From the NCBI RefSeq assembly GCF_003151135.1, contig NZ_QEQK01000019.1:1-64000 (forward strand): a DNA stretch of 64,000 nucleotides, read 5' to 3'. The position numbers and the translations under genes are program-made. Positions 1 through 64,000 of this stretch are shown piece after piece (positions within the stretch are counted from its first letter, which is position 1; every line of letters begins with the position of its first letter). The DNA is from Abyssibacter profundi. GTDB taxonomy: Bacteria > Pseudomonadota > Gammaproteobacteria > Nevskiales > OUC007. The notes below the pieces were generated by a model. It did no database searches. It saw only the letters and a list, made by a program, of their open reading frames with translations, and was not told the origin of the DNA.

Positions 1-100
1 CTAACAGGCGTGCGATCGAACTAAGCGTGGCGCCCTGGCCGTGCTGAATCATGATGGTCGCACGCTCTTCTGGACTCAGGTGATGGTAGCTGGATGACAT
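1..100 (-). CDS. IS30-family transposase, N-terminal fragment (cut by window edge)
   Basis: Read leftwards from an ATG at 98-100, the first 33 codons give MSSSYHHLSPEERATIMIQ, then a region ending in SSIARLL. This is the N-terminal helix-turn-helix typical of IS30-family transposases (a short polar start, LSPEER, then a helix ending SxxIARLL). The rest of the gene lies outside the window, so the DDE catalytic core cannot be checked. The 42 bases to its right look like the end of the element, and they abut a truncated metallopeptidase gene. The family assignment rests on a short stretch but the pattern is characteristic. Confidence 0.72.
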   Translation of the reverse strand, partial: MSSSYHHLSPEERATIMIQHGQGATLSSIARLL

Positions 101-142
101 GGCAACACTCTTTTTGGATAGTGTTGCACTTGTTTCCTGAGC
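101..142. repeat. Probable end (terminal inverted repeat zone) of the IS30-type element
   Basis: The stretch between the transposase start and the broken YgjP-like gene contains the sequence GTGTTGCACTTGTTTCCTGA at 121-140, of the kind seen at IS30-family ends (tGTTGCAcTT). Only this end is in the window, so it cannot be matched against its partner repeat, and no target duplication can be verified. The exact outer boundary, about 141-146, is inferred from where the YgjP similarity stops. Confidence 0.5.
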
Positions 143-703
143 CTACGCATGCAGGTGGCAGAGCTCATGGACAACGATGTAGTCGATGACATTGGCCGGG
201 GCCATCATGCATTTCCAGTGGAAATTCAGTGCCCCTGATTTGCTGGCGCTGGCCCAGCGGAAACCCATTTCCTTGACGCGGATAGGGCCGGGCTCGACGC
301 CGACTTTCGGAGCGAATGCTCGAACCCTATCTTGAAACCGCTGCTCACCCTTCGCGGTGTAGAAGCGCTCGAAGGCCGCTTTGGCTGTTGCGCTGCCGCT
401 TTGGTCGATCACGTCGCGGCGCAGGCAGAAGCGCCCGTTGCTCAGCAGCAGGTCGGCGTGTTGGTCTTTGACCAGTTCCAGCTTGTGCGAGCGGCCTAGA
501 TACAAGAACGTCTCACCGCTGACCCACTCGCGCGCAATCGCGCTGGCATTCAGGTCGCGCCACTCTGCCAGGCTCCGATAGATCCACATCCGTTTGCTGT
601 GGACGACGGCATCGACTTGTTCCGGAGAGAAGTGCGCCGGCGGCCGCACTGCCACACGGCCATCCCGCTCGATGACGATATCCGTGGTCTTGCGCTCGGT
701 ACC
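143..703 (-). pseudogene. YgjP-like zinc metallopeptidase (M48/DUF45 type), truncated by IS insertion
   Basis: The reading frame contains a YgjP/SprT-like Zn-peptidase core: an early RPPAHFSPEQVDAVV segment, a KMGFRWASASKSGALNFHW-like middle (MGFRWAS...FHW), and the metal-binding helix VVHELCHLH. The frame then meets a stop at 143-145, just where the family normally continues to the third metal ligand and an FW motif. Loss of the C-terminus coincides with the IS30 end. At the other side the frame stays open to a stop at 704-706 with coding-like residues (ERKTTDIVIERDGRVAV) but no ATG; a GTG at 653-655 is the only nearby start. The gene is probably damaged at both ends. The family call is firm; loss of function is inferred. 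Confidence 0.7.
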
Positions 704-1071
704 CTACATATAGCCACTAAATGCAACGCTATCGCCGCAAGTTATTTACAGTGTCACCAGCGTCATTGACCAATGCCGCCACAACTCTGAGCAAACACCC
801 CTCCATATCGCAGGGTAGAGAACCCCGGCTGTCATTACCGTCAAAGCGAAATTCACGACTACAGTTGTCGGCTGGTCTGCTGTGAATGCGGGGCTGCTGA
901 AATCTGAGTGACGTGACTGGCGATAGGGGATGCTCGGTTCACCAGCTAGCAAAGTGTTCTCGAACGGAGACATTTCGGCTGCGGAATGACCTGTCACTTC
1001 AAGACCTATCCGGTCGATCCGAAACGGACACCTAGCCGTGGCACATTGGATTCTTCGCGCCAGCCTGATGC
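704..1071. other. Intergenic stretch upstream of the metal-resistance genes; no gene seen
   Basis: About 370 bases without a credible gene. The longest open frame here (746-997, minus strand) has no recognisable domain, no clear ribosome-binding site and unremarkable composition, so I do not call it. The promoter of the plus-strand metal operon should lie here, but I see no convincing -35/-10 pair or BlaI-type palindrome. Confidence 0.4.
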
Positions 1072-1536
1072 ATGGCCTTTACTAGTAGTTTGCCCGAAGG
1101 CTATCCTCTGGCTGTGAGATCGCTTTCTTCGACATCCAATACTGTACGAGTGTTGCTGTGCTTGGCACTGGCAGCGATGCAGCTATCGAGCGTGCATGCG
1201 CACGTCGATCTGGATGATCACGAAGAGACTCACTCTCACGCACACCACTTTGAGTTGGATGCAGATCCTCATGGCTTCTGGGACGGTGTTAGTGCCGAAG
1301 ACAGTAGCCAGCATCTCGACATCTCGAATGCGGCGATCCCGTCACGTGATCGGTCTGTCGCCCCCGATGTTGATGACATTGAGATCTGCGCAGCCATCGC
1401 TCGAGAGCCGCCGGCAGGCTTAGCACCGGAGCAGCGATCGCATGTGTTGCGGCCGCCTGACTTCGCCCAGCTAGCATCGAGCGACCACTTCTTCTGGCCC
1501 CCACTGCGCGGGCCGCCTGTGTTTTCCGTGACCTGA
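1072..1536 (+). CDS. Small His/Asp-rich exported protein upstream of czcCBA (CzcI-like position)
   Basis: A 154-residue protein with a hydrophobic export segment (VRVLLCLALAAMQLSSVHA, about residues 26-44). A strongly metal-ligand-rich stretch follows: HVDLDDHEETHSHAHHFE. The C-terminus is proline-rich, ending PPLRGPPVFSVT. Because the signal segment lies far from the ATG, a GTG at 1114 is an alternative start. Its place directly before an RND metal-efflux operon, and its His cluster, suggest a periplasmic metal-binding accessory comparable in position to CzcI/CopL-type proteins; this is inference from context. I recognise no defined domain. Confidence 0.65.
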   Translation: MAFTSSLPEGYPLAVRSLSSTSNTVRVLLCLALAAMQLSSVHAHVDLDDHEETHSHAHHFELDADPHGFWDGVSAEDSSQHLDISNAAIPSRDRSVAPDVDDIEICAAIAREPPAGLAPEQRSHVLRPPDFAQLASSDHFFWPPLRGPPVFSVT

Positions 1537-1603
1537 ATCGCTGGTCGGCGCTTGTGCGCTGACCAACTTGCTCCTGTCAGGAGCTATCTTCACGGAGACA
1601 ACC

Positions 1604-2872
1604 ATGTCTATTCATGCTGCGCGCCAGATTTTACTGGCTGCGCTTCTGCTGCCGCTATCTGCAAATGCGGTGGCAAATCAACTGAGTTTGGAAACTGCCG
1701 TTGACAGGGCACTGGCTTCCAACCCCTCTCTATCCAGCCTGCAATTCGATGAACGGGCACTTGCCGCAGAATCGCGGCAAGCCGGGCTGATACCGAATCC
1801 GGAACTGACCATCAGTGCCGAAGACGCCTTTGGCACCGGACAACGGCAGGCTCTGGACGACTTGCAAACAACGCTCAGCCTCAGTCAGGTACTCGAGCGT
1901 GGCCTACGGGTGCGCCGCGTTGCTGTTGCTGACGCGCGTTACGATGCCTTTGGCACCGAGCAGCGGGCTGAGCGCTTGGATGTTGCGGCAGAAACCGCGC
2001 GACGGTTTGTCGAAGTGTTGGGTCTGCAAGCAAAGCTCGCGCTTGCGAATGAGGCGGTCAGCCTTGCAGATGCGGCAGAGTCCGCTGCGAATGATCGTGT
2101 TCGCACCGCAAAAGCTCCAGACGCGGAGGTTTTGCGGGCACGTGCTGACTTGGCCCGAGCACGCCTGGTCGCCGAGGACGCAGAACACGAATTGCTGACC
2201 AGCCGCAGACGCCTTGCAGCGCAATGGGGCGAAACCGGAATGGTGGATGCCCTGGAGGCTGCCGGTGACCTGTTGGCCTTGCCTGATACCGCGCCGCTAG
2301 ACCAGCTCGAGCAACGCGTTAGCGAGAACCCGGACCTACTTCGGTTCAATTCTCTGCAGGACATTCGGCTCGCAGAACTCCGGCTGCAGCAGGAACGCGC
2401 AAAGCCAAGTTGGACGGTTTCGGCCGGCGTGCGGCACTTTGCCCGCGGCGATGACGTGGCTGGCGTTGCCAGTCTGACCATTCCCTTGTCCTTCCGCGAC
2501 CGGAACAGCGGGAACATTGCGGCGAGCGAAGCCCGGGTGTCTCAGGTCGAGACTGACCGCAATGCAGCCAATGTGCAGATCCGCACGCAACTGTTTGCCT
2601 GGTTGCAGGAACTTCGCCACGCCCATCACGTCGTCGAGACCTTGCAAGCCAGCGTGATACCGGATTCGCAGCGCGCCCTCGAGGCAACGCGGCGTGCCTA
2701 CCAGCGAGGCCGCTACGGCTATCGCGAACTGCAATTGGCGCGAAGCGATGTGCTCGCTGCTCGCGAGCAACTGATCGAAGCCGCCACCAATGCACACCGC
2801 TTCGCGATCGAAATTGACCGTTTGGTCGGGGGCAGCCAAGGGCTGCTGAACCCCGCTCAAACCGCACAGTGA
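1604..2872 (+). CDS. czcC: Outer-membrane efflux channel protein of CzcC type (TolC family)
   Basis: A 422-residue protein with an N-terminal signal peptide (ILLAALLLPLSANAVANQ) followed by two TolC-type repeats: LSLETAVDRALASNPSL near residue 30 and a long coiled-coil region rich in Ala/Arg/Glu. Such proteins form the trimeric outer-membrane duct of tripartite RND exporters. The ATG at 1604, preceded by a GGAGA, is preferred over a TTG at 1568 that would add 12 residues ahead of the signal peptide. The next gene, encoding the adaptor, starts within about 10 bases of its stop, so the two are probably cotranscribed. It belongs to the heavy-metal efflux group by its neighbours rather than by a residue diagnostic of substrate. 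Confidence 0.88.
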   Translation: MSIHAARQILLAALLLPLSANAVANQLSLETAVDRALASNPSLSSLQFDERALAAESRQAGLIPNPELTISAEDAFGTGQRQALDDLQTTLSLSQVLERGLRVRRVAVADARYDAFGTEQRAERLDVAAETARRFVEVLGLQAKLALANEAVSLADAAESAANDRVRTAKAPDAEVLRARADLARARLVAEDAEHELLTSRRRLAAQWGETGMVDALEAAGDLLALPDTAPLDQLEQRVSENPDLLRFNSLQDIRLAELRLQQERAKPSWTVSAGVRHFARGDDVAGVASLTIPLSFRDRNSGNIAASEARVSQVETDRNAANVQIRTQLFAWLQELRHAHHVVETLQASVIPDSQRALEATRRAYQRGRYGYRELQLARSDVLAAREQLIEAATNAHRFAIEIDRLVGGSQGLLNPAQTAQ

Positions 2873-2880
2873 GACCACAC

Positions 2881-7322
<4,442 letters not shown>

Positions 7323-7348
7323 ACAATCTCAACATACGGAGAATCCCA

Positions 7349-7672
7349 ATGAAGAACATCACTTTCGCAACGCTTTTGCTGGTCAGCACCGGCGCCCTGG
7401 CGCATGGCAACCATGGATTTGACGACTACGTCCCCATTGTTCCTGCCCCCGCCGTCGAGGAGGACACGACTGATTGCGAGCCCACAACGCGGGATGAGGC
7501 GGGTCAGCGCCCGGGTGCCGACAGGGCCAGCAGCGACGCGGGCAAGAATGCAACTGACCCCGGCGGTGAGGCTGGGAATTCGCCGAGCGCGGCGAGCAAG
7601 CCCGCAAAGCCGTGCCGTCAGAATCCGCAGACTATGCCGGGCGAACCCAACGAACCTGAATCATCGAGCTAG
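7349..7672 (+). CDS. Small exported hypothetical protein in the metal operon
   Basis: A 107-residue protein with a clean signal peptide (MKNITFATLLLVSTGALAHG, cleavage near ALA|HG). The mature part is short and low-complexity: acidic residues, then Ser/Ala/Lys/Pro-rich, with three Cys (DCEP, KPCRQ region). The mature N-terminus is HGNHGFDD, a possible metal ligand. ATG at 7349 with ACGGAG upstream is preferred to a GTG at 7319 that overlaps the czcA stop. I recognise no family. The location suggests a periplasmic accessory of the efflux or HupE step. Confidence 0.65.
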   Translation: MKNITFATLLLVSTGALAHGNHGFDDYVPIVPAPAVEEDTTDCEPTTRDEAGQRPGADRASSDAGKNATDPGGEAGNSPSAASKPAKPCRQNPQTMPGEPNEPESSS

Positions 7673-7675
7673 CAG

Positions 7676-8380
7676 ATGCGGAAACAACCATTGTCAATTC
7701 AAAGTACCGCCACGGCGCTCGTCGCGCTCCTGGCGTGCTTTTCCGTTACCGCTTTTGCACACGGTGTCTCGGGCGGCGATCAGGGCTTTCTCGAGTCCAG
7801 CACCGGCACGCATCTGATCCCGTTTCTGTACCTGGGTGCCAAGCACATGGTCACCGGCTACGACCATCTGTTGTTCTTGCTCGGCGTGATTTTCTTTCTG
7901 TATCGGGCACGCGATGTGGCCTTGTACGTCACGCTGTTTTCAATTGGACACAGCGTGACGCTGCTGTTTGGGGTGCTGAGCGGCGCTCACATCAACCCGT
8001 ACATTGTCGACGCCATCATCGGCCTATCAGTGGTCTACAAGGGCTTCGACAACATCGGCGGTTTTCGGAAGTGTTTCGGCTTTCAGCCCAACACCCGCTG
8101 GGCTGTGCTGTTGTTCGGGCTGGTCCACGGGTTCGGTTTGGCGACCAAACTGCAGGATCTGTCGCTATCCGAGGATGGGCTGATTCCGAACATGATTGCG
8201 TTCAACATTGGCGTTGAAGTCGGCCAGTTGCTGGCCCTGGGCCTCATCCTCATCGTGATGACTGCTTGGCGGCAACGCCAGAGTTTCAATCGCCATGCAT
8301 TCGCAGCAAACGTTGCGCTGATGTGCGCGGGCTTCCTCTTGACCGGCTACCAGATGGTCGGATTCATGATTGGCCACTAG
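7676..8380 (+). CDS. HupE/UreJ-type membrane protein
   Basis: A 234-residue multi-spanning membrane protein. After a signal-like first segment ending AHGVSGG it carries the HupE/UreJ hallmark HMVTGYDHLLFLLGV, then FSIGHSVTLL and LFGLVHGFGLA, with conserved His/Asp inside membrane helices. HupE/UreJ proteins are linked to nickel or cobalt transport in hydrogenase and urease systems. No such enzymes are present here; the gene starts three bases after the preceding stop inside a czc-type operon, so its role is more probably general metal handling. The family call is strong and the substrate is unknown. Confidence 0.82.
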   Translation: MRKQPLSIQSTATALVALLACFSVTAFAHGVSGGDQGFLESSTGTHLIPFLYLGAKHMVTGYDHLLFLLGVIFFLYRARDVALYVTLFSIGHSVTLLFGVLSGAHINPYIVDAIIGLSVVYKGFDNIGGFRKCFGFQPNTRWAVLLFGLVHGFGLATKLQDLSLSEDGLIPNMIAFNIGVEVGQLLALGLILIVMTAWRQRQSFNRHAFAANVALMCAGFLLTGYQMVGFMIGH

Positions 8381-8388
8381 GAGTATTT

Positions 8389-8967
8389 ATGTCGACAAGT
8401 ACAACATCGCCTGAGATTTCAGGACGAAAATTGATGATCAGCACGGTCGGGGCGGCACTGGTCGCCCTGGTGATCCTGGTCATCGCCGTACTGCCTGCGG
8501 AGTTCGGGCGGGACCCCACGGGCCTTGGTCAGGCCTTGGGGCTGACCGCACTGAGTCAGGCTTCAGACGGCCCAGCAGACCTAGTGCCGGATGGACGCTC
8601 GGGCACGTCGGGCGCGGACATGCCCTCAGTGGTTGCCGAGGCTGCGGCCTACGCAACAGAGCAGCGCACCTTGACGCTCGCCCCAGGCGAAGGTGTCGAG
8701 ATCAAGGCTCTGATGGCTCAAGGACAGAGCTTTGTATTCAGTTGGAACGCTTCCGAGCCTGTCCATTTCGACATGCACGGCGAGCCACCCGGCGATGCGG
8801 ACGACTTTGAAAGCTACTGGCGCGAGCGATCCCGATCAGCATCTTCAGGGCTTCTGATCGCGCCGTTCGACGGCACTCATGGTTGGTACTGGAAAAACCC
8901 GAATAGCGGCCCGGTCACGATCAACGTGCAACTGAGCGGCTTCTTCGAAAAAGTCTATCGGCCATAG
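8389..8967 (+). CDS. Single-pass transmembrane anchor protein with periplasmic domain
   Basis: A 192-residue protein with one strong membrane helix (residues about 17-36: VGAALVALVILVIAVLPAEF), then a linker and a soluble C-terminal domain. That domain has a beta-rich pattern with TLTLAPGEGVEIKALMAQG, FSWNASEPVHFDMHGEP and GTHGWYWKNPNSGPVTINVQLSG. The last segments look like a small jelly-roll or emp24-like beta domain facing the periplasm. Such proteins are repeatedly found beside HupE genes in metal-resistance clusters. Start ATG 8389 has TAGGAG just upstream, overlapping the hupE stop region, which argues for translational coupling. Function unknown. Confidence 0.7.
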   Translation: MSTSTTSPEISGRKLMISTVGAALVALVILVIAVLPAEFGRDPTGLGQALGLTALSQASDGPADLVPDGRSGTSGADMPSVVAEAAAYATEQRTLTLAPGEGVEIKALMAQGQSFVFSWNASEPVHFDMHGEPPGDADDFESYWRERSRSASSGLLIAPFDGTHGWYWKNPNSGPVTINVQLSGFFEKVYRP

Positions 8968-8978
8968 GCGGCCTATCC

Positions 8979-9308
8979 TTGCTCTATCTCGCAATCAAGG
9001 TACTGCTGTCTGCCGGGGTGATTGTGCTCGCTTCCGAACTGGCGAAGCGCAGCACATTGCTTGGTGCATTGATCGTCTCGCTGCCACTGGTGTCGGTGTT
9101 GGCGATGTCATGGTTATACGTGGAAACTGGTGATGCGAGACGCGTGGCGAGCATGTCGAAGGACGTGTTTTTCTTGGTACTGCCGTCCCTAGCGCTCTTC
9201 ATTGTGCTGCCTGTACTGATTGACCGCGGGGTTGGCTATTGGTCCGCGCTGGCGCTGGCGAGCGCGCTGACCGCGTCGCTTTACGGCTTGCTGGTTTGGG
9301 TTCGCTGA
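8979..9308 (+). CDS. DUF3147-type small membrane protein
   Basis: A 109-residue, very hydrophobic protein with about four membrane helices. The segments LLGALIVSLPLVSVLAMSW and LVLPSLALFIVLPVL match the DUF3147 family as I remember it. Translation appears to start at a TTG at 8979, since no ATG precedes the first helix. It is the last plus-strand gene of the metal cluster, 11 bases after the anchor-protein gene. Function unknown. Confidence 0.65.
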   Translation: MLYLAIKVLLSAGVIVLASELAKRSTLLGALIVSLPLVSVLAMSWLYVETGDARRVASMSKDVFFLVLPSLALFIVLPVLIDRGVGYWSALALASALTASLYGLLVWVR

Positions 9309-9464
9309 GGTGGGGCGCAGTCTATGCAATGCGCGCCAAAAGGCGACGTGGCACGTGTGGCCCAAAAGGCGGTCTGTGCAATTGTAGGGCGTGCACGATT
9401 CATGAGTAGCTGGATGCTTCACCGCGCCGTCCCATTGTCATCGGTTAGTCGCTCGAAGTTGCGA
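9309..9464. other. Gap between the metal operon and the convergent repressor gene
   Basis: About 155 bases between converging genes. A terminator is expected but I see no strong GC hairpin with a T-run in either direction. Confidence 0.3.
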
Positions 9465-9812
9465 TCATTCTTCTTCGCAGAACAACAGCAGCGCTTTGCG
9501 TAGTGCAATAAATTTCGTATCGCCGAGGCTGATCGCTATCGAGCGGAGAACGGCAAGAAAAAACTCCTCCCGACCCAAAATAGGTGAATACCGGAAAGCA
9601 CGACCGTGTTTCCATCGCCGTAAAGCTCGCTTGTTGTGGAGTCGGCTCAACGTCGACAGGATGGTGTTCAGAGAGCGTTTTCGATCTTGGTTCATTCGTT
9701 CATGCACCGCACGAGCATCGGATTCTCCAGCCGCCCACAACACATTCAAAACTGCAATTTCAAGCTCGCCGAGCGGTAGACGAATGTCGACAAGTTTTTT
9801 CGAGTTCATCAT
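9465..9812 (-). CDS. BlaI/MecI/CopY-family transcriptional repressor
   Basis: A 115-residue protein with the penicillinase-repressor winged-helix fold: LPLGELEIAVLNVLWAAGES, then ARAVHERM, and the recognition-helix region SLNTILSTLSRLHNKRALRRWKHGRAFRYSPI. The C-terminal dimerisation part is of ordinary length. Such regulators control beta-lactamase, copper or other stress genes. Here it converges on the czc/HupE operon and is a good candidate for its regulator, although BlaR-type sensors are absent. An IS3 element sits 23 bases upstream of its ATG, so its native promoter may have been displaced. Confidence 0.8.
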   Translation of the reverse strand: MMNSKKLVDIRLPLGELEIAVLNVLWAAGESDARAVHERMNQDRKRSLNTILSTLSRLHNKRALRRWKHGRAFRYSPILGREEFFLAVLRSIAISLGDTKFIALRKALLLFCEEE

Positions 9813-9888
9813 TCATTCACCGATTAGGTCGTTCATGTAATGACCCAGTGATTTTCTGCTCAGGTGATACTACCCAGAGGAAGCACAC

Positions 9889-10206
9889 ATGAGCACGACG
9901 ATCGTGGATGAAGAGATCAAGCGTTGGACGGCCAAGCGTAAGGCCGTTCTGGTTACCGAGATTCTGCAGGGCAAGACCACTGTATCTGAAGCCAGCCGGA
10001 ACTATGACCTCACACCAGCTGAAGTTGAGGAGTGGGTTGATCAGGCCCGCAAAGGGATGGAGAACGCCCTGAAAGCCAAGCCGCAGGATATTCGCGAGCA
10101 GTACGAGCGGCAGTTGCGAGATCTCCAGGAAGCCTACGGCGAAGCGATGCTGGAGCTGCGCGCAAGAAAGAAATTCCAGTCCCTGCTGGGCGAGGACGAG
10201 ACCTGA
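9889..10206 (+). CDS. IS3-family transposase OrfA
   Basis: A 105-residue protein with an N-terminal HTH (KRKAVLVTEILQGKTTVSEASRNYDLTPAEVEEWVDQARKG, quoted here as KRKAVLVTEI and onward) and a C-terminal leucine-rich coiled coil (YERQLRDLQEAYGEAMLEL). It recognises the IS ends and oligomerises with the OrfAB product. OrfB begins 3 bases after its stop in the -1 phase. An A-rich run near 10161-10172 (CAAGAAAGAAATT) could serve for -1 frameshifting, but reinitiation at the OrfB ATG is equally possible. Confidence 0.85.
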   Translation: MSTTIVDEEIKRWTAKRKAVLVTEILQGKTTVSEASRNYDLTPAEVEEWVDQARKGMENALKAKPQDIREQYERQLRDLQEAYGEAMLELRARKKFQSLLGEDET

Positions 10207-10208
10207 TC

Positions 10209-11024
10209 ATGGGTCTCCAGCAGGGACTCATGGACGACGGCTACGAAGTCTCGGTCAGCAAGTTGTGCCGTCGGTTTGGCGTGCCTCGGCGGTCGTTCTA
10301 CTACAAACCCACCCAATCGCCACCCAAGGTGCAGGCTCACTTTGAAGTCCCCATCAAGGCGCTAATCGAAGCAGAGCCGTCCTTCGGATACCGCACGGTG
10401 GCCCACTTGCTTGGCTGCAATAAAAACACCGTCCAAAGGATCTTTCAGATCCGCGGCTGGCAAGTCAGGAAGCGAGCTGTGGGCCAGCGGCCACGTATCC
10501 AGGCCTTGCCATCGGTGGCCGACCACCCCAATGAGCGCTGGGCGACTGATCTGTGTCGCGTCTGGTGCGGCCAACACGGTTGGTGCTCCTTGGCGGTTCT
10601 GATGGACTGCTGCACGCGAGAGTTGTTGGGCTGGCACTTGTCCAAAAGCGGCAAGGCCAGAACCGCTGAAGCCGCCTTGGAACAGGCATTGATCAGCCGA
10701 TATGGCTCATTGGGCATCGCAAAAGACGACATCCTGCTCCGTAGCGACAACGGTCTGGTCTTCACCTCACGCAGCTACCGCGCACTGGTGCGCAGCTACG
10801 GCATCCGCCAGGAATTCATCACCCCGCACACCCCGCAGCAAAACGGCATGGTCGAACGTCTGATCCGCACGCTCAAGGAGCAATGTGTGCATCGACATCG
10901 ATTCGAAACCATCCAGCACGCCAAACGCGTAATTGCAGATTGGATCACCTTCTACAACGCGAAACGCCCCCACCAGGCGCTTGGCATGAAGACACCCGCT
11001 GAAGCCTTTGCTTTAGCAGCCTGA
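10209..11024 (+). CDS. IS3-family transposase OrfB (DDE integrase core)
   Basis: A 271-residue retroviral-type integrase. It has the HTH_21-like segment (FGYRTVAHLLGCNKNTVQRI), the first catalytic Asp in RWATDLCRVWC, the second in LLRSDNGLVFTS, and the Glu in GMVERLIRTLKEQC. It ends with the typical WITFYNAKRPHQALGMKTP block. All three catalytic acids are present and the frame is intact, so the element may still be active. Confidence 0.92.
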   Translation: MGLQQGLMDDGYEVSVSKLCRRFGVPRRSFYYKPTQSPPKVQAHFEVPIKALIEAEPSFGYRTVAHLLGCNKNTVQRIFQIRGWQVRKRAVGQRPRIQALPSVADHPNERWATDLCRVWCGQHGWCSLAVLMDCCTRELLGWHLSKSGKARTAEAALEQALISRYGSLGIAKDDILLRSDNGLVFTSRSYRALVRSYGIRQEFITPHTPQQNGMVERLIRTLKEQCVHRHRFETIQHAKRVIADWITFYNAKRPHQALGMKTPAEAFALAA

Positions 11025-11189
11025 CCTGTGCAGGAAATGCTGGGTCATTACACCTCGAACGAACTACCTCTGAATGGCAGCTCTTGGCACCCACCTGCCG
11101 GCGGGCGGTGATCCAAGGCCGCAGCCAGCCCAAAGCGGTCCTTGAGGTTGGTAGATGACACTCTGGACTGTGGCTACAGCGGACCGTGC

Positions 11190-11567
11190 CTAAGCCCAAA
11201 AGGTCGCTACCTCGTAGCGAGGAATGTTTTCGTCTCGCGTGAGCAAAGTTAGGCCATGCGCTTGGCACTGTGCCACGAGCATCCTGTCAAAAGGGTCGCG
11301 GTGAATGGATGGAAGGTGGCCAGCCATTTGGCCGTGAACAAAGCTGATCGGCATTTCCTGGAAGCCTTCCTCGTCTAACAGTGACGCAATTTCGTCTGGC
11401 GCCTCCAGCTTCCCTAGTGCCTTCTTGATCGAAATTTCCCAGCCTGTAGCCGCGCTGACGAAAACCTGGTTTTCTGGTGCTTTGATCCGGTCTCGTACAC
11501 CTGTGGGGAGCCGTGAGTCATCGGCCAGCCACCACAAGAACGTGTGTGTATCGAGCATGAAAGCCAT
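11190..11567 (-). CDS. vapC: VapC-type PIN-domain toxin
   Basis: A 125-residue PIN-domain protein of type II toxin-antitoxin systems, an RNase cleaving RNA with Mg or Mn. It opens MAFMLDTHTFLWWLADD (first acidic residue), carries WEISIKKALGKL with the second Glu, and HRDPFDRMLVAQCQAHGLTLLTRD with the last acids. Its ATG lies 2 bases downstream of the antitoxin stop, the usual order of antitoxin first. The DTHTFLWW form belongs to the VapC group paired with Phd/YefM antitoxins. Confidence 0.88.
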   Translation of the reverse strand: MAFMLDTHTFLWWLADDSRLPTGVRDRIKAPENQVFVSAATGWEISIKKALGKLEAPDEIASLLDEEGFQEMPISFVHGQMAGHLPSIHRDPFDRMLVAQCQAHGLTLLTRDENIPRYEVATFWA

Positions 11568-11569
11568 CG

Positions 11570-11803
11570 TTACCCTGCCTCAAAGCTGTCGATGACATCC
11601 CGAGGCGTTGCGTCAAAATCTGGAGCCATTTCGATTTGGCCTTTGAGTCGACCTGGCTTGCGTTCGGTGCGTTCGTGCTTGTGGGGAACGAGGTCAAGAT
11701 ATGGCTTGCCGGCTTTGGCGATAACGATCTTCTCGCCATTCCAGGCCATTTCTCCGAGCTTTGAAAGCTGCGACTTGGCCTCATGCATGTTGACTTGTTT
11801 CAT
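11570..11803 (-). CDS. Phd/YefM-type antitoxin
   Basis: A 77-residue protein beginning MKQVNMHEAKSQLSKL, the standard Phd/YefM DNA-binding N-terminus, followed by GEKIVIAKAGKPYLDLVPH. The C-terminal half is charged and would wrap the toxin. It forms a bicistron with the VapC gene. A perfect 14-bp palindrome 20 bases upstream is a probable autoregulatory operator. Confidence 0.87.
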   Translation of the reverse strand: MKQVNMHEAKSQLSKLGEMAWNGEKIVIAKAGKPYLDLVPHKHERTERKPGRLKGQIEMAPDFDATPRDVIDSFEAG

Positions 11804-11822
11804 TGCTAAATGCCCCTAGCTA

Positions 11823-11836
11823 AGGTTAGCTAACCT
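11823..11836. promoter_or_regulatory. Palindromic operator candidate of the toxin-antitoxin operon
   Basis: AGGTTAGCTAACCT is a perfect 14-bp palindrome located 20 bases before the antitoxin ATG. Phd/YefM antitoxins bind such palindromes with or without toxin to repress their own promoter. A half-related GCTAAGG lies just beside it. Role inferred from position and symmetry. Confidence 0.6.
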
Positions 11837-11839
11837 AGG

Positions 11840-12237
11840 CGATTTGGTCGGGTCAGTCAAGCGGGCGCCGAGGGCCGCTGCCTGTCGATAGCAGCCCCGA
11901 AGTAATACCATCGCGAGTGACCGCGTTTGGCACGAAGCGGTCCAAGTCAGGACTTCACTTTAAGGTAGTGAGTACGAGTACTCTCTGCCGAGCGGGTCCT
12001 CAACGAGCAATGACGCCGTTCGTCGAGTTTTGTTTCCACAGCTTTGAAGCTGGACAAACTTTATTAAAAAAAGACAGCCTTAATTAATAAGGAACATTTC
12101 CCGGATGGGATGTCGCAAATATTTGCAATATGCAAAATAGAATTCGCAATATGCGTCGCGGTACGAAAAGAATCGGCTCGTGATGAGGGTGCAAACCCTG
12201 TTCGGTGTTGGACGCTTGGAGGCTGCATGATCTGCTT
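11840..12237. other. AT-richer gap with GCAATATGC direct repeats
   Basis: About 400 bases with no credible gene and a lower GC content than the surroundings, which suggests foreign or decayed DNA. It holds two copies of GCAATATGC at 12125-12133 and 12146-12154, 21 bp apart. The AT-rich stretch 12058-12100 could be a promoter region, but no gene clearly follows before the MITE. Confidence 0.4.
12125..12154. repeat. Pair of GCAATATGC repeats spaced two helical turns
   Basis: The nonamer GCAATATGC occurs twice with starts exactly 21 bp apart, and the first copy sits in a near-palindrome TTTGCAATATGCAAA. This spacing and symmetry are typical of operator pairs for a dimeric repressor. No regulator gene is adjacent, so the site may be orphaned by the neighbouring insertions. 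Confidence 0.4.
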
Positions 12238-12503
12238 GGGAAGCACTGAGTTATCCGCGCCACCAAGACGGAGCCGGTTTTCCCGCGAGCCCAGGCGGAG
12301 TGAGTGCCGCTTGGTCATTCCAAGTCAGCGAACGACAACGCAGGATCGCGGGAAAACCGGCCCGTTCCGTCTGGATTGCGCCTGCAAACAGGCCAGACGG
12401 CGTTGCTCGTCGTTCATTTGGAATGACCAAACTTCGCTCCTCGCGCTTTGCCTGGCCTGTTTGCAGGCAGCAACTTGGCGGCGCGGATAACTCAGTGCTT
12501 CCC
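12238..12503. mobile_element. MITE-like element with perfect 24-bp terminal inverted repeats
   Basis: The segment begins GGGAAGCACTGAGTTATC... at 12238-12261 and ends with the exact reverse complement at 12480-12503 (...GATAACTCAGTGCTTCCC). Inside are further inverted pairs: CCGGTTTTCCCGCGA near 12274 against TCGCGGGAAAACCGG near 12347, and GCCTGCAAACAGGCCAG near 12381 against CTGGCCTGTTTGCAGGC near 12452. It is too short to encode a transposase, so it fits a non-autonomous miniature element. Its right end overlaps the beginning of the Hpt reading frame. No second copy is present in the window to define the ends further. Confidence 0.75.
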
Positions 12504-12836
12504 TTGGAATCGAACGTCCTGCGTCGCTTGGCGACAGACATCGGCGAGGAGGGGCTGCAACAGGCGCTTGCGCTGTTTCATGAGGAGTTGAGTCAGGTGG
12601 CCGACGAGCTGACGCCGGTGGCGCTTGACTCGGCGCGGCTGGCCAAACAGGCCCATGTCATCAAGAGCTCATCGGCGACCTTTGGCGCGACCTTGTTGCG
12701 AGAGCTGGCGGCGGATATCGAATCGCGAGCGCAGTCCGGCGAGCCGGTGCCGGTGGCCGATCTGCAGCGGTTGCAGGCGGTGCTGGTCGACACCATGGCG
12801 GCTGTGACCGCTGAGCTCGACGCTGGAGGGCGCTAA
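12495..12836 (+). CDS. Hpt phosphotransfer protein, LuxU-like
   Basis: A histidine phosphotransfer domain of about 110 residues. It has VLRRLATDIGEEGLQQALALF as first helix and the phospho-accepting His in AKQAHVIKSSSATFGA, matching the HxxKSSSxxxGA pattern of LuxU/ArcB Hpt modules. It would pass phosphate from a hybrid sensor kinase to the response regulator encoded next, whose ATG overlaps its stop (TAATG). The frame is open upstream through the MITE to 12300, but Hpt similarity begins only after about 12510. I take the GTG at 12495, inside the right MITE repeat, or TTG at 12504 as start. The native 5' end may have been replaced by the insertion. Confidence 0.72.
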   Translation: MLPLESNVLRRLATDIGEEGLQQALALFHEELSQVADELTPVALDSARLAKQAHVIKSSSATFGATLLRELAADIESRAQSGEPVPVADLQRLQAVLVDTMAAVTAELDAGGR

Positions 12837-14254
12837 TGGAGCCGGCCCGCAAAACGCAGCGAGCGCTGCTGATCGAGGACACCCCGTCGTTGGCCCTGGT
12901 TTATCAAGGCTATCTACGTCGCCTGGGCTTCGAGGTGCAGTGGTGCAAGCTGGGACATGAGGGACTGGCGGCGGCTCGCGATCAGCCGCCCGATTTGATG
13001 CTGCTGGATTTGCAGCTGCCGGATGTGCACGGCACTGAAGTGTTGGCGCAATTGCAGTCCGACACCGCGGCGTTCCCACGCATCGTCATTACGGCGCATG
13101 GCTCCGTCGAGCATGCGGTCAAGGCGATGCGTCTGGGCGCTGCGGATTTTCTGGAAAAGCCGTTTACCGCCGAACGCCTGGAGATCACCTTACGCAATGT
13201 CATGGATCAGGCGGCGCTGCGAGAGCAGGTCCGTGTTATCCGTGAAGAAATCGAGCGTGACGGGTACGCTGGCTTTGTTGGACGCTCGCTACCGATGCAG
13301 GTGGTCTACCGGATTATCGATAGCGCCGCAGCCAGCCGCGCTCCCGTGTTCATCACCGGAGAGTCGGGGACGGGCAAGGAGTTATGCGCCCAGGCCATCC
13401 ATGAGCGCAGCGACCGCGCGGGTGGCCCCATGATCGCTGTGAACTGCGGTGCCATTCCCAGAGAACTGTTCGAAAGCGAGATTTTCGGCCATCAGAAAGG
13501 TGCATTCAGTGGCGCAACACGGGACCGTGTGGGCGCTGCCGAGCAGGCAGATGGCGGCACGCTGTTTCTCGACGAGATCGGCGAGATGGACACCGATCTT
13601 CAGGTCAAACTGCTGCGGTTTTTGCAGACAGGCCGTATTCAGCCCGTGGGTGCGACGCGGGATCGCGCCGTGGATGTCCGTGTGGTCTGCGCGACCAATC
13701 GCGACCCGATTCAACAAATTGCCGAGGGGCGTTTCAGAGAGGACCTCTACTACCGACTCAATGTCATTCCCATCGAAATGCCACCGCTGCGTGATCGTGG
13801 CGAGGATGTGCGGAGCATTGCCGACCATTTCCTCCGGCGGCTGTCCGAACGCGAGGGGCGGCCGGTTAAGCGCTTGGCGCCCGAGGTCCAATCGTTGCTG
13901 ACGGGCTACGACTGGCCCGGCAATGTGAGGCAGCTGTACAACGTGATCTACAACATCGTGTTGCTGCAGTCGGGCCCCGAAGTCTCTGCAGACATGTTGC
14001 CGGCAGCCTTGCTGCGCTCGACTGCGAGCCCAGCCCCCGAGCCGACCGCGCCGCAGGCGATGGCCTCCGGTGTGTCGTTGGCGCCGCCGGGCCCACCCGC
14101 GATCGAGCCGCTCTGGCAGGTGGAGAAACGCGTGATCGAACAGGCATTAGCGCAATGCGACGGCAACGTGACCGTGGCGGCATCGTATCTGGGGGTCAGT
14201 CCATCGACGGTTTATCGAAAGATCAAGCAGTGGGGGCAGCCGCCAGTGGCCTGA
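12836..14254 (+). CDS. LuxO-like sigma-54-dependent response regulator
   Basis: A 472-residue NtrC-family activator. It has a receiver domain with phospho-Asp in LMLLDLQLPD (about residue 60), and an AAA+ core with Walker A GESGTGKE. The sigma-54 loop reads GAFSGAT (the usual form is GAFTGA), Walker B is GGTLFLDEIGEMD and the arginine-finger region follows. A Fis-type HTH closes the protein (GNVTVAASYLGVSPSTVYRKIKQW). The AAEQADGGTLFLDEIGEMD...LLRFLQTG stretch is very close to LuxO as I remember it. Together with the overlapping Hpt gene it mirrors the luxU-luxO pair in reverse order. It would drive sigma-54 promoters, possibly of a regulatory RNA or of the adjacent biosynthetic genes; targets are unknown. 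Confidence 0.9.
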   Translation: MEPARKTQRALLIEDTPSLALVYQGYLRRLGFEVQWCKLGHEGLAAARDQPPDLMLLDLQLPDVHGTEVLAQLQSDTAAFPRIVITAHGSVEHAVKAMRLGAADFLEKPFTAERLEITLRNVMDQAALREQVRVIREEIERDGYAGFVGRSLPMQVVYRIIDSAAASRAPVFITGESGTGKELCAQAIHERSDRAGGPMIAVNCGAIPRELFESEIFGHQKGAFSGATRDRVGAAEQADGGTLFLDEIGEMDTDLQVKLLRFLQTGRIQPVGATRDRAVDVRVVCATNRDPIQQIAEGRFREDLYYRLNVIPIEMPPLRDRGEDVRSIADHFLRRLSEREGRPVKRLAPEVQSLLTGYDWPGNVRQLYNVIYNIVLLQSGPEVSADMLPAALLRSTASPAPEPTAPQAMASGVSLAPPGPPAIEPLWQVEKRVIEQALAQCDGNVTVAASYLGVSPSTVYRKIKQWGQPPVA

Positions 14255-14306
14255 AGCACCCGGTCCCGATTAATCCGCCTGCCTGATGCGGGACCTGTGC
14301 CGCGCA

Positions 14307-14765
14307 TCAATCCGGCTGGCGGGGCGCCTCTGGGGTCTGCTGGGCGGCGGGCCGCGCCGGCTTGTAGACATTGAAGGTGCCCACGGCAAATGCGACGGGC
14401 GCGTCGCTGTCGCGGTCAAACGCGGTCCCCGTTACGACGAGTAACGACTTGCCTTCGGACTGCACCTGCGTGCGCGTGTACAGCGACGTGCCGACGGCTG
14501 CAGGACGAAGAAAGTTGACCTTCATCTCGACGGTGCTGGCCGCACTACCGCGCTGGAGCGCAACCTCCATGGCCTGCATGCCGAGGGCGGTGTCCAACAG
14601 GGCCATGAGGGCTCCGCCGTGCGCCACGCCGGGGCCGCCCTGGAGCTCAGGGGTCACCGTCATCTGGGTCGACGGGCCGTGTTCGGTGGTGTGCAGGGTC
14701 AGGCCCAAGGTGGCAAACAGGCCACCTAGCGACTTGAGCTTGGCAAAGACGGTCTTCAGATCCAC
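14307..14765 (-). CDS. PaaI-family hotdog thioesterase
   Basis: A 152-residue single-hotdog protein with the PaaI signature GGPGVAHGGALMALLDTALG (HGG plus Asp), followed by STVEMKVNFLRPA and SLLVVTGTAF. Such enzymes hydrolyse acyl-CoA or acyl-ACP thioesters. It lies about 1.5 kb from the ACP-sulfotransferase gene and could supply or edit acyl chains for the megasynthase, but no operon link is visible. It is convergent with the LuxO-like gene. Confidence 0.8.
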   Translation of the reverse strand: MDLKTVFAKLKSLGGLFATLGLTLHTTEHGPSTQMTVTPELQGGPGVAHGGALMALLDTALGMQAMEVALQRGSAASTVEMKVNFLRPAAVGTSLYTRTQVQSEGKSLLVVTGTAFDRDSDAPVAFAVGTFNVYKPARPAAQQTPEAPRQPD

Positions 14766-14820
14766 GGCGGGCAGTCCGGTTTCTTCTCAGCGTAGGCAGC
14801 GATGTTAGATCAGCGCTTCC

Positions 14821-15135
14821 TTAAAAAATCCAGGCGATCAGCAGCCAGAGCACAACGAAGAACGCGAAGAATCCGAGCAGCATGAATTGCAATTCTCCGA
14901 TGAGCCCGTCTCCTGCGACCAGGGCGAAGACAACGAAAATCACAAAACTGGCGACAAATGCTGCGATGGCGGCTGACTTGAGGCCCAGCCCGGGGGCCAG
15001 ATGCTGGGCATTGAGATCCGCCAGCCAGGGCAGGGCGAACAACAAACCGGCCCCGGCGATGACAAGCACCACGGCAATCCCGGCGGCAAATCGCCAGGCC
15101 TCCCGCCGATCCCGCCGCTCGGTCTCGCCCATCAT
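14821..15135 (-). CDS. Small integral membrane protein
   Basis: A 104-residue protein with three hydrophobic helices (FAAGIAVVLVIAGAGLLFAL, IAAFVASFVIFVVFALVAG, LLGFFAFFVVLWLLIAWIF) and a charged N-terminus ETERRDRREAWR. Its start ATG overlaps the stop of the PH-domain protein gene (ATGA), so the two are translationally coupled. No family is recognised with confidence. Confidence 0.6.
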   Translation of the reverse strand: MMGETERRDRREAWRFAAGIAVVLVIAGAGLLFALPWLADLNAQHLAPGLGLKSAAIAAFVASFVIFVVFALVAGDGLIGELQFMLLGFFAFFVVLWLLIAWIF

Positions 15136-15518
15136 GTGGCGGCTTGTTGCTGCTTGATCAAATCCCTGAAGTCATGCGGACGCGGGATGCCGAGCACCTC
15201 GATCTCCGGCTCGTCTCCGGCGGTGTAGATGGACAGCCGGCCGACACCCAGCATCCGATCCAGCAGGGATTGATAAACGTTGACGGTACGGACCGACTCG
15301 GCGCTGAGTTCTGTGCGGTTCTTGCTCAGCAGCCCGCGTTCCAGAACCACATCACGGCCCACGAACTCCAGCTTGGTCGAGCGACATTTCAGATACCACC
15401 ACATCAGGATCAGGATGCCGATGGCCACCGGAATCAGCAGGACGGCCAGGATAAAGCCGAAGGGGTGGTTGCGGAACATGGCTGGATGTTCGGAATAACT
15501 GGGCGTCACGCGGTGCAT
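15132..15518 (-). CDS. Bacterial PH-domain membrane protein (YdbT/bPH_2-like)
   Basis: A 128-residue protein with one or two N-terminal membrane helices (GFILAVLLIPVAIGILILMWWYL). A small beta-rich domain follows: STKLEFVGRDVVLERGLLSKNRTELSAESVRTVNVYQSLLDRMLGVGRLSIYTAG (quoted in part), then EIEVLGIPRPHDFRDLI. This is the bPH_2 pattern (duplicated pleckstrin-like domain of membrane proteins of unknown role). ATG at 15518 is chosen because the frame further upstream has no membrane or domain features. It is coupled to the small membrane protein downstream. Confidence 0.72.
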   Translation of the reverse strand: MHRVTPSYSEHPAMFRNHPFGFILAVLLIPVAIGILILMWWYLKCRSTKLEFVGRDVVLERGLLSKNRTELSAESVRTVNVYQSLLDRMLGVGRLSIYTAGDEPEIEVLGIPRPHDFRDLIKQQQAAT

Positions 15519-15641
15519 CTCTGCTGCGAATCGGGGCCGGTGATTGTGACCTGAATGGCCGTGGCAGGCGAGCCGGGTTGCGGCCGGTCGACACGCGGAG
15601 GAAGCTGACGCCATCTTGCACTGCTTCTTGCTGCCGTGGCC

Positions 15642-16004
15642 ATGCTCGCTCAAACCCCTGAACCGCCGTACTACGCCGTGATCTTCAGCAGTCTACGGAC
15701 GCCGGAGGATGGGGTCGGCTACGCCGCAACGGCGCAGCAGATGCTGGAGCTGGCTGCGGAGCAGCCGGGCTTCCTCGGCGTGGAGTCCGCTCGGGCTGAG
15801 CTCGGATTGACCGTGTCGTACTGGAGCAGTCTGGAAGCCATTCAGCAGTGGCGGGACGTGGCCGAGCACCGGCTGGCCCGTGCGCGGGGCCACAAGCGCT
15901 GGTACCAGGCCTTTCAGGTCCGAATCGCCCGGGTGGAACGTGAATACGGTTGGAGCCGGCCCGGACGCGGCTCTGACGGCCCGATAGCGCCAGCCGATTT
16001 TTGA
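15642..16004 (+). CDS. ABM-fold (antibiotic biosynthesis monooxygenase-like) protein
   Basis: A 120-residue protein with the small alpha+beta-barrel ABM pattern: YYAVIFSSLR, AQQMLELAAEQPGFLGVESAR, LTVSYWSSLEAIQQWRDVAEH and YQAFQVRIARVEREYGW. The last block matches the widespread YxxxxxRIxxVxREY motif of stress or heme-related ABM-domain proteins. It is probably a small oxygenase or a ligand-binding protein; the substrate is unknown. A GTG six bases upstream is an alternative start. Confidence 0.72.
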   Translation: MLAQTPEPPYYAVIFSSLRTPEDGVGYAATAQQMLELAAEQPGFLGVESARAELGLTVSYWSSLEAIQQWRDVAEHRLARARGHKRWYQAFQVRIARVEREYGWSRPGRGSDGPIAPADF

Positions 16005-16257
16005 TCGTCACCCCCGGGGCGGTCCGGGCGTCGATGTCCACCGATGTCAGGTGTCTGAAATGTCCTACATTCACGCCCGACCGTACCTATGGTGGGGCCA
16101 AAAGCCCGCCCGATAGACTCGATGCAGCGTCGATAGGTGCTCGGCCACAGCGGTGGTGGAGTGGTGACCGTTCGGTCGAACCGGACTGGGCACGATGACC
16201 CGGATGGGCATCCCGAAGCGACAGGCCCAGGGACAGGCAGGGACGATTGGTGCAGCC
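16005..16257. other. Leader region of the ACP-sulfotransferase gene
   Basis: About 250 bases without a gene. The ACP-sulfotransferase frame stays open back to an ATG at 16195 (and 16204), but the added residues are not domain-like. I looked for a sigma-54 -24/-12 element because of the nearby LuxO-like activator and did not find a convincing one. Confidence 0.35.
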
Positions 16258-17571
16258 ATGACGATAGAGCGAGCAGCGGTACAGCAGACGGTTATTGCAG
16301 TGGTGGAAGAGCTGCTGGATGCCATTGACTCGGAGTACGAGGAGGCGGTCTCCGACGCGACCTGGCTGATTGCCGATGGAGGCTTTTCATCCATCGACTT
16401 CGTCCAGATGACGGTGATGATCGAGGAGCAGCTGGGCAGCAAAATCGGTTTTCAGGACATGCTGATGCAACAGGGTCAGTATGTGGATGACCTGACCGTC
16501 GGCCAGGTGGTCGACTTCACGGTCGATCGGCTGACCCATCCGCAGGCCGCGCAGGCAGCAGCGCCTGTTGTGGCCCCAGCGGCTACTCCGGTCGATGTGA
16601 CCGGCCCCCGTGTGACGGAAGAGGACGTGGCCGCATTCTCGCGCCTGATCAAACCGCGGCGGGTGCTCCCTGCCACCGGCGCGAAGAACAAACGGGCCGT
16701 GTTTATTCTGTCGCCGCCCCGGTCCGGTTCGACGCTGCTCCGGGTGATGCTGGCCGGCAACCCGGCGCTGTTTGCGCCACCCGAGCTGCATCTGCTGTCT
16801 TACGCGACCATGAACGAGCGCCGCGAGGATCTCAGCAACGAGCACAGCGAACATTTGCTGGATGGCACCGTGCGCGCATTGATGCAGACGCGCGGTTGGA
16901 CCGGCGACCAGGCCCGCAGATTCATTGCCGATTGCGAAGACAGCGGCATGAGCACCCGTGAATTTTTCGGCGTGATCCAGGCCGAGCTGGGTGAGCGCTT
17001 GCTCGTGGATAAAACGCCGACCTATGCGTTTAGCGAAGACATTCTTCGACAGGCGGAAGCCTGCTTCGATGACGCGCTGTACATCCACCTCACCCGGCAC
17101 CCCTGCGGCATGATCCGCTCCTACGAGGAGTCGAATCTGACCCGCATGATGCCGCTGCTTATGAAGAACAGCGAGTTCTCCATGTCGGCCTTGGCCGAGA
17201 TGATCTGGCTGGTCAGCAATCGCAACATCCTGTCGTTCGGCGAGTCGGTGCCAGCCGAGCGCTGGTTCTCGGTGTCGTATGAGCAGGTGGTCAGCCAGCC
17301 TGAACCCAGCATGCGCCGGTTATGTCAGTTCCTGGACGTCGATTACCACCCCGACATGATCAACCCCTACAGCGACAGCAAGTCGCGCATGACCGATGGC
17401 GTGGACTCGGCCTCCAAGATGAGTGGCGATCTGAAGTTCCATCTTCATAGCCAGATCGACCCCAACGCCGCCACGCGCTGGCAGCAGTTCTGCTCTGAGG
17501 ACATGCTCGGTGCCCAGACCCTGGATCTGGTGGCGAATCTGGACAGCAGCCCGGCGAGCGTCCGGCTCTAG
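16258..17571 (+). CDS. Acyl carrier protein-sulfotransferase fusion protein
   Basis: A 437-residue two-domain protein. Residues about 1-85 form an ACP: ADGGFSSIDFVQMTVMIEEQ carries the Ser for phosphopantetheine, and the domain ends QYVDDLTVGQVVDFTVDRL. After an Ala/Pro linker, residues about 135-430 form a PAPS-dependent sulfotransferase. Its 5'-phosphosulfate loop is ILSPPRSGSTLLRVMLAGNP and its 3'-phosphate site is IHLTRHPCGMIRSYEES. The fusion implies sulfation of an acyl chain while it is bound to this ACP, as the CurM/Ols modules do before decarboxylation to a terminal alkene. Here the thioesterase is not fused; an alpha/beta hydrolase is encoded nearby on the other strand. The ATG at 16258 begins directly at the ACP. 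Domain calls are firm; the reaction is inference. Confidence 0.88.
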   Translation: MTIERAAVQQTVIAVVEELLDAIDSEYEEAVSDATWLIADGGFSSIDFVQMTVMIEEQLGSKIGFQDMLMQQGQYVDDLTVGQVVDFTVDRLTHPQAAQAAAPVVAPAATPVDVTGPRVTEEDVAAFSRLIKPRRVLPATGAKNKRAVFILSPPRSGSTLLRVMLAGNPALFAPPELHLLSYATMNERREDLSNEHSEHLLDGTVRALMQTRGWTGDQARRFIADCEDSGMSTREFFGVIQAELGERLLVDKTPTYAFSEDILRQAEACFDDALYIHLTRHPCGMIRSYEESNLTRMMPLLMKNSEFSMSALAEMIWLVSNRNILSFGESVPAERWFSVSYEQVVSQPEPSMRRLCQFLDVDYHPDMINPYSDSKSRMTDGVDSASKMSGDLKFHLHSQIDPNAATRWQQFCSEDMLGAQTLDLVANLDSSPASVRL

Positions 17572-17600
17572 ACGGGGCGGCCGGCACGCGCGACGCAGGC

Positions 17601-18353
17601 TTAGCGCGCGCTGTAGCCGCCGTCGACCATCATCAGCTCGCCCGTGACGAAGCTGGATTCGGGGGAGCATAGCCAACGTACTGCGTTGGCCACTTCCACC
17701 GCAGTCCCTGGCCTGCCAGCGGGGTGCAGCTTGATGAAAGCCTCAGCCTTGGCCCCTCCCGCCTGAACCGTGCGTGCGCCAAGCCCGGCGTCGATCAGGC
17801 CGGGACAGACCGCATTGCAGCGGATGCCCTGACCGGAGTAGGCAACCGCAATCGATTTGGTGAGTCCCGCAATGCCATGTTTGGTTGCGGTGTACGCGGC
17901 GCTGGCTCCGCCGTTTACGCCCAGGATGGAGCAATTGTTCACAATCGCACCACCACCGGATGCCAGCATCAGCCTGACGGCCTGTTTAAGGCAGTTGTAG
18001 GTGCCGTCCAGATTGACTCGCAGGCAGGCGTCCCAGATGGCATCGTCGGTCTCCAGCAGGGGCGTGCCGCCGCCACCGATCCCGGCATTAAGAAACGCGC
18101 AATCCAGGCGGCCGTGTCGTTTTCGAATGGCCTCGAACAGGGTGCCGACGGCGGCTCGATCTGCCACATCGGTCGCCTGAGCCCAGGCCCGTTGGTCATC
18201 CTGACAGCGCACCCGCAGGGCCTCGGCCGTGCGCTCGGCGGCGATTGCGTCCAGGTCGCTGACCACGACGGTGTCACCTGCATCAACGAACTGCTCTGCG
18301 GTCGCGGTGCCAATGCCACCGGCTGCGCCGGTGATCAAGACGATGCGGGACAT
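17601..18353 (-). CDS. Short-chain dehydrogenase/reductase (SDR)
   Basis: A 250-residue classical SDR with the cofactor motif TGAAGGIG (residues about 7-14), LNAGIG, catalytic Ser in NNCSILG and the YxxxK in AYTATKHG. It ends with the SSFVTGELMMVDGGYSAR tail common to FabG-like enzymes. An Asp follows beta-strand 2 (VSDLDA), which favours NAD(H). It is the last gene of the minus-strand biosynthetic run, two bases after the esterase stop. It may oxidise or reduce a hydroxy/keto-acyl intermediate or product. Confidence 0.85.
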   Translation of the reverse strand: MSRIVLITGAAGGIGTATAEQFVDAGDTVVVSDLDAIAAERTAEALRVRCQDDQRAWAQATDVADRAAVGTLFEAIRKRHGRLDCAFLNAGIGGGGTPLLETDDAIWDACLRVNLDGTYNCLKQAVRLMLASGGGAIVNNCSILGVNGGASAAYTATKHGIAGLTKSIAVAYSGQGIRCNAVCPGLIDAGLGARTVQAGGAKAEAFIKLHPAGRPGTAVEVANAVRWLCSPESSFVTGELMMVDGGYSAR

Positions 18354-18355
18354 GA

Positions 18356-19276
18356 TTACCGCCCGGCCTGATGCTGGAAAAAGCGCCAGATCTGCTCCGT
18401 GGCGTCGAAGCGCCCGGGGTTCGGCCCCAGCTTGCTGGCCAGAAACGTTTGACCCCCCGGCCATTGGTGCCCCGTGTCGGCGACGGTGCAGGCCAGAACC
18501 GGACGATTGCTGCTGCAGTTGCGGTACCGGCGACAGTCCGCGCCGCGCGTGGCCAGCGCATCCGATGTCTCGGCATCACATCCATTGCGACCCAGCAGTG
18601 CCTGCGTCATGTCACGTAGGGACGCGCGGTAGCTGCCATCGTATTCGCCGCCCAGCAACGGTATGCGAGGGTCGTCGGCTCCACGTATCAGTAGGGCTGG
18701 TACGGCGCTGGGTCGCGGGCACCGTTCCAGCATCAAGGGGCCGGCAACCGGGGCGATGGCGTCGAAGACATCATCGCGTTCGCAGACAATGCGATGCAGC
18801 AGCATGGCGCCGTTGGAAAATCCGGTGCCATAGGTCTGGTCGTTAGCGATGCAGGGGGCCGCTTCCAGCGTGTTCGTTAGCTGTGCGATGAAGCCCACAT
18901 CATCGAATTGCTGGCGGGCCGGGCGGCCACAGCAGCTTCCGGCATTCCAGGCGCGCCAAATGCCATTGGGCAGTGCCAGCGCGAAGCGTTCGCTGCGCGC
19001 CAGCGCCATCAGCCCACTTTGCTCGCCGAAGCCTTCGCCCGTTCCCCATCCGCCATGCAGCCCAACGACCAGCGGTACGGGTCGATCGGCGTCGGCGCCA
19101 GCGGGCATGTAGAGCAGGTAGTGTCGGCTGCGGCCATCATGCTCAAGGCTGAGCGACTGCAACCCGCTTTCACAGGCGACGGTCTCGGCCGCGATCGCGC
19201 CCGAGGGCTGTGCGCCCAGACAAGCCGCAAGTCCTGTCAGCGCTGACAGCAGTGCCAGCCGACGTATCAGGCGCAT
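18356..19276 (-). CDS. Exported esterase of the PHB depolymerase/LpqC family
   Basis: A 306-residue alpha/beta hydrolase with an export segment and lipobox-like LTGLAACLG. The fold starts RSRHYLLYMPAGAD...LVVGLHGGWGTG and carries the nucleophile in GTGFSNGAML, an Asp in IRGADDPRIPL and the His in VADTGHQWPGG. Members (Esterase_PHB, feruloyl-esterase-like) cleave short-chain esters outside the cytoplasm. Its stop region adjoins the SDR start, and its start overlaps the preceding hydrolase gene by about 10 bases, so it belongs to the same transcript. A role in processing an exported lipid or polyester product is plausible but unproven. Confidence 0.82.
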   Translation of the reverse strand: MRLIRRLALLSALTGLAACLGAQPSGAIAAETVACESGLQSLSLEHDGRSRHYLLYMPAGADADRPVPLVVGLHGGWGTGEGFGEQSGLMALARSERFALALPNGIWRAWNAGSCCGRPARQQFDDVGFIAQLTNTLEAAPCIANDQTYGTGFSNGAMLLHRIVCERDDVFDAIAPVAGPLMLERCPRPSAVPALLIRGADDPRIPLLGGEYDGSYRASLRDMTQALLGRNGCDAETSDALATRGADCRRYRNCSSNRPVLACTVADTGHQWPGGQTFLASKLGPNPGRFDATEQIWRFFQHQAGR

Positions 19277-20178
19277 GCCGCGGCTGGCCGTGGGGGTGCC
19301 GCCCGGTGCCGGGTCGGTGGTTCAACAGCAACGCCTAGCAGTGGCGCCAGCGCGTTGAGTACGACCCGGGGCGCGCGTGCTGGGAAGAAATGGCCTGCAT
19401 TCGGGACGGTGACATAGCGCGCAGCCGGCAACAGCTCATGCAGGCGCTCACCGCTGGGACGAACCCGCGAGTGCTCGCCATACATCAGCAGCACGGGCAT
19501 CGAGAGCCCGGCGATGGCTTCAGGTGCAGCGCCGTCGGTGGAGACGAATTCCTCGCGGGCTGTTGTCTCCCGCAGCAGGCGCAGCCAGTGCCGGGCATCG
19601 CGTCCATTGCCGCGGCGATCGGCGAAGGGAACGAAATCGTTGGTCACGCGGCTGTGGATACCGGCGACACGACGCTCGGCCACGGTCTCCAGGAACCGGA
19701 TGCCGATCTGCTGCTCGGCTGCCCAGTCGATCTCGGTGACGTCCCCGATCAATTCCTGCTCGAACGGCGTCAGGTGGGCGCAGTCTGCCAGTCGTAATGT
19801 CGGCTGCAGGCAATTGATCTTGGCGTCCAGCAGCGCAAGCTTGGAGACGCGGTGGGGATAGCGCACCGCGAACTCCAATGCCACCGCGCCCCCGAAGCTG
19901 TGCGCAACGATCGGTGCCTGGTCAATGCCCAGGTGATCCATGAGTGCCAGCAGATCGTCGGCCTGTTGGCCGGCGCTGTAGCCGGATGGGGGCGTTGCGC
20001 TATAGCCGTGGCCCCGGAGGTCGTACAGCGTGAGACGAAATCGGTCGCGCAGCATGGGGGCGAGGCCGGTAAACCAGAACGCACGATTGGCGGCTAGACC
20101 GTGGACCATGATCAGGTCTGGGCCTTCGCCAAACTGCTGGTAGGCAATGCGAGTACCGTTTGTTTCGAGGCTGGCCAT
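19267..20178 (-). CDS. Alpha/beta-fold hydrolase, candidate trans thioesterase
   Basis: A 303-residue cytoplasmic hydrolase: HGLAANRAFW oxyanion loop, LYDLRGHGYS, nucleophile in IVAHSFGGAVALEFA and His in VPNAGHFFPARAP. The usual Asp after strand 7 is not obvious: the loop reads LLMYGEHSRV, with Glu early and Ser at the typical Asp position, while an Asp follows strand 6 (LALLDAKIN). An acid after strand 6 is reported for the CurM thioesterase, which is notable given the ACP-sulfotransferase nearby, but I cannot establish equivalence by eye. It lies 16 bases after the discrete ACP gene. The C-terminal tail is Pro/Arg/Ala-rich. Confidence 0.82.
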   Translation of the reverse strand: MASLETNGTRIAYQQFGEGPDLIMVHGLAANRAFWFTGLAPMLRDRFRLTLYDLRGHGYSATPPSGYSAGQQADDLLALMDHLGIDQAPIVAHSFGGAVALEFAVRYPHRVSKLALLDAKINCLQPTLRLADCAHLTPFEQELIGDVTEIDWAAEQQIGIRFLETVAERRVAGIHSRVTNDFVPFADRRGNGRDARHWLRLLRETTAREEFVSTDGAAPEAIAGLSMPVLLMYGEHSRVRPSGERLHELLPAARYVTVPNAGHFFPARAPRVVLNALAPLLGVAVEPPTRHRAAPPRPAAACA

Positions 20179-20194
20179 AGCGAGCGTTCCCGGG

Positions 20195-20503
20195 TCAGGT
20201 GGCTACAAAGTCGACCAGTTGGCCGACACTTAAGTCTTCGACGTAGCGTCCGTTGTGCATCAGTAGCTTCTCGAACGGCGCGTCCTGCTGGCCGAGCGCT
20301 TCCTCGATGGCCACGACCAGTTGGATGATGTCGATGGATTCGAATCCGAGGTCGGACAGCAACTGGGTCTGGCGAGAGATGTCGCCGTCGAAGTCGGTGT
20401 CCATGTCCTGCAAAAAATCTTCGAGGATGGAGACGATGACGCCGTACAGCGCGTCTGCGTCCTGTGGCTCGCCCGATGGTGGCTGTGCAACGGCCTGGTG
20501 CAT
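20195..20503 (-). CDS. Discrete acyl carrier protein
   Basis: A 102-residue ACP with the phosphopantetheine Ser in LLSDLGFESIDIIQLVVAIE. It ends NGRYVEDLSVGQLVDFVAT. That ending and the GFESID context closely match the ACP domain of the sulfotransferase fusion (QYVDDLTVGQVVDF, GFSSID), and differ from the DSIKR-type ACPs of the megasynthase. It probably hands chains between synthase, sulfotransferase and hydrolase. A strong AGGAGGA lies just upstream of its ATG, and the gene sits 62 bases after megasynthase protein 2. Confidence 0.88.
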   Translation of the reverse strand: MHQAVAQPPSGEPQDADALYGVIVSILEDFLQDMDTDFDGDISRQTQLLSDLGFESIDIIQLVVAIEEALGQQDAPFEKLLMHNGRYVEDLSVGQLVDFVAT

Positions 20504-20565
20504 GCTGTCCTCCTGTGCGCACGCCCGGATCTGGGCGCTGTGCTTGTTGTTGTCATGGTCTGTCG

Positions 20566-23500
20566 TTATGCCGGCGCGAAAGTCGGTGTAGGCAGGGGCG
20601 GCCGGTTTGTGCTGCTGCGGTCCGCCGCCAGGCAGATGGCCAGCACTGCCGTGGTGTCTTCGAAGTACAGGGTGACGTCGTGGCGTACAGACCCATGCGT
20701 CACGGCCGCGCGACTGGGGTGACCGCCGCGTCGGTCAATGGCGATCAATTCACAGTCCCAATCGCGGGGGCGGCCTTCGAGGCCTGTGCCCACAGACTTG
20801 GCGGCGGCCTCTTTGGCTGCCCAGATCGCCACGGCAATACGTGGCTGGTCGCTGACGGGTGCGTCGTGGATGCTGCGCGCTTCGCGCTGGGTCATCGCGC
20901 CCCGGATCAATTCCTCCACCCGGACCTGGCCGATGCGCTGGTAGTCGATCCCCACCGCCACTTCGGCAGCCGTGGCGATGGCGTGACGGCGGCTATGCGC
21001 CAACGAGATATGGGGCGTGCCAACGGGTTGAAGCGCCGCGCAGTGGACTGATGGCGCACCCAACTCGTCGGTCAGAATCTCAACATCGGCCGGTGCCAGG
21101 TGCAGGCCGTGTCGCTGTCTTGCCCATTCCCGGACGGCATCCTTAACGGCGATACGGCCCATCAGCCATTCCTCGCGGCGCGGGCCGGTAACCGGCAGGT
21201 TGTAGAACGTCGCGCGTTCATGGCGAGAGAGCGCCATGTGGGCCAGCATGCGCTTCCAGATTCCCCAACCCTGATCGAGAAAGCCCTCTTCGAACGGCAC
21301 CAAGCGCCGGGTCACAATGCCATCGCCGCGTCCGGCCTCGTGCTCGACGGAGATGTATTCCGATTGCGGACGCAGCCGGTAGTCGTAGTAACGGTCAGGG
21401 ACCGAGAACTTGCGGTCTTCCCAATGCTCGCAACGCATCAACAACTGCCCGTCGGGGGCGATGAGATCGAAGGCAGCCTCAAGACGCTGTGGGTCGGTGA
21501 GCGCCAGGTCGCCGCGACACACCACCTGAGTACCCGACGGCGGCGGGGCGGCATAGGGCGTAAAACGCCCCAGGCGGAACGGAAAGCAGTTGAAGCCCCA
21601 GCCGTGTTTTTCGGTCAGCCAGTAGCCTGCCAGTTGCCCGGCGGCGTCCAGTAGGGCGGGGTCAAGCTGAAACTGCGGGGTTTGCGTAAACGCGAAGTAG
21701 TCGTGCGTCGGTAGCACCAGCATGTCGGCCTCGATGGCCTCGTCGGCCCAGCGGCGCAGGTGACGGACACCTTGCAGGCGCGGTCCGTGGAACATGCCGT
21801 GGGCATAGAGTTCTCCGTCCGGATTGCTGCGTGCGCTAAAGGCTTGCGCGGCTGTCCAGGCGCGTGGTGTCGGAGCGGGTTGCCAGTTGGTGCCCAGGTG
21901 GACGATGCCCTCGAACACCAGAACCTGTCCGGTGGGGCGGTCGGGTGCATCCAGGAACAGGCGGACCCGGACGGTGTTCGGCCCCTGCCGCTCGGCCTCG
22001 ATGTTCAGGGTGAGGGTGCCGTCATCCAGCGCCAACCAGCGATGCCCCCGAACCTCTTCCATCGCCACGACTCGGCCGCCGGCCAGCCGGACCGCTGCCT
22101 CGGCCAGAATCTCCATGCTGAACGTGAAGGGCATGACTGGCAGGGGCAGCAGACTGGGGTCGACAGCTGACGGTTCCGAACCGATGGTGTGGTCCATCAG
22201 AAACGGGTCGTTCTCCAGCGTGTACGTCCGCTGGCTCAGCAGTCGCTGATCGCTGCATTCGATGAGTTCGCCCAGCATCGGAAATGCGGCGCGATCGAAC
22301 TGGGGCGCCTGCGCCGTGGCGGCGGCAGGCGCGGCCGCGGGCGGATTGGACCGACCCATTGCAACGCTTGTGTCGGTCGGTGCAACCGGGACGGATGCGG
22401 GCTCGACGCCAAACACCCGGGCCTGTGATTGCAGGAACGACTGCATGAGGTCGAAGTGACTCTGCAGGGCTTGCAGCCTGGCATCCGCAGCCGCTGGCGC
22501 CGGCTCGGTGGGCGCCAGCGTGGCGTCAGCGGGTGCGGCATTCGCCGTGGCGGGAATCGGTTGCCTGCTGGCGTCATCCAAGGGGGCAGCGGGTGTGGGG
22601 TTGCCGTCGGCGGCCGCCACGGGGCGGCGTTCGCTGAGCGGAATCACCTTGTCGACGCTGGGCAATGCATCGGGCGGCAGGTCCGTTGAGCGTCGGTCTA
22701 GCCGTTTGGCCGGCGCCCAGTCCTCCGGCAGCTTGAGCGCGGGCAGATGCAGGTTGAGCGATGGCTTGGGCTTGGCCGGGGCTGGAACCGTGTCCAGATC
22801 CATGTCGGGAATGTCCCGGTGGCGATAAAGCGCGTCGAGCTGAATCGGTACGCCTTGGGCAAAGAGCGTGGCCAGCAGGGTTTGGAACTGCTTCATGCCG
22901 CCACGCCGGCGCGAGTCGCAGGACACCGCAACACTGGGGTGACGCTTGCCGAGAATGTCTCCGACGAACGACGTCAGATTGGCGCTGGGGCCGACCTCGA
23001 CGAAGACACCGACGCCGTCATCCGCCAGGCGCTGAACGGTGTCTGAAAAGCGCACTGTCGTCGCCCACTGGGCGCAGGCCAGATCGCGGATGGCGTCGGG
23101 GTCTTCCGGGAACGGCGCGGCCGTGGCGCAGCTGTAGACCGTGGCGATGCCAGGCCCCATGTCGGTGTCGGCGTAGAACTGCCGAAAGGCCCGGGCAACG
23201 GGCTCAAACCGTTCGGTGTGATAGGCGCGTCCGAACGGCAGCATGGCGCAGACCGCGCCGGCATTGGTCAGTGCGGTCGAGGCTTCTTCGACCACGCTGC
23301 GTTGCCCGTACAGCACCACCTGATTCGGGCAGTTATCCATGGCCACGATCAGGGCATCGCCAAAGGTCTCCAGCACCTCTGCGCGACGTTGCGCATTCAT
23401 GGCCCCAACGGTGAGCAGAGCGCCTGACTCGATTTCGCCCTTGCGATCGACATCCTGGTAGATCGCGTTCATGCGGCGAATGGCATCGGCCAGGTCGATG

Positions 23501-25605
23501 CGCGAGGCGGCGCGGAGCATCTTCGAGGCCACCAGTGCGGTGTTTTCGCCCGTGGAATGACCCAGCATCACGTCGGGTTGGATGCCCAGGTCGCTCAGCA
23601 GGCTGTACAGCGCCATGCTGGCGGTAAACACCGTTTCCGAGGCCAGATCCATGTCGTAGATCCGGGCCTCCAGCTCGCGGCGGGCGAACCCGGGCAGACC
23701 GGTCGGTACCGGATAAATGACCTCGCTGGGTTTGATGTCCCGATGATCCGAGGTGGCATCAATGAAATCGAACCAGTCCCGAATCTGCGGGAAATGCATG
23801 GCCAGTTCAGCCAGCATGTTGGTGTATTGCGCGCCTTCGCCTGGAAACAGAAAGGCGAGCTTGCCGGGCGCATCACCCTGACCGTATTGCACGCCTTGCC
23901 GGGTCTTGAAGGGCTGGCCGGCCGGTAGCTTGTCCAGGGCGATCTGAAGGCGCTCGATCAGCTCTTCACGGCTGGCCGCGACAATGGCGAGGCGGTGCTC
24001 GCCCTGGCTGGGTGCGGTGGCGCGCGCAATGGTGGGAAGCGTGAGTGTGGACTCGCCTTCGACACGCAGCTTGAGCTTGCGTGCCGCTTCCACCAGTGCC
24101 GGGTTGCTGGGCGCCGCCAGCACGACCAACTCGGTTGCGGACGCGTGCAGCGCCGTAGCGCGAGGCCTGGTCGCGCGCCCCGCACCCGTGTGGGTGTCGG
24201 TGGGGACGTACTCTTCCAGAATCGCGTGTGCGTTCACACCGCCAAAGCCGAATGAGTTCACACCCGCGCGACGTGGATGGGCTGCACCATGCACCCAGGG
24301 ACGCGCCACGTTGTTGATGTAGAACGGTGTTTCTTCCAGGTGCAGCGCCGGATTGACCTCGTCACAAAGCGTGGGCGGCAAGACCTTGTGGTGGAGTGCC
24401 ATCGCCGTCTTGATCATGGCTGCGGCCCCGGCGGCGGGGATGCAGTGGCTGATCATCGATTTGACCGAGCCGATACCGGTGCGGGGCAGGTCGGCCTCGG
24501 CACTGCGGGCACCGAACACCGCGCCCAGCGACTGGATTTCGGTCTTGTCACCCAGCGCGATGCCCGTGCCGTGGGCTTCGATTAGACCCACGGTAGACGG
24601 GTCGATATCGCAGGCAGCGTAGGCGCGTTGCAGGGCCAGCACCTCACCTTCGAGCCGGGGCGCCAGCAGGCCCTTGGCCTTGCCGTCGGATGAGGTGCCC
24701 AGGCCGCGAACAACCGAGTAAATCCGGTCGTTGTCGCGCTCGGCGTCGGATAAGCGCTTGAGCACCAGCATGCCGGCACCTTCACCCAACAGGGTGCCGG
24801 AGGCGTTGACATCGAATGGCCGGATATTGCCGCGGGTCAGGGCGCCGAGCTGACAGAAGATCATCATCAACTGTGGCGGCGTGTGGGCCTGGCAACCGCC
24901 CGTCAACACCATGTCGCAGCGGCCGGAAAACAGTTCACGGCAGGCCGATTCGATGGCGATGAGCGATGACGCGCAGGCGGCATCGAGGATGTAGTTCGGA
25001 CCCATCAAATCCAGGCGATTGGCAATAATGCCCGTGGTGACATTCGGCACCAGGCCGGGCGACATCTCCGTATTGAAGGCAGGCAGTTGCTTCTTAAGGC
25101 CTGCGCGCAGGTCGGCAATGTCCGATTCGGCCAGGTCAGGTCGTAGCTGGCGTACGACGGCTAGGGTCTGGTCGACCATCATTCCGTGCTGCATCAGCGT
25201 GGTGTAGCCACGGTTGATGTATGTGCCGCGACCCAGGACGATGCCGGCCTTCTCCCGATTGAAGCTGCGGTCGATGTAGTCCGCATCACGCAGGGCGTCG
25301 CGGGCCAGTCGCAGCGCCAGATAGTGGTCCGGCTCCCCGCCATCGACCGCTGCCGGCATGATCCCGAACTCCACCGGGTTGAACTCGGCCAGGTCGTGCA
25401 GGAAGCCGCCCTTCTTGGTGTAGATGCGGTCGTTTTCGCGGGAGTCGGCGTCGTAGTAGGGGCCTAGCCATTCCTCATCGGCTTCGCCGACCGCGTCCAC
25501 GCCGTCGACGATGTTCTGCCAGTACTGGCGCAGGTCGCGGGCGCCGGAAAAACAGCCGGACAAGCCGACGATGGCAATGGGTTCGGGGAAACGGTCTGCA
25601 GACAT
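20566..25605 (-). CDS. Pfa-like megasynthase protein 2: KS-AT-DH-phosphopantetheinyl transferase
   Basis: About 1679 residues. A ketosynthase (about 5-460) has the Cys in DAACASS (about 210), His in EAHGTG and GSVKSMISHCIPAAG. An acyltransferase (about 585-900) has GHSTGE (about 682). After a Pro/Ala-rich linker comes a double-hotdog dehydratase (about 1095-1400) with His in LMDHTIG and Asp in LDPALLDAAGQ. A C-terminal Sfp-type phosphopantetheinyl transferase (about 1440-1650) carries AVGIDYQRI and WAAKEAAAKSVG. It recalls PfaC with PfaB and PfaE functions merged, but has no visible chain-length-factor partner KS. The upstream gene's TGA overlaps a GTG at 25617 (GTGA); the ATG at 25605 is my choice, so coupling is likely either way. 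Confidence 0.88.
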   Translation of the reverse strand: MSADRFPEPIAIVGLSGCFSGARDLRQYWQNIVDGVDAVGEADEEWLGPYYDADSRENDRIYTKKGGFLHDLAEFNPVEFGIMPAAVDGGEPDHYLALRLARDALRDADYIDRSFNREKAGIVLGRGTYINRGYTTLMQHGMMVDQTLAVVRQLRPDLAESDIADLRAGLKKQLPAFNTEMSPGLVPNVTTGIIANRLDLMGPNYILDAACASSLIAIESACRELFSGRCDMVLTGGCQAHTPPQLMMIFCQLGALTRGNIRPFDVNASGTLLGEGAGMLVLKRLSDAERDNDRIYSVVRGLGTSSDGKAKGLLAPRLEGEVLALQRAYAACDIDPSTVGLIEAHGTGIALGDKTEIQSLGAVFGARSAEADLPRTGIGSVKSMISHCIPAAGAAAMIKTAMALHHKVLPPTLCDEVNPALHLEETPFYINNVARPWVHGAAHPRRAGVNSFGFGGVNAHAILEEYVPTDTHTGAGRATRPRATALHASATELVVLAAPSNPALVEAARKLKLRVEGESTLTLPTIARATAPSQGEHRLAIVAASREELIERLQIALDKLPAGQPFKTRQGVQYGQGDAPGKLAFLFPGEGAQYTNMLAELAMHFPQIRDWFDFIDATSDHRDIKPSEVIYPVPTGLPGFARRELEARIYDMDLASETVFTASMALYSLLSDLGIQPDVMLGHSTGENTALVASKMLRAASRIDLADAIRRMNAIYQDVDRKGEIESGALLTVGAMNAQRRAEVLETFGDALIVAMDNCPNQVVLYGQRSVVEEASTALTNAGAVCAMLPFGRAYHTERFEPVARAFRQFYADTDMGPGIATVYSCATAAPFPEDPDAIRDLACAQWATTVRFSDTVQRLADDGVGVFVEVGPSANLTSFVGDILGKRHPSVAVSCDSRRRGGMKQFQTLLATLFAQGVPIQLDALYRHRDIPDMDLDTVPAPAKPKPSLNLHLPALKLPEDWAPAKRLDRRSTDLPPDALPSVDKVIPLSERRPVAAADGNPTPAAPLDDASRQPIPATANAAPADATLAPTEPAPAAADARLQALQSHFDLMQSFLQSQARVFGVEPASVPVAPTDTSVAMGRSNPPAAAPAAATAQAPQFDRAAFPMLGELIECSDQRLLSQRTYTLENDPFLMDHTIGSEPSAVDPSLLPLPVMPFTFSMEILAEAAVRLAGGRVVAMEEVRGHRWLALDDGTLTLNIEAERQGPNTVRVRLFLDAPDRPTGQVLVFEGIVHLGTNWQPAPTPRAWTAAQAFSARSNPDGELYAHGMFHGPRLQGVRHLRRWADEAIEADMLVLPTHDYFAFTQTPQFQLDPALLDAAGQLAGYWLTEKHGWGFNCFPFRLGRFTPYAAPPPSGTQVVCRGDLALTDPQRLEAAFDLIAPDGQLLMRCEHWEDRKFSVPDRYYDYRLRPQSEYISVEHEAGRGDGIVTRRLVPFEEGFLDQGWGIWKRMLAHMALSRHERATFYNLPVTGPRREEWLMGRIAVKDAVREWARQRHGLHLAPADVEILTDELGAPSVHCAALQPVGTPHISLAHSRRHAIATAAEVAVGIDYQRIGQVRVEELIRGAMTQREARSIHDAPVSDQPRIAVAIWAAKEAAAKSVGTGLEGRPRDWDCELIAIDRRGGHPSRAAVTHGSVRHDVTLYFEDTTAVLAICLAADRSSTNRPPLPTPTFAPA

Positions 25606-25613
25606 GGAAGCAC

Positions 25614-28600
25614 TCACTGCTGGGCACCGGTCAGGCGGTTGAGGGCGCTGGTCATCGTGCCTTCCATGTCCTCGCAGGCCAGGCGTAGTTGTCCCTGGGC
25701 ATCATGGAAGTACACGTCATAGGCCACGGCGGCGGCATGGGGCGCCTCACGCATGCGCCAAGTCACCTGGACGGGGCCCTCGATCGGCCCTAGCCCGAAG
25801 CGACGCACCCGGCCAAACCGGCTGGGCAGGGCGGTGCGATCGTGGTTGACCCGCGCCCAGACAATGGCCAGCTGCGGACCCACATCCAGCAAGCCGGGAT
25901 CGAACAGCCACTGGCCGCTTGCCTGCTCAAGCCACTCAGCTACCGGCGCCGGGCGTGCCAGTGCATCGATGCCCTGCTGGGTCACTGCCTTCACGGCATC
26001 GACCAGCTGGAAGCGGGCCTGATGGAACAAATGCTCGGTGTAGAGGGTCGCGGCATCGTAGGCCGGGCCGGTGAGTGCAGCCGGTGCATCCAGCGCCGGG
26101 GCTTCGGGCAGATGGGGTGCGAGGATGACGGTGGCCTTGTACAGCGCCTGCTTGCGAGCCGGGTCCTGAATCTCCACCGCAATGGCCTGCGATCCCGGGT
26201 CGGAGTGGGCCGCCGCCCGCGCCTTGATATGGACGGCGCGCTCGCCACCTTGCAGCGTGACACCGGCCAGCGCACGCAGATCCCGGACTTCGATCACCGT
26301 CCAGTCAGGCCAGCTGGCCGCCGTGAACTCGGCCATCCATTCCAGTGCACCGGTGGCCGGCAGCACGGGGGTGTCGTCCAGGCGGTGATCGCCTAGATAC
26401 GGGTCGGAATCCAATGTGAACTGATGATCCAGGGTCATGGATCCGCCGGGGCCCATGCGTAGCTCATCCCGCAGCAGTGGCAGCCCGGCCGCACGGGATT
26501 CGGAGGCCTGCGCCGGGCGCTGCGGGGCCGGCCAGGGGCCTTCTCCGACAATCACTTCAGCGCAGCCCGTGCCACGGCCTGCCAACAGGTCCATGAACCG
26601 CTGGCAACCCGCTGCAAGGGGAATCGGGATGATGCCCTGTTGGCGGAACTTGGCCTTGACGGCCTCCGATGCCATGCCGGCATCCCAGGGACCCCAGGCA
26701 ATCGACAGCACACGCGCTTCGGGCCAGCGTGCGTCCAGCTGGCAGGCTAGGCGCGTCAGGGTTTCGTTGGCCGCAGCGTAGTCACCCTGGCCTTGATTGC
26801 CGTAGCGGCCCGCCACGCTGGCGAAGAATACACAGAGCTTGAGACCGTCCGGGCGCAGCTTGTCCGCCAGCGTCAGCGCAGCGGACACCTTGGTGTCAAA
26901 GACACGCTGGAAGGAGACGTCGGTCTTGTCACGGAACAGTTTGTCTTCGATCACACCTGCTCCATGGAGCACGGCGTCAATCCGACCGAACTCCTCGTAG
27001 AGCTGGTCGATTAAGGCGCCGAAGCGGTCGCCGTCGCCGACGTCGCAGCGACGGTAATCGACGATGGCCCCCGTGGATTCCAGTTGCTGGAGATTGCGAC
27101 GAATTTCGCGGTCGGCCAGCAGGCGGTTGACCTGACGTTGCACATCGGCAGGTTTGAGTGGGGTGCCTGCGGCACGGGCCTGGTCGATCACCGCAGCCTG
27201 GAGCGCATCGTCCGCAACGCCTGCAAGCGCTGGCGCCTCCTCGGTCGGGAGCGGGCTACGACCCAGCAGCACCAGCCGCATACCGGGGACGGCCAGGCGC
27301 TGGACGATGGCAGCGGTAATCCCGCGGGCGCCGCCGGTCACCACGGTCACCCAATCGGCCTGAGGTGTCACGGCCGGCGCCGAGTCGCTGTGGGCGGCTG
27401 CGGGCAGGGTGCCAAAATCCAGGCGGTCTCCCGCCTGATAACCCGCCTCGAAGGCCTCATCGCGGCTGGCGACCTCGGCGAGTGCCCGGCTGGCCATGGC
27501 GTCAAACGGTGCGTTGGTCTCGAAATCCACGGCACGGGCAATCAGGCCGGGATATTCCTTGCGCAGGCAGTTGAACAGCCCGTTGGCGGCGCCGGCGATG
27601 GCCGAGGCGGGGGCGTCCTGCCCATCACGGCCGAATCGGCCACCCAGCTGGCTTAGCGAGATGACCTGTAGTCCATCGAGTCGCGGCTCCAGCCGGCGCA
27701 GGGTTGCCACGAAATCGAAGAAGGCCGCGCGTGCACGCTCATCCTCGGTTTCGCAGCCTGAGGTATCGATGACCCAGCGCAGCTGGTCGCCGGCCTCATC
27801 GGCGTTAACGATGACCTGGGCGCCGCGGTCGCCTGCGGCGTTCCGGATGGCCTGGCTCAGCTCGGTGTCGGGACCGGTGACCAGCAACTGCCCGTCGAGC
27901 GCATCGGGCAAACCCGGCGCCGTGGTGGCCGTGGCGGTCATGGCATAGATCGGTGCGGTGTCGGTCGCGGGATCGGCCTCAGGATCCGCCTCGGGGTGGG
28001 CCGAGGTGTTGGTCGCGACTTCGGCAGCCTTGGCAGTGGCTGCTGCGGCCGGCGAGGGGGGTGTCATCGCGGAGTTGCGCGCCTCATCCTGGCTGACCAG
28101 ATCGATGATCATTTGCAGGGTGCGCGCCTGGGTAAGCACCTCCATGCGATCGGCCATTCCCGTCGCCAGCGCGGCCGGTAAGGCCTCTTGCAGCGCGCCG
28201 ATGATCTCCACGCGTTTGATGGAATCAATGCCCAGCTCGGCTTCCAGGTCCTGGTCCAGACCCAGCATGTCTTCCGGGTAGCCGGTGCGGTCGGCGACGA
28301 TGGCCAGCAGTCGGGCGCTGACATCCGGGGTCGGCTCGTTGGCGGCGGGCGTCGCCGCGGCAGGCGCCAGGCTCGGGACATGGCCAGACTCCAGGGTGAT
28401 CGCCGCATCCAGAATGGCCTGCAGGCTGCGGGCCTGGGTGTAGCGCTCCATGTCGGCCTGCATCTGTGCTGCCGCCTCGTCGGGCAGCGTTTGTTGCAGC
28501 TGGCCGAGAATCTCCACGCGTTTGATGGAGTCGATGCCCAGCTCGGCTTCCAGATCCTGGTCCAGGCCCAGCATGTCCTGGGGGTAGCCGGTGAGCTCGG

Positions 28601-31600
28601 CGACAATGGACAGCAGGCTGGTCTTGAGATCAATGGGCTCTGCGGCCTGTACGGAGGCAGATGACGGTGCCGTCGATTCGACGGCGGTGTCGGCCGTCAC
28701 CAATGGGGTGGCCAAGTCGATCAGGGCCTGCAGGCTGCGGGCCTGGGTGAAGGCCTCCATGGTCTGCTGCATGGCCTCCGAGGCCTCGGCAGGCAGTTGT
28801 TGTTGAAACTGGCCGAGAATCTCCACGCGTTTAATGGAGTCGATGCCCAGCTCGGCTTCCAGATCCTGGTCCAGGCCCAGCATGTCCTCCGGATAGCCGG
28901 TGAGCTCGGCAACAATGCCGAGCAGGGCGGCACGCAGGTCCAGGGCCGGGGCGGCGGCCGGTGCACGGGCGGTGGCCGCGGCTGTAGTCGCAAGACCCGG
29001 CAGGGCTGCCAGCTCGGTCTGAATGGCGTGCAGTGTCCGGGCCTGGGTAAAGCGCTCCATTCCGGACTGCATGGCCGCTGCGGCTTCTGCAGGTAGCGCC
29101 TGCTGGACAGCACCCAGCACCTCGACGCGTTTGATGGAGTCGATGCCCAGCTCGGCCTCCATGTCCTGATCCAGGCCTAGCATGTCCTCGGGGTAACCCG
29201 TGAGTTCGGCCACGGTGGCCAGCAGCAGCGCCTGCGTGTCCAGCGCTTGGCCGGGGGCGACCGCAGCCTCAGCTGGGCGGGGTTCAGCAGCCGGGGTCCC
29301 GGCGGTTTGCTCCAGCTTCGGGCTCAGGCGATCCAGAATGTCTCGCAGGCAGCGGCTTTGGGTGTAGTTCTCCATGTCATCGGCCATGGAGGCTCCGAGC
29401 GCGTCGGGCAGTGACTTCTGCAATGCCCCGAGGATTTCCACGCGTTTGATGGAGTCGACACCCAGCTCGGCTTCGAGATCCTGATCCAGGTCGAGCATGT
29501 CGTCGGGGTAACCGGTGCGCTCCGAGACGATGCCAAGCAGCAGCCGCTGCAGCGCCGCGCTGTCGAAAGCGGCGGCCGCGTTCGCAGGTGCAGCAGGTGG
29601 TGGGGTGTCCTGAGCGGGTGTTTCGGCCGCCGGCGGTGTGACTTGCAAGGGCGCCAGCGCGGGCGCCACCGGCAGGGTCGGGGGTTGCACGGGCAGGGAT
29701 GCTGCGGCTTGTTCCGGTGCAACGGCCGCCGTGTTACCACCGGCCAGATACTGCTGGATCACGCGTTCCTGCAAGGAGAGGAATTCGCGCATCGTCTGCT
29801 GGTAGGCCGCCAGCGCCTCACTGCTGCCGGCTGTCTGGACGGGCCGGGTCGCCGCCGAAATAGGCTGCGCCGCCTGGGGCACGGCCTGCGTGGTAGCCGG
29901 CTGCGGCGGGGTCGGGCGGCTGGCGGCTTCGCGCAAGGCCGCCTGCTCCAACTGGGCCCGCTCGGCGTCTTCCCGTTGCAACGGTGGTTGTTTGCCCATG
30001 CGCAGAATCGGATCGTCCATAGGCCGGGCGCAGCCGCCGGAGAGATACCAGGTCGTTGGTGACAGCGCCGCTGGCTTGACCAGCTCGGCCAGACGGTCAA
30101 GCTGGATGCGACGGACAGGGCGTCCATCAAACAGTCGCGACAGGCGCATCGAAACGCCGGCTGTCGTCAATTGCCCTAGCGCTGTCAGCAGCCCTCGCAG
30201 GCCACCGCCGTTGGCATCGAGTGCCACGGTCGTGACGGCCTGGTCGGCCAGCGTCTGGCGAATCATGTTTGAGCAGATCGACTTGGGGCCAATCTCCAGG
30301 AACAGCTGGATGCCGGATGCGTGCATGGCCTGGATTTCGGACACGAACTCCACCGGACTGAGCATGTGCCGCTCCAGCTGGGCGTACATGGCCGCCGGAG
30401 TGTCGGGATAGGGTGCGCCGGTGGTGTTGCTGTACACCGGGAACTGCGCTGGGTTCAGGGTGGCCTTGCGAATCGCCTTGGACAACGGTTTTTGTGCCCC
30501 GGCAACCAGCTCGGTGTGGAACGCGCCGGAAACCGGCAACACGCGCGTGGACAGGCCTTGCTCATTCAGGGCGGTGGCCGCGCGGTCGATGTCGGTCTTG
30601 GGTCCTGAGATGACCGTTTGGGTCGGTGCATTGTGATTGGCCACCGACAGCGTCGGGAAGGCCTTTAATGCGGCTGTGACCTGTTCGCGCTCCGCCTGCA
30701 CGGCGGCCATGCCGCCCGGTGTGCCGGTTGCCGATGCCTCGGCCATGACGCGGCCGCGCAGTGCCGACAAGCGCAGAAAATCCGCGTCATCCAGCACACC
30801 CGCGGCGGCCAGCGCCGCGTACTCACCGTAGCTATGGCCGGCGGCGGCCTGCGGCTGGATGCCCAGGCGGCGGACCAGGCGCGTCATGCCCAGTTCCAAC
30901 GCGCCGATGGCCGGTTGGGCCACGCGGGTGTCGGTGAGTGCGGCGGCCTGGGCCTTGCGGCTGGCATCGTCGAAGGCGGCCTGGGGCCACATCAACTTGT
31001 CGAGCAGGGCGTCGAGCTCGTCACCCAGCACCGAATGGGCCCGGGTGATGCCGTCGCGAATATCGGGCAGGAAGAGCGCGGCCTCGCGCCCCATGTTGAC
31101 GTACTGCGCACCCTGGCCGGGGTAGACAAAGCCGACCTGTGGGGCCTGGGCAGGCACCTGGGTGCTGACGACAACATGCGGTGGCAGCGGGCGTTTGCTA
31201 TCTCCCTGCAGTGACTCCAGTGCGACTTCCAGCCCTTGGACGAGCCGGTCGTAGTCACCGGCGACAATGCTGGCGCAAGCCGAGGGGAATTCGTTGCGCT
31301 CCATGGCCGCGTCGGCCTGCATGGCCAGCGAATAGGCCAGGTCGCGCAACGGCAGGTTCGTACCCTGGCGCAGGGCGGTGATCAGCCGCCCCAGTGCCTG
31401 CGACAGCTCATCGGCGTTGGCAGCGCGTAGGACGAAGAGTTCTTCGGTCCAGTCTTGGCCACCGACCGGGGCTGCTTGCGTATCGAGTTCGCCGTCGTAG
31501 CCTTCGAGCACGGCGTGGAAATTCGTGCCGCCGAAGCCAAAGGCCGAAACGCCGGCGCGACGGCGCTCGCCCGGCCGGGTCAGCCAGGGCTTGGGTTCGT

Positions 31601-34600
31601 CCAGCAGATAGACCGGTGATTCGGGGTCGGCGATGGTGTCGATCGGGTCGTCGACGCCGACATGGGCCGGCAGGATCTTATGATGCAGCGACAGGGCAAT
31701 CTTGATCAGCCCGGTGACGCCCGCGGCCGCTTTGGTGTGACCGACGATGGTTTTGACCGATCCCAGTGCCACCGTCTGGGCGGGGGCGCCCTCGGCCCGC
31801 AGCGTCCGGGTGATGGTCTCGGCCTCGGCCTTGTCGCCGACCGGCGTTCCGGTGCCATGCGCCTCGATCAGGCCCAGGTCGGTGGGTCGGAATCCGGCCT
31901 TTGCGTAGGCCCGGTCCAGGGCGCGCATCTGGCCTTCGGGTCGCGGCGCGGTCATGCCCAGCGCCTTGCCATCCGAGGATCCGGCAACCGACTTGATCAC
32001 CGCGTAAATGCGATCACCATCGCGTTCGGCATCGGCCAGGCGCTTCATGACCAGCACCGCCGCACCTTCTGAAATCACGATTCCGTTGGCTGACTTGTCG
32101 AAGCTGCGTGCCGTGCCTGTGGGTGACAAGGCCTGGGTCTTGGAGAAGCACAGATAGCCGAACGGGCCTTGCACCGTGTCCACGCCACCGGCCAGCGCAA
32201 CATTGGCGCGACCCGATTCCAGATCGTCTACCGCCAGGCTTACGGCAGCCAGCGATGAGGCGCAGGCGGCGTCGACCGTGAAATTGCGGCCGCCGAAGTC
32301 GAGGCGATTGGCCACGCGACCGGCCGCGACGTTTTGCAGCACACCGGCAAAGGATTCCTGCGTCCATTCCGGCAGCCGGTCCCAGACGGCGTCAGAGGGT
32401 GCGTCGACAAAGCGGGGAATCTCTGCACGCACGCCGTATTGCATCCCCAGGTCACCGACGCCGCCGCCAGCCCCGAGCATGATGCTGGTGTTCTCCCGAT
32501 CGAAATCACCATCGGCATAGCCCGCATCGCTGAGCGCGCGATGGGTGGCTTCGAGACAGAGCAGCTGCATGGGGTCGATGGACTTCATCGACTTTGGCGG
32601 GATGCCAAAGGTCAGCGGATCAAACGCGATTTCGTCCAGAAAACCGCCCCACTTGGAATACACCTTGTCGCGGGCGGCTTTGTCCGGGTCGTAGTACAGC
32701 TCCCAGTCCCAGCGCGACTTGGGCACGACGTCCGTGACCTTGCGTTTGCGCAGCACGATGTTCCAGAAGTCATTCGGATCATCTGCCTTGGGTAGCAGCG
32801 TGCCGATGCCGACGATGGCGATATCGGACGGTCGGGCCTGCGCGCGGCGTTCCTGGCGGGTCTGCCGCCATTCGGTTAAACGCGCCGTGGCCGCCGTGCT
32901 GACCGACTCATGCAGGGCTTCAATGGTCTGGACGCCGTCGGCCAAGGTGGCGACCTGGCCGATCATGTACATGCCATCGCGATGTTGATCGTCATCGCTA
33001 ATCGAGACGATCTCGCCCGAGGCATCGCGATTCACGCCTTTGCTAGCAATACGCAGGCGGCCCAGGTTCAGGTCTTCGAGCACTTCGGAGATCTCACTGG
33101 CCGGCGCGCCCTTGGCGATCAGGCTGCGCCGGGTGTCGAAAAACTCGCGTGCAAAGCGGGTATCGGCGCAGCGGCTGGCGTGCCCCGGGCCGGTGGCCAG
33201 GCTGACCGTGCGCTGGCAGGCCACGGCTTCGGATTGGAAGCCCGACACGATGGCGCCGGCCTGGACAATGTCCTGGGTGAATAGATACGCCGAGCCCATC
33301 AGCACGCCGACCTTCATGCCGCGTTCAACCAGTGGCGCCGCCATGGCAGCGACCATGGCGCTGGACAAGGCATCGTGGATGCCGCCGGCAAACAGCACGT
33401 GGATGTCGCCCGCCTCGGCGGGTTTGCTGTGCTGAAGCAGCACGTCGATCATCTGCTCCCAAAGCGGGAAGCTCGCAATCGGCCCGATGTGGCCGCCACA
33501 TTCCCGGCCTTCAAAGACGAAGCGACGGGCGCCTTGCTCCAGGTACATCTTCAGCAGTGCTGGCGCCGGCGCGTGGATATACGCAGGAATGCCTTCGGAT
33601 TCGAAATGTGCGGCCTGGTCGGGGCGTCCGCCGGCGATCAGGGCATAACTGGGCTTGCAGGCCAGCACGGCCTTGATTTGTTCCTCGCGCAATTGTTGGG
33701 GCACGAAACCCAACAGGCCGATGCCCCAGGGGCGATCGCCGACAGCAGCCCGTGTGTCCTCGAGTAGCTTGGCGACTTGATCGCCTCGCATCAGGGCCAG
33801 GGCCAGCATGGGCAGCCCCCCGCCTTCGGCGACCCGGCGAGCGAAATCCGCCGAATCCGATACGCGGGTCATCGGGCCCTGCACCACGGGGAACCGCGTG
33901 CCATGGGACTGCGCCATTGCCGCGTCGGGTGCGAGCGCCGCCTGCGCAGCGGCCTGTTCGATATTGCTTTGGGAGCGTTGCCGCAGCGCCTGGATGACGC
34001 GGCCGACCGTCCGTAGCGAGCGCAGGGTCGTGGCCACGCCAATGCCCTGGCCGATGGGCGCGAGTTGGTGCGGCTCATCCCAGCCCAACAGGGGGCGCAG
34101 TTTGGTGGACCAGCTCTGCTCGGCCCGGCTATCGGCTTCGGCGGCCTGCTCCAGCGATTCGACATCCGTCCATAGGGTGTGGCGTGGCGGGCCGTAGACC
34201 CGGGCGGTTGCGCTGAGGTGTTCTCCGAGCAGGCGGGTTTCCCCACCGTTCAGCCGGGCCAGGGCTGCCTGACGATCGGCATCCAGCGGCGACTCGCGCA
34301 GCAACAGGCACTGGTCGTCCAGAACAATGCCGGCAGCGCCCGCCAGTCGGCAGGCCGCAGCGGTGTTGAGTCCGACCCCGCCGCGAACGAACAGCGGTTT
34401 ACTGGTCTGTTTGAGCGCTTTTTGCAGCAGGATGTATGCGGTGTCGTCACCGACGAATCCCGGTGCTTCGTGTCCCTTCAGGACGTAACCATCGGGCTCG
34501 CTGGTGCAGGTGTTCAGCTGCTCGGCGTGGGTGACCTCTAGCCAGACCTGTTCGGCACCGGCGCTGCGTAGCTGCACCAATGATTGGCAGGTGCGTTGGA

Positions 34601-34877
34601 TATCCCCGTGGATGAGCACAATGGTGAGCGAGCGGGGCGCCGCCTGCTGCATCAGGGCGACGGCCTCGTCTGCCTGCTCGGGCAGGATTCTCAGGCCCAG
34701 GGGGCCGTCCGTTGCATCCAACGCGCGTGCCAGTTCGCGGGCGACGAGATCGTGGTCGCTACAGAATTCGCAGTCGATGAGACCGATGCCTCCGGCCCGA
34801 GCGGCCGCCACGGCGATGGCAGGATGATCGAACCCGGCCGGGCTGAGGCAAAGAATGTCGAATGGGGTACGGGTCAT
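25614..34877 (-). CDS. Pfa-like megasynthase protein 1: flavin oxidoreductase-KS-AT-5xACP-KR-DH
   Basis: About 3087 residues. Residues 1-230 look like a degenerate, and about 310-640 an intact, nitronate-monooxygenase/PfaD-type FMN barrel (FPVVQGPMTRV, FEGRECGGHIGP), presumably the enoyl reductase. The KS (about 680-1110) has DAACASS, EAHGTG and VGHTKAAAG. The AT (about 1250-1560) has AAGHSYGEY. After a Gln/Pro/Ala linker come five ACPs (about 1770-2240), each with a DSIKR core. The KR (about 2440-2760) has VVTGGARGI, ASVAGR and YAAAN. The C-terminal DH (about 2800-3080) has GDHRLDDTPVLPATG and FDPGLLD. All catalytic residues I can check are present. The plan is that of PfaA fused to PfaD. 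ATG 34877 follows a strong AGGAGGT. The product is unknown. Confidence 0.9.
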   Translation of the reverse strand: MTRTPFDILCLSPAGFDHPAIAVAAARAGGIGLIDCEFCSDHDLVARELARALDATDGPLGLRILPEQADEAVALMQQAAPRSLTIVLIHGDIQRTCQSLVQLRSAGAEQVWLEVTHAEQLNTCTSEPDGYVLKGHEAPGFVGDDTAYILLQKALKQTSKPLFVRGGVGLNTAAACRLAGAAGIVLDDQCLLLRESPLDADRQAALARLNGGETRLLGEHLSATARVYGPPRHTLWTDVESLEQAAEADSRAEQSWSTKLRPLLGWDEPHQLAPIGQGIGVATTLRSLRTVGRVIQALRQRSQSNIEQAAAQAALAPDAAMAQSHGTRFPVVQGPMTRVSDSADFARRVAEGGGLPMLALALMRGDQVAKLLEDTRAAVGDRPWGIGLLGFVPQQLREEQIKAVLACKPSYALIAGGRPDQAAHFESEGIPAYIHAPAPALLKMYLEQGARRFVFEGRECGGHIGPIASFPLWEQMIDVLLQHSKPAEAGDIHVLFAGGIHDALSSAMVAAMAAPLVERGMKVGVLMGSAYLFTQDIVQAGAIVSGFQSEAVACQRTVSLATGPGHASRCADTRFAREFFDTRRSLIAKGAPASEISEVLEDLNLGRLRIASKGVNRDASGEIVSISDDDQHRDGMYMIGQVATLADGVQTIEALHESVSTAATARLTEWRQTRQERRAQARPSDIAIVGIGTLLPKADDPNDFWNIVLRKRKVTDVVPKSRWDWELYYDPDKAARDKVYSKWGGFLDEIAFDPLTFGIPPKSMKSIDPMQLLCLEATHRALSDAGYADGDFDRENTSIMLGAGGGVGDLGMQYGVRAEIPRFVDAPSDAVWDRLPEWTQESFAGVLQNVAAGRVANRLDFGGRNFTVDAACASSLAAVSLAVDDLESGRANVALAGGVDTVQGPFGYLCFSKTQALSPTGTARSFDKSANGIVISEGAAVLVMKRLADAERDGDRIYAVIKSVAGSSDGKALGMTAPRPEGQMRALDRAYAKAGFRPTDLGLIEAHGTGTPVGDKAEAETITRTLRAEGAPAQTVALGSVKTIVGHTKAAAGVTGLIKIALSLHHKILPAHVGVDDPIDTIADPESPVYLLDEPKPWLTRPGERRRAGVSAFGFGGTNFHAVLEGYDGELDTQAAPVGGQDWTEELFVLRAANADELSQALGRLITALRQGTNLPLRDLAYSLAMQADAAMERNEFPSACASIVAGDYDRLVQGLEVALESLQGDSKRPLPPHVVVSTQVPAQAPQVGFVYPGQGAQYVNMGREAALFLPDIRDGITRAHSVLGDELDALLDKLMWPQAAFDDASRKAQAAALTDTRVAQPAIGALELGMTRLVRRLGIQPQAAAGHSYGEYAALAAAGVLDDADFLRLSALRGRVMAEASATGTPGGMAAVQAEREQVTAALKAFPTLSVANHNAPTQTVISGPKTDIDRAATALNEQGLSTRVLPVSGAFHTELVAGAQKPLSKAIRKATLNPAQFPVYSNTTGAPYPDTPAAMYAQLERHMLSPVEFVSEIQAMHASGIQLFLEIGPKSICSNMIRQTLADQAVTTVALDANGGGLRGLLTALGQLTTAGVSMRLSRLFDGRPVRRIQLDRLAELVKPAALSPTTWYLSGGCARPMDDPILRMGKQPPLQREDAERAQLEQAALREAASRPTPPQPATTQAVPQAAQPISAATRPVQTAGSSEALAAYQQTMREFLSLQERVIQQYLAGGNTAAVAPEQAAASLPVQPPTLPVAPALAPLQVTPPAAETPAQDTPPPAAPANAAAAFDSAALQRLLLGIVSERTGYPDDMLDLDQDLEAELGVDSIKRVEILGALQKSLPDALGASMADDMENYTQSRCLRDILDRLSPKLEQTAGTPAAEPRPAEAAVAPGQALDTQALLLATVAELTGYPEDMLGLDQDMEAELGIDSIKRVEVLGAVQQALPAEAAAAMQSGMERFTQARTLHAIQTELAALPGLATTAAATARAPAAAPALDLRAALLGIVAELTGYPEDMLGLDQDLEAELGIDSIKRVEILGQFQQQLPAEASEAMQQTMEAFTQARSLQALIDLATPLVTADTAVESTAPSSASVQAAEPIDLKTSLLSIVAELTGYPQDMLGLDQDLEAELGIDSIKRVEILGQLQQTLPDEAAAQMQADMERYTQARSLQAILDAAITLESGHVPSLAPAAATPAANEPTPDVSARLLAIVADRTGYPEDMLGLDQDLEAELGIDSIKRVEIIGALQEALPAALATGMADRMEVLTQARTLQMIIDLVSQDEARNSAMTPPSPAAAATAKAAEVATNTSAHPEADPEADPATDTAPIYAMTATATTAPGLPDALDGQLLVTGPDTELSQAIRNAAGDRGAQVIVNADEAGDQLRWVIDTSGCETEDERARAAFFDFVATLRRLEPRLDGLQVISLSQLGGRFGRDGQDAPASAIAGAANGLFNCLRKEYPGLIARAVDFETNAPFDAMASRALAEVASRDEAFEAGYQAGDRLDFGTLPAAAHSDSAPAVTPQADWVTVVTGGARGITAAIVQRLAVPGMRLVLLGRSPLPTEEAPALAGVADDALQAAVIDQARAAGTPLKPADVQRQVNRLLADREIRRNLQQLESTGAIVDYRRCDVGDGDRFGALIDQLYEEFGRIDAVLHGAGVIEDKLFRDKTDVSFQRVFDTKVSAALTLADKLRPDGLKLCVFFASVAGRYGNQGQGDYAAANETLTRLACQLDARWPEARVLSIAWGPWDAGMASEAVKAKFRQQGIIPIPLAAGCQRFMDLLAGRGTGCAEVIVGEGPWPAPQRPAQASESRAAGLPLLRDELRMGPGGSMTLDHQFTLDSDPYLGDHRLDDTPVLPATGALEWMAEFTAASWPDWTVIEVRDLRALAGVTLQGGERAVHIKARAAAHSDPGSQAIAVEIQDPARKQALYKATVILAPHLPEAPALDAPAALTGPAYDAATLYTEHLFHQARFQLVDAVKAVTQQGIDALARPAPVAEWLEQASGQWLFDPGLLDVGPQLAIVWARVNHDRTALPSRFGRVRRFGLGPIEGPVQVTWRMREAPHAAAVAYDVYFHDAQGQLRLACEDMEGTMTSALNRLTGAQQ
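28090..29580 (-). repeat. Five tandem ACP coding repeats in megasynthase protein 1
   Basis: Five units of about 300-320 bp each encode an ACP containing TGYPxDMLxLDQDxEAELG followed by (I/V)DSIKRVE. The DSIKR codons fall near 29450, 29130, 28825, 28520 and 28215. Nucleotide identity around the active Ser is very high between units, with divergent Ala/Pro-rich spacers, which points to duplication and homogenisation. Multiple ACPs in PUFA synthases raise output without changing the product. Confidence 0.9.
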
Positions 34878-35022
34878 CGTGGCGACCTCCTGTTGCAAGC
34901 CCCCCCGGGCTGGCAACGTGCTGAGTCAGAGAAAGAGAGGCGCCCACCGATGGACCGGGTCGGAGCCCGTCGGGCTGTCCGGTTGCGGTGGGCGGGATGA
35001 GTCATGGCCGGGGCGACGCGCA

Positions 35023-36198
35023 TCAAGCCGCCTGCTCGTTGGCCGGAATCGGATGGTTTCGCGGCATCATCTGGCGAAAATGCAGCGCAAAATCGCGTTG
35101 CCGCTGTCGCGTTTGCCGATCGGGAATGGCAAACCGGGGCAGGAGCAGGTCGCGGATGCGTTCGGCCACCTGCGCTGTTGCGGTGGCGAGATCGACGCCC
35201 GGCGCCAGCAGCTCGGCGAGGACGGGATCACGGCGGATCAGCGAATCGTCATCTCGTAGTGCCGCGCGGAAGGCACGGATAGCCTGCTCAAAAAAACCTT
35301 GCTGCGCATAGATCAGGCCTTGGCGTTGGAACACGGCATGCGCACGTGGATGCGTTTGCAGCAGGCCCAGCAGGGTTTGTTGTGCGGCTTGCAGCTCGCC
35401 CCTGGCGATCTGGGTATCGGCCAGGCCGTAGAGGGCGGGCTCCAGGCTGGGTTGATGCGTCAACGCCTGCTGGTAGGCCTCGCCCGCGTCGGCCTCTCGG
35501 CCAAGGCAACGCAGCGCATCACCTGCCAGAACATGAAGCCGGGCGGGTCGGGCTGCGCTGGCTGCCGCGGCCTGGAAGGTCTTGGCTGCGGCCTTATAAC
35601 GTCGATCGGCGGCCTGGACCCGACCCAGCCGCAGCCTTGCGATGAACGATTCCGGACGATCCTTGACCACAGCCTTGAGCAGGCGCAGGGCTTTGCGGAT
35701 CCGGCCGTCATCGACATAAATTTCGGCGAGCATGAGCCGTGCGGCGATGTGGCGGGGGCGTATTTCCAACACCTCGCTCAAGGCGGCCTCGGCCGCCTCG
35801 ACCTCGTCGTCTTCCAGCGCCAGCGCGGCGAGCATGAGCTGGCCGCCGGCGAGATTGGGGTCCATGTCCAGCGCCCGATCCACCTGACGGCGTGCACCGG
35901 CGTGGTCATCCTGTTCGAACTGGATGCGGCCGATTTGCAGCGGGGCAGGGGCCAGCCGGGGGTTGATCTCCAGCGCTCGCTCGCAGGCTTCCACCGCCTC
36001 GTCGTAGCGTTTGCCACGGGTGTAGATCATGCCCAGCAGCAACTGCCCGAACGCAAATCTCGGCTGCTCTGCCAGCCGGCTGCGCAGGATGGCCTCGGCC
36101 CGATCCAGCGAACCGGACCGGATATGTGCCGAGATTTCGCGCACGAGCATCACCGATGTGTCGTCGTCGGGCACGGACAGATCAGGCTCGGTTGGCAT
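35023..36198 (-). CDS. Tetratricopeptide-repeat protein
   Basis: About 391 residues, almost entirely TPR-like helices. Recurrent units carry the W/L-G-Y/F-A-P pattern, for example FAFGQLLLGMIYTRGKRYDEAVEACERALEINP, HVLAGDALRCLGREADAGEAYQQAL and VFQRQGLIYAQQGFFEQAIRAFRAAL (quoted in parts). There is no signal peptide, so it is probably a cytoplasmic scaffold. It reads in the same direction as the megasynthase and ends about 145 bases before it, so it may be the first gene of that operon. I choose the ATG at 36198; one at 36225 is also in frame. The function is otherwise unknown. Confidence 0.72.
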   Translation of the reverse strand: MPTEPDLSVPDDDTSVMLVREISAHIRSGSLDRAEAILRSRLAEQPRFAFGQLLLGMIYTRGKRYDEAVEACERALEINPRLAPAPLQIGRIQFEQDDHAGARRQVDRALDMDPNLAGGQLMLAALALEDDEVEAAEAALSEVLEIRPRHIAARLMLAEIYVDDGRIRKALRLLKAVVKDRPESFIARLRLGRVQAADRRYKAAAKTFQAAAASAARPARLHVLAGDALRCLGREADAGEAYQQALTHQPSLEPALYGLADTQIARGELQAAQQTLLGLLQTHPRAHAVFQRQGLIYAQQGFFEQAIRAFRAALRDDDSLIRRDPVLAELLAPGVDLATATAQVAERIRDLLLPRFAIPDRQTRQRQRDFALHFRQMMPRNHPIPANEQAA

Positions 36199-36225
36199 GG
36201 CGCACCACAGCTGGTGAGGGTGCAT

Positions 36226-36508
36226 CTAGTCAACCGCGGGGCGCGGATCACCAACAATGGGAAAATTCTGACAGACCCGTAGGACGGCCAGTACGGCGGC
36301 TGACAGCCGACCGGTAAGCGCTGTCGGGCGTCATGCCGGCGAATTGTGAACCAAGCGTTAACGTCGTCGAAAAGGCGCTAATAAGCGCAGATCAGGCTCG
36401 AACATCTCGGGGCTGGGTCCAGTGCCTGGCGCAGGCTCGTGACTGCCGTCACCAGAACCAGCCGAGCGGCAGGGGACAAAACAGGCCCGGTTTGGCTATA
36501 CTTTGGCC
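36226..36508. other. Divergent intergenic region before the tRNA gene
   Basis: About 280 bases without a credible protein gene. The promoter for the minus-strand TPR/megasynthase run should lie here. Near the right end is TATACT (36497-36502) with GGGACA 18 bp upstream (36473-36478), a fair sigma-70-type promoter reading towards the tRNA. Confidence 0.4.
36473..36502 (+). promoter_or_regulatory. Sigma-70-like promoter candidate upstream of tRNA-Ser
   Basis: GGGACA (four of six matches to the -35 consensus) and TATACT (five of six to -10) are separated by 18 bp. Transcription would start near 36509, giving the two-hairpin leader and the tRNA. Confidence 0.45.
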
Positions 36509-36580
36509 ACGTGAATCCTGCATCTCCTTGCGGTGCGGATTCATCTGGAAGCGGCCGCCCTTGCGTGGCCGCTCTTTCGT
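36509..36580 (+). ncRNA. Two-hairpin transcript candidate (small RNA or tRNA leader)
   Basis: Directly after the promoter candidate, TGAATCC (36512-36518) pairs with GGATTCA (36537-36543). AGCGGCC (36550-36556) pairs with GGCCGCT (36567-36573), followed by the short pyrimidine run CTTT. The second stem could be a weak terminator, making a 65-75 nt RNA, or the pair could simply be the 5' leader removed from tRNA-Ser. Structure seen in the sequence; existence as an RNA is inference. Confidence 0.35.
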
Positions 36581-36613
36581 CGGCGGGGTGACTCACCGAC
36601 GCAAGTCGACGCA

Positions 36614-36703
36614 GGAGAGGTGGCAGAGCGGTTGAATGCACCGGTCTTGAAAACCGGCAAGGGTGCAAGCCCTTCGTGGGTTCGAATCCCACCCTCTCCG
36701 CCA
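36614..36703 (+). tRNA. tRNA-Ser (anticodon UGA)
   Basis: A 90-nt class II tRNA with an encoded CCA end. Acceptor GGAGAGG pairs with CCTCTCC, and the discriminator is G. The anticodon stem CCGGT/ACCGG encloses the loop CTTGAAA with anticodon TGA at 36648-36650. A long variable arm follows (GCAAGGGTGCAAGCCCTT), then the T arm GTGGGTTCGAATCCCAC. The length and variable arm are diagnostic of serine. It reads UCA and related codons. Confidence 0.96.
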
Positions 36704-36838
36704 CTGCTCGGCGGTGAGAAGAATCGATCCAAATTTATTGGACACATAACACCGGGCATTGCTGGAAGCCGCTGCCAGGCGTCTTCCTGTAGGGCCCGAT
36801 CCCATTCCCATCCCAATCCGATCTAGGGACGAGTTCTC

Positions 36839-37858
36839 ATGAATGCAGACACGTTGATCAAGACCGCCCAGGCCATGGTCGAGCCCGGCAAGGGCGTTCT
36901 GGCCGCTGACGAAAGCACCGGCACCATTAAAAAGCGCTTTGACTCGATTAACGTCGAATCAGTCGAAGAAACGCGCCGCGCCTACCGCGACATGCTGTTC
37001 ACGACGCCGGGCATGGAAGATTTCGTCAGCAGCGTGATCCTGTTTGAAGAAACGCTGTACCAGAAGTCCTCGGACGGCACGCCGTTCTCCAAGCTGCTGG
37101 CCGACAAGGGCGTGATTCCGGGCATCAAGGTCGACAAGGGTGCCAAGCCGCTGGCCGGTGCCGAAGGCGAAACCGTCACCGAAGGTCTGGATGGGCTGCG
37201 CGAGCGTCTGATCGAGTACCGCAAGGCCGGTGCCCGGTTTGCCAAGTGGCGCGCGGTGATCACGATTGGTGACGGCATTCCGACCGACTATTGCATCCAG
37301 GCCAACGCGCATGCGCTGGCGCGCTACGCCGCGCTTTGTCAGGAGCAGGACATCGTCCCGATTGTCGAGCCCGAAGTGCTGATGGACGCCGACAACAGCA
37401 TCGAAGTCTGTGAAGACGTCACCTCGCGCACGCTGCAGGCCGTGTTCGCCGAACTCGACCAGCAGGGTGTGCTGCTGGAAGGCATGCTGCTGAAGCCGAA
37501 CATGGTGATCTCCGGCAAGCAGTGCCCCACGCAGGCCGATGTGCAGACCGTGGCCGAAGCCACCGTGCGTACGCTCAAGCGCTACGTGCCCAGCGCCGTG
37601 CCGGGCATCGTGTTCCTGTCGGGCGGTCAGTCCGACGAGCTGGCCACCGCCCACCTCGACGCCATGAACAAGATTGGCGATCTGCCCTGGGCGCTGTCCT
37701 TCTCCTACGGTCGTGCCCTGCAGGCGCCGGCACTGGCTGCCTGGGGTGGCAAGAACGAGAATGTTGCTGCGGGTCAGCGGGCCTTCTTCCATCGCGCCAA
37801 GTGCAACTCGGCGGCGGCCAAGGGCGAGTACACCAGCGCCATGGAACAGGCGGCCTAA
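36839..37858 (+). CDS. Fructose-bisphosphate aldolase, class I
   Basis: A 339-residue Schiff-base aldolase splitting fructose-1,6-bisphosphate into glyceraldehyde-3-phosphate and DHAP. The N-terminus KGVLAADESTGTIKKRF, FAKWRAVITIGDGIPT, IVPIVEPEVLMD and EGMLLKPNMVISGK (with the Schiff-base Lys) are those of the eukaryote-like class I family. Class I aldolase is also used by xanthomonads. An SDR gene starts 8 bases after its stop, so the two are probably cotranscribed. Confidence 0.95.
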   Translation: MNADTLIKTAQAMVEPGKGVLAADESTGTIKKRFDSINVESVEETRRAYRDMLFTTPGMEDFVSSVILFEETLYQKSSDGTPFSKLLADKGVIPGIKVDKGAKPLAGAEGETVTEGLDGLRERLIEYRKAGARFAKWRAVITIGDGIPTDYCIQANAHALARYAALCQEQDIVPIVEPEVLMDADNSIEVCEDVTSRTLQAVFAELDQQGVLLEGMLLKPNMVISGKQCPTQADVQTVAEATVRTLKRYVPSAVPGIVFLSGGQSDELATAHLDAMNKIGDLPWALSFSYGRALQAPALAAWGGKNENVAAGQRAFFHRAKCNSAAAKGEYTSAMEQAA

Positions 37859-37866
37859 GGCCTGCC

Positions 37867-38661
37867 ATGGAAGTTCGCGGCAAGCGTGTCTGGGTCACCG
37901 GTGCCTCTTCGGGCATCGGTGCTGCGCTGGCCGTGGCCTTTGCCGAGGCGGGTGCTCGGGTTGTTCTGAGCGCCCGCCGGCAGGCCGAACTGGAACAGGT
38001 TGCCGAACGCTGCGGTGATGACAGTCTGGTCGTCACCCTGGACGTCACCGATCAGGCGTCCATCGATGCCGCCGTGCAGCGGGTCAATGACGCCTGGGGC
38101 GGCGTCGATATCCTGGTCAACAATGCCGGGATCACCCAGCGTTCTCGGGCCACCGAAACTGACATGACGGTTTATCGGCGCCTGCTGGAGGTCAATCTGT
38201 TCGGCACCATCGCACTCACGTCGGCGATGCTGCCCGGCATGCTTGAGCGCGGTGAAGGTCAAATCGTCTGCATGTCCAGTATTGCCGGCAAGGTCGGAGC
38301 CCCGTTACGCACCGGCTATTGCGCGGCCAAGCATGCCGTCGTGGGGTACAGCGATGCCCTGCGCGCGGAGGTCCAGGACCACGGCGTGCACGTACTGGTC
38401 GTCTGTCCTGGGTTCGTCAATACCCCGATCTCTTACGCCGCGCTCAAGGGCGATGGCCAGGCGCATGGCAGCATGGATGCCGATCAGGCGGCTGGCGTGC
38501 CGCCCGAAACCGTGGCTAGCCGTACGCTGCAGGCGATTAATCGGGGTGAGCACGAGATTCTGGTCGGCGGTAAGGAAATCCTGGCCGCGCACCTCAAGCG
38601 TATTTCCCCGCGCCTGCTGGCCCGCCTGACACGCCGCGTGGCGGCGCAGCGCAGCCGCTAA
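37867..38661 (+). CDS. SDR family oxidoreductase
   Basis: A 264-residue SDR of the DhrB/YqjQ-like type. It has TGASSGIGAAL, VNNAGITQRS, Ser in CMSSIAGKVG, and the YxxxK variant in TGYCAAKHAVVGY. The C-terminal part is basic (LKRISPRLLARLTRRVAAQRSR) and may touch membranes, as in lipid-acting members. The frame is open well upstream inside the aldolase gene, but the ATG at 37867 sits just before the Rossmann motif and is the real start. Substrate unknown. Confidence 0.85.
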   Translation: MEVRGKRVWVTGASSGIGAALAVAFAEAGARVVLSARRQAELEQVAERCGDDSLVVTLDVTDQASIDAAVQRVNDAWGGVDILVNNAGITQRSRATETDMTVYRRLLEVNLFGTIALTSAMLPGMLERGEGQIVCMSSIAGKVGAPLRTGYCAAKHAVVGYSDALRAEVQDHGVHVLVVCPGFVNTPISYAALKGDGQAHGSMDADQAAGVPPETVASRTLQAINRGEHEILVGGKEILAAHLKRISPRLLARLTRRVAAQRSR

Positions 38662-38831
38662 TCGTCCTGGCGAGCGAGGCTGGCTTGGCCCAGCCCTTGC
38701 CGTCTTCACACAACGATGCACAGACCCTCCACGCCCCCGTCGCGTCGCGGGCCGGCCTGTGCAATGCTTGCTGCCTCGACACCGCCGGATGCAGTCCGTG
38801 ACGGGTGAGGGGACCTGAACCAGCGAGGCCG

Positions 38832-40673
38832 ATGGACGCGCACACCATACTGGCGGCAAGCCCTGCGTTCGCGGGGCTGAATGCAAAAGCACTGAATCTT
38901 CTGGCGGATGCGGCCGACAAGCGTTTGTTGCGACCGGGCCATGTGTTGTTCAACGCCGGGGATCACGCCGAGTCTTTCCACGTCATCGGCACCGGGCGTC
39001 TGCTGCTGCTGCGACCCGAAGACACGGGCTTCACGCTGCTTCGGGAGCTGGTCCGCGGGGAAGTGGTGGGGGGCGTCTCGATGATGACCGGCGAGCGCCG
39101 GCTGACACGTGTTGAGGTGTTGCGCGAGAGCGTTGTCGTCACCATCTCTAAACGGGCCTTCGACGTGATCGCCGCCAAGCACCCGCACGAAGCCATCGAG
39201 ATCATCCGGTTTCTGGTCGGTCGATTGGTGCGGACCATTAACAGCCCCGGTGAGGCGCCAACCGCGCAGTCGCTGGCGACGATTGCACTGGTGCCTGGGC
39301 ATCCGGGCATGGACCTGGTGCGAGTCGCCAATGCCATGGCGGCGGCGATGTCGCAGCAGGGCGCGACCTTACGGCTGAGCGCCGACCGGGTCGACCGGGC
39401 CCTTGGCCAGGGTGCGGCCAACAGTATGCTGGACGATACGGAGCGCTCGGAGCAGGTCGCCGCTTGGCTCAGCGAGTTGGAAACCCAATACCGCTATCTG
39501 ATCTACGCCACGGACGGGGATGATTCACCCTGGTCGCGGCGTTGCATTCGTCAGGCCGACCGGGTGCTGGTGGTGGTTGACGGCGCCGCCTCAGCCCGGG
39601 CGACGCCGGAGATTCGGGCGTTCCAGTCCATCCGAGGTCGGACCACCACGGAACTTTGCATCGTGCACTACACGGGCGAGAAGACCCGGGCGCAGCCGCA
39701 CGATTGGAACGCGCTGTGCCAGACCGATTCCGTGCTGCATGCCACGCTGGACCAGCCTGAGAGCATGGAGCGTCTGGTGAGATTGCTGACCGGACGCGGC
39801 CTCGGTCTGGTGCTCGGCGGTGGGGGTGCCCGGGGCTTTGCCCATCTGGGCCTCTGGCAGGCGCTGGAGTCGCTGGGGATCGAGTTCGATGTTCTGGGCG
39901 GCGCGAGCATGGGGGCGTATGTGGCCGCGCTCATGGCCATTGGGCATGACTGTGACGAGGCCAAGCGCAATCTGCGTGAGACCTTTGTTGATCACAATTA
40001 CCTCAATGATTACGTCGTGCCGCGTGTGGCCATGATCAGCGGTAAGAAGTTTCTGCGCAGGCTCGACGAGGTGTTCGGATCCCGGCGTATCGAGGACCTG
40101 CACATCCCGTATTTCTCCGTGAGCACCAACCTGTCCCAGGGCGAGTCCGTCGCCCACCGCGAGGGCGTGCTGCGTGACTGGATAGCCGCCAGCATGGCCG
40201 TGCCCGGCATCGTGCCGCCTTTGGTCTGGCGGGGCGACCTGTTATGTGATGGCGGGGTGCTGAACAGCTTGCCGGTGGACAAGATGCGGGAGCTGGGCCG
40301 CGGCCCCATCGTGTCTTGCGATGTGAGCAACCGGGAGCGGTTCATGATTCCCCAGGAGGCAGACGATCGCCCCGAGCCCCTGCGTTGGCAGCGCGGGGTC
40401 GAGCGGTTTCCCGGAATCGGACGATTGCTGCATCGCGCAGCCACCGTGGTCAGCTCCGAAACCATCGCCCGGCGCGAAACCGACGCCGAGTGCTACATCC
40501 ACATGCCGGTGTCGGGAGTCGGGATGTTCGATTGGGACCGCATGGACGAGATTATTCAGGCGTCTTACGACTATGCCATGCCCCGGCTGGAGGCCTTCCT
40601 GGAGTCCGAAGAGGGCCGATTGACCCAGCAGCGGGCCGCAGGCCGGCACGCGGTGCCTGCACCCGAGGCCTGA
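38832..40673 (+). CDS. Patatin-like phospholipase with cyclic-nucleotide-binding domain (NTE/RssA family)
   Basis: About 613 residues. The N-terminal cNMP-binding-like domain (about 5-125; LNLLADAADKRLLRPGHVLFNAGD, GTGRLLLL) is followed by a middle domain (about 140-310). The patatin domain follows from about 325, with the oxyanion loop GLVLGGGGARGFAHLG, the nucleophile in LGGASMGAY and the catalytic Asp in LCDGGVLNS. Such proteins hydrolyse lysophospholipids at the inner membrane. It ends convergent to the YheT-like hydrolase gene with no gap. Confidence 0.88.
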   Translation: MDAHTILAASPAFAGLNAKALNLLADAADKRLLRPGHVLFNAGDHAESFHVIGTGRLLLLRPEDTGFTLLRELVRGEVVGGVSMMTGERRLTRVEVLRESVVVTISKRAFDVIAAKHPHEAIEIIRFLVGRLVRTINSPGEAPTAQSLATIALVPGHPGMDLVRVANAMAAAMSQQGATLRLSADRVDRALGQGAANSMLDDTERSEQVAAWLSELETQYRYLIYATDGDDSPWSRRCIRQADRVLVVVDGAASARATPEIRAFQSIRGRTTTELCIVHYTGEKTRAQPHDWNALCQTDSVLHATLDQPESMERLVRLLTGRGLGLVLGGGGARGFAHLGLWQALESLGIEFDVLGGASMGAYVAALMAIGHDCDEAKRNLRETFVDHNYLNDYVVPRVAMISGKKFLRRLDEVFGSRRIEDLHIPYFSVSTNLSQGESVAHREGVLRDWIAASMAVPGIVPPLVWRGDLLCDGGVLNSLPVDKMRELGRGPIVSCDVSNRERFMIPQEADDRPEPLRWQRGVERFPGIGRLLHRAATVVSSETIARRETDAECYIHMPVSGVGMFDWDRMDEIIQASYDYAMPRLEAFLESEEGRLTQQRAAGRHAVPAPEA

Positions 40674-41711
40674 TCAGCGGCCGACGCGGCTGTCGTCAAA
40701 GCTTTGCAGAAACGCCAAGCCCACCTCATCGGTGTAGCAGTCCAGGCTCCAGGACTGAATAAACCCGCAGTGTCCACCGAAGTCGGTCACTTCGAGACTG
40801 ACGCCGTCGGGTAGTGTCAGACCTTCGAAGTCTTCGATCGGAATCACCGGGTCGTCAGCCGCGGTGAGAATATGCGTGGGTACGGTCAATCCGGTCAGCC
40901 CGTCGCCGGTCAGGGTGTAGGCCTGCAGATAGTCGCGGTAGTCCGCATAGGGCGTGAACCGCGGCGCGAACAGCGCCGTGGCCTGTTCCAGGGTCTCGGT
41001 GTTCCGCATGTCTGCCAGCTCATGCACGCCGGGGTGTGCGGCCTCTTTGGCCTGCAGCGAGCGCGCCCATTTGCGCCGGAAGTACGTGCGATAAAGCGCA
41101 ATGCCCTGATCAATAGCCTGGGTGGTCGCCAAGGGGTTAATGGCCGGGCTGACCGCCAGCAGGCCACGGATATGCAGGCCTGCTTCCGTCGCGGCGCGGG
41201 CCGTGCGCAGCGCGACATTGCCGCCCATGGAAAACCCCATCAGAAAGGGGGCATCCCCGCCTGGCAGCCGCCGGCCGATGTCACGCAGCGCGCCCACCGT
41301 GTCTGACAGTCGCGTGGAAACAAAGGGTTCGACGTTCAGGTGATGCGAGTATCCATGGTCACGCAGGTTGAGACGCACGATGGCGTATCCGGCTTCCCAG
41401 AGCCGGCTGGCCATGGAAAAGAGATAGACCGAGTCGTGGCAGCCTTCCCAGCCGTGGATCAACACCACCTGGCCGCGCCCCGCCGGATTGCCGGGCTGCG
41501 GGCTGACGTGGGCGTATAGCCGCACGCCGTCACCACAGTTCAGGGTGATGCGCCGGCTGGCCGCCTGCATGCCGGGCATGCGCGCGGCAATCCAGTGCCG
41601 GCGGGCTGACGAGGAGGCCAGAATGCTCTGCAAATGCGGGTTTTGCAGCCAGCCCGGTGGCTGGTAGGCCGCGGTGGTCAGCGTTCCGTTGGTCGGGGCC
41701 TGGATGGTCAC
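40674..41711 (-). CDS. YheT-family alpha/beta hydrolase
   Basis: A 345-residue hydrolase of the YheT/ABHD1-3 group. The family start PPGWLQNPHLQSILAS is followed by VVLIHGWEGCHDS and the nucleophile in PFLMGFSMGGNVAL. The Asp lies in TAADDPVIP and the His in DFGGHCGFI. It begins with GTG at 41711 overlapping the dapE stop (GTGA), so it is translationally coupled to the lysine-pathway genes. Substrate is probably a medium- or long-chain ester; unproven. Confidence 0.88.
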   Translation of the reverse strand: MTIQAPTNGTLTTAAYQPPGWLQNPHLQSILASSSARRHWIAARMPGMQAASRRITLNCGDGVRLYAHVSPQPGNPAGRGQVVLIHGWEGCHDSVYLFSMASRLWEAGYAIVRLNLRDHGYSHHLNVEPFVSTRLSDTVGALRDIGRRLPGGDAPFLMGFSMGGNVALRTARAATEAGLHIRGLLAVSPAINPLATTQAIDQGIALYRTYFRRKWARSLQAKEAAHPGVHELADMRNTETLEQATALFAPRFTPYADYRDYLQAYTLTGDGLTGLTVPTHILTAADDPVIPIEDFEGLTLPDGVSLEVTDFGGHCGFIQSWSLDCYTDEVGLAFLQSFDDSRVGR

Positions 41712-42880
41712 GCGGGGTCGGCGATGAGCAGGCGTTGCATGACCGCCTCATACACACGGGTGAGCCGGGGCAGGTCGTCGACGCGCACGCATTCATCAAT
41801 CTGATGAATCGTGGCGTTAATGGGGCCGATTTCCACGACTTCGGTGCCCAGCTGGGCGATAAAACGACCATCCGAGGTGCCGCCCGCAGTGGACTCCGTC
41901 GGCGTCTGACCGGTTTCGACCTGTAGTGCCTCCACGGACGCCGCCCGCAGGTTGCCCGGGCGGGTCAGGAACGGTTCCCCCGACAACCACCAGTCCAGCT
42001 GGTAGTTCAGCCGCTTGGCGTCGAGTAAATCGACGACCCGCTGGCGAATGGTCGCGGCATCGAGTTCAGTGGAATAACGCAGGTTGAAGTCGAACTCGGC
42101 CGTGCCCGGAATCACATTGGTCGCGCCGGTGCCTGCGCGGACATTGGTGATCTGAAAGGAGGTCGGCGGGAAGTCATCGTTGCCGGAGTCCCAGGTCATC
42201 TGGGCCAATTCGTCCAGTGCCCCGAGCGCATGGTGGATGGGATTGTCGGCCAGATGCGGGTAAGCGACATGGCCCTGACGCCCCAGGACGGTCAGGGTGG
42301 CACCAATCGAGCCCCGGCGCCCGACCATGATGCGGTCGCCAAAGCTCTCCACGCTGGAGCATTCTCCGATCACGCAATAGTCGATGGTCTCGCCGCGCTC
42401 GGCAAAATGTTCGACCACGCGGCGGATGCCGTCGCGTGCCGGACCCTCTTCGTCGCTGGTCAGCAGCATCGCCAGACGACCCGCGTGGTCCGGGTGCGCG
42501 GCGACAAAGCGCTCCATGGCGACAATCATCGATGCCAGTCCGGACTTCATATCGGCGGCACCTCGCCCGAACAGGTGGCCGTCGCGTTCGGTGGGCTCGA
42601 AGGGCGGGCTGGTCCAGCGCTCTGCGGGGCCTGGCGGTACGACGTCCGTATGGCCCGCAAAGCACAGCGTGGGACCGTGCTGACCGCGCGTGGCCCACAG
42701 GTTCGAAACCTCGCCAAAAGGCAGGGATTCGATCTGGAACCCCAGCGCGCTCAGACGCTCGGCCAGCATCGCCTGGCAGCCTGCATCCGCCGGAGTGACC
42801 GACGGACGTTCCACCAGCGCCTTCAGCAGCGCGAGTTCGGCTGGCTGGCTGGTGTCCAGGCGGGGCGGGGTTTGGCTCAT
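41708..42880 (-). CDS. dapE: Succinyl-diaminopimelate desuccinylase
   Basis: A 390-residue M20-type zinc peptidase. It converts N-succinyl-LL-diaminopimelate to LL-DAP for lysine and peptidoglycan. Metal-site motifs are [35 protein letters not shown] and GECSS, with a final IHQIDECV. Its ATG overlaps the dapD stop (ATGA). Length is normal. Confidence 0.95.
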
Positions 42881-43716
42881 TCGGTGGCCGCGTTGCGCAG
42901 CAATTCGTTAATGCCCACCTTGGCCTTGGTGCGCTGATCCACGCGTTTGACGATGACCGCGCAGTTCAGGTTGTAGCGCCCCTGGTCCTTGGGGAGCGAG
43001 CCCGGCACGACCACGGCACCTGCAGGCACCCGGCCGAAGCTGATGCTGTCCGCTTCGCGGTCGTAAATGGGGGTGGACTGGCTGATGTATACACCCATGG
43101 CGATGACCGCGCCCTGTTCGACAATGACGCCCTCGACAATCTCGGATCGTGCGCCAATAAAGCAGTCATCTTCGATGATGACGGGCGCGGCCTGCAGTGG
43201 CTCCAACACGCCGCCAATGCCGACACCGCCGGACAAATGCACATTGGCGCCAATCTGGGCGCAGGAGCCAACCGTGGCCCAGGTGTCGACCATCGAACCC
43301 GCGCCAACGTACGCACCGATATTGACGTAGCTGGGCATGAGCACCACGTTGCTGGCGATGTGCACGCCACGGCGCACCATCGCCGGTGGCACCACGCGCA
43401 CGCCATCGGCGCGGAAGTCTGCTTCACTGTAGTTGGCGTACTTGCCCGGCACCTTGTCGAAGTAGCGGGTCTCGGCGCCCTCGATCAGATGATTGTCATA
43501 CAGGCGGAACGAGAGCAGCACGGCTTTCTTGGCCCATTCGTTGACCGTCCAGCCGTCAGAAGTGGGCTCGGCGACGCGCAGGGTGCCGGCGTCGAGCAGA
43601 CCCAAGGTCTGTTCCACGGCGTCACGCAGTTCGGCGGGGGCGGCGTCCGGGCCGAGCGAGGCGCGCTCTTCAAACGCGGCGTTGATCTGGGATTCAAGCG
43701 AGTTGATGTCGGTCAT
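42877..43716 (-). CDS. dapD: Tetrahydrodipicolinate N-succinyltransferase
   Basis: A 279-residue left-handed beta-helix acyltransferase using succinyl-CoA. It has [17 protein letters not shown], the hexapeptide repeats ([36 protein letters not shown]) and the C-terminal [20 protein letters not shown]. The ATG at 43716 lies 2 bases after the glnD stop; a GTG two codons earlier is also possible. It acts directly before DapE, the product of the coupled next gene. Confidence 0.95.
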
Positions 43717-43718
43717 GG

Positions 43719-46427
43719 TCACTCAATGTAGGCCACGGCTTCATCGGTGCTCAGGCTGTCTTCCGTTTGCAGCACGCGCGTGAGTACGCGTCGCAATTCG
43801 TTGAAGACGGCCGGATCATTGATGGGCCGGTGTTGGCTGTCGGTAATGAAAAAGACGTCTTCTGCACGCTCGCCAATGGTGCCGATCTTGGCGGCCACCA
43901 GCAGAATGCCGCGCTTGCGGAACACCCGGCCGACGATGGATAGCAGGCCAGGGCGGTCGCCGGTGACCAGTTCCATGATGGTCCGGCCGCGGTCGGCATC
44001 GCTGCTGAAATACACCTGTGTGGGCGTGCGGAAGTGGCGTAGCCGCCGCGAGGTACGACGCGTGACGTTGACGCTGGAGATGTCGGGATTCGCGAGCGTG
44101 GTGCTCAAGCTCTCGACGATCTCTTCGCGGCGATGGCCCTCGCTGATGGCTGAGCCGTCGCCTTCGCAGATGGCGTAGCTGTCAAACGCGTAGCCATCGT
44201 CGGTGGTTTCCAGGCGGGCATCGAGCACGGTCAGGCCCAGCTGGGCCAGCACCCCGGTGGTCACCGCAAACAGGTGATCCTGGTCTTCCATATAAATGAA
44301 GACCGTGACACCGCCGGTGCTGGTTTCGCCCAGCGTGACCAGAGGCGCGGCGGAGCGGTGGTTCAGGATCGCCACCGTGTGGTGGGCGATCTCCTCGTCC
44401 GAGTGGCGCAGGAAATAATCGTTGCCCAGGCGCGTCCAGAGCTGATGCACCGCGTCGGTGTCGGCATCGCGGCCGATCCGCTGCAGGGCGGCGTCCTGGG
44501 TTTCCTGGGCCAGCACATCCCGGTCGATGGGGTTGGCCAGCCCGCGTGACAGCAGGCGGCAAGTGGTCAGGTACAGGTCCTTGAGCAGGCTTTCGCGCCA
44601 GGAATTCCACAGCGCCGGATTGGTCGCTCGGATGTCGCAGGCGGTCATCAGGAACAGGTAGTCCAGATGCGTGCGGTCACCCACGGCTTCGGCGAATTCC
44701 TGGATGACATTCGGATCGGTGATGTCTTTGCGCTGTGCGGTCACAGACATCACCAGATGGTTGCGCACCAGCCAGGCCACCAGCTCGCTATCCCATTGCG
44801 GCAGGCCATGGTCCAGGCAGAAGGTGATGGCATCCTCGGCGCCCAGTTCCGAATGGTCGCCGCCACGGCCCTTGGCGATGTCGTGGAACAGACCCGCCAG
44901 ATACAGCAGCTCTGGCTTGGGGATGCGATCCATGATCTCGCTGAAGAACGGATGCTCGTCGCGGAACTGCGGCATGGCCAATCGGCGCATGTTGCGGACC
45001 ACGAACAGCGTGTGCTCATCGACCGTCAGCGTATGGAACAGGTCGTACTGCATCCGCCCGATGCTGTTGCCAAAGGCCGGGATGTAGCGACCCAGCACGC
45101 CGTAGCGGTTCATTCGGCGCAGCGCCCGGGTGAGTCCGCCCGGCTGCCGGATGATTTCCATGAACAGCGACTTGGCGCGGATGTCGCCACGGACGCGATC
45201 GTTGATCAGCTTGCGATCCCGGCGGATCAGCCGCAGCGTCTGTGCCCGAATCCCGCGTAACTCCGTGCGCTTCTGCAGCAGCAGGAAGATCTCCAGCAAT
45301 GCCTGGGGATTGCGACGGAAGACGCCGGGGTCGACCACCTCGATATACCCATGGCGGGCCTGGAAACGGCGGTTGATGCGGGTCGGCTCGGCGTCGTTGT
45401 CCGGATGTAGGATGCTCTCTTCGAACATCTGGAGCATCAAGTCGTTCAGGCAGGACAGCGCCTTGATCTGCCGGTAGTACAGCTGCATGAACTGTTCAAC
45501 CGCGCGGTTATGTGACTGGTCCACAAAGCCGAACAGCTCGGCAATGCGAACCTGATAGTCGAACAGCAGCCGGTCTTCGTGGCGATCGGCGATCAGATGC
45601 AGGGCAAAGCGAACGCGCCAGAGAAAATCCTGACCCGCGACCAGTTCGGCGCATTCCTGGGCCGTGAGCAGGCCGTGGCGCTTGAGATCGGTGAGGGTTG
45701 CACCGGGAAACTGGCGCTTGGCCACCCACAGAATGGTGTGGATGTCGCGCAGCCCGCCCGGGCTCTCCTTGACGTTGGGCTCCAGCTTGTAGCCGGAGTC
45801 ATCGTACTTGGCATGCCGCGCGACCTGCTCGGCCTGCTTGGCGGCAAAAAAGCGATCCGTGGGCCAGATACTGTCGGTGCCGGTCTGGGTCTGCATGGCC
45901 CGGTGCAGTGTCGAATCCCCGGCCAGCAGTCGCGCTTCCATCAGGTTGGTCATGATGGTGATGTCGGCCCCGGCCTGTTCGCGACACTCCTTGGCCGAGC
46001 GCACGCTGTGACCAACATTCAGCCGCAGGTCCCACAGCATGGTGAGGAACTGCTCCAGAACCTGATCGGCCGAACCAAGGCCTTCATCCGGATACAGGAC
46101 CAGCAGGTCGATGTCGGAATGGGGCAACAGTTCCGCCCGTCCGTAACCTCCGACGGCCACCAGGGCCAATCTTGCCGCTGCGTCGCCCAGTGTCTGGGCC
46201 CAGACGTGCGCCAAGGTCTGGTCGATCAAGCGCGTGTTCGCGCGGACCAGTGCATGGGCGGAGACCCCTGCATAAAAATTCGTGGAGACGAGATCGCGGC
46301 CCCAGGCCAGCACATCGCGCAAGGCAGCGACATCGCTGCCGGCCTCGGCCAGGCGCTTATCCAGCTTGCGCGCACTGATGACGTCGGGCTCGTCCTCAAT
46401 GCCGAAGATAACCGGATCGGACTCCAT
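43719..46427 (-). CDS. glnD: PII uridylyltransferase/uridylyl-removing enzyme
   Basis: About 902 residues. The nucleotidyltransferase motif [20 protein letters not shown] lies near residue 100, with the central GlnD domain after it. The HD phosphohydrolase motif [18 protein letters not shown] lies near 510, and two C-terminal ACT domains from about 710 and 815 sense glutamine. The enzyme modifies PII proteins in nitrogen control. The ATG at 46427 overlaps the map stop (TAATG); the longer frame upstream runs inside map and is not used. Confidence 0.95.
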
Positions 46428-47209
46428 TAAATTTCGCCGTCGCGCAGCGTCAACACTTCGAATCCATCGTTTGTCACCAGAATCGTATGCTCCCACTGCG
46501 CGGACAGGGAGTGGTCCTTGGTGACCACGGTCCACTGATCCGGTAGCAGCCGGGTTTCCTTGCGCCCTGCATTAACCATGGGCTCGATGGTAAAGGTCAT
46601 GCCCGGCTTCAGCTTCATGCCGGTGCCCGGCCGGCCGTAGTGCAAGACCTGGGGGTCCTCATGAAAGACCCGGCCAATACCGTGGCCGCAGTATTCGCGC
46701 ACCACTGAAAAACCGTTGGATTCGGCGTGCTGCTGAATCACCGAGCCGATGTCGCCCAGCGTTGCCCCGGGCCGCACCTGTTCAATGCCCGCTACCATGC
46801 ATTCATGCGCGACCTCGGCCAGGCGCTTGGCGCGCACGGTCGGTTCGCCCACAAAAAACATTTTGGAGGTGTCGCCGTGAAACCCGTTCTTGATGACGGT
46901 GACGTCGATATTGAGCGCATCGCCGCGCTTCAGCTTTTTGTCGCCGGGAATGCCGTGGCAGACCACATGGTTGACCGACGTACAAATGGACTTGGGGAAG
47001 GGCGGGCGTGAACCGCTGCCGCCATAGCCCAGCGGTGCGGGCGTCGCCTTCTGCTGATTGACGATGTAGTCGTGGCAGATGGCATCGAGCTCACCCGTGG
47101 TGACGCCGGGTTTGACGTGCTCGCCGATCATCATCAATACATCGGCGGCCAGCGCGCCAGCCACGCGCATGGCATCAATTTCTTCGGGCGTTTTGATCGA
47201 AACAGGCAT
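46427..47209 (-). CDS. map: Methionine aminopeptidase, type I
   Basis: A 260-residue metalloprotease removing the N-terminal Met of nascent proteins. Metal ligands and neighbours are visible: VCHGIPGDKKLKRGDALNIDVT, NGFHGDTSKMF, EYCGHGIGRVFHEDP, FTIEPMVN and QWEHTILV. First gene of the map-glnD-dapD-dapE-yheT-like run and divergent from rpsB, as in many gammaproteobacteria. Confidence 0.96.
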   Translation of the reverse strand: MPVSIKTPEEIDAMRVAGALAADVLMMIGEHVKPGVTTGELDAICHDYIVNQQKATPAPLGYGGSGSRPPFPKSICTSVNHVVCHGIPGDKKLKRGDALNIDVTVIKNGFHGDTSKMFFVGEPTVRAKRLAEVAHECMVAGIEQVRPGATLGDIGSVIQQHAESNGFSVVREYCGHGIGRVFHEDPQVLHYGRPGTGMKLKPGMTFTIEPMVNAGRKETRLLPDQWTVVTKDHSLSAQWEHTILVTNDGFEVLTLRDGEI

Positions 47210-47221
47210 GCAGGGTCCAGA

Positions 47222-47247
47222 GTAAAAAAGCGCCCGGGTGGGCGCTT
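47222..47247 (-). terminator. Intrinsic terminator-like hairpin reading towards map
   Basis: On the minus strand AAGCGCCC (47247-47240) pairs with GGGCGCTT (47235-47228) over a 4-base loop, followed by a run of six T (47229-47224). Because it lies only 12 bases before the map ATG, transcripts starting to its right must pass it. It may therefore act as an attenuator, or shield map from stray antisense transcription. Confidence 0.6.
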
Positions 47248-47275
47248 GGATTCATTCAGGCCGTTATGGTATAAA
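47246..47275 (+). promoter_or_regulatory. Promoter candidate of rpsB
   Basis: TTGGAT (47246-47251) and TATAAA (47270-47275) with 18 bp between them form a fair sigma-70-type promoter, followed by GC-rich bases (TCGCGCGCC) resembling a stringent-control discriminator. It would give a leader of about 155 nt before rpsB. Confidence 0.55.
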
Positions 47276-47281
47276 TCGCGC

Positions 47282-47436
47282 GCCGCAAAGGCAATTCGGC
47301 GCTTCTCGTGTCGATTGTCTAGCGGTCAATCTGACTTCTCACACGCTCCATACAACGTCATGCGGGGTGTCTCGTTCGCGGGATCGGCGTGGCGGGCAGC
47401 GTGGAGGCCCAACCCCGTACAACTTAGGAAATCCAC
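47282..47436 (+). promoter_or_regulatory. Probable S2 autoregulatory leader of rpsB
   Basis: The long leader carries GC-rich elements such as GCGGGGTG near 47363 and GGCCCAACCCCG near 47407, which can pair across the segment just before the Shine-Dalgarno AGGA. In many gammaproteobacteria ribosomal protein S2 represses its own operon through an rpsB leader structure (the t44/S2 leader). I infer the same here from position and pairing potential, without a covariance search. Confidence 0.4.
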
Positions 47437-48189
47437 ATGGCTGATATCACCATGCGCCAGCTGCTGGAAGCTGGCGTGCACTTCGGGCATCGCACCCGTT
47501 ACTGGAACCCGCAGATGGAACCTTACATCTACGGGCACCGCAACAAGATCCACATTATTAACCTTGAGGAGACACTGCCCCTCCTGAAGGATGCCTGCAG
47601 CTACGTCAGCCGTCTGGCTGCCAACGGCGGCAAGGTGCTGTTCGTCGGCACCAAGCGTGCGGCCCGCGAAGACATTCAGGCTGCGGCCGAGCGTTGTGAC
47701 ATGCCTTACGTGAACCAGCGCTGGCTGGGCGGCATGCTGACCAACTTCAAGACGGTTAAGCAGTCCATCCGCCGCCTCGAAGTGCTGCAGAAGATGGTCG
47801 AAGACGGTTCCATCAACCGCGTGACCAAGAAGGAAGGCCTGCAGCTGCGCCGCGAAATGGAAAAGCTGGAGCGTTCCATCGGCGGTATCCAGAAGATGAA
47901 CAGCCTGCCGGACGCGCTGTTCATTATCGATGTTGGCTACGAGAAGATCGCCGTTGAAGAAGCCCGCAAGCTGGGTATTCCCGTGGTCGCCGTGGTCGAT
48001 ACCAACAACTCGCCGGACGGTCTGGCCTGCGTGATTCCGGGCAACGATGACGCCATCCGCGCCATCCGTGTCTACACCAACGCAATCGCCGACTCGGTGC
48101 TGGATGGCCGTGGCACCGTGACCACGGGCGCTGCCAAGGGCAACGACGAATACGTTGAAGTGACCGAAGACGCGCCTGCCGCGTCCTGA
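47437..48189 (+). CDS. rpsB: 30S ribosomal protein S2
   Basis: A 250-residue S2 with the canonical start [20 protein letters not shown] and [13 protein letters not shown]. It contains [30 protein letters not shown] and the signature [20 protein letters not shown]. It is followed after 20 bases by tsf, with a long leader in front. Confidence 0.98.
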
Positions 48190-48209
48190 TCGAATCTTTC
48201 GGAGTCGAA

Positions 48210-49082
48210 ATGGCTATTACAGCTGCACAAGTTAAAGAACTGCGCGAGCGCTCCGGCGCCGCGATGATGGACTGCAAGCGCGCGCTGCAGGCCACGGATG
48301 GCGACATCGAAGCCGCCATCGAAAAGATGCGCAAGGAAGGCCAGGCCAAGGCTGATAAGAAGGCCTCGCGCGTGGCTGCCGAGGGCATTGTTCGCGTGGC
48401 CGTTGATGGCACGCGTGCTGCCATTGTTGAAGTCAACTGCGAAACCGACTTCGTCGCCAAGAACGACGGTCTGGTCGCTCTGGCTGACGATGCGGCCAAG
48501 GCCGTGGTCGGTGGTGACGTGGCGGATGTCGAAGCCCTGTCTTCTGTCAGCGTTGACGGCGAGACGTTCGATGAGCGTCGCCGCAACCTGATCGCCAATG
48601 TGGGCGAGAACATCAACATCCGTCGTTTCGCCACGCTGGATGGTGGCGATGTGGTCGCACATTACCTGCACGGCGAACGCATCGGCGTGATCATTGGCCT
48701 GAGCGGCGGTGACGAAGCACTGGCCCGCGATCTGGCCATGCACGTCGCAGCCAGCAAGCCGGAGTTCGTATCGGCTGATGATGTGCCGGCCGAGGTGCGC
48801 GAGCGCGAGAAGAACATTCTGGTGGCCCAGGCTGCCGACAGCGGCAAGCCGCCGGAAATCATCGAAAAGATGATCGTAGGTCGCCTGAACAAGTACCTGG
48901 GCGAGATCACGCTGCTGGGTCAGCCGTTCGTCAAGGACCCCGACCAGACCGTGGCCAAGCTGCTCAAGGCAGCGGGCGCCAGCGTGACCGGCTTCGTCCG
49001 GTTTGAGGTGGGCGAGGGCATCGAGAAGGAAGAATCGAACTTCGCTGAAGAGGTGATGGCTCAGGCCCGCGCCTCGGCCTAA
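48210..49082 (+). CDS. tsf: Translation elongation factor Ts
   Basis: A 290-residue nucleotide-exchange factor for EF-Tu. The N-terminal UBA-like module is [20 protein letters not shown], the core has [14 protein letters not shown], and the C-terminal part has [14 protein letters not shown]. The usual rpsB-tsf pairing is present, and a strong terminator follows. Confidence 0.98.
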
Positions 49083-49094
49083 CGGCTGAACGTC

Positions 49095-49122
49095 AAGGCC
49101 CCGGACTCCGGGGCCTTTTTTT
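49095..49122 (+). terminator. Rho-independent terminator of rpsB-tsf
   Basis: AAGGCCCCGG (49095-49104), loop ACT, CCGGGGCCTT (49108-49117), then a T-run to 49122: a perfect 10-bp stem 12 bases after the tsf stop. Confidence 0.93.
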
Positions 49123-49212
49123 GCCCGATAGAATCGGGTGGAATCACCGGCCAACTGCGGCGTGCCCGGGCCGGGGCAACAGACCAGCGCCGCTCAACCA
49201 CTGGAGATGTCG

Positions 49213-49941
49213 ATGCCCGAACCTGTCCATAAGCGGATTCTGCTCAAGTTTTCCGGCGAGGCGCTGCTGGGGGATTCCGATTTCGGGATCTCGTCCGAGG
49301 TGCTCTCCAAGCTCGCACGCCAGGTCTGCGAGGTCATGGACATCGGTGTCGAGGTCGCCATTGTGGTGGGCGGCGGGAATATCTTCCGCGGCGAGGGACT
49401 GGCGGGCGGCGGTATGGACCGCGTGACCGGCGATCACATGGGCATGCTGGCGACGGTGATCAACGCACTGGCGTTTCAGGACGCCATCGAGCGGGCTGGC
49501 CGCAAGGTGCGCGTCATGTCCGCGATTCGCATTAACCAAGTCTGTGAGGAGTACATCCGCCGGCGTGCGATCCGCCACCTGGAGAAGGGCCGGGTCGTCG
49601 TGTTTGCCGCCGGGACAGGCAACCCTTTCTTCACCACCGACTCCGCAGCCAGCCTGCGCGCCATCGAGATCGATGCGGATTTGATGCTCAAGGCCACCAA
49701 GGTCGATGGTGTTTACACCGCCGATCCCATGCGTGACCCCACCGCGACGCGTTACGATCGTGTGTCTTACGACGAGGTGCTGGACCAACGCCTGAAGGTG
49801 ATGGACCAGACGGCCATTGTGCTGTGTCGGGACCACAAGGTACCGCTGCGTGTGTACGACATGACGGCGGACGGTGACCTCATGAAAATCGTGACCGGCG
49901 ACACCAGCGTCGGCACTCTGGTAGACGGGACCAACGAATGA
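49213..49941 (+). CDS. pyrH: UMP kinase
   Basis: A 242-residue amino-acid-kinase-fold enzyme phosphorylating UMP to UDP. It has [38 protein letters not shown] and [17 protein letters not shown]. Two ATG codons lie at 49207 and 49213; GGAG at 49203-49206 is properly spaced only for the second. Its stop overlaps the frr start (ATGA). Confidence 0.97.
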
Positions 49942-50495
49942 TCCAGGACATCCTGAAAGACGCTGCGCAGCGCATGAGCAAGAGCATTGACGTGCTGCAG
50001 CAGGAATTCACCAAGATTCGCACCGGGCGGGCGCACCCCAGCCTGCTCGACCATGTGACCGTGGACTATTACGGCTCGGAAGTGCCGCTGTCGCAGGCCG
50101 CGAACATCACCAGCGAAGACGCGCGCACGCTGACCATCCAGCCGTGGGAAAAGACCATGGTCGCGCCCATCGAAAAGGCGTTGATGAAGTCGGACCTGGG
50201 GCTGAATCCGAATACCGCGGGCACGGTCATCCGCATCGTGCTGCCGCCGCTGACGGAAGAGCGTCGGCGTGACCTGGTCAAAGTGGTCCGCGCAGAAGCC
50301 GAGAGCGCCCGCGTGGCCATTCGCAACGTGCGCCGCGATGCCAACTCGGATCTGAAGGAACTGCAGAAGGAGGGCGAGATCTCCGAGGATGATCTGCGTC
50401 GTTCCGAGCAGGACATCCAGAAGATCACCGACGAGCATGTGGCCAAGGTCGATGCCAAGCTGGCCGCGAAGGAAGAGGAGATGATGGCCGTCTGA
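49938..50495 (+). CDS. frr: Ribosome recycling factor
   Basis: A 185-residue protein with the RRF start [20 protein letters not shown], the conserved [12 protein letters not shown], and the C-terminal helix [10 protein letters not shown]-like segment ([20 protein letters not shown]). It splits post-termination ribosomes with EF-G. Confidence 0.97.
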
Positions 50496-50506
50496 ACCGG
50501 CTGTTC

Positions 50507-51244
50507 GTGCCGGAACAGACGTCGAACGTCGTGTCTATTCCTCAACATGTCGCCGTCATCATGGACGGCAACGGCCGCTGGGCGCGCCGACGCGGGCAGC
50601 CCCGCACCGCGGGTCATCGGGCGGGCGTCAAAGCCCTGCGGGCCCTCGTCGAGCAAAGCATCCGATCCAAGCTGGGTTATGTCACCGTTTTCGCGTTTTC
50701 CAGCGAGAACTGGTCGCGGCCGTTGCAAGAGGTCCGTGTGCTCATGGAGCTCTTCATGCGCGCACTGGATCGCGAAGTCGCCGAGCTGCATGACAATGGT
50801 GTGAGGCTGCGCTTTATCGGCGACCATGGTCGACTGGCGCCGGCGCTGCGTGAGCGTATGGCCAAGGCCGAGGCGCTAACCGCCGGTAACAGTCGCTTGC
50901 AGCTCGCCATCGCCGTTGGCTACGGTGGCCGAGACGATCTGGCACGCGCCGCAAAGCGCCTGGCTCAGGACGTCGCGACCGGGCAGGTCAATCCATCCGA
51001 TATCAATGAAGACCTGCTCGGGCGGTACCGGGATCTGGGCGATTGGCCCGACCCTGATCTGTTCATCCGCACCGGAGGAGACCAGCGCGTGAGCAATTTC
51101 CTGCTTTGGGACCTCGCCTATACCGAGTTGTACTTCTCGCCGGTGCTTTGGCCCGACTTCAATGGTCAGACCCTGATCGAGGCATTGGATTGGTTCGCAG
51201 ACCGCGAGCGTCGATTCGGTGGCCTGCTCGAGGCGAGTTCCTAA
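50507..51244 (+). CDS. uppS: Undecaprenyl diphosphate synthase
   Basis: A 245-residue cis-prenyltransferase with VAVIMDGNGRWARRRG, GHRAGVKALR, FAFSSENWSRP and the C-terminal LFIRTGGDQRVSNFLLWDLAYTEL. It makes the C55 carrier for cell-wall and LPS assembly. It starts with GTG at 50507; the stop overlaps the cdsA ATG (TAATG). Confidence 0.96.
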   Translation: MPEQTSNVVSIPQHVAVIMDGNGRWARRRGQPRTAGHRAGVKALRALVEQSIRSKLGYVTVFAFSSENWSRPLQEVRVLMELFMRALDREVAELHDNGVRLRFIGDHGRLAPALRERMAKAEALTAGNSRLQLAIAVGYGGRDDLARAAKRLAQDVATGQVNPSDINEDLLGRYRDLGDWPDPDLFIRTGGDQRVSNFLLWDLAYTELYFSPVLWPDFNGQTLIEALDWFADRERRFGGLLEASS

Positions 51245-52071
51245 TGCTCTGGAAGCGGATTGCCACGGCGGTGGTGCTGGCGCCGATTGCGCTGGCATTG
51301 ATCTGGTTCGGTCCGGCCTGGGCTGTTGGCGCCATCATCGCGCTGGTGCTGCTGCTGGCGGCCGAGGAGTGGGTCCGCTTAAGTGCGCTGACCGAAACCT
51401 CCTGGCATGCCACCTTCACGGCCGTGTCGGCCGCCTTGCTGATCGCCGCCTTTGGCCTGGACAAGGGCAGCCTGATTGTCGATGCCACCTTGTTGCTGGG
51501 CTGCGCCTGGTGGGTTTTCGCGGCAGGCTGGCTGAAGGCCTACCCGGCGATTTTTCGCGACGGGCGCGTCTCGCCTGCAACGGCGGCGGCGTCGGGCTGG
51601 CTGATGTTTATTCCGGCGTACCTCGCGGTGATGCTGCTGCACGGACACCCGGGGTATTCAGGCCCCTTGCATGTGCTGTTGCTGCTGGCGCTGGTCTGGG
51701 CCGCAGATACCGGTGCCTATTTCGCAGGTCATCGCTTCGGCCGCCGTAAGCTGGCGCCCAGCATCAGCCCCGGCAAAACCTGGGAAGGGTTTGTTGGCGG
51801 CTTCGTGGCTGCCGGGCTCATCGCCGTGCTGACCGGCTTGTTCCTGCTGCCGACTGGTGCCTGGGGCCTGCCCGGCTTCGTGCTGGTCTGTCTTGTGGCG
51901 GTGGCGTTTTCGGTGGTCGGGGATCTCTCTATCAGCATGTTCAAGCGGCAGGCCAACGTGAAGGACACGGGCCAGCTGCTGCCCGGGCACGGGGGCATTC
52001 TGGATCGGCTGGATAGCCTGTTTGCGGCTGCACCCGTGCTGGCACTGGGCCTTCGCTGGTTGGGAGCATGA
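51244..52071 (+). CDS. cdsA: Phosphatidate cytidylyltransferase
   Basis: A 275-residue membrane enzyme making CDP-diacylglycerol, with about eight hydrophobic helices. It has [13 protein letters not shown] and the family signature [19 protein letters not shown]...DRLDSL near the C-terminus. The ATG overlaps the uppS stop and its own stop overlaps dxr (ATGA). Confidence 0.96.
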
Positions 52072-53270
52072 CCACCGGGATTGCCATTCTGGGAGCGACC
52101 GGGAGCATCGGTGCCAGCACCCTGGATGTGATTGAACGCCACCCCGGCCGGTTTCGCTGTGTCGCGGTCTCTGCACGCCACGACGTCGAGGGAATGTTGG
52201 CGATCTGCCAGCGCCACCGGCCTGCGCTAGCCGCCATGGCGGATCCCCAGGCGGCGGCCACCCTGGCTGCCCGATTGCGGGATCTGCAGCTGCCAACCGA
52301 AGTGGCGACCGGGGCGGCGGGCCTGCTGGCCGTTGCCGAGCACGAAGCCGCGGATCAGGTCATGGCCGCGATTGTCGGCGCAGCCGGACTGCTGCCGACG
52401 CTTGCGGCCGCACGCCGTGGCAAACGCGTGCTGCTCGCCAATAAGGAGTCGCTGGTGATGGCCGGCCAGCTCCTGATGGATGCCGTGGCCGAGAGCGGGG
52501 CGGATCTGCTGCCGATCGACAGCGAGCACAACGCGATCTACCAGTGTCTGCCTGGTGACTATCGCTGCGGTGCCGCGCTGCCCGGGGTCACCGAGATTCT
52601 GCTGACGGCCTCCGGTGGTCCGTTCCTGGAGACCCCTTTGTCGCGGCTGCCCGGCATGTCACCTGATGATGCCTGCGCACACCCCAACTGGGAGATGGGG
52701 CGCAAGATCAGCGTGGATTCGGCCACGATGATGAACAAGGGGCTGGAGGTCATCGAGGCCGCGTGGCTATTCAACCTGCCGCCGGACAAGATTCGCGTGA
52801 TCATCCATCCGCAAAGTGTCGTGCATTCCATGGTGCGCATGGACGATGGCTCCGTGCTCGCGCAGATGGGACAGCCAGACATGCGAACCCCGATTGTCTA
52901 TGGCATGGCCTGGCCCGAACGCATGGATGGCGGGGTGGCTCCGTTGGATCTGGTCACGGCGGGTCCGCTGGATTTCCGCAGCCCGGATCTGGAGCGGTTT
53001 CCCTGCCTGCGCCTGGCGCAAGATGCGCTGTCCGCTGGCGGCACCGCACCGCTGGTGCTCAATGCGGCCAACGAGGTGGCGGTGCAGGCCTTTCTGGACG
53101 GGCGCGTGGGATTCACAGCCATTGCCGAGGTGATTGCCAACACCCTGGATCAGACAGCGGTCATGCCCTGTCCAGGCGACGTGGACGACATCGTGGCGCT
53201 GGACCAGGACATTCGTCGGGTCGCCGGGGAATTAATCGGACGGTGCGAGGGTCGAAGGCAGCATGCTTGA
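52068..53270 (+). CDS. dxr: 1-deoxy-D-xylulose-5-phosphate reductoisomerase
   Basis: A 400-residue MEP-pathway enzyme: NADPH motif [45 protein letters not shown], the flexible loop [21 protein letters not shown] (in parts), and [12 protein letters not shown]. It feeds isoprenoid precursor to UppS, encoded two genes upstream. Confidence 0.97.
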
Positions 53271-54636
53271 TCTCCCTTTCAGCAGCGTGCTGGTTTCCGC
53301 CATCGCGTTCATCGTTGCACTCGGCGCTCTCGTGGCGTTTCACGAGTTCGGGCACTTCTGGGTGGCGCGCAAGCTCGGCGTCAAGGTGCTGCGCTATTCC
53401 ATTGGTTTCGGGCGACCGATCTGGTCGCGCGTGTCACCCCGCACGGGGGTCGAGTACGCCATCTCGGCTATTCCGTTGGGTGGCTACGTCAAAATGTTGG
53501 ACGAGCGCGAGGGGCCGGTGGCCGAAAGTGACCGGCCTGCAGCGTTCAACGTGCAACCCGTCTGGAAGCGGATTTGCATTGTGGCGGCGGGGCCGGGCGC
53601 CAACTTCATTCTGGCCATTGCCGCCTACTGGCTGGTGTTCGTCATCGGCTCCACCGCGCTGCGCCCAGAACTGGGCCCGGTGGCCGATGGCACGCTGGCT
53701 GATCAAGCCGGTCTGGAGCAGGGCATGGTCGTCACCTCGGTGGGTGGCGAGCGCATCCAGAGCTGGGATCAGCTCCGCCCCCGGCTGATCGAGGTCGCCC
53801 TCAGCGGCAAACCCGTACCCGTTGAGGTGCAGACGGCTGCGGGTGCTGCCCAGACCACAACCCTGGATTTATCGGGGGTCAGCGCCGATCCGCAGCGTTT
53901 ATTTGAGACGCTGGGGCTGACACCGCCCGCGTTCGAAGTGCCACCGGTGATTGGCGAGGTGGTAGCCGATTTGCCCGCAGCCCGTGCCGGCCTGCAGTCA
54001 GGCGATCAGATCCTGTCGATGGATGGTCAGTCCTTCGAGACCTGGCGGCAAATGCGTGACTGGGTGCGGGCGCATCCCGGCGAGGCCGTTGACGTGTCGC
54101 TGCGGCGCGGGGGCGAGACGCTCGACCGGACCATCCGGCTGGAGCAGCGAGAGGACGACAGCGGGCGCTACGGATACCTGGGAGCTGGCCCGCAGATTCC
54201 TGACGGCTTTTACGACGCGCTGCGGGTGCAGGTGCGCTACGGGCCGTTGGCCGCGGTGGCCGAGGCGGCGTCCCAGACCTGGCGCATGTCCTGGCTGACC
54301 CTGCGGATGATCGGCCGCATGATCACCGGTGATGTATCGGTCAAGAATGTTTCGGGCCCAATTCACATCGCCGAATATGCCGGCTATTCGGCGCAGGCTG
54401 GCATTGTGACCTTCCTGAGCTTCATGGCCATTGTCTCGGTTAGCCTGGGTGTTCTGAACCTGCTGCCGGTGCCCGTGTTGGATGGGGGGCATCTGCTGTA
54501 TTATCTCGTCGAATTGGTGAAGGGCTCCCCGATCTCCGAATCCGTTCAGGCGGCCGGCCAGCAGATTGGGCTGCTGCTTCTATTCATGTTGATGAGCCTC
54601 GCCTTCTATAACGATATCAGCCGGCTCATTGGATAA
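53263..54636 (+). CDS. rseP: Site-2 intramembrane metalloprotease RseP
   Basis: A 457-residue protein with zinc motif [13 protein letters not shown] in the first helix, a pair of periplasmic PDZ domains (about 115-300), and the second active-site element [14 protein letters not shown] near residue 400. It cleaves the anti-sigma factor RseA to release sigma-E during envelope stress. It overlaps the end of dxr by 8 bases and precedes bamA. Confidence 0.96.
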
Positions 54637-54654
54637 ATCCGAGTACGAATCATC

Positions 54655-56967
54655 ATGCGAACCGTGACATCACGGATCCTGGGGGCACTTGTTGCATGCC
54701 TTCTGTCCGCAGCGGCATCTGCCTACGAAAGCTTTGTCATCGAAGACATCCAGGCCGTGGGGCTACAGCGCCTGGAAATCGGCACGATCCTGACCTATCT
54801 GCCCGTGACCAATGGTGACGAGCTGAATGATCGCACCGGTCAGCAGGCGATTCGTTCGCTCTACCAGACCGGTTTGTTCGAGAACGTGGCCCTGGGTCGC
54901 GACGGCGACACGCTGCTCATCTACGTGGAAGAGCGTCCGGCGATTGCCTCGTTTGAAATCGAGGGCAACAAAAAGATCAAGGGCGAGGAAGTCGACGAGG
55001 CCATGGAGTCGGCGGGCCTCAAGCAGGGCGAGCTGTTCCGTCGAGTCATTCTTGATCAGGTGCAGCAGGAACTGACCCGTCAGTACTACGCCAACGGCTA
55101 CTACGACGTGAAGGTCGAGACCGAAGTCGAGGAGGTCTCCGATAACCGTGTCAGCATTCTGGTCAAGGTGACCGAAGGGCGTGTCGCCAAGATCGAGCAG
55201 ATCAACATCGTTGGCAACGAGGCCTTTAGCGACGCGGAATTGCTGGATACCTTCAAGCTCGAAGCCAGCAACGTCTTCAAGTTCTTCCAACGCTCCGATC
55301 GCTACTCCAAGCAGCAGCTGCTGGGCGATCTGGAAGCGTTGTCGTCGTATTACCTGGACCGTGGCTACCTGAAGTTCAATGTGGACTCGGTGCAGGTGGC
55401 GCTGACGCCAGACAAGAAAGACATCTACGTCTCGATCAACGTCAGCGAAGGGCAGACCTACACGGTGTCTTCGCTGGAGTTTGCCGGCGATCTCATCCTC
55501 AATGAGGACTACCTGAGACGCCTGGTGCTGCTGGATGCGGGGGATACTTTCTCGCGCAAGGAAGCGACGGAAGGTGCCGAGCGCATCAGTGACGCCTTGT
55601 CGAACTTCGGCTATGCCTTTGCCGATGTGCGCCCGCTCCCCGAGCTGAACGAGGATGATCGGACCGTCAAGCTGAGCATGTACGTCGATCCGGGCTCACG
55701 CGTCTACGTCCGGCGGATCAACTTCTCCGGCAACCTGAAGACGCAAGACGAAACGCTGCGCCGCGAAATGCGTCAGTTCGAGGGCGCCGTGTTCTCGCGG
55801 GCTGCGGTCGAGCGCTCGCGCATCCGTCTGGCTCGCCTGGCATTCGTCGAGGACGCCACCGTGGAAACGCAGCCGGTGCCGGGCACCGATGACCTGGTCG
55901 ATGTGATCTTCGAGATTACCGAACGGCCTCCGGGTTCGGTGCAGTTGGGTGTCGGCTTCTCGGGTTCACAGGGCTTTCTGCTGACCGGCAGCGTCACGCA
56001 CTCCAATTTCCTGGGCACGGGGAATCGGGTCAGCGCCTCCGTGGAGTCGAATGAGTTCTCCCGCTCCATCGCAGGTAGCTGGACCAATCCTTACGCAACG
56101 CCCGAGGGCATTAGCCGAACGGTTGATCTGCGTTACCGTGAGTCTGAGCAGGTCGTGCGCTTTAGTTCCGGTTTCGACACCAATACGGCTACGGCCTCTT
56201 TGACCTATGGGTTCCCGCTGTCCGAGTACACATCCATTCGCCTCGGCGGCGGTCTGGAAGCGGTGACCATCGAAACCTTTGCCAATCAGAACATCACCTC
56301 CAATGAGGTGCTGGAGTTCGTGGTCGCCGAAGGGACGAAGTTCTACAACCTGGAACTGCGCACCGGCATCATCCGCGATACGCGCAACCGCACCATCTTC
56401 GCGACACGCGGTGCGCTGCATCGCCTGACCCTGGACCTGACGGTGCCGGGTAGCGATCTGCAGGTGTTCAAGGCCTTCTACAACTTCCAGCAGTACGTTC
56501 CGATCTACAAGGGCCTGTTTGGCGAGATCAATGCGTCCGTGGGTGTGGCGGATGGCTACGGCGATACCGACCTGATTCCGCCCTACGAGCGCCTGTTCGC
56601 CGGGGGCTCTCGTTCGGTCCGTGGTTATCGTGACGGCACGCTGGGGCCGCGTGATACGCCGCGCAACCTGTTCAATAATCCCTTTGGTGGCAAGTTCCGC
56701 ATATACGCGCAGAACGAGCTGATCATTCCGACGCCTCTGGAAACCGACAATAAGAGCACGCGCCTGTCCGTGTTCTACGACATCGGCAACGTTTTTAATG
56801 AAGTCGATGATTTCGAGACCGGCGAACTTCGCAGTTCCTACGGCATCGCTTACACCTGGTTCACGCCGTTTCTTGGCGTGCTGGATCTGAGTTACGCGAT
56901 TCCTGTCGGTCCCGAGCAGGGCGATGAACTGGATCGCTTCCAGCTCAACTTCGGTACAGGCTTCTAA
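54655..56967 (+). CDS. bamA: Outer-membrane protein assembly factor BamA
   Basis: A 770-residue Omp85 protein. It has a signal peptide ending AAASA|YESF and five POTRA domains (about 25-420; e.g. FVIEDIQAVGLQRLEIGTI, KIEQINIVGNEAFSD). A 16-strand barrel follows with the lid motif (V/I)RGY as SVRGYRDGTLGPRD near residue 660. It closes with a terminal Phe (FQLNFGTGF), the outer-membrane targeting signature. It inserts beta-barrel proteins. Confidence 0.97.
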   Translation: MRTVTSRILGALVACLLSAAASAYESFVIEDIQAVGLQRLEIGTILTYLPVTNGDELNDRTGQQAIRSLYQTGLFENVALGRDGDTLLIYVEERPAIASFEIEGNKKIKGEEVDEAMESAGLKQGELFRRVILDQVQQELTRQYYANGYYDVKVETEVEEVSDNRVSILVKVTEGRVAKIEQINIVGNEAFSDAELLDTFKLEASNVFKFFQRSDRYSKQQLLGDLEALSSYYLDRGYLKFNVDSVQVALTPDKKDIYVSINVSEGQTYTVSSLEFAGDLILNEDYLRRLVLLDAGDTFSRKEATEGAERISDALSNFGYAFADVRPLPELNEDDRTVKLSMYVDPGSRVYVRRINFSGNLKTQDETLRREMRQFEGAVFSRAAVERSRIRLARLAFVEDATVETQPVPGTDDLVDVIFEITERPPGSVQLGVGFSGSQGFLLTGSVTHSNFLGTGNRVSASVESNEFSRSIAGSWTNPYATPEGISRTVDLRYRESEQVVRFSSGFDTNTATASLTYGFPLSEYTSIRLGGGLEAVTIETFANQNITSNEVLEFVVAEGTKFYNLELRTGIIRDTRNRTIFATRGALHRLTLDLTVPGSDLQVFKAFYNFQQYVPIYKGLFGEINASVGVADGYGDTDLIPPYERLFAGGSRSVRGYRDGTLGPRDTPRNLFNNPFGGKFRIYAQNELIIPTPLETDNKSTRLSVFYDIGNVFNEVDDFETGELRSSYGIAYTWFTPFLGVLDLSYAIPVGPEQGDELDRFQLNFGTGF

Positions 56968-57020
56968 GACACGCCAGCTGGCCTGGTGTCCAACTCGATT
57001 CGACCAACCGTCCAAATCTC

Positions 57021-57524
57021 ATGAAACAGATCACCACGATTCTCGCTCTTCTGATTGCCGGTGTTGCCTGGAGCAGCACGGCCCTGGCAGAGATCCGCAT
57101 CGCGACCATTCAGTCCCAGCGACTGATCAAGGAATCGCCGCAGTACAAGAAGATGGAAGCCCAGATGAAGGCCGACTTCGAGCGTCGCGCCAAGGAACTG
57201 GAGCAGCAGGGCAAGCAGCTGTCCGAAGACCTGCAGGCCTTCAAGCGCAATGCTGATGTGATGAGCGCAGCAGAGCGGGCCCGTACGGAAAAGGACCTCA
57301 ACACGCGCCGCATCGACTTCAACTACTCGGAGCGCAAGTTCCGTGAGGATGTCGCCGCCCGTGAAAAGGAACTGGCCCAGCAGCTGATGAACCAGATTTC
57401 CGAAGTGATCGAGGCCGTGGCCACCGAAGGCAAGTACGATCTGGTCCTGCAGGATCCGGTCTACGCCAGTGACGCCGTGGACGTGACGGGGCAGGTGCTG
57501 CGCCGTCTGGAAAACGCGAAGTAG
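57021..57524 (+). CDS. skp: Periplasmic chaperone Skp/OmpH
   Basis: A 167-residue exported protein: signal peptide ending STALA|EIRIA, then long charged coiled-coil helices (the Skp arms) and a small beta core (YDLVLQDPVYASDAVDVTG). It ferries unfolded outer-membrane proteins to BamA, encoded just upstream. Confidence 0.93.
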   Translation: MKQITTILALLIAGVAWSSTALAEIRIATIQSQRLIKESPQYKKMEAQMKADFERRAKELEQQGKQLSEDLQAFKRNADVMSAAERARTEKDLNTRRIDFNYSERKFREDVAAREKELAQQLMNQISEVIEAVATEGKYDLVLQDPVYASDAVDVTGQVLRRLENAK

Positions 57525-57536
57525 GGATCCGGTCAC

Positions 57537-58547
57537 TTGGCCGTTCGACTGCGGACGCTGGCTGAGCGCTACGGCCTGGAGCTGGTGGGCGACGGCGACG
57601 TCGAGATTGACGGGGTCTGCACCCTGGCCAATGGCCGGGCCGGTGGGATCAGCTTTCTCGCCAATCCGCACTATCGCCGCCATCTGAGTCAAACCGCAGC
57701 CAGCGCGGTCATCGTCGCCGAAGCCGACGCGTCCGACCTGTCCACGCCTGGCCTGGTGGCGCAGGACCCTTACGTTGCCTACGCACGGGTTGCCGCCGAA
57801 TTCGTGCCGGCACCCGATGCCCAGGGCAGCATCCACGCCCGCGCTGTTATCGATGAAGGCGCCAGCCTGGGTGCCGGCGTGAGCGTGGCCGCCGGTGCGG
57901 TCGTCGCCGCAGGTGCCCGGCTCGGTGACGGCGTCAGCGTCGGCGCGAATGCCGTGATCGGCCGCGATGTCAGCATCGGCGCGCAAACCCAGCTAGGGCC
58001 CAATGTCACGCTCGAAGAGGGTGTGGTGATTGGCGCGCGCTGTCGTCTGCATCCCGGCGTCGTGGTCGGTAGCCGCGGCTTCGGCTTGGCCATGGATGCA
58101 GGCCGCTGGATCGAGGTGCCGCAGCTGGGAACCGTGCGGGTGGGCGACGATGTCGAGATCGGCGCCAATACCACCATCGACCGTGGCGCCGTCGAAGACA
58201 CGGTTATCGGAGATGACGTCAAGATCGACAACCTCGTGCAAATCGCCCATAACGTGCGAATCGGCGACCACAGTGCGCTGGCGGCCAAGGTGGGCATTGC
58301 CGGCAGCAGCACGATCGGGTCTTATTGCATGCTCGGAGGTGCCGTGGGTGTGGCCGGTCACCTCGAGATCACCGACAAGGTGATGATTACCGGAATGACG
58401 CTGGTGACTCGCTCGATTCGCGAGCCCGGCACGTACTCCTCCGGTTGGCCGGTCGCCACCAGTGGTGAGTGGCGCAAGCAGGTTGCACGGCTGCGTCGCT
58501 TGGGCAAGCTGGAAGACCGGGTCAAACAACTCGAATCGGGTGCCTGA
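57537..58547 (+). CDS. lpxD: UDP-3-O-acylglucosamine N-acyltransferase
   Basis: A 336-residue lipid A enzyme. The N-terminal uridine-binding domain (LAERYGLELVGDGDVEIDGV, FLANPHYRRHL) is followed by left-handed beta-helix hexapeptides (VSVGANAVIGRDVSIGAQTQ) with His in IAHNVRIGDHS. A C-terminal helix (LRRLGKLEDRVKQLES) ends it. The start is probably the TTG at 57537, with GGGATCC in front; an ATG is lacking at this end. Confidence 0.95.
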   Translation: MAVRLRTLAERYGLELVGDGDVEIDGVCTLANGRAGGISFLANPHYRRHLSQTAASAVIVAEADASDLSTPGLVAQDPYVAYARVAAEFVPAPDAQGSIHARAVIDEGASLGAGVSVAAGAVVAAGARLGDGVSVGANAVIGRDVSIGAQTQLGPNVTLEEGVVIGARCRLHPGVVVGSRGFGLAMDAGRWIEVPQLGTVRVGDDVEIGANTTIDRGAVEDTVIGDDVKIDNLVQIAHNVRIGDHSALAAKVGIAGSSTIGSYCMLGGAVGVAGHLEITDKVMITGMTLVTRSIREPGTYSSGWPVATSGEWRKQVARLRRLGKLEDRVKQLESGA

Positions 58548-58589
58548 GCATCCCGACGGACAGGCAGGACAGGGCGGGGTAGCAGATCA

Positions 58590-59042
58590 GTGGCGGGCGA
58601 AAGCACGATTAACGATATTCTGAAGCTGGTACCGCATCGGTACCCGTTTCTTCTGGTCGACCGCGTGGTCGAATTCGATGGGCAGGAACGGCTGGTCACG
58701 TTCAAGAACGTGACCTACAACGAACCCTTTTTCCCCGGACACTTTCCCCAGGTGCCGGTCATGCCTGGCGTGCTGATCCTGGAGGCGCTGGCGCAAACCT
58801 GCGGCCTGCTGGTGTCGCATGTGACCGGGGTACGCGCATCGGACGGCATCATTTTGTATTTCGCCGGCATCGACAAGGCGCGTTTCAAGCGCCCCGTGTC
58901 GCCCGGCGACCGCCTGATGATGGAAGCCAAGGTGATCCGTCATAAGCGGGAGATCTGGAAGTTCGAGGCACGTGCCTGGGTCGATGACCAGACCGTGTGC
59001 ACGGCCGATCTCATGTGTGCAGCCAAGTCCGTCGTCGAATGA
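58590..59042 (+). CDS. fabZ: 3-hydroxyacyl-ACP dehydratase FabZ
   Basis: A 150-residue hotdog dehydratase of fatty-acid synthesis with [20 protein letters not shown] and [23 protein letters not shown], containing the catalytic His and Glu. Start GTG at 58590. Its stop overlaps the lpxA ATG (ATGA). Confidence 0.96.
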
Positions 59043-59812
59043 GTATTCATCCCACGGCCATCGTCGAGCCCAGCGCGCAGATTCACGACACCGCCGACAT
59101 CGGCCCGTACAGCATCATCGGGGCCGATGTGGAAATCGGCGCGGGCACGCGTATCGGTCCGCATGTCGTGATCGGGGCCCAGACCCGCATCGGGGAAGAC
59201 AACCAGATCTTCCAGTTCGCCTCGGTGGGTGAGATCTCGCAGGACATGACGGCCAAGCCGTCCGACAACACCTGGACGCTCATCGGCGACCGCAACGTCA
59301 TCCGTGAAAACGTGACCATCAACCGGGGCACGCTCAAGGAAGACGGCACCACCCGCATCGGCAGCGACAACTGGATCATGGCGTACTGCCATGTGGCCCA
59401 TGACTGCCAGATCGGCAGCCATACCATCTTTGCGAATAACGCCAGCCTCGCCGGTCATGTGCACATTGGCGACTGGGTGATCTTGGGCGGCTTCACGCTG
59501 ATCCACCAGTTCTGCCGAATGGGAGCGCACAGCTTCACGGGCTATGCCTCCGGGCTGGATCGTGATGTGCCCCCGTTTGTGCTGGTGGATGGCAATCCGG
59601 CGGTGCCACGTGGCATCAATACCCGTGGGCTGCAACGCCGGGGCTTCGACCGGGACGCGATTCGTCGCATCAAGGAGGCCTACCGGACGATTTACCGCAA
59701 GGAGCTCCGCCTGCCAGACGCCGTCGCGGCCTTGCGCGAGCAGCAGGATGACGAGCACGTCGCCTCGATGATCGAATTTATCGAAGCCTCGCAGCGCGGC
59801 TTGCAGCGCTAG
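59039..59812 (+). CDS. lpxA: UDP-N-acetylglucosamine O-acyltransferase
   Basis: A 257-residue left-handed beta-helix enzyme, the first step of lipid [51 protein letters not shown] with the catalytic His, and [11 protein letters not shown]. The longer frame upstream lies inside fabZ; the ATG at 59039 is the coupled start. Confidence 0.97.
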
Positions 59813-59836
59813 CAAGCCTTCACCTCGCGTCACGCC

Positions 59837-60967
59837 ATGCGGATCGCCATTATTGCCGGGGAAGCCTCCGGCGACATTCTCGGTGCGGGCCTGGTCCAGG
59901 CCCTTTCGCGCCGTGTGCCTGATCTCCAGGCCTTTGGTGTCACCGGGCCACGCATGACCGCGGCTGGCTGCGAATCGCTCGCGGACATCGAGACCTTGTC
60001 GGTCATGGGTCTGGTCGAGGTGCTGAAGGAAGTCCCACGACTGGTGAAATTCCGGCGCAGGCTGATCGAACAAATCCTGGCCCGCAAACCCGATGTGGTC
60101 GTGGGCATTGATGCACCAGACTTCAATCTGGGCTTGGAAAAACGCCTGCGCGCCCGGGGCATTCCGACGGTGCACTATGTCAGCCCGTCGGTTTGGGCCT
60201 GGCGGCAGGGGCGGGTTAAGCACATTGCCGAGTCGGTCGATTTGATGCTGACCTTGTTCCCATTCGAGGCCGCCTTCTACCGAGACAGCGGAATACCGGT
60301 CCGGTTTGTCGGGCATCCGCTGGCGGATCAGATTGCCGCCGACCCCGATCCCGCTGCGGCTCGACAATCCTTGGGGTTGCCGGATCAAGGCCCCGTGCTG
60401 GCTTTGCTGCCCGGTAGCCGCGGCAGCGAGATCGACCGGCTCGCACCGCTGTTCTTGCAGGCTGCGGAGCGGCTGACCCGTGACATGCCCGATCTGCATT
60501 GCATCCTACCGGCCGCCAATGCGAAGGCGCGGGAACGACTGGATGCGCTGGTTGCCGGGTCGCCGCTGGCGCTCACCGTCGTCGACGGCCAATCACAGGC
60601 GGCCATGGCGGCAGCCGATGCCGTGCTGATTGCCTCCGGCACCGCGACCTTGGAGACTCTGCTGGTCCAGCGACCGATGGTCGTCGCTTACGCCACCAAT
60701 GCCTTAACAGCCTGGCTGATGCTGGACCTGGGGCTGCTCAAGTCGCCGCATGTCGCATTGCCCAATCTGCTCATTGACGACCCGGCTGTTCCGGAGTTGT
60801 TGCAGGGTGCCGCCACACCGCAGGCATTGGCGGGTGCGGTGCGTCTACTGCTACAGCGCCCCGCGTATGCCCAGGCCCAGACGCGACAGTTCGCGGCCGT
60901 GCACAAGGCCTTGCAGCGCAATGCCGATGAAGAGGCTGCCGATGCCATTGTGGAGCTGCTGGGGTGA
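59837..60967 (+). CDS. lpxB: Lipid A disaccharide synthase
   Basis: A 376-residue GT19 glycosyltransferase: [20 protein letters not shown] at the start, [40 protein letters not shown] and [14 protein letters not shown]. It joins UDP-diacylglucosamine and lipid X. It overlaps rnhB by GTGA. Confidence 0.96.
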
Positions 60968-61557
60968 CCACGGAGCGCGTGGCAGGTGTTGATGAGGTCG
61001 GCCGCGGGCCGTTAGCAGGGCCGGTTGTTGCAGCGGCGGTGATTCTCGACCCCGACCAACCCATCGAAGGACTGGCCGACTCCAAGAAGCTCACCGAACG
61101 TCGGCGTGAGGCCTTGTTCGAAACGATTCAGGCGCGCGCTCTGGCCTGGGCCATCGCCGAGGCGAGCGTGCAGGAGATCGACAGCCTGAATATCCTGCAG
61201 GCGTCCTTGCTGGCCATGCGACGCGCAGTCGAGCAGCTGAGCCCAGCGCCAACCCAAGCGCTGGTTGATGGTAATCGCTCCCCCGGGCTGGACTGTCCGA
61301 CCACGCTTGTCATCGGCGGCGATGCGGTGGAGCCGGCGATTAGCGCAGCCTCGATTCTTGCCAAAGTGACGCGAGATCGACAGCTCGTCACCTTGGACAA
61401 AACCTACCCGGGCTATGGGCTAGCTCGCCACAAGGGGTATCCCACCGCCGCGCATCTCGACGCACTCCGGCGCCTGGGCGTCACACCCGTCCACCGGCGC
61501 AGCTTTGGACCTGTGCGCGACTTACTGGGCAAAGGGCAGCAACCCCTCTTCGGGTAA
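60964..61557 (+). CDS. rnhB: Ribonuclease HII
   Basis: A 197-residue RNase H2-type enzyme with [20 protein letters not shown] (first acids), [35 protein letters not shown] and [14 protein letters not shown]. It starts with GTG at 60964 overlapping the lpxB stop. In relatives dnaE and accA follow; here an integron does. Confidence 0.96.
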
Positions 61558-61753
61558 GCCAAGATACGACGCAATACCGTTCATTTGGGCGGAGCCATCA
61601 CCACACTGCATCCTGTTCCCGTGCGATGGGATGCTGTAGCGACGTGGATGCCGTGCCGGACTGAGGGTGCAAGGTCGTATCAATCCACCCGTGGCTGACA
61701 ATCTGCCAGAACACTGTAGGTGTGACCTCATGCCCGTGAGGTGACGCGCACGC
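61558..61753. other. Gap between rnhB and the integron integrase
   Basis: About 195 bases, no gene. ACCTCATGCCCGTGAGGT near 61723-61741 forms a small hairpin without a clear T-run. It probably holds the distal edge of the integron insertion. Confidence 0.35.
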
Positions 61754-62728
61754 CTACAGATGATCCAGTGGACTACGCACCCCAAATCCACCTCTCTCGA
61801 GCACGTGGGTATAGATCTGAGTTGTCTTCAGGTCCTTGTGGCCAAGCACTGCTTGAACAGTGCGAATATCGGCACCTGACTCCAGCAGATGTGTCGCGAA
61901 GGAGTGGCGCAAAGTGTGGCAGGTTGCACGCTTGCGCAAGCCCGCAAGGGCAACAGCGCGCTTCATCGATTTCTGCATCCATGATCGATCAAGGTGATGA
62001 CGCCGAACAATCCCACTTTGCGGATCAACACTGCGTGCGGCAGCTGGAAACACGTACTGCCACCCCGCCTGACGCTCCGCGTTGGGGTATTTGAGCGCTA
62101 GCGCGTTGGGTAGCCAAACTCGCCCATACCCAGCCTCGATATCTGTTACGTGCATCGCCAAAGCCGCTGCGATCTGTGCTTTTAGAGCCGCCACAAGCCG
62201 ACTAGGCAGAGGCACCACTCGGTCCTTATTCCCCTTGCCACTTCGGACAGTAATTTGCGCGTAGGCAAAATCTACGTCATGCACCCGCAGCCGCAGCGTC
62301 TCCATCAAGCGCAGGCCGGCCCCATACATCAGGCCTGCAGCCAGGTACTGAGGCCCCGACAACTGAGCGAGTAGCTGCTTGACCTCATCCCGTGACAGCA
62401 CGACCGGAACGCGACGTGAGGGCTTCGCGCGGACTACGTCCGTTAACCATTCCGGCTCCATCTCCAACACGTGGTGATAGAGGAACAAGATGGCAGACAT
62501 GGCCTGGTTCTGAGTAGAGGCAGACACTCGGCGCGAGACCGCAAGGTGGGTGAGAAAGGCCTCGATCTCGACCTTGCCCATCTCACGTGGATGCCGCTTA
62601 TCATTGAAAATGATGTACCGCCGAACCCATTGCGTATATGTTTGCTCGGTACGGTAAGAATAATGCCGCGCACGTAGAGCGTGACGCAGCTGATCTAATA
62701 ATCTAGGTTGTGATGACGACATGGCCAC
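61754..62728 (-). CDS. intI: Integron integrase (tyrosine recombinase)
   Basis: A 324-residue tyrosine recombinase. The N-terminal SAM-like DNA-binding part has LRARHYSYRTEQTYTQWVRR; the catalytic domain has Arg in LRLMETLRLRVHDVDF, HTLRHSFATHLLE and the nucleophile Tyr in TTQIYTHVLE. The extra IntI-specific patch is present (LALKYPNAERQAGWQYVFPA), which separates integron integrases from other XerC-like enzymes. It reads away from the cassette array, as expected. I see no LexA-type CTGT-N8-ACAG box before it. Confidence 0.95.
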   Translation of the reverse strand: MAMSSSQPRLLDQLRHALRARHYSYRTEQTYTQWVRRYIIFNDKRHPREMGKVEIEAFLTHLAVSRRVSASTQNQAMSAILFLYHHVLEMEPEWLTDVVRAKPSRRVPVVLSRDEVKQLLAQLSGPQYLAAGLMYGAGLRLMETLRLRVHDVDFAYAQITVRSGKGNKDRVVPLPSRLVAALKAQIAAALAMHVTDIEAGYGRVWLPNALALKYPNAERQAGWQYVFPAAARSVDPQSGIVRRHHLDRSWMQKSMKRAVALAGLRKRATCHTLRHSFATHLLESGADIRTVQAVLGHKDLKTTQIYTHVLERGGFGVRSPLDHL

Positions 62729-62973
62729 CGAGAGCGCTATGAACCTATCGACCCACTACGGATAATGCGCGACATGCCGGACACCCGAGCAGCTGCCTCT
62801 CAGTCAAAGGTCGCATCTCGTGTCGTATTAGGTGGCCAATGGCAGCATCTTAGCCCGCTCGAGACCACATCTATAGAGTAGAGTCGTGTGAATTCAAAGA
62901 GTTACAAACTATTTGGGCGTATTAGGTGGCCCAGCCGCAGGGGATTAGGTCGCCATTTTCCATCCAATAAGCG
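62729..62973. other. attI-like region of the integron
   Basis: Lies between the integrase start and the first cassette. The recombination core is GTTATGC at 62973-62979, cut after the G. Two identical 14-mers CGTATTAGGTGGCC (62824-62837 and 62918-62931) and a third variant ATTAGGTCGCC (62944-62954) sit in direct orientation, the last two close to the core. Integron attI sites carry direct repeats that bind the integrase next to the core, so these are good candidates. A cassette promoter may also be here, but I cannot pick one. Confidence 0.7.
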
Positions 62974-63198
62974 TTATGCCGCATCTTCTTCGCGCTCATT
63001 CCGCGTCATGCACTCAATTGCAAATGCAACTCTCTCGACACCGATGCACTTCCTTTCCAGCAAGTCCAGCGTGGCGCGGTGTTCCGCCCTAATCTCGTTT
63101 CGTCCCTGCTTTGTCGCAAGCATGTTCAGAAATGCGCCTGCTAACACGCCAAGGCTGAATCCCATTCCAGCAAGAAACCACCCGATAACTGTTTCCAT
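62974..63198 (-). CDS. Small membrane-anchored hypothetical protein in cassette 1 (antisense orientation)
   Basis: A 74-residue protein. The N-terminal membrane helix (VIGWFLAGMGFSLGVLAGAFL, residues about 4-24) is followed by a charged helical tail (RNEIRAEHRATLDLLERKC, then ECMTRNEREEDAA). ATG at 63198 has AAAGGATT in front. The stop codon TAA uses the first bases of the cassette, so the gene fills the cassette exactly. Most cassette genes read towards attC; this one reads the other way and would need its own promoter. No family recognised. The overlapping plus-strand frame starts outside the cassette and looks like a shadow. Confidence 0.62.
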   Translation of the reverse strand: METVIGWFLAGMGFSLGVLAGAFLNMLATKQGRNEIRAEHRATLDLLERKCIGVERVAFAIECMTRNEREEDAA

Positions 63199-63286
63199 TG
63201 GTAATCCTTTTGCGGCAGCGGCATAACAATTCGTTCAACCGGACGTGCGCTCCGCTGCGCTCCACGCACGCCGGTAAACTCAGGCG
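62974..63286 (+). mobile_element. Integron gene cassette 1 (313 bp)
   Basis: The left boundary is the core GTTATGC (after G62973) and the right boundary the core GTTGGGT (after G63286). The cassette's own R'' box GCATAAC (63221-63227) is the exact reverse complement of its left core GTTATGC, as expected for a cassette that circularises. It encodes one short gene on the minus strand. Confidence 0.85.
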
Positions 63287-63292
63287 TTGGGT
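63221..63292 (+). repeat. attC recombination site of cassette 1
   Basis: A 72-bp imperfect palindrome: R'' GCATAAC (63221-63227), then an inner arm with CCGGACGTGCG (63239-63249) facing CGCACGCCGG (63265-63274), and R' GTTGGGT (63286-63292). The last matches the GTTRRRY core consensus. Such sites fold as single-stranded hairpins recognised by IntI. Confidence 0.85.
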
Positions 63293-63367
63293 GCTTATGA
63301 TCATGTCCGGATTCGTCGTCGGAATCCGTTAGCGGTCTTGAGAGCCATACAACGTGGGAGCAAACTC

Positions 63368-63913
63368 GTGCCGTTTAATCGCATTGTTCTTTCCTCGCTT
63401 TTTTCGCTTGTGCTCACCGCCTGCGGTGGCGGTGGCGGCTCAGATTCTGCAGGTGCCGATTTCTGTTTAGCGCACTTTCTCGGCGGCACAACGCAGGGCA
63501 ACTGTCCAGATTGCTCGTCGAGCAACTTTTCGGCAGTGGCGGATGACAACGGAGGCACATTCGTTGAAGTACGGTTTGCGCCTGGTGGGTCCGGCCAAGC
63601 CACTGTCAGGGCCACGGCACCGGCGGGTACGGTGTTTAACAGCGGTGGAAATGCCGGAGCCCTTGCGCAGTTTCCAGCCGGGCAGTACGAGAACATCGGA
63701 ATTCGGTTTCAAACCTATCTCGGCGGTGTGAACAACACCGTTGGAACCAATGGCGAGTTCACGGTCAACGGCAACATAAGTGGTAACGGCGCAGCCACGT
63801 ACTACTCGTTCAATCCGAATGCAGATTTTGATGCAATCGAAGTTGTCCTTAGCTTGGGCGGTAATAACTCCCCAGCAGTAGTTCGATTACACGAGATCTG
63901 TGGTGATCGCTGA
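63368..63913 (+). CDS. Cassette-encoded lipoprotein of unknown function
   Basis: A 181-residue protein. Signal peptide and lipobox lie in IVLSSLFSLVLTACGGGGG, with lipidation expected at Cys about 18. The mature part has a Cys-containing start (FCLAHFLGGTTQGNCPDCSS), then a beta-rich Gly/Asn domain (FVEVRFAPGGSGQATVRA, GQYENIGIRFQTYLGG, AIEVVLSLGG). The overall character is that of a small beta-sandwich surface protein. GTG at 63368, with GGGAG about 10 bases upstream, is preferred; the frame is open to the cassette start but the extra part is not signal-like. No family recognised. Confidence 0.75.
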   Translation: MPFNRIVLSSLFSLVLTACGGGGGSDSAGADFCLAHFLGGTTQGNCPDCSSSNFSAVADDNGGTFVEVRFAPGGSGQATVRATAPAGTVFNSGGNAGALAQFPAGQYENIGIRFQTYLGGVNNTVGTNGEFTVNGNISGNGAATYYSFNPNADFDAIEVVLSLGGNNSPAVVRLHEICGDR

Positions 63914-63917
63914 ACGC

Positions 63918-64000
63918 ACCCAACAAATCGCTGCACCCGACACCTGCTTCGCAGGCTGCGTCGCTGCGCTCCTTGGCCCTTCGGGCTGCGGGTGAGCTCA
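63918..64000 (+). repeat. attC site of cassette 2, partial
   Basis: Begins with R'' ACCCAAC and continues with palindromic arms (CTGCACCCGACACCTGCTTCG... folding with ...GGGCTGCGGGTGAGCTCA, in part). The segment GTGAGCTCA at the window end matches the GTAAACTCAGGC arm of the first attC, so the R' core should follow within a few bases outside. Confidence 0.78.

Follow-up and report, generated by a model that had tools for sequence, protein, structure and literature searches.

The window analyzed here is a stretch of 64,000 nucleotides of contig 19 within the 3.7 Mb genome of Abyssibacter profundi. Two megasynthases, PksA and PksB, are encoded there together with a discrete ACP, an alpha/beta hydrolase, an exported esterase and an SDR oxidoreductase, and a fused ACP-sulfotransferase (ACP-ST) is transcribed convergently to the synthase genes (Table 1). 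Motif and profile checks recovered every one of these genes where an initial annotation had listed them. The gene set was syntenic in two other genomes of the genus, with identities mostly of 65-90%, and is therefore not a chance assembly. The TPR gene at the right edge was kept in the genus (62%) and was not found beside the synthase in five other loci searched, which makes its membership doubtful. An IS3-like transposase gene pair, recognized from sequence, lies to the left of the locus (window 9889-11024).

Table 1. Features of the synthase locus (window positions) and of the second module on contig 6 of the same genome
Feature	Position	Strand	Observations
ACP-ST (ACP-sulfotransferase), 458 aa	16195-17571	+	ACP Ser in GFSSID, then CurM/Ols-type PAPS sulfotransferase; PF13469 2.6e-28
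SDR oxidoreductase	17601-18464	-	Pfam adh_short_C2 1.3e-55; TGAAGGIG and YTATK present
Exported esterase	18356-19276	-	lipobox LAAC; nucleophile GFSNG; PHA-depolymerase-type
Alpha/beta hydrolase, candidate chain-releasing enzyme	19267-20178	-	S94, D118, H263 invariant
Discrete ACP, paralogue of the ACP of ACP-ST	20195-20503	-	41% identity
PksB, KS-AT-DH-PPTase, PfaBC-like with PPTase, 1683 aa	20566-25617	-	active-site motifs kept
PksA, two tandem flavin barrels (PfaD-like)-KS-AT-5xACP-KR-DH, PfaDA-like fusion, 3100 aa	25614-34916	-	
TPR protein, right edge, membership doubtful	35023-36225	-	genus-level neighbour
520-aa protein	G000:C6:211470-213038 (= L081:11570-13138)		found only in synthase genomes
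Second PF13469 sulfotransferase	G000:C6:213065-213950		neighbour of the 520-aa protein

The two megasynthases and the accessory genes

The initial annotation had read PksA as a single flavin barrel followed by KS-AT-5xACP-KR-DH; the latter order held, and the N-terminus was found to contain two tandem barrels (window 32847-34916), at residues 33-241 (PA1024-like) and 342-540 (FabK-like). The first matched the nitronate monooxygenase PA1024 (1e-6), the second matched FabK-type reductases (1e-10), and the two barrels matched each other in a profile comparison (E=1e-4). PMC13311796 describes a heterodimer of ER domains in thraustochytrid PUFA synthases, of which the tandem barrels could be a one-chain version. 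PksA probably starts at an ATG some 13 codons downstream of the listed TTG start, and the SDR at an internal ATG at about residue 38.

Catalytic motifs were present in both megasynthases, including the KS Cys-His-His, AT Ser, ACP Ser, KR Tyr, DH Asp and PPTase motifs; the DH His was found in PksB by motif check and was read by eye in the translation of PksA. Five ELG[IV]DSIK motifs mark the five tandem ACPs of PksA, and both KS domains keep DAACAS. PksA scored 1357 against the PfaA family TIGR02813 (cut-off 1010). The features by which Pfa-type secondary lipid synthases are defined were all found, namely at least one KS, ACP and KR with a PfaA-related KS, tandem ACPs, and a PfaD-like flavin ER (FabK/NMO matches). 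The features of an EPA/DHA-type (Type A/B) Pfa synthase were absent: besides the two KS domains, the locus proteins contain no third KS-like domain that could be a chain length factor, and the genes are fused rather than five separate ones. The arrangement corresponds to Type M of Shulse and Allen, a fused PfaDA plus PfaBC-PPTase as worded in PMC13291983, and the PPTase motifs LGAP and ISLAH are those of the M-T group; this likeness is one of described architecture and PPTase motifs.

Among the accessory proteins, the lipoprotein esterase scored 138 bits against NCBIfam NF050058, under the cut-off of 150. The catalytic triad of the alpha/beta hydrolase was intact and invariant across 14 homologous sequences, an alignment in which no invariant Arg was seen in the lid region. 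An AlphaFold model of this enzyme from a two-row alignment had a mean pLDDT of 49.5. In most of the loci read from family f2, a PF01663 phosphodiesterase-like protein, often with a hexapeptide acetyltransferase, lies between PksB and the ACP (e.g., L035:6905-9300); neither was found in that position in the genus of the window or in family f4.

The ACP-sulfotransferase protein and its distribution in the order

The sulfotransferase domain of ACP-ST matched those of Ols (4gox, 1.6e-59) and CurM (4gbm, 1.2e-58). All five PAPS-site residues checked were kept, with a 5'-PSB loop PPRSGST, DKTP and RHPCGMIRS, and an APS kinase is present, so PAPS can be made. The best named matches of ACP-ST were from an Abyssibacter MAG (73%) and a Salinisphaerales MAG (71%). 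In the sulfotransferase tree, six ACP-ST proteins formed one clade inside the CurM/Ols clan. The carrier domain grouped elsewhere: in the ACP tree it fell with the discrete ACPs of the synthase system, apart from the carriers of other CurM-type sulfotransferases, at a modest support of 82/86 and with some rows present twice, duplicates that left the grouping unchanged. It was 38-49% identical to the discrete ACPs of the system, and a search with ACP-ST as query recovered discrete ACPs across the order. Judged by its sequence, the carrier of ACP-ST is a copy of the pathway's own discrete ACP.

We surveyed 85 genomes of the order, and PksB was found in 53, indicating that the synthase is conserved through much of it. 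ACP-ST was found in six genomes, all with PksB. Three belong to the genus of the window and carry ACP-ST beside the synthase or its accessory genes; in the other three (G006, G010, and G016, family f4), ACP-ST is on a different contig from PksB. The two PksB-free genomes of the same two families, G003 and G013, also lack ACP-ST. As plain statistics this co-occurrence is weak, with p=0.05 over the 85 genomes and p=0.04 over the eight genomes of the two families, phylogeny being ignored. ACP-ST is placed in the pathway chiefly by its carrier: a search of ten genomes with the discrete ACP returned only the ACP of ACP-ST in f4, only the discrete ACP in the two f2 genomes, and both in the genus of the window. 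By this pattern, ACP-ST seems to replace the carrier of the pathway or to duplicate it. Because ACP-ST occurs only in synthase genomes, is missing from their synthase-free sisters and supplies the only such ACP found in f4, it probably belongs to the synthase pathway and sulfates a carrier-bound chain.

It is unlikely, in our view, that ACP-ST is instead a carrier-sulfotransferase didomain protein of another pathway that stands next to the synthase by chance in this genus. The convergent orientation, the lack of linkage in the second family, the occurrence of stand-alone carrier-sulfotransferase proteins in NRPS loci, and co-occurrence statistics that rest on two families would all fit such a protein. 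They are to be set against the paralogy of its carrier with the discrete ACP of the system, its standing as the sole such ACP found in f4, its absence together with the synthase in G003 and G013, and the stretches compared around the unlinked f4 copies, where no domain of this synthase was nearby.

The combination of Pfa-type chain building with ACP-bound sulfation, which the initial annotation had put forward, emerges as the best reading from the sulfotransferase matches, the PAPS motifs and the restriction of ACP-ST to synthase genomes. The initial annotation had named, as evidence against this reading, homologous synthase loci consistently lacking both the sulfotransferase and the hydrolase, and this was found in part: 47 of the 53 homologous synthase genomes lack ACP-ST, and sulfation by ACP-ST is thus not needed for the core product. 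These 47 genomes retain the hydrolase and another, mostly degenerate, sulfotransferase.

The terminal olefin that was also suggested fared poorly. By that route, sulfation of a beta-hydroxyl by ACP-ST would be followed, as in CurM/Ols, by release of a 1-alkene, with the alpha/beta hydrolase serving in trans as the decarboxylating thioesterase. A sulfotransferase of the CurM/Ols clan, a KR, and a hydrolase with an intact triad three genes from ACP-ST are what such chemistry would use. However, ACP-ST ends with its sulfotransferase domain, with no thioesterase fused after it, and no FAAL domain was found in the locus proteins. The hydrolase, moreover, is conserved in genomes without ACP-ST, has no chain named CurM among its best 60 PDB matches and has no invariant lid-region Arg, and most of the closest sulfotransferases from outside these genomes belong to NRPS lines that have no thioesterase of this kind. 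We regard the olefin route as very improbable.

A second, often unlinked module

In relatives, a second module is found near the synthase, consisting of an outer-membrane efflux protein, an HlyD-like adaptor (N-terminal membrane part), a 520-aa protein and a second PF13469 sulfotransferase. In the genome of the window it lies on contig 6, at about 207727-213950; this position outside the window is why the second sulfotransferase was missed in the initial annotation. About 21 kb from the module, at G000:C6:182425-186083, a distant PF01663-like protein stands beside a PF00685 sulfotransferase and is apparently unrelated.

Of the 53 genomes with PksB, 51 encoded the 520-aa protein; the 32 genomes lacking PksB all lacked it as well (Fisher p=2e-21). 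Of the two genomes with PksB only, one is a contaminated assembly and the other has a distant paralogue as its sole PksB match. Synthase and 520-aa protein were on different contigs in 14 genomes, part of which may reflect assembly breaks as some contigs are short, and they were 1.57 Mb apart in G040. Taken together, the split genomes and the gap in G040 suggest that the link between synthase and second module is more than positional. The 520-aa protein is about 52% identical across families and had no relative in Pfam, NCBIfam or the PDB (profile search of the PDB). Outside the order, the second module accompanies the synthase in part (G392, G171, and G407).

The second sulfotransferase, a neighbour of the 520-aa protein in about 50 genomes (L125-L163 and others), was scored on five PAPS-site residues. 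All five were kept in the three genomes of the window's genus, in G075 and in the out-of-order loci. Forty-eight copies from f2 and f4 kept only 0 to 2 of the five: PRSG was changed to PFSG, PGAH, NSSV or similar strings, none retained the Lys of DKSP, and most had lost the Ser that follows RHP. Motif losses of this kind point to inactive enzymes in these 48 copies. Even so, the degenerate gene has stayed next to that of the 520-aa protein. In the genus of the window, the intact second sulfotransferase could itself sulfate the product. We tentatively raise the possibility of a lipid pathway spanning the order. In it, the PAPS sulfotransferase that originally served the export-linked module would persist in two families as a conserved dead enzyme, and a CurM-type sulfotransferase fused to the pathway's own carrier would have assumed sulfation in part of the order; the products would be sulfated secondary lipids of a new class.

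The mature lipid class need not carry sulfate, as ACP-ST and an intact second sulfotransferase are both missing from most synthase genomes. This observation would suit a role of the sulfate as leaving group only, in which ACP-ST activates a hydroxyl for the subsequent formation of a double bond, ring or ester and no sulfate stays in the final lipid; the sulfotransferase has that role in CurM/Ols, where sulfation provides the leaving group (PMC3903477). We consider this quite unlikely for the present locus, given that DH domains in both megasynthases already permit dehydration and that ACP-ST has no associated candidate for an eliminating enzyme.

Proposed pathway and comparison with known systems

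The reading that we favor, with somewhat better than even confidence, is that of a Type-M-like secondary lipid synthase with a lineage-specific sulfating branch, yielding a sulfated hydroxy-acyl lipid in the genus of the window and in f4. Gene content, intact motifs, the relatedness of the two ACPs and co-occurrence form its observed part, from which we infer the direction of chain transfer, the site of sulfation, release, export and the product. PksA and PksB would build a reduced or partly unsaturated acyl chain iteratively on the five ACPs of PksA, and the chain would pass to the small stand-alone ACP, a plausible acceptor. In the genus of the window and in f4, the fusion of a copy of this ACP to a CurM/Ols-type sulfotransferase suggests that the bound chain receives sulfate from PAPS on ACP-ST, most likely at the beta-hydroxyl that the KR leaves. 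The alpha/beta hydrolase would then release or transfer the chain as a sulfated hydroxy-acyl lipid, which the unlinked second module may finish or export.

To our knowledge, most types of secondary lipid synthase have no known product. For one such type, the locus now defines a gene set that is widely conserved, and the sulfate (+80 Da, 34S or 35S label) offers a chemical handle for seeking the product of the synthase. If the proposal is true, iterative Pfa-type lipid synthesis joins curacin and the cyanobacterial olefins as a setting of carrier-bound sulfation. In addition, a sulfotransferase-like protein that is retained and co-inherited although its PAPS site has been lost clade-wide poses a testable puzzle in its own right.

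Type M secondary lipid synthases, with fused pfaDA and pfaBC-PPTase genes, have been described from Renibacterium and Frankia (PMC3098273, PMC13291983), and the product of the Renibacterium synthase is unknown (PMC13291983). The present locus shares with them an ER fused to a PfaA-like protein, a KS-AT-DH protein with PPTase, tandem ACPs and the M-T PPTase motifs; it adds a discrete ACP, a hydrolase, a lipoprotein esterase, the co-conserved efflux/sulfotransferase module and, in this genus, ACP-ST. The string "sulf" is absent from the text of PMC13291983, and "sulfotransferase" from that of PMC3098273. The Ars fatty acid synthase of Azotobacter (Type P) is likewise a Pfa-type secondary lipid synthase with a PPTase of the same motif group (PMC3098273); by its description, it differs in handing a C22-26 chain to a type III PKS, none of which was seen in this locus.

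With CurM (curacin) and Ols, ACP-ST shares a sulfotransferase homologous over its length, placed right after an ACP and with the same PAPS motifs. Of the features of their terminal-alkene modules, the PAPS sulfotransferase after an ACP was present, whereas the fused decarboxylating thioesterase and the FAAL (Ols only) were not. Furthermore, ACP-ST is a free-standing two-domain protein whose ACP is of other origin, and it lacks a KS-AT-KR on the same chain. CurM-type sulfotransferases also follow carriers in other Proteobacteria (L083-L089, L115-L118), some as stand-alone proteins of 430-444 aa, but there the carriers resemble peptidyl carriers or ACPs of modular PKS, and the surrounding genes are of NRPS or modular PKS kind rather than iterative Pfa-type: those of L083-L087 and L115-L118 follow NRPS-type carriers, and those of L088 and L089 follow PKS ACPs and occur with an ordinary-looking thioesterase. 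Stand-alone carrier-sulfotransferase proteins of about 435 aa were observed in L116, L117, and L118, from small (2 Mb) proteobacterial genomes with NRPS-like surroundings. In the open-licence literature we found no paper that joins a Pfa-type synthase with CurM/Ols chemistry. Fused pfaDA/pfaBC-PPTase synthases and CurM/Ols chemistry have each been described already.
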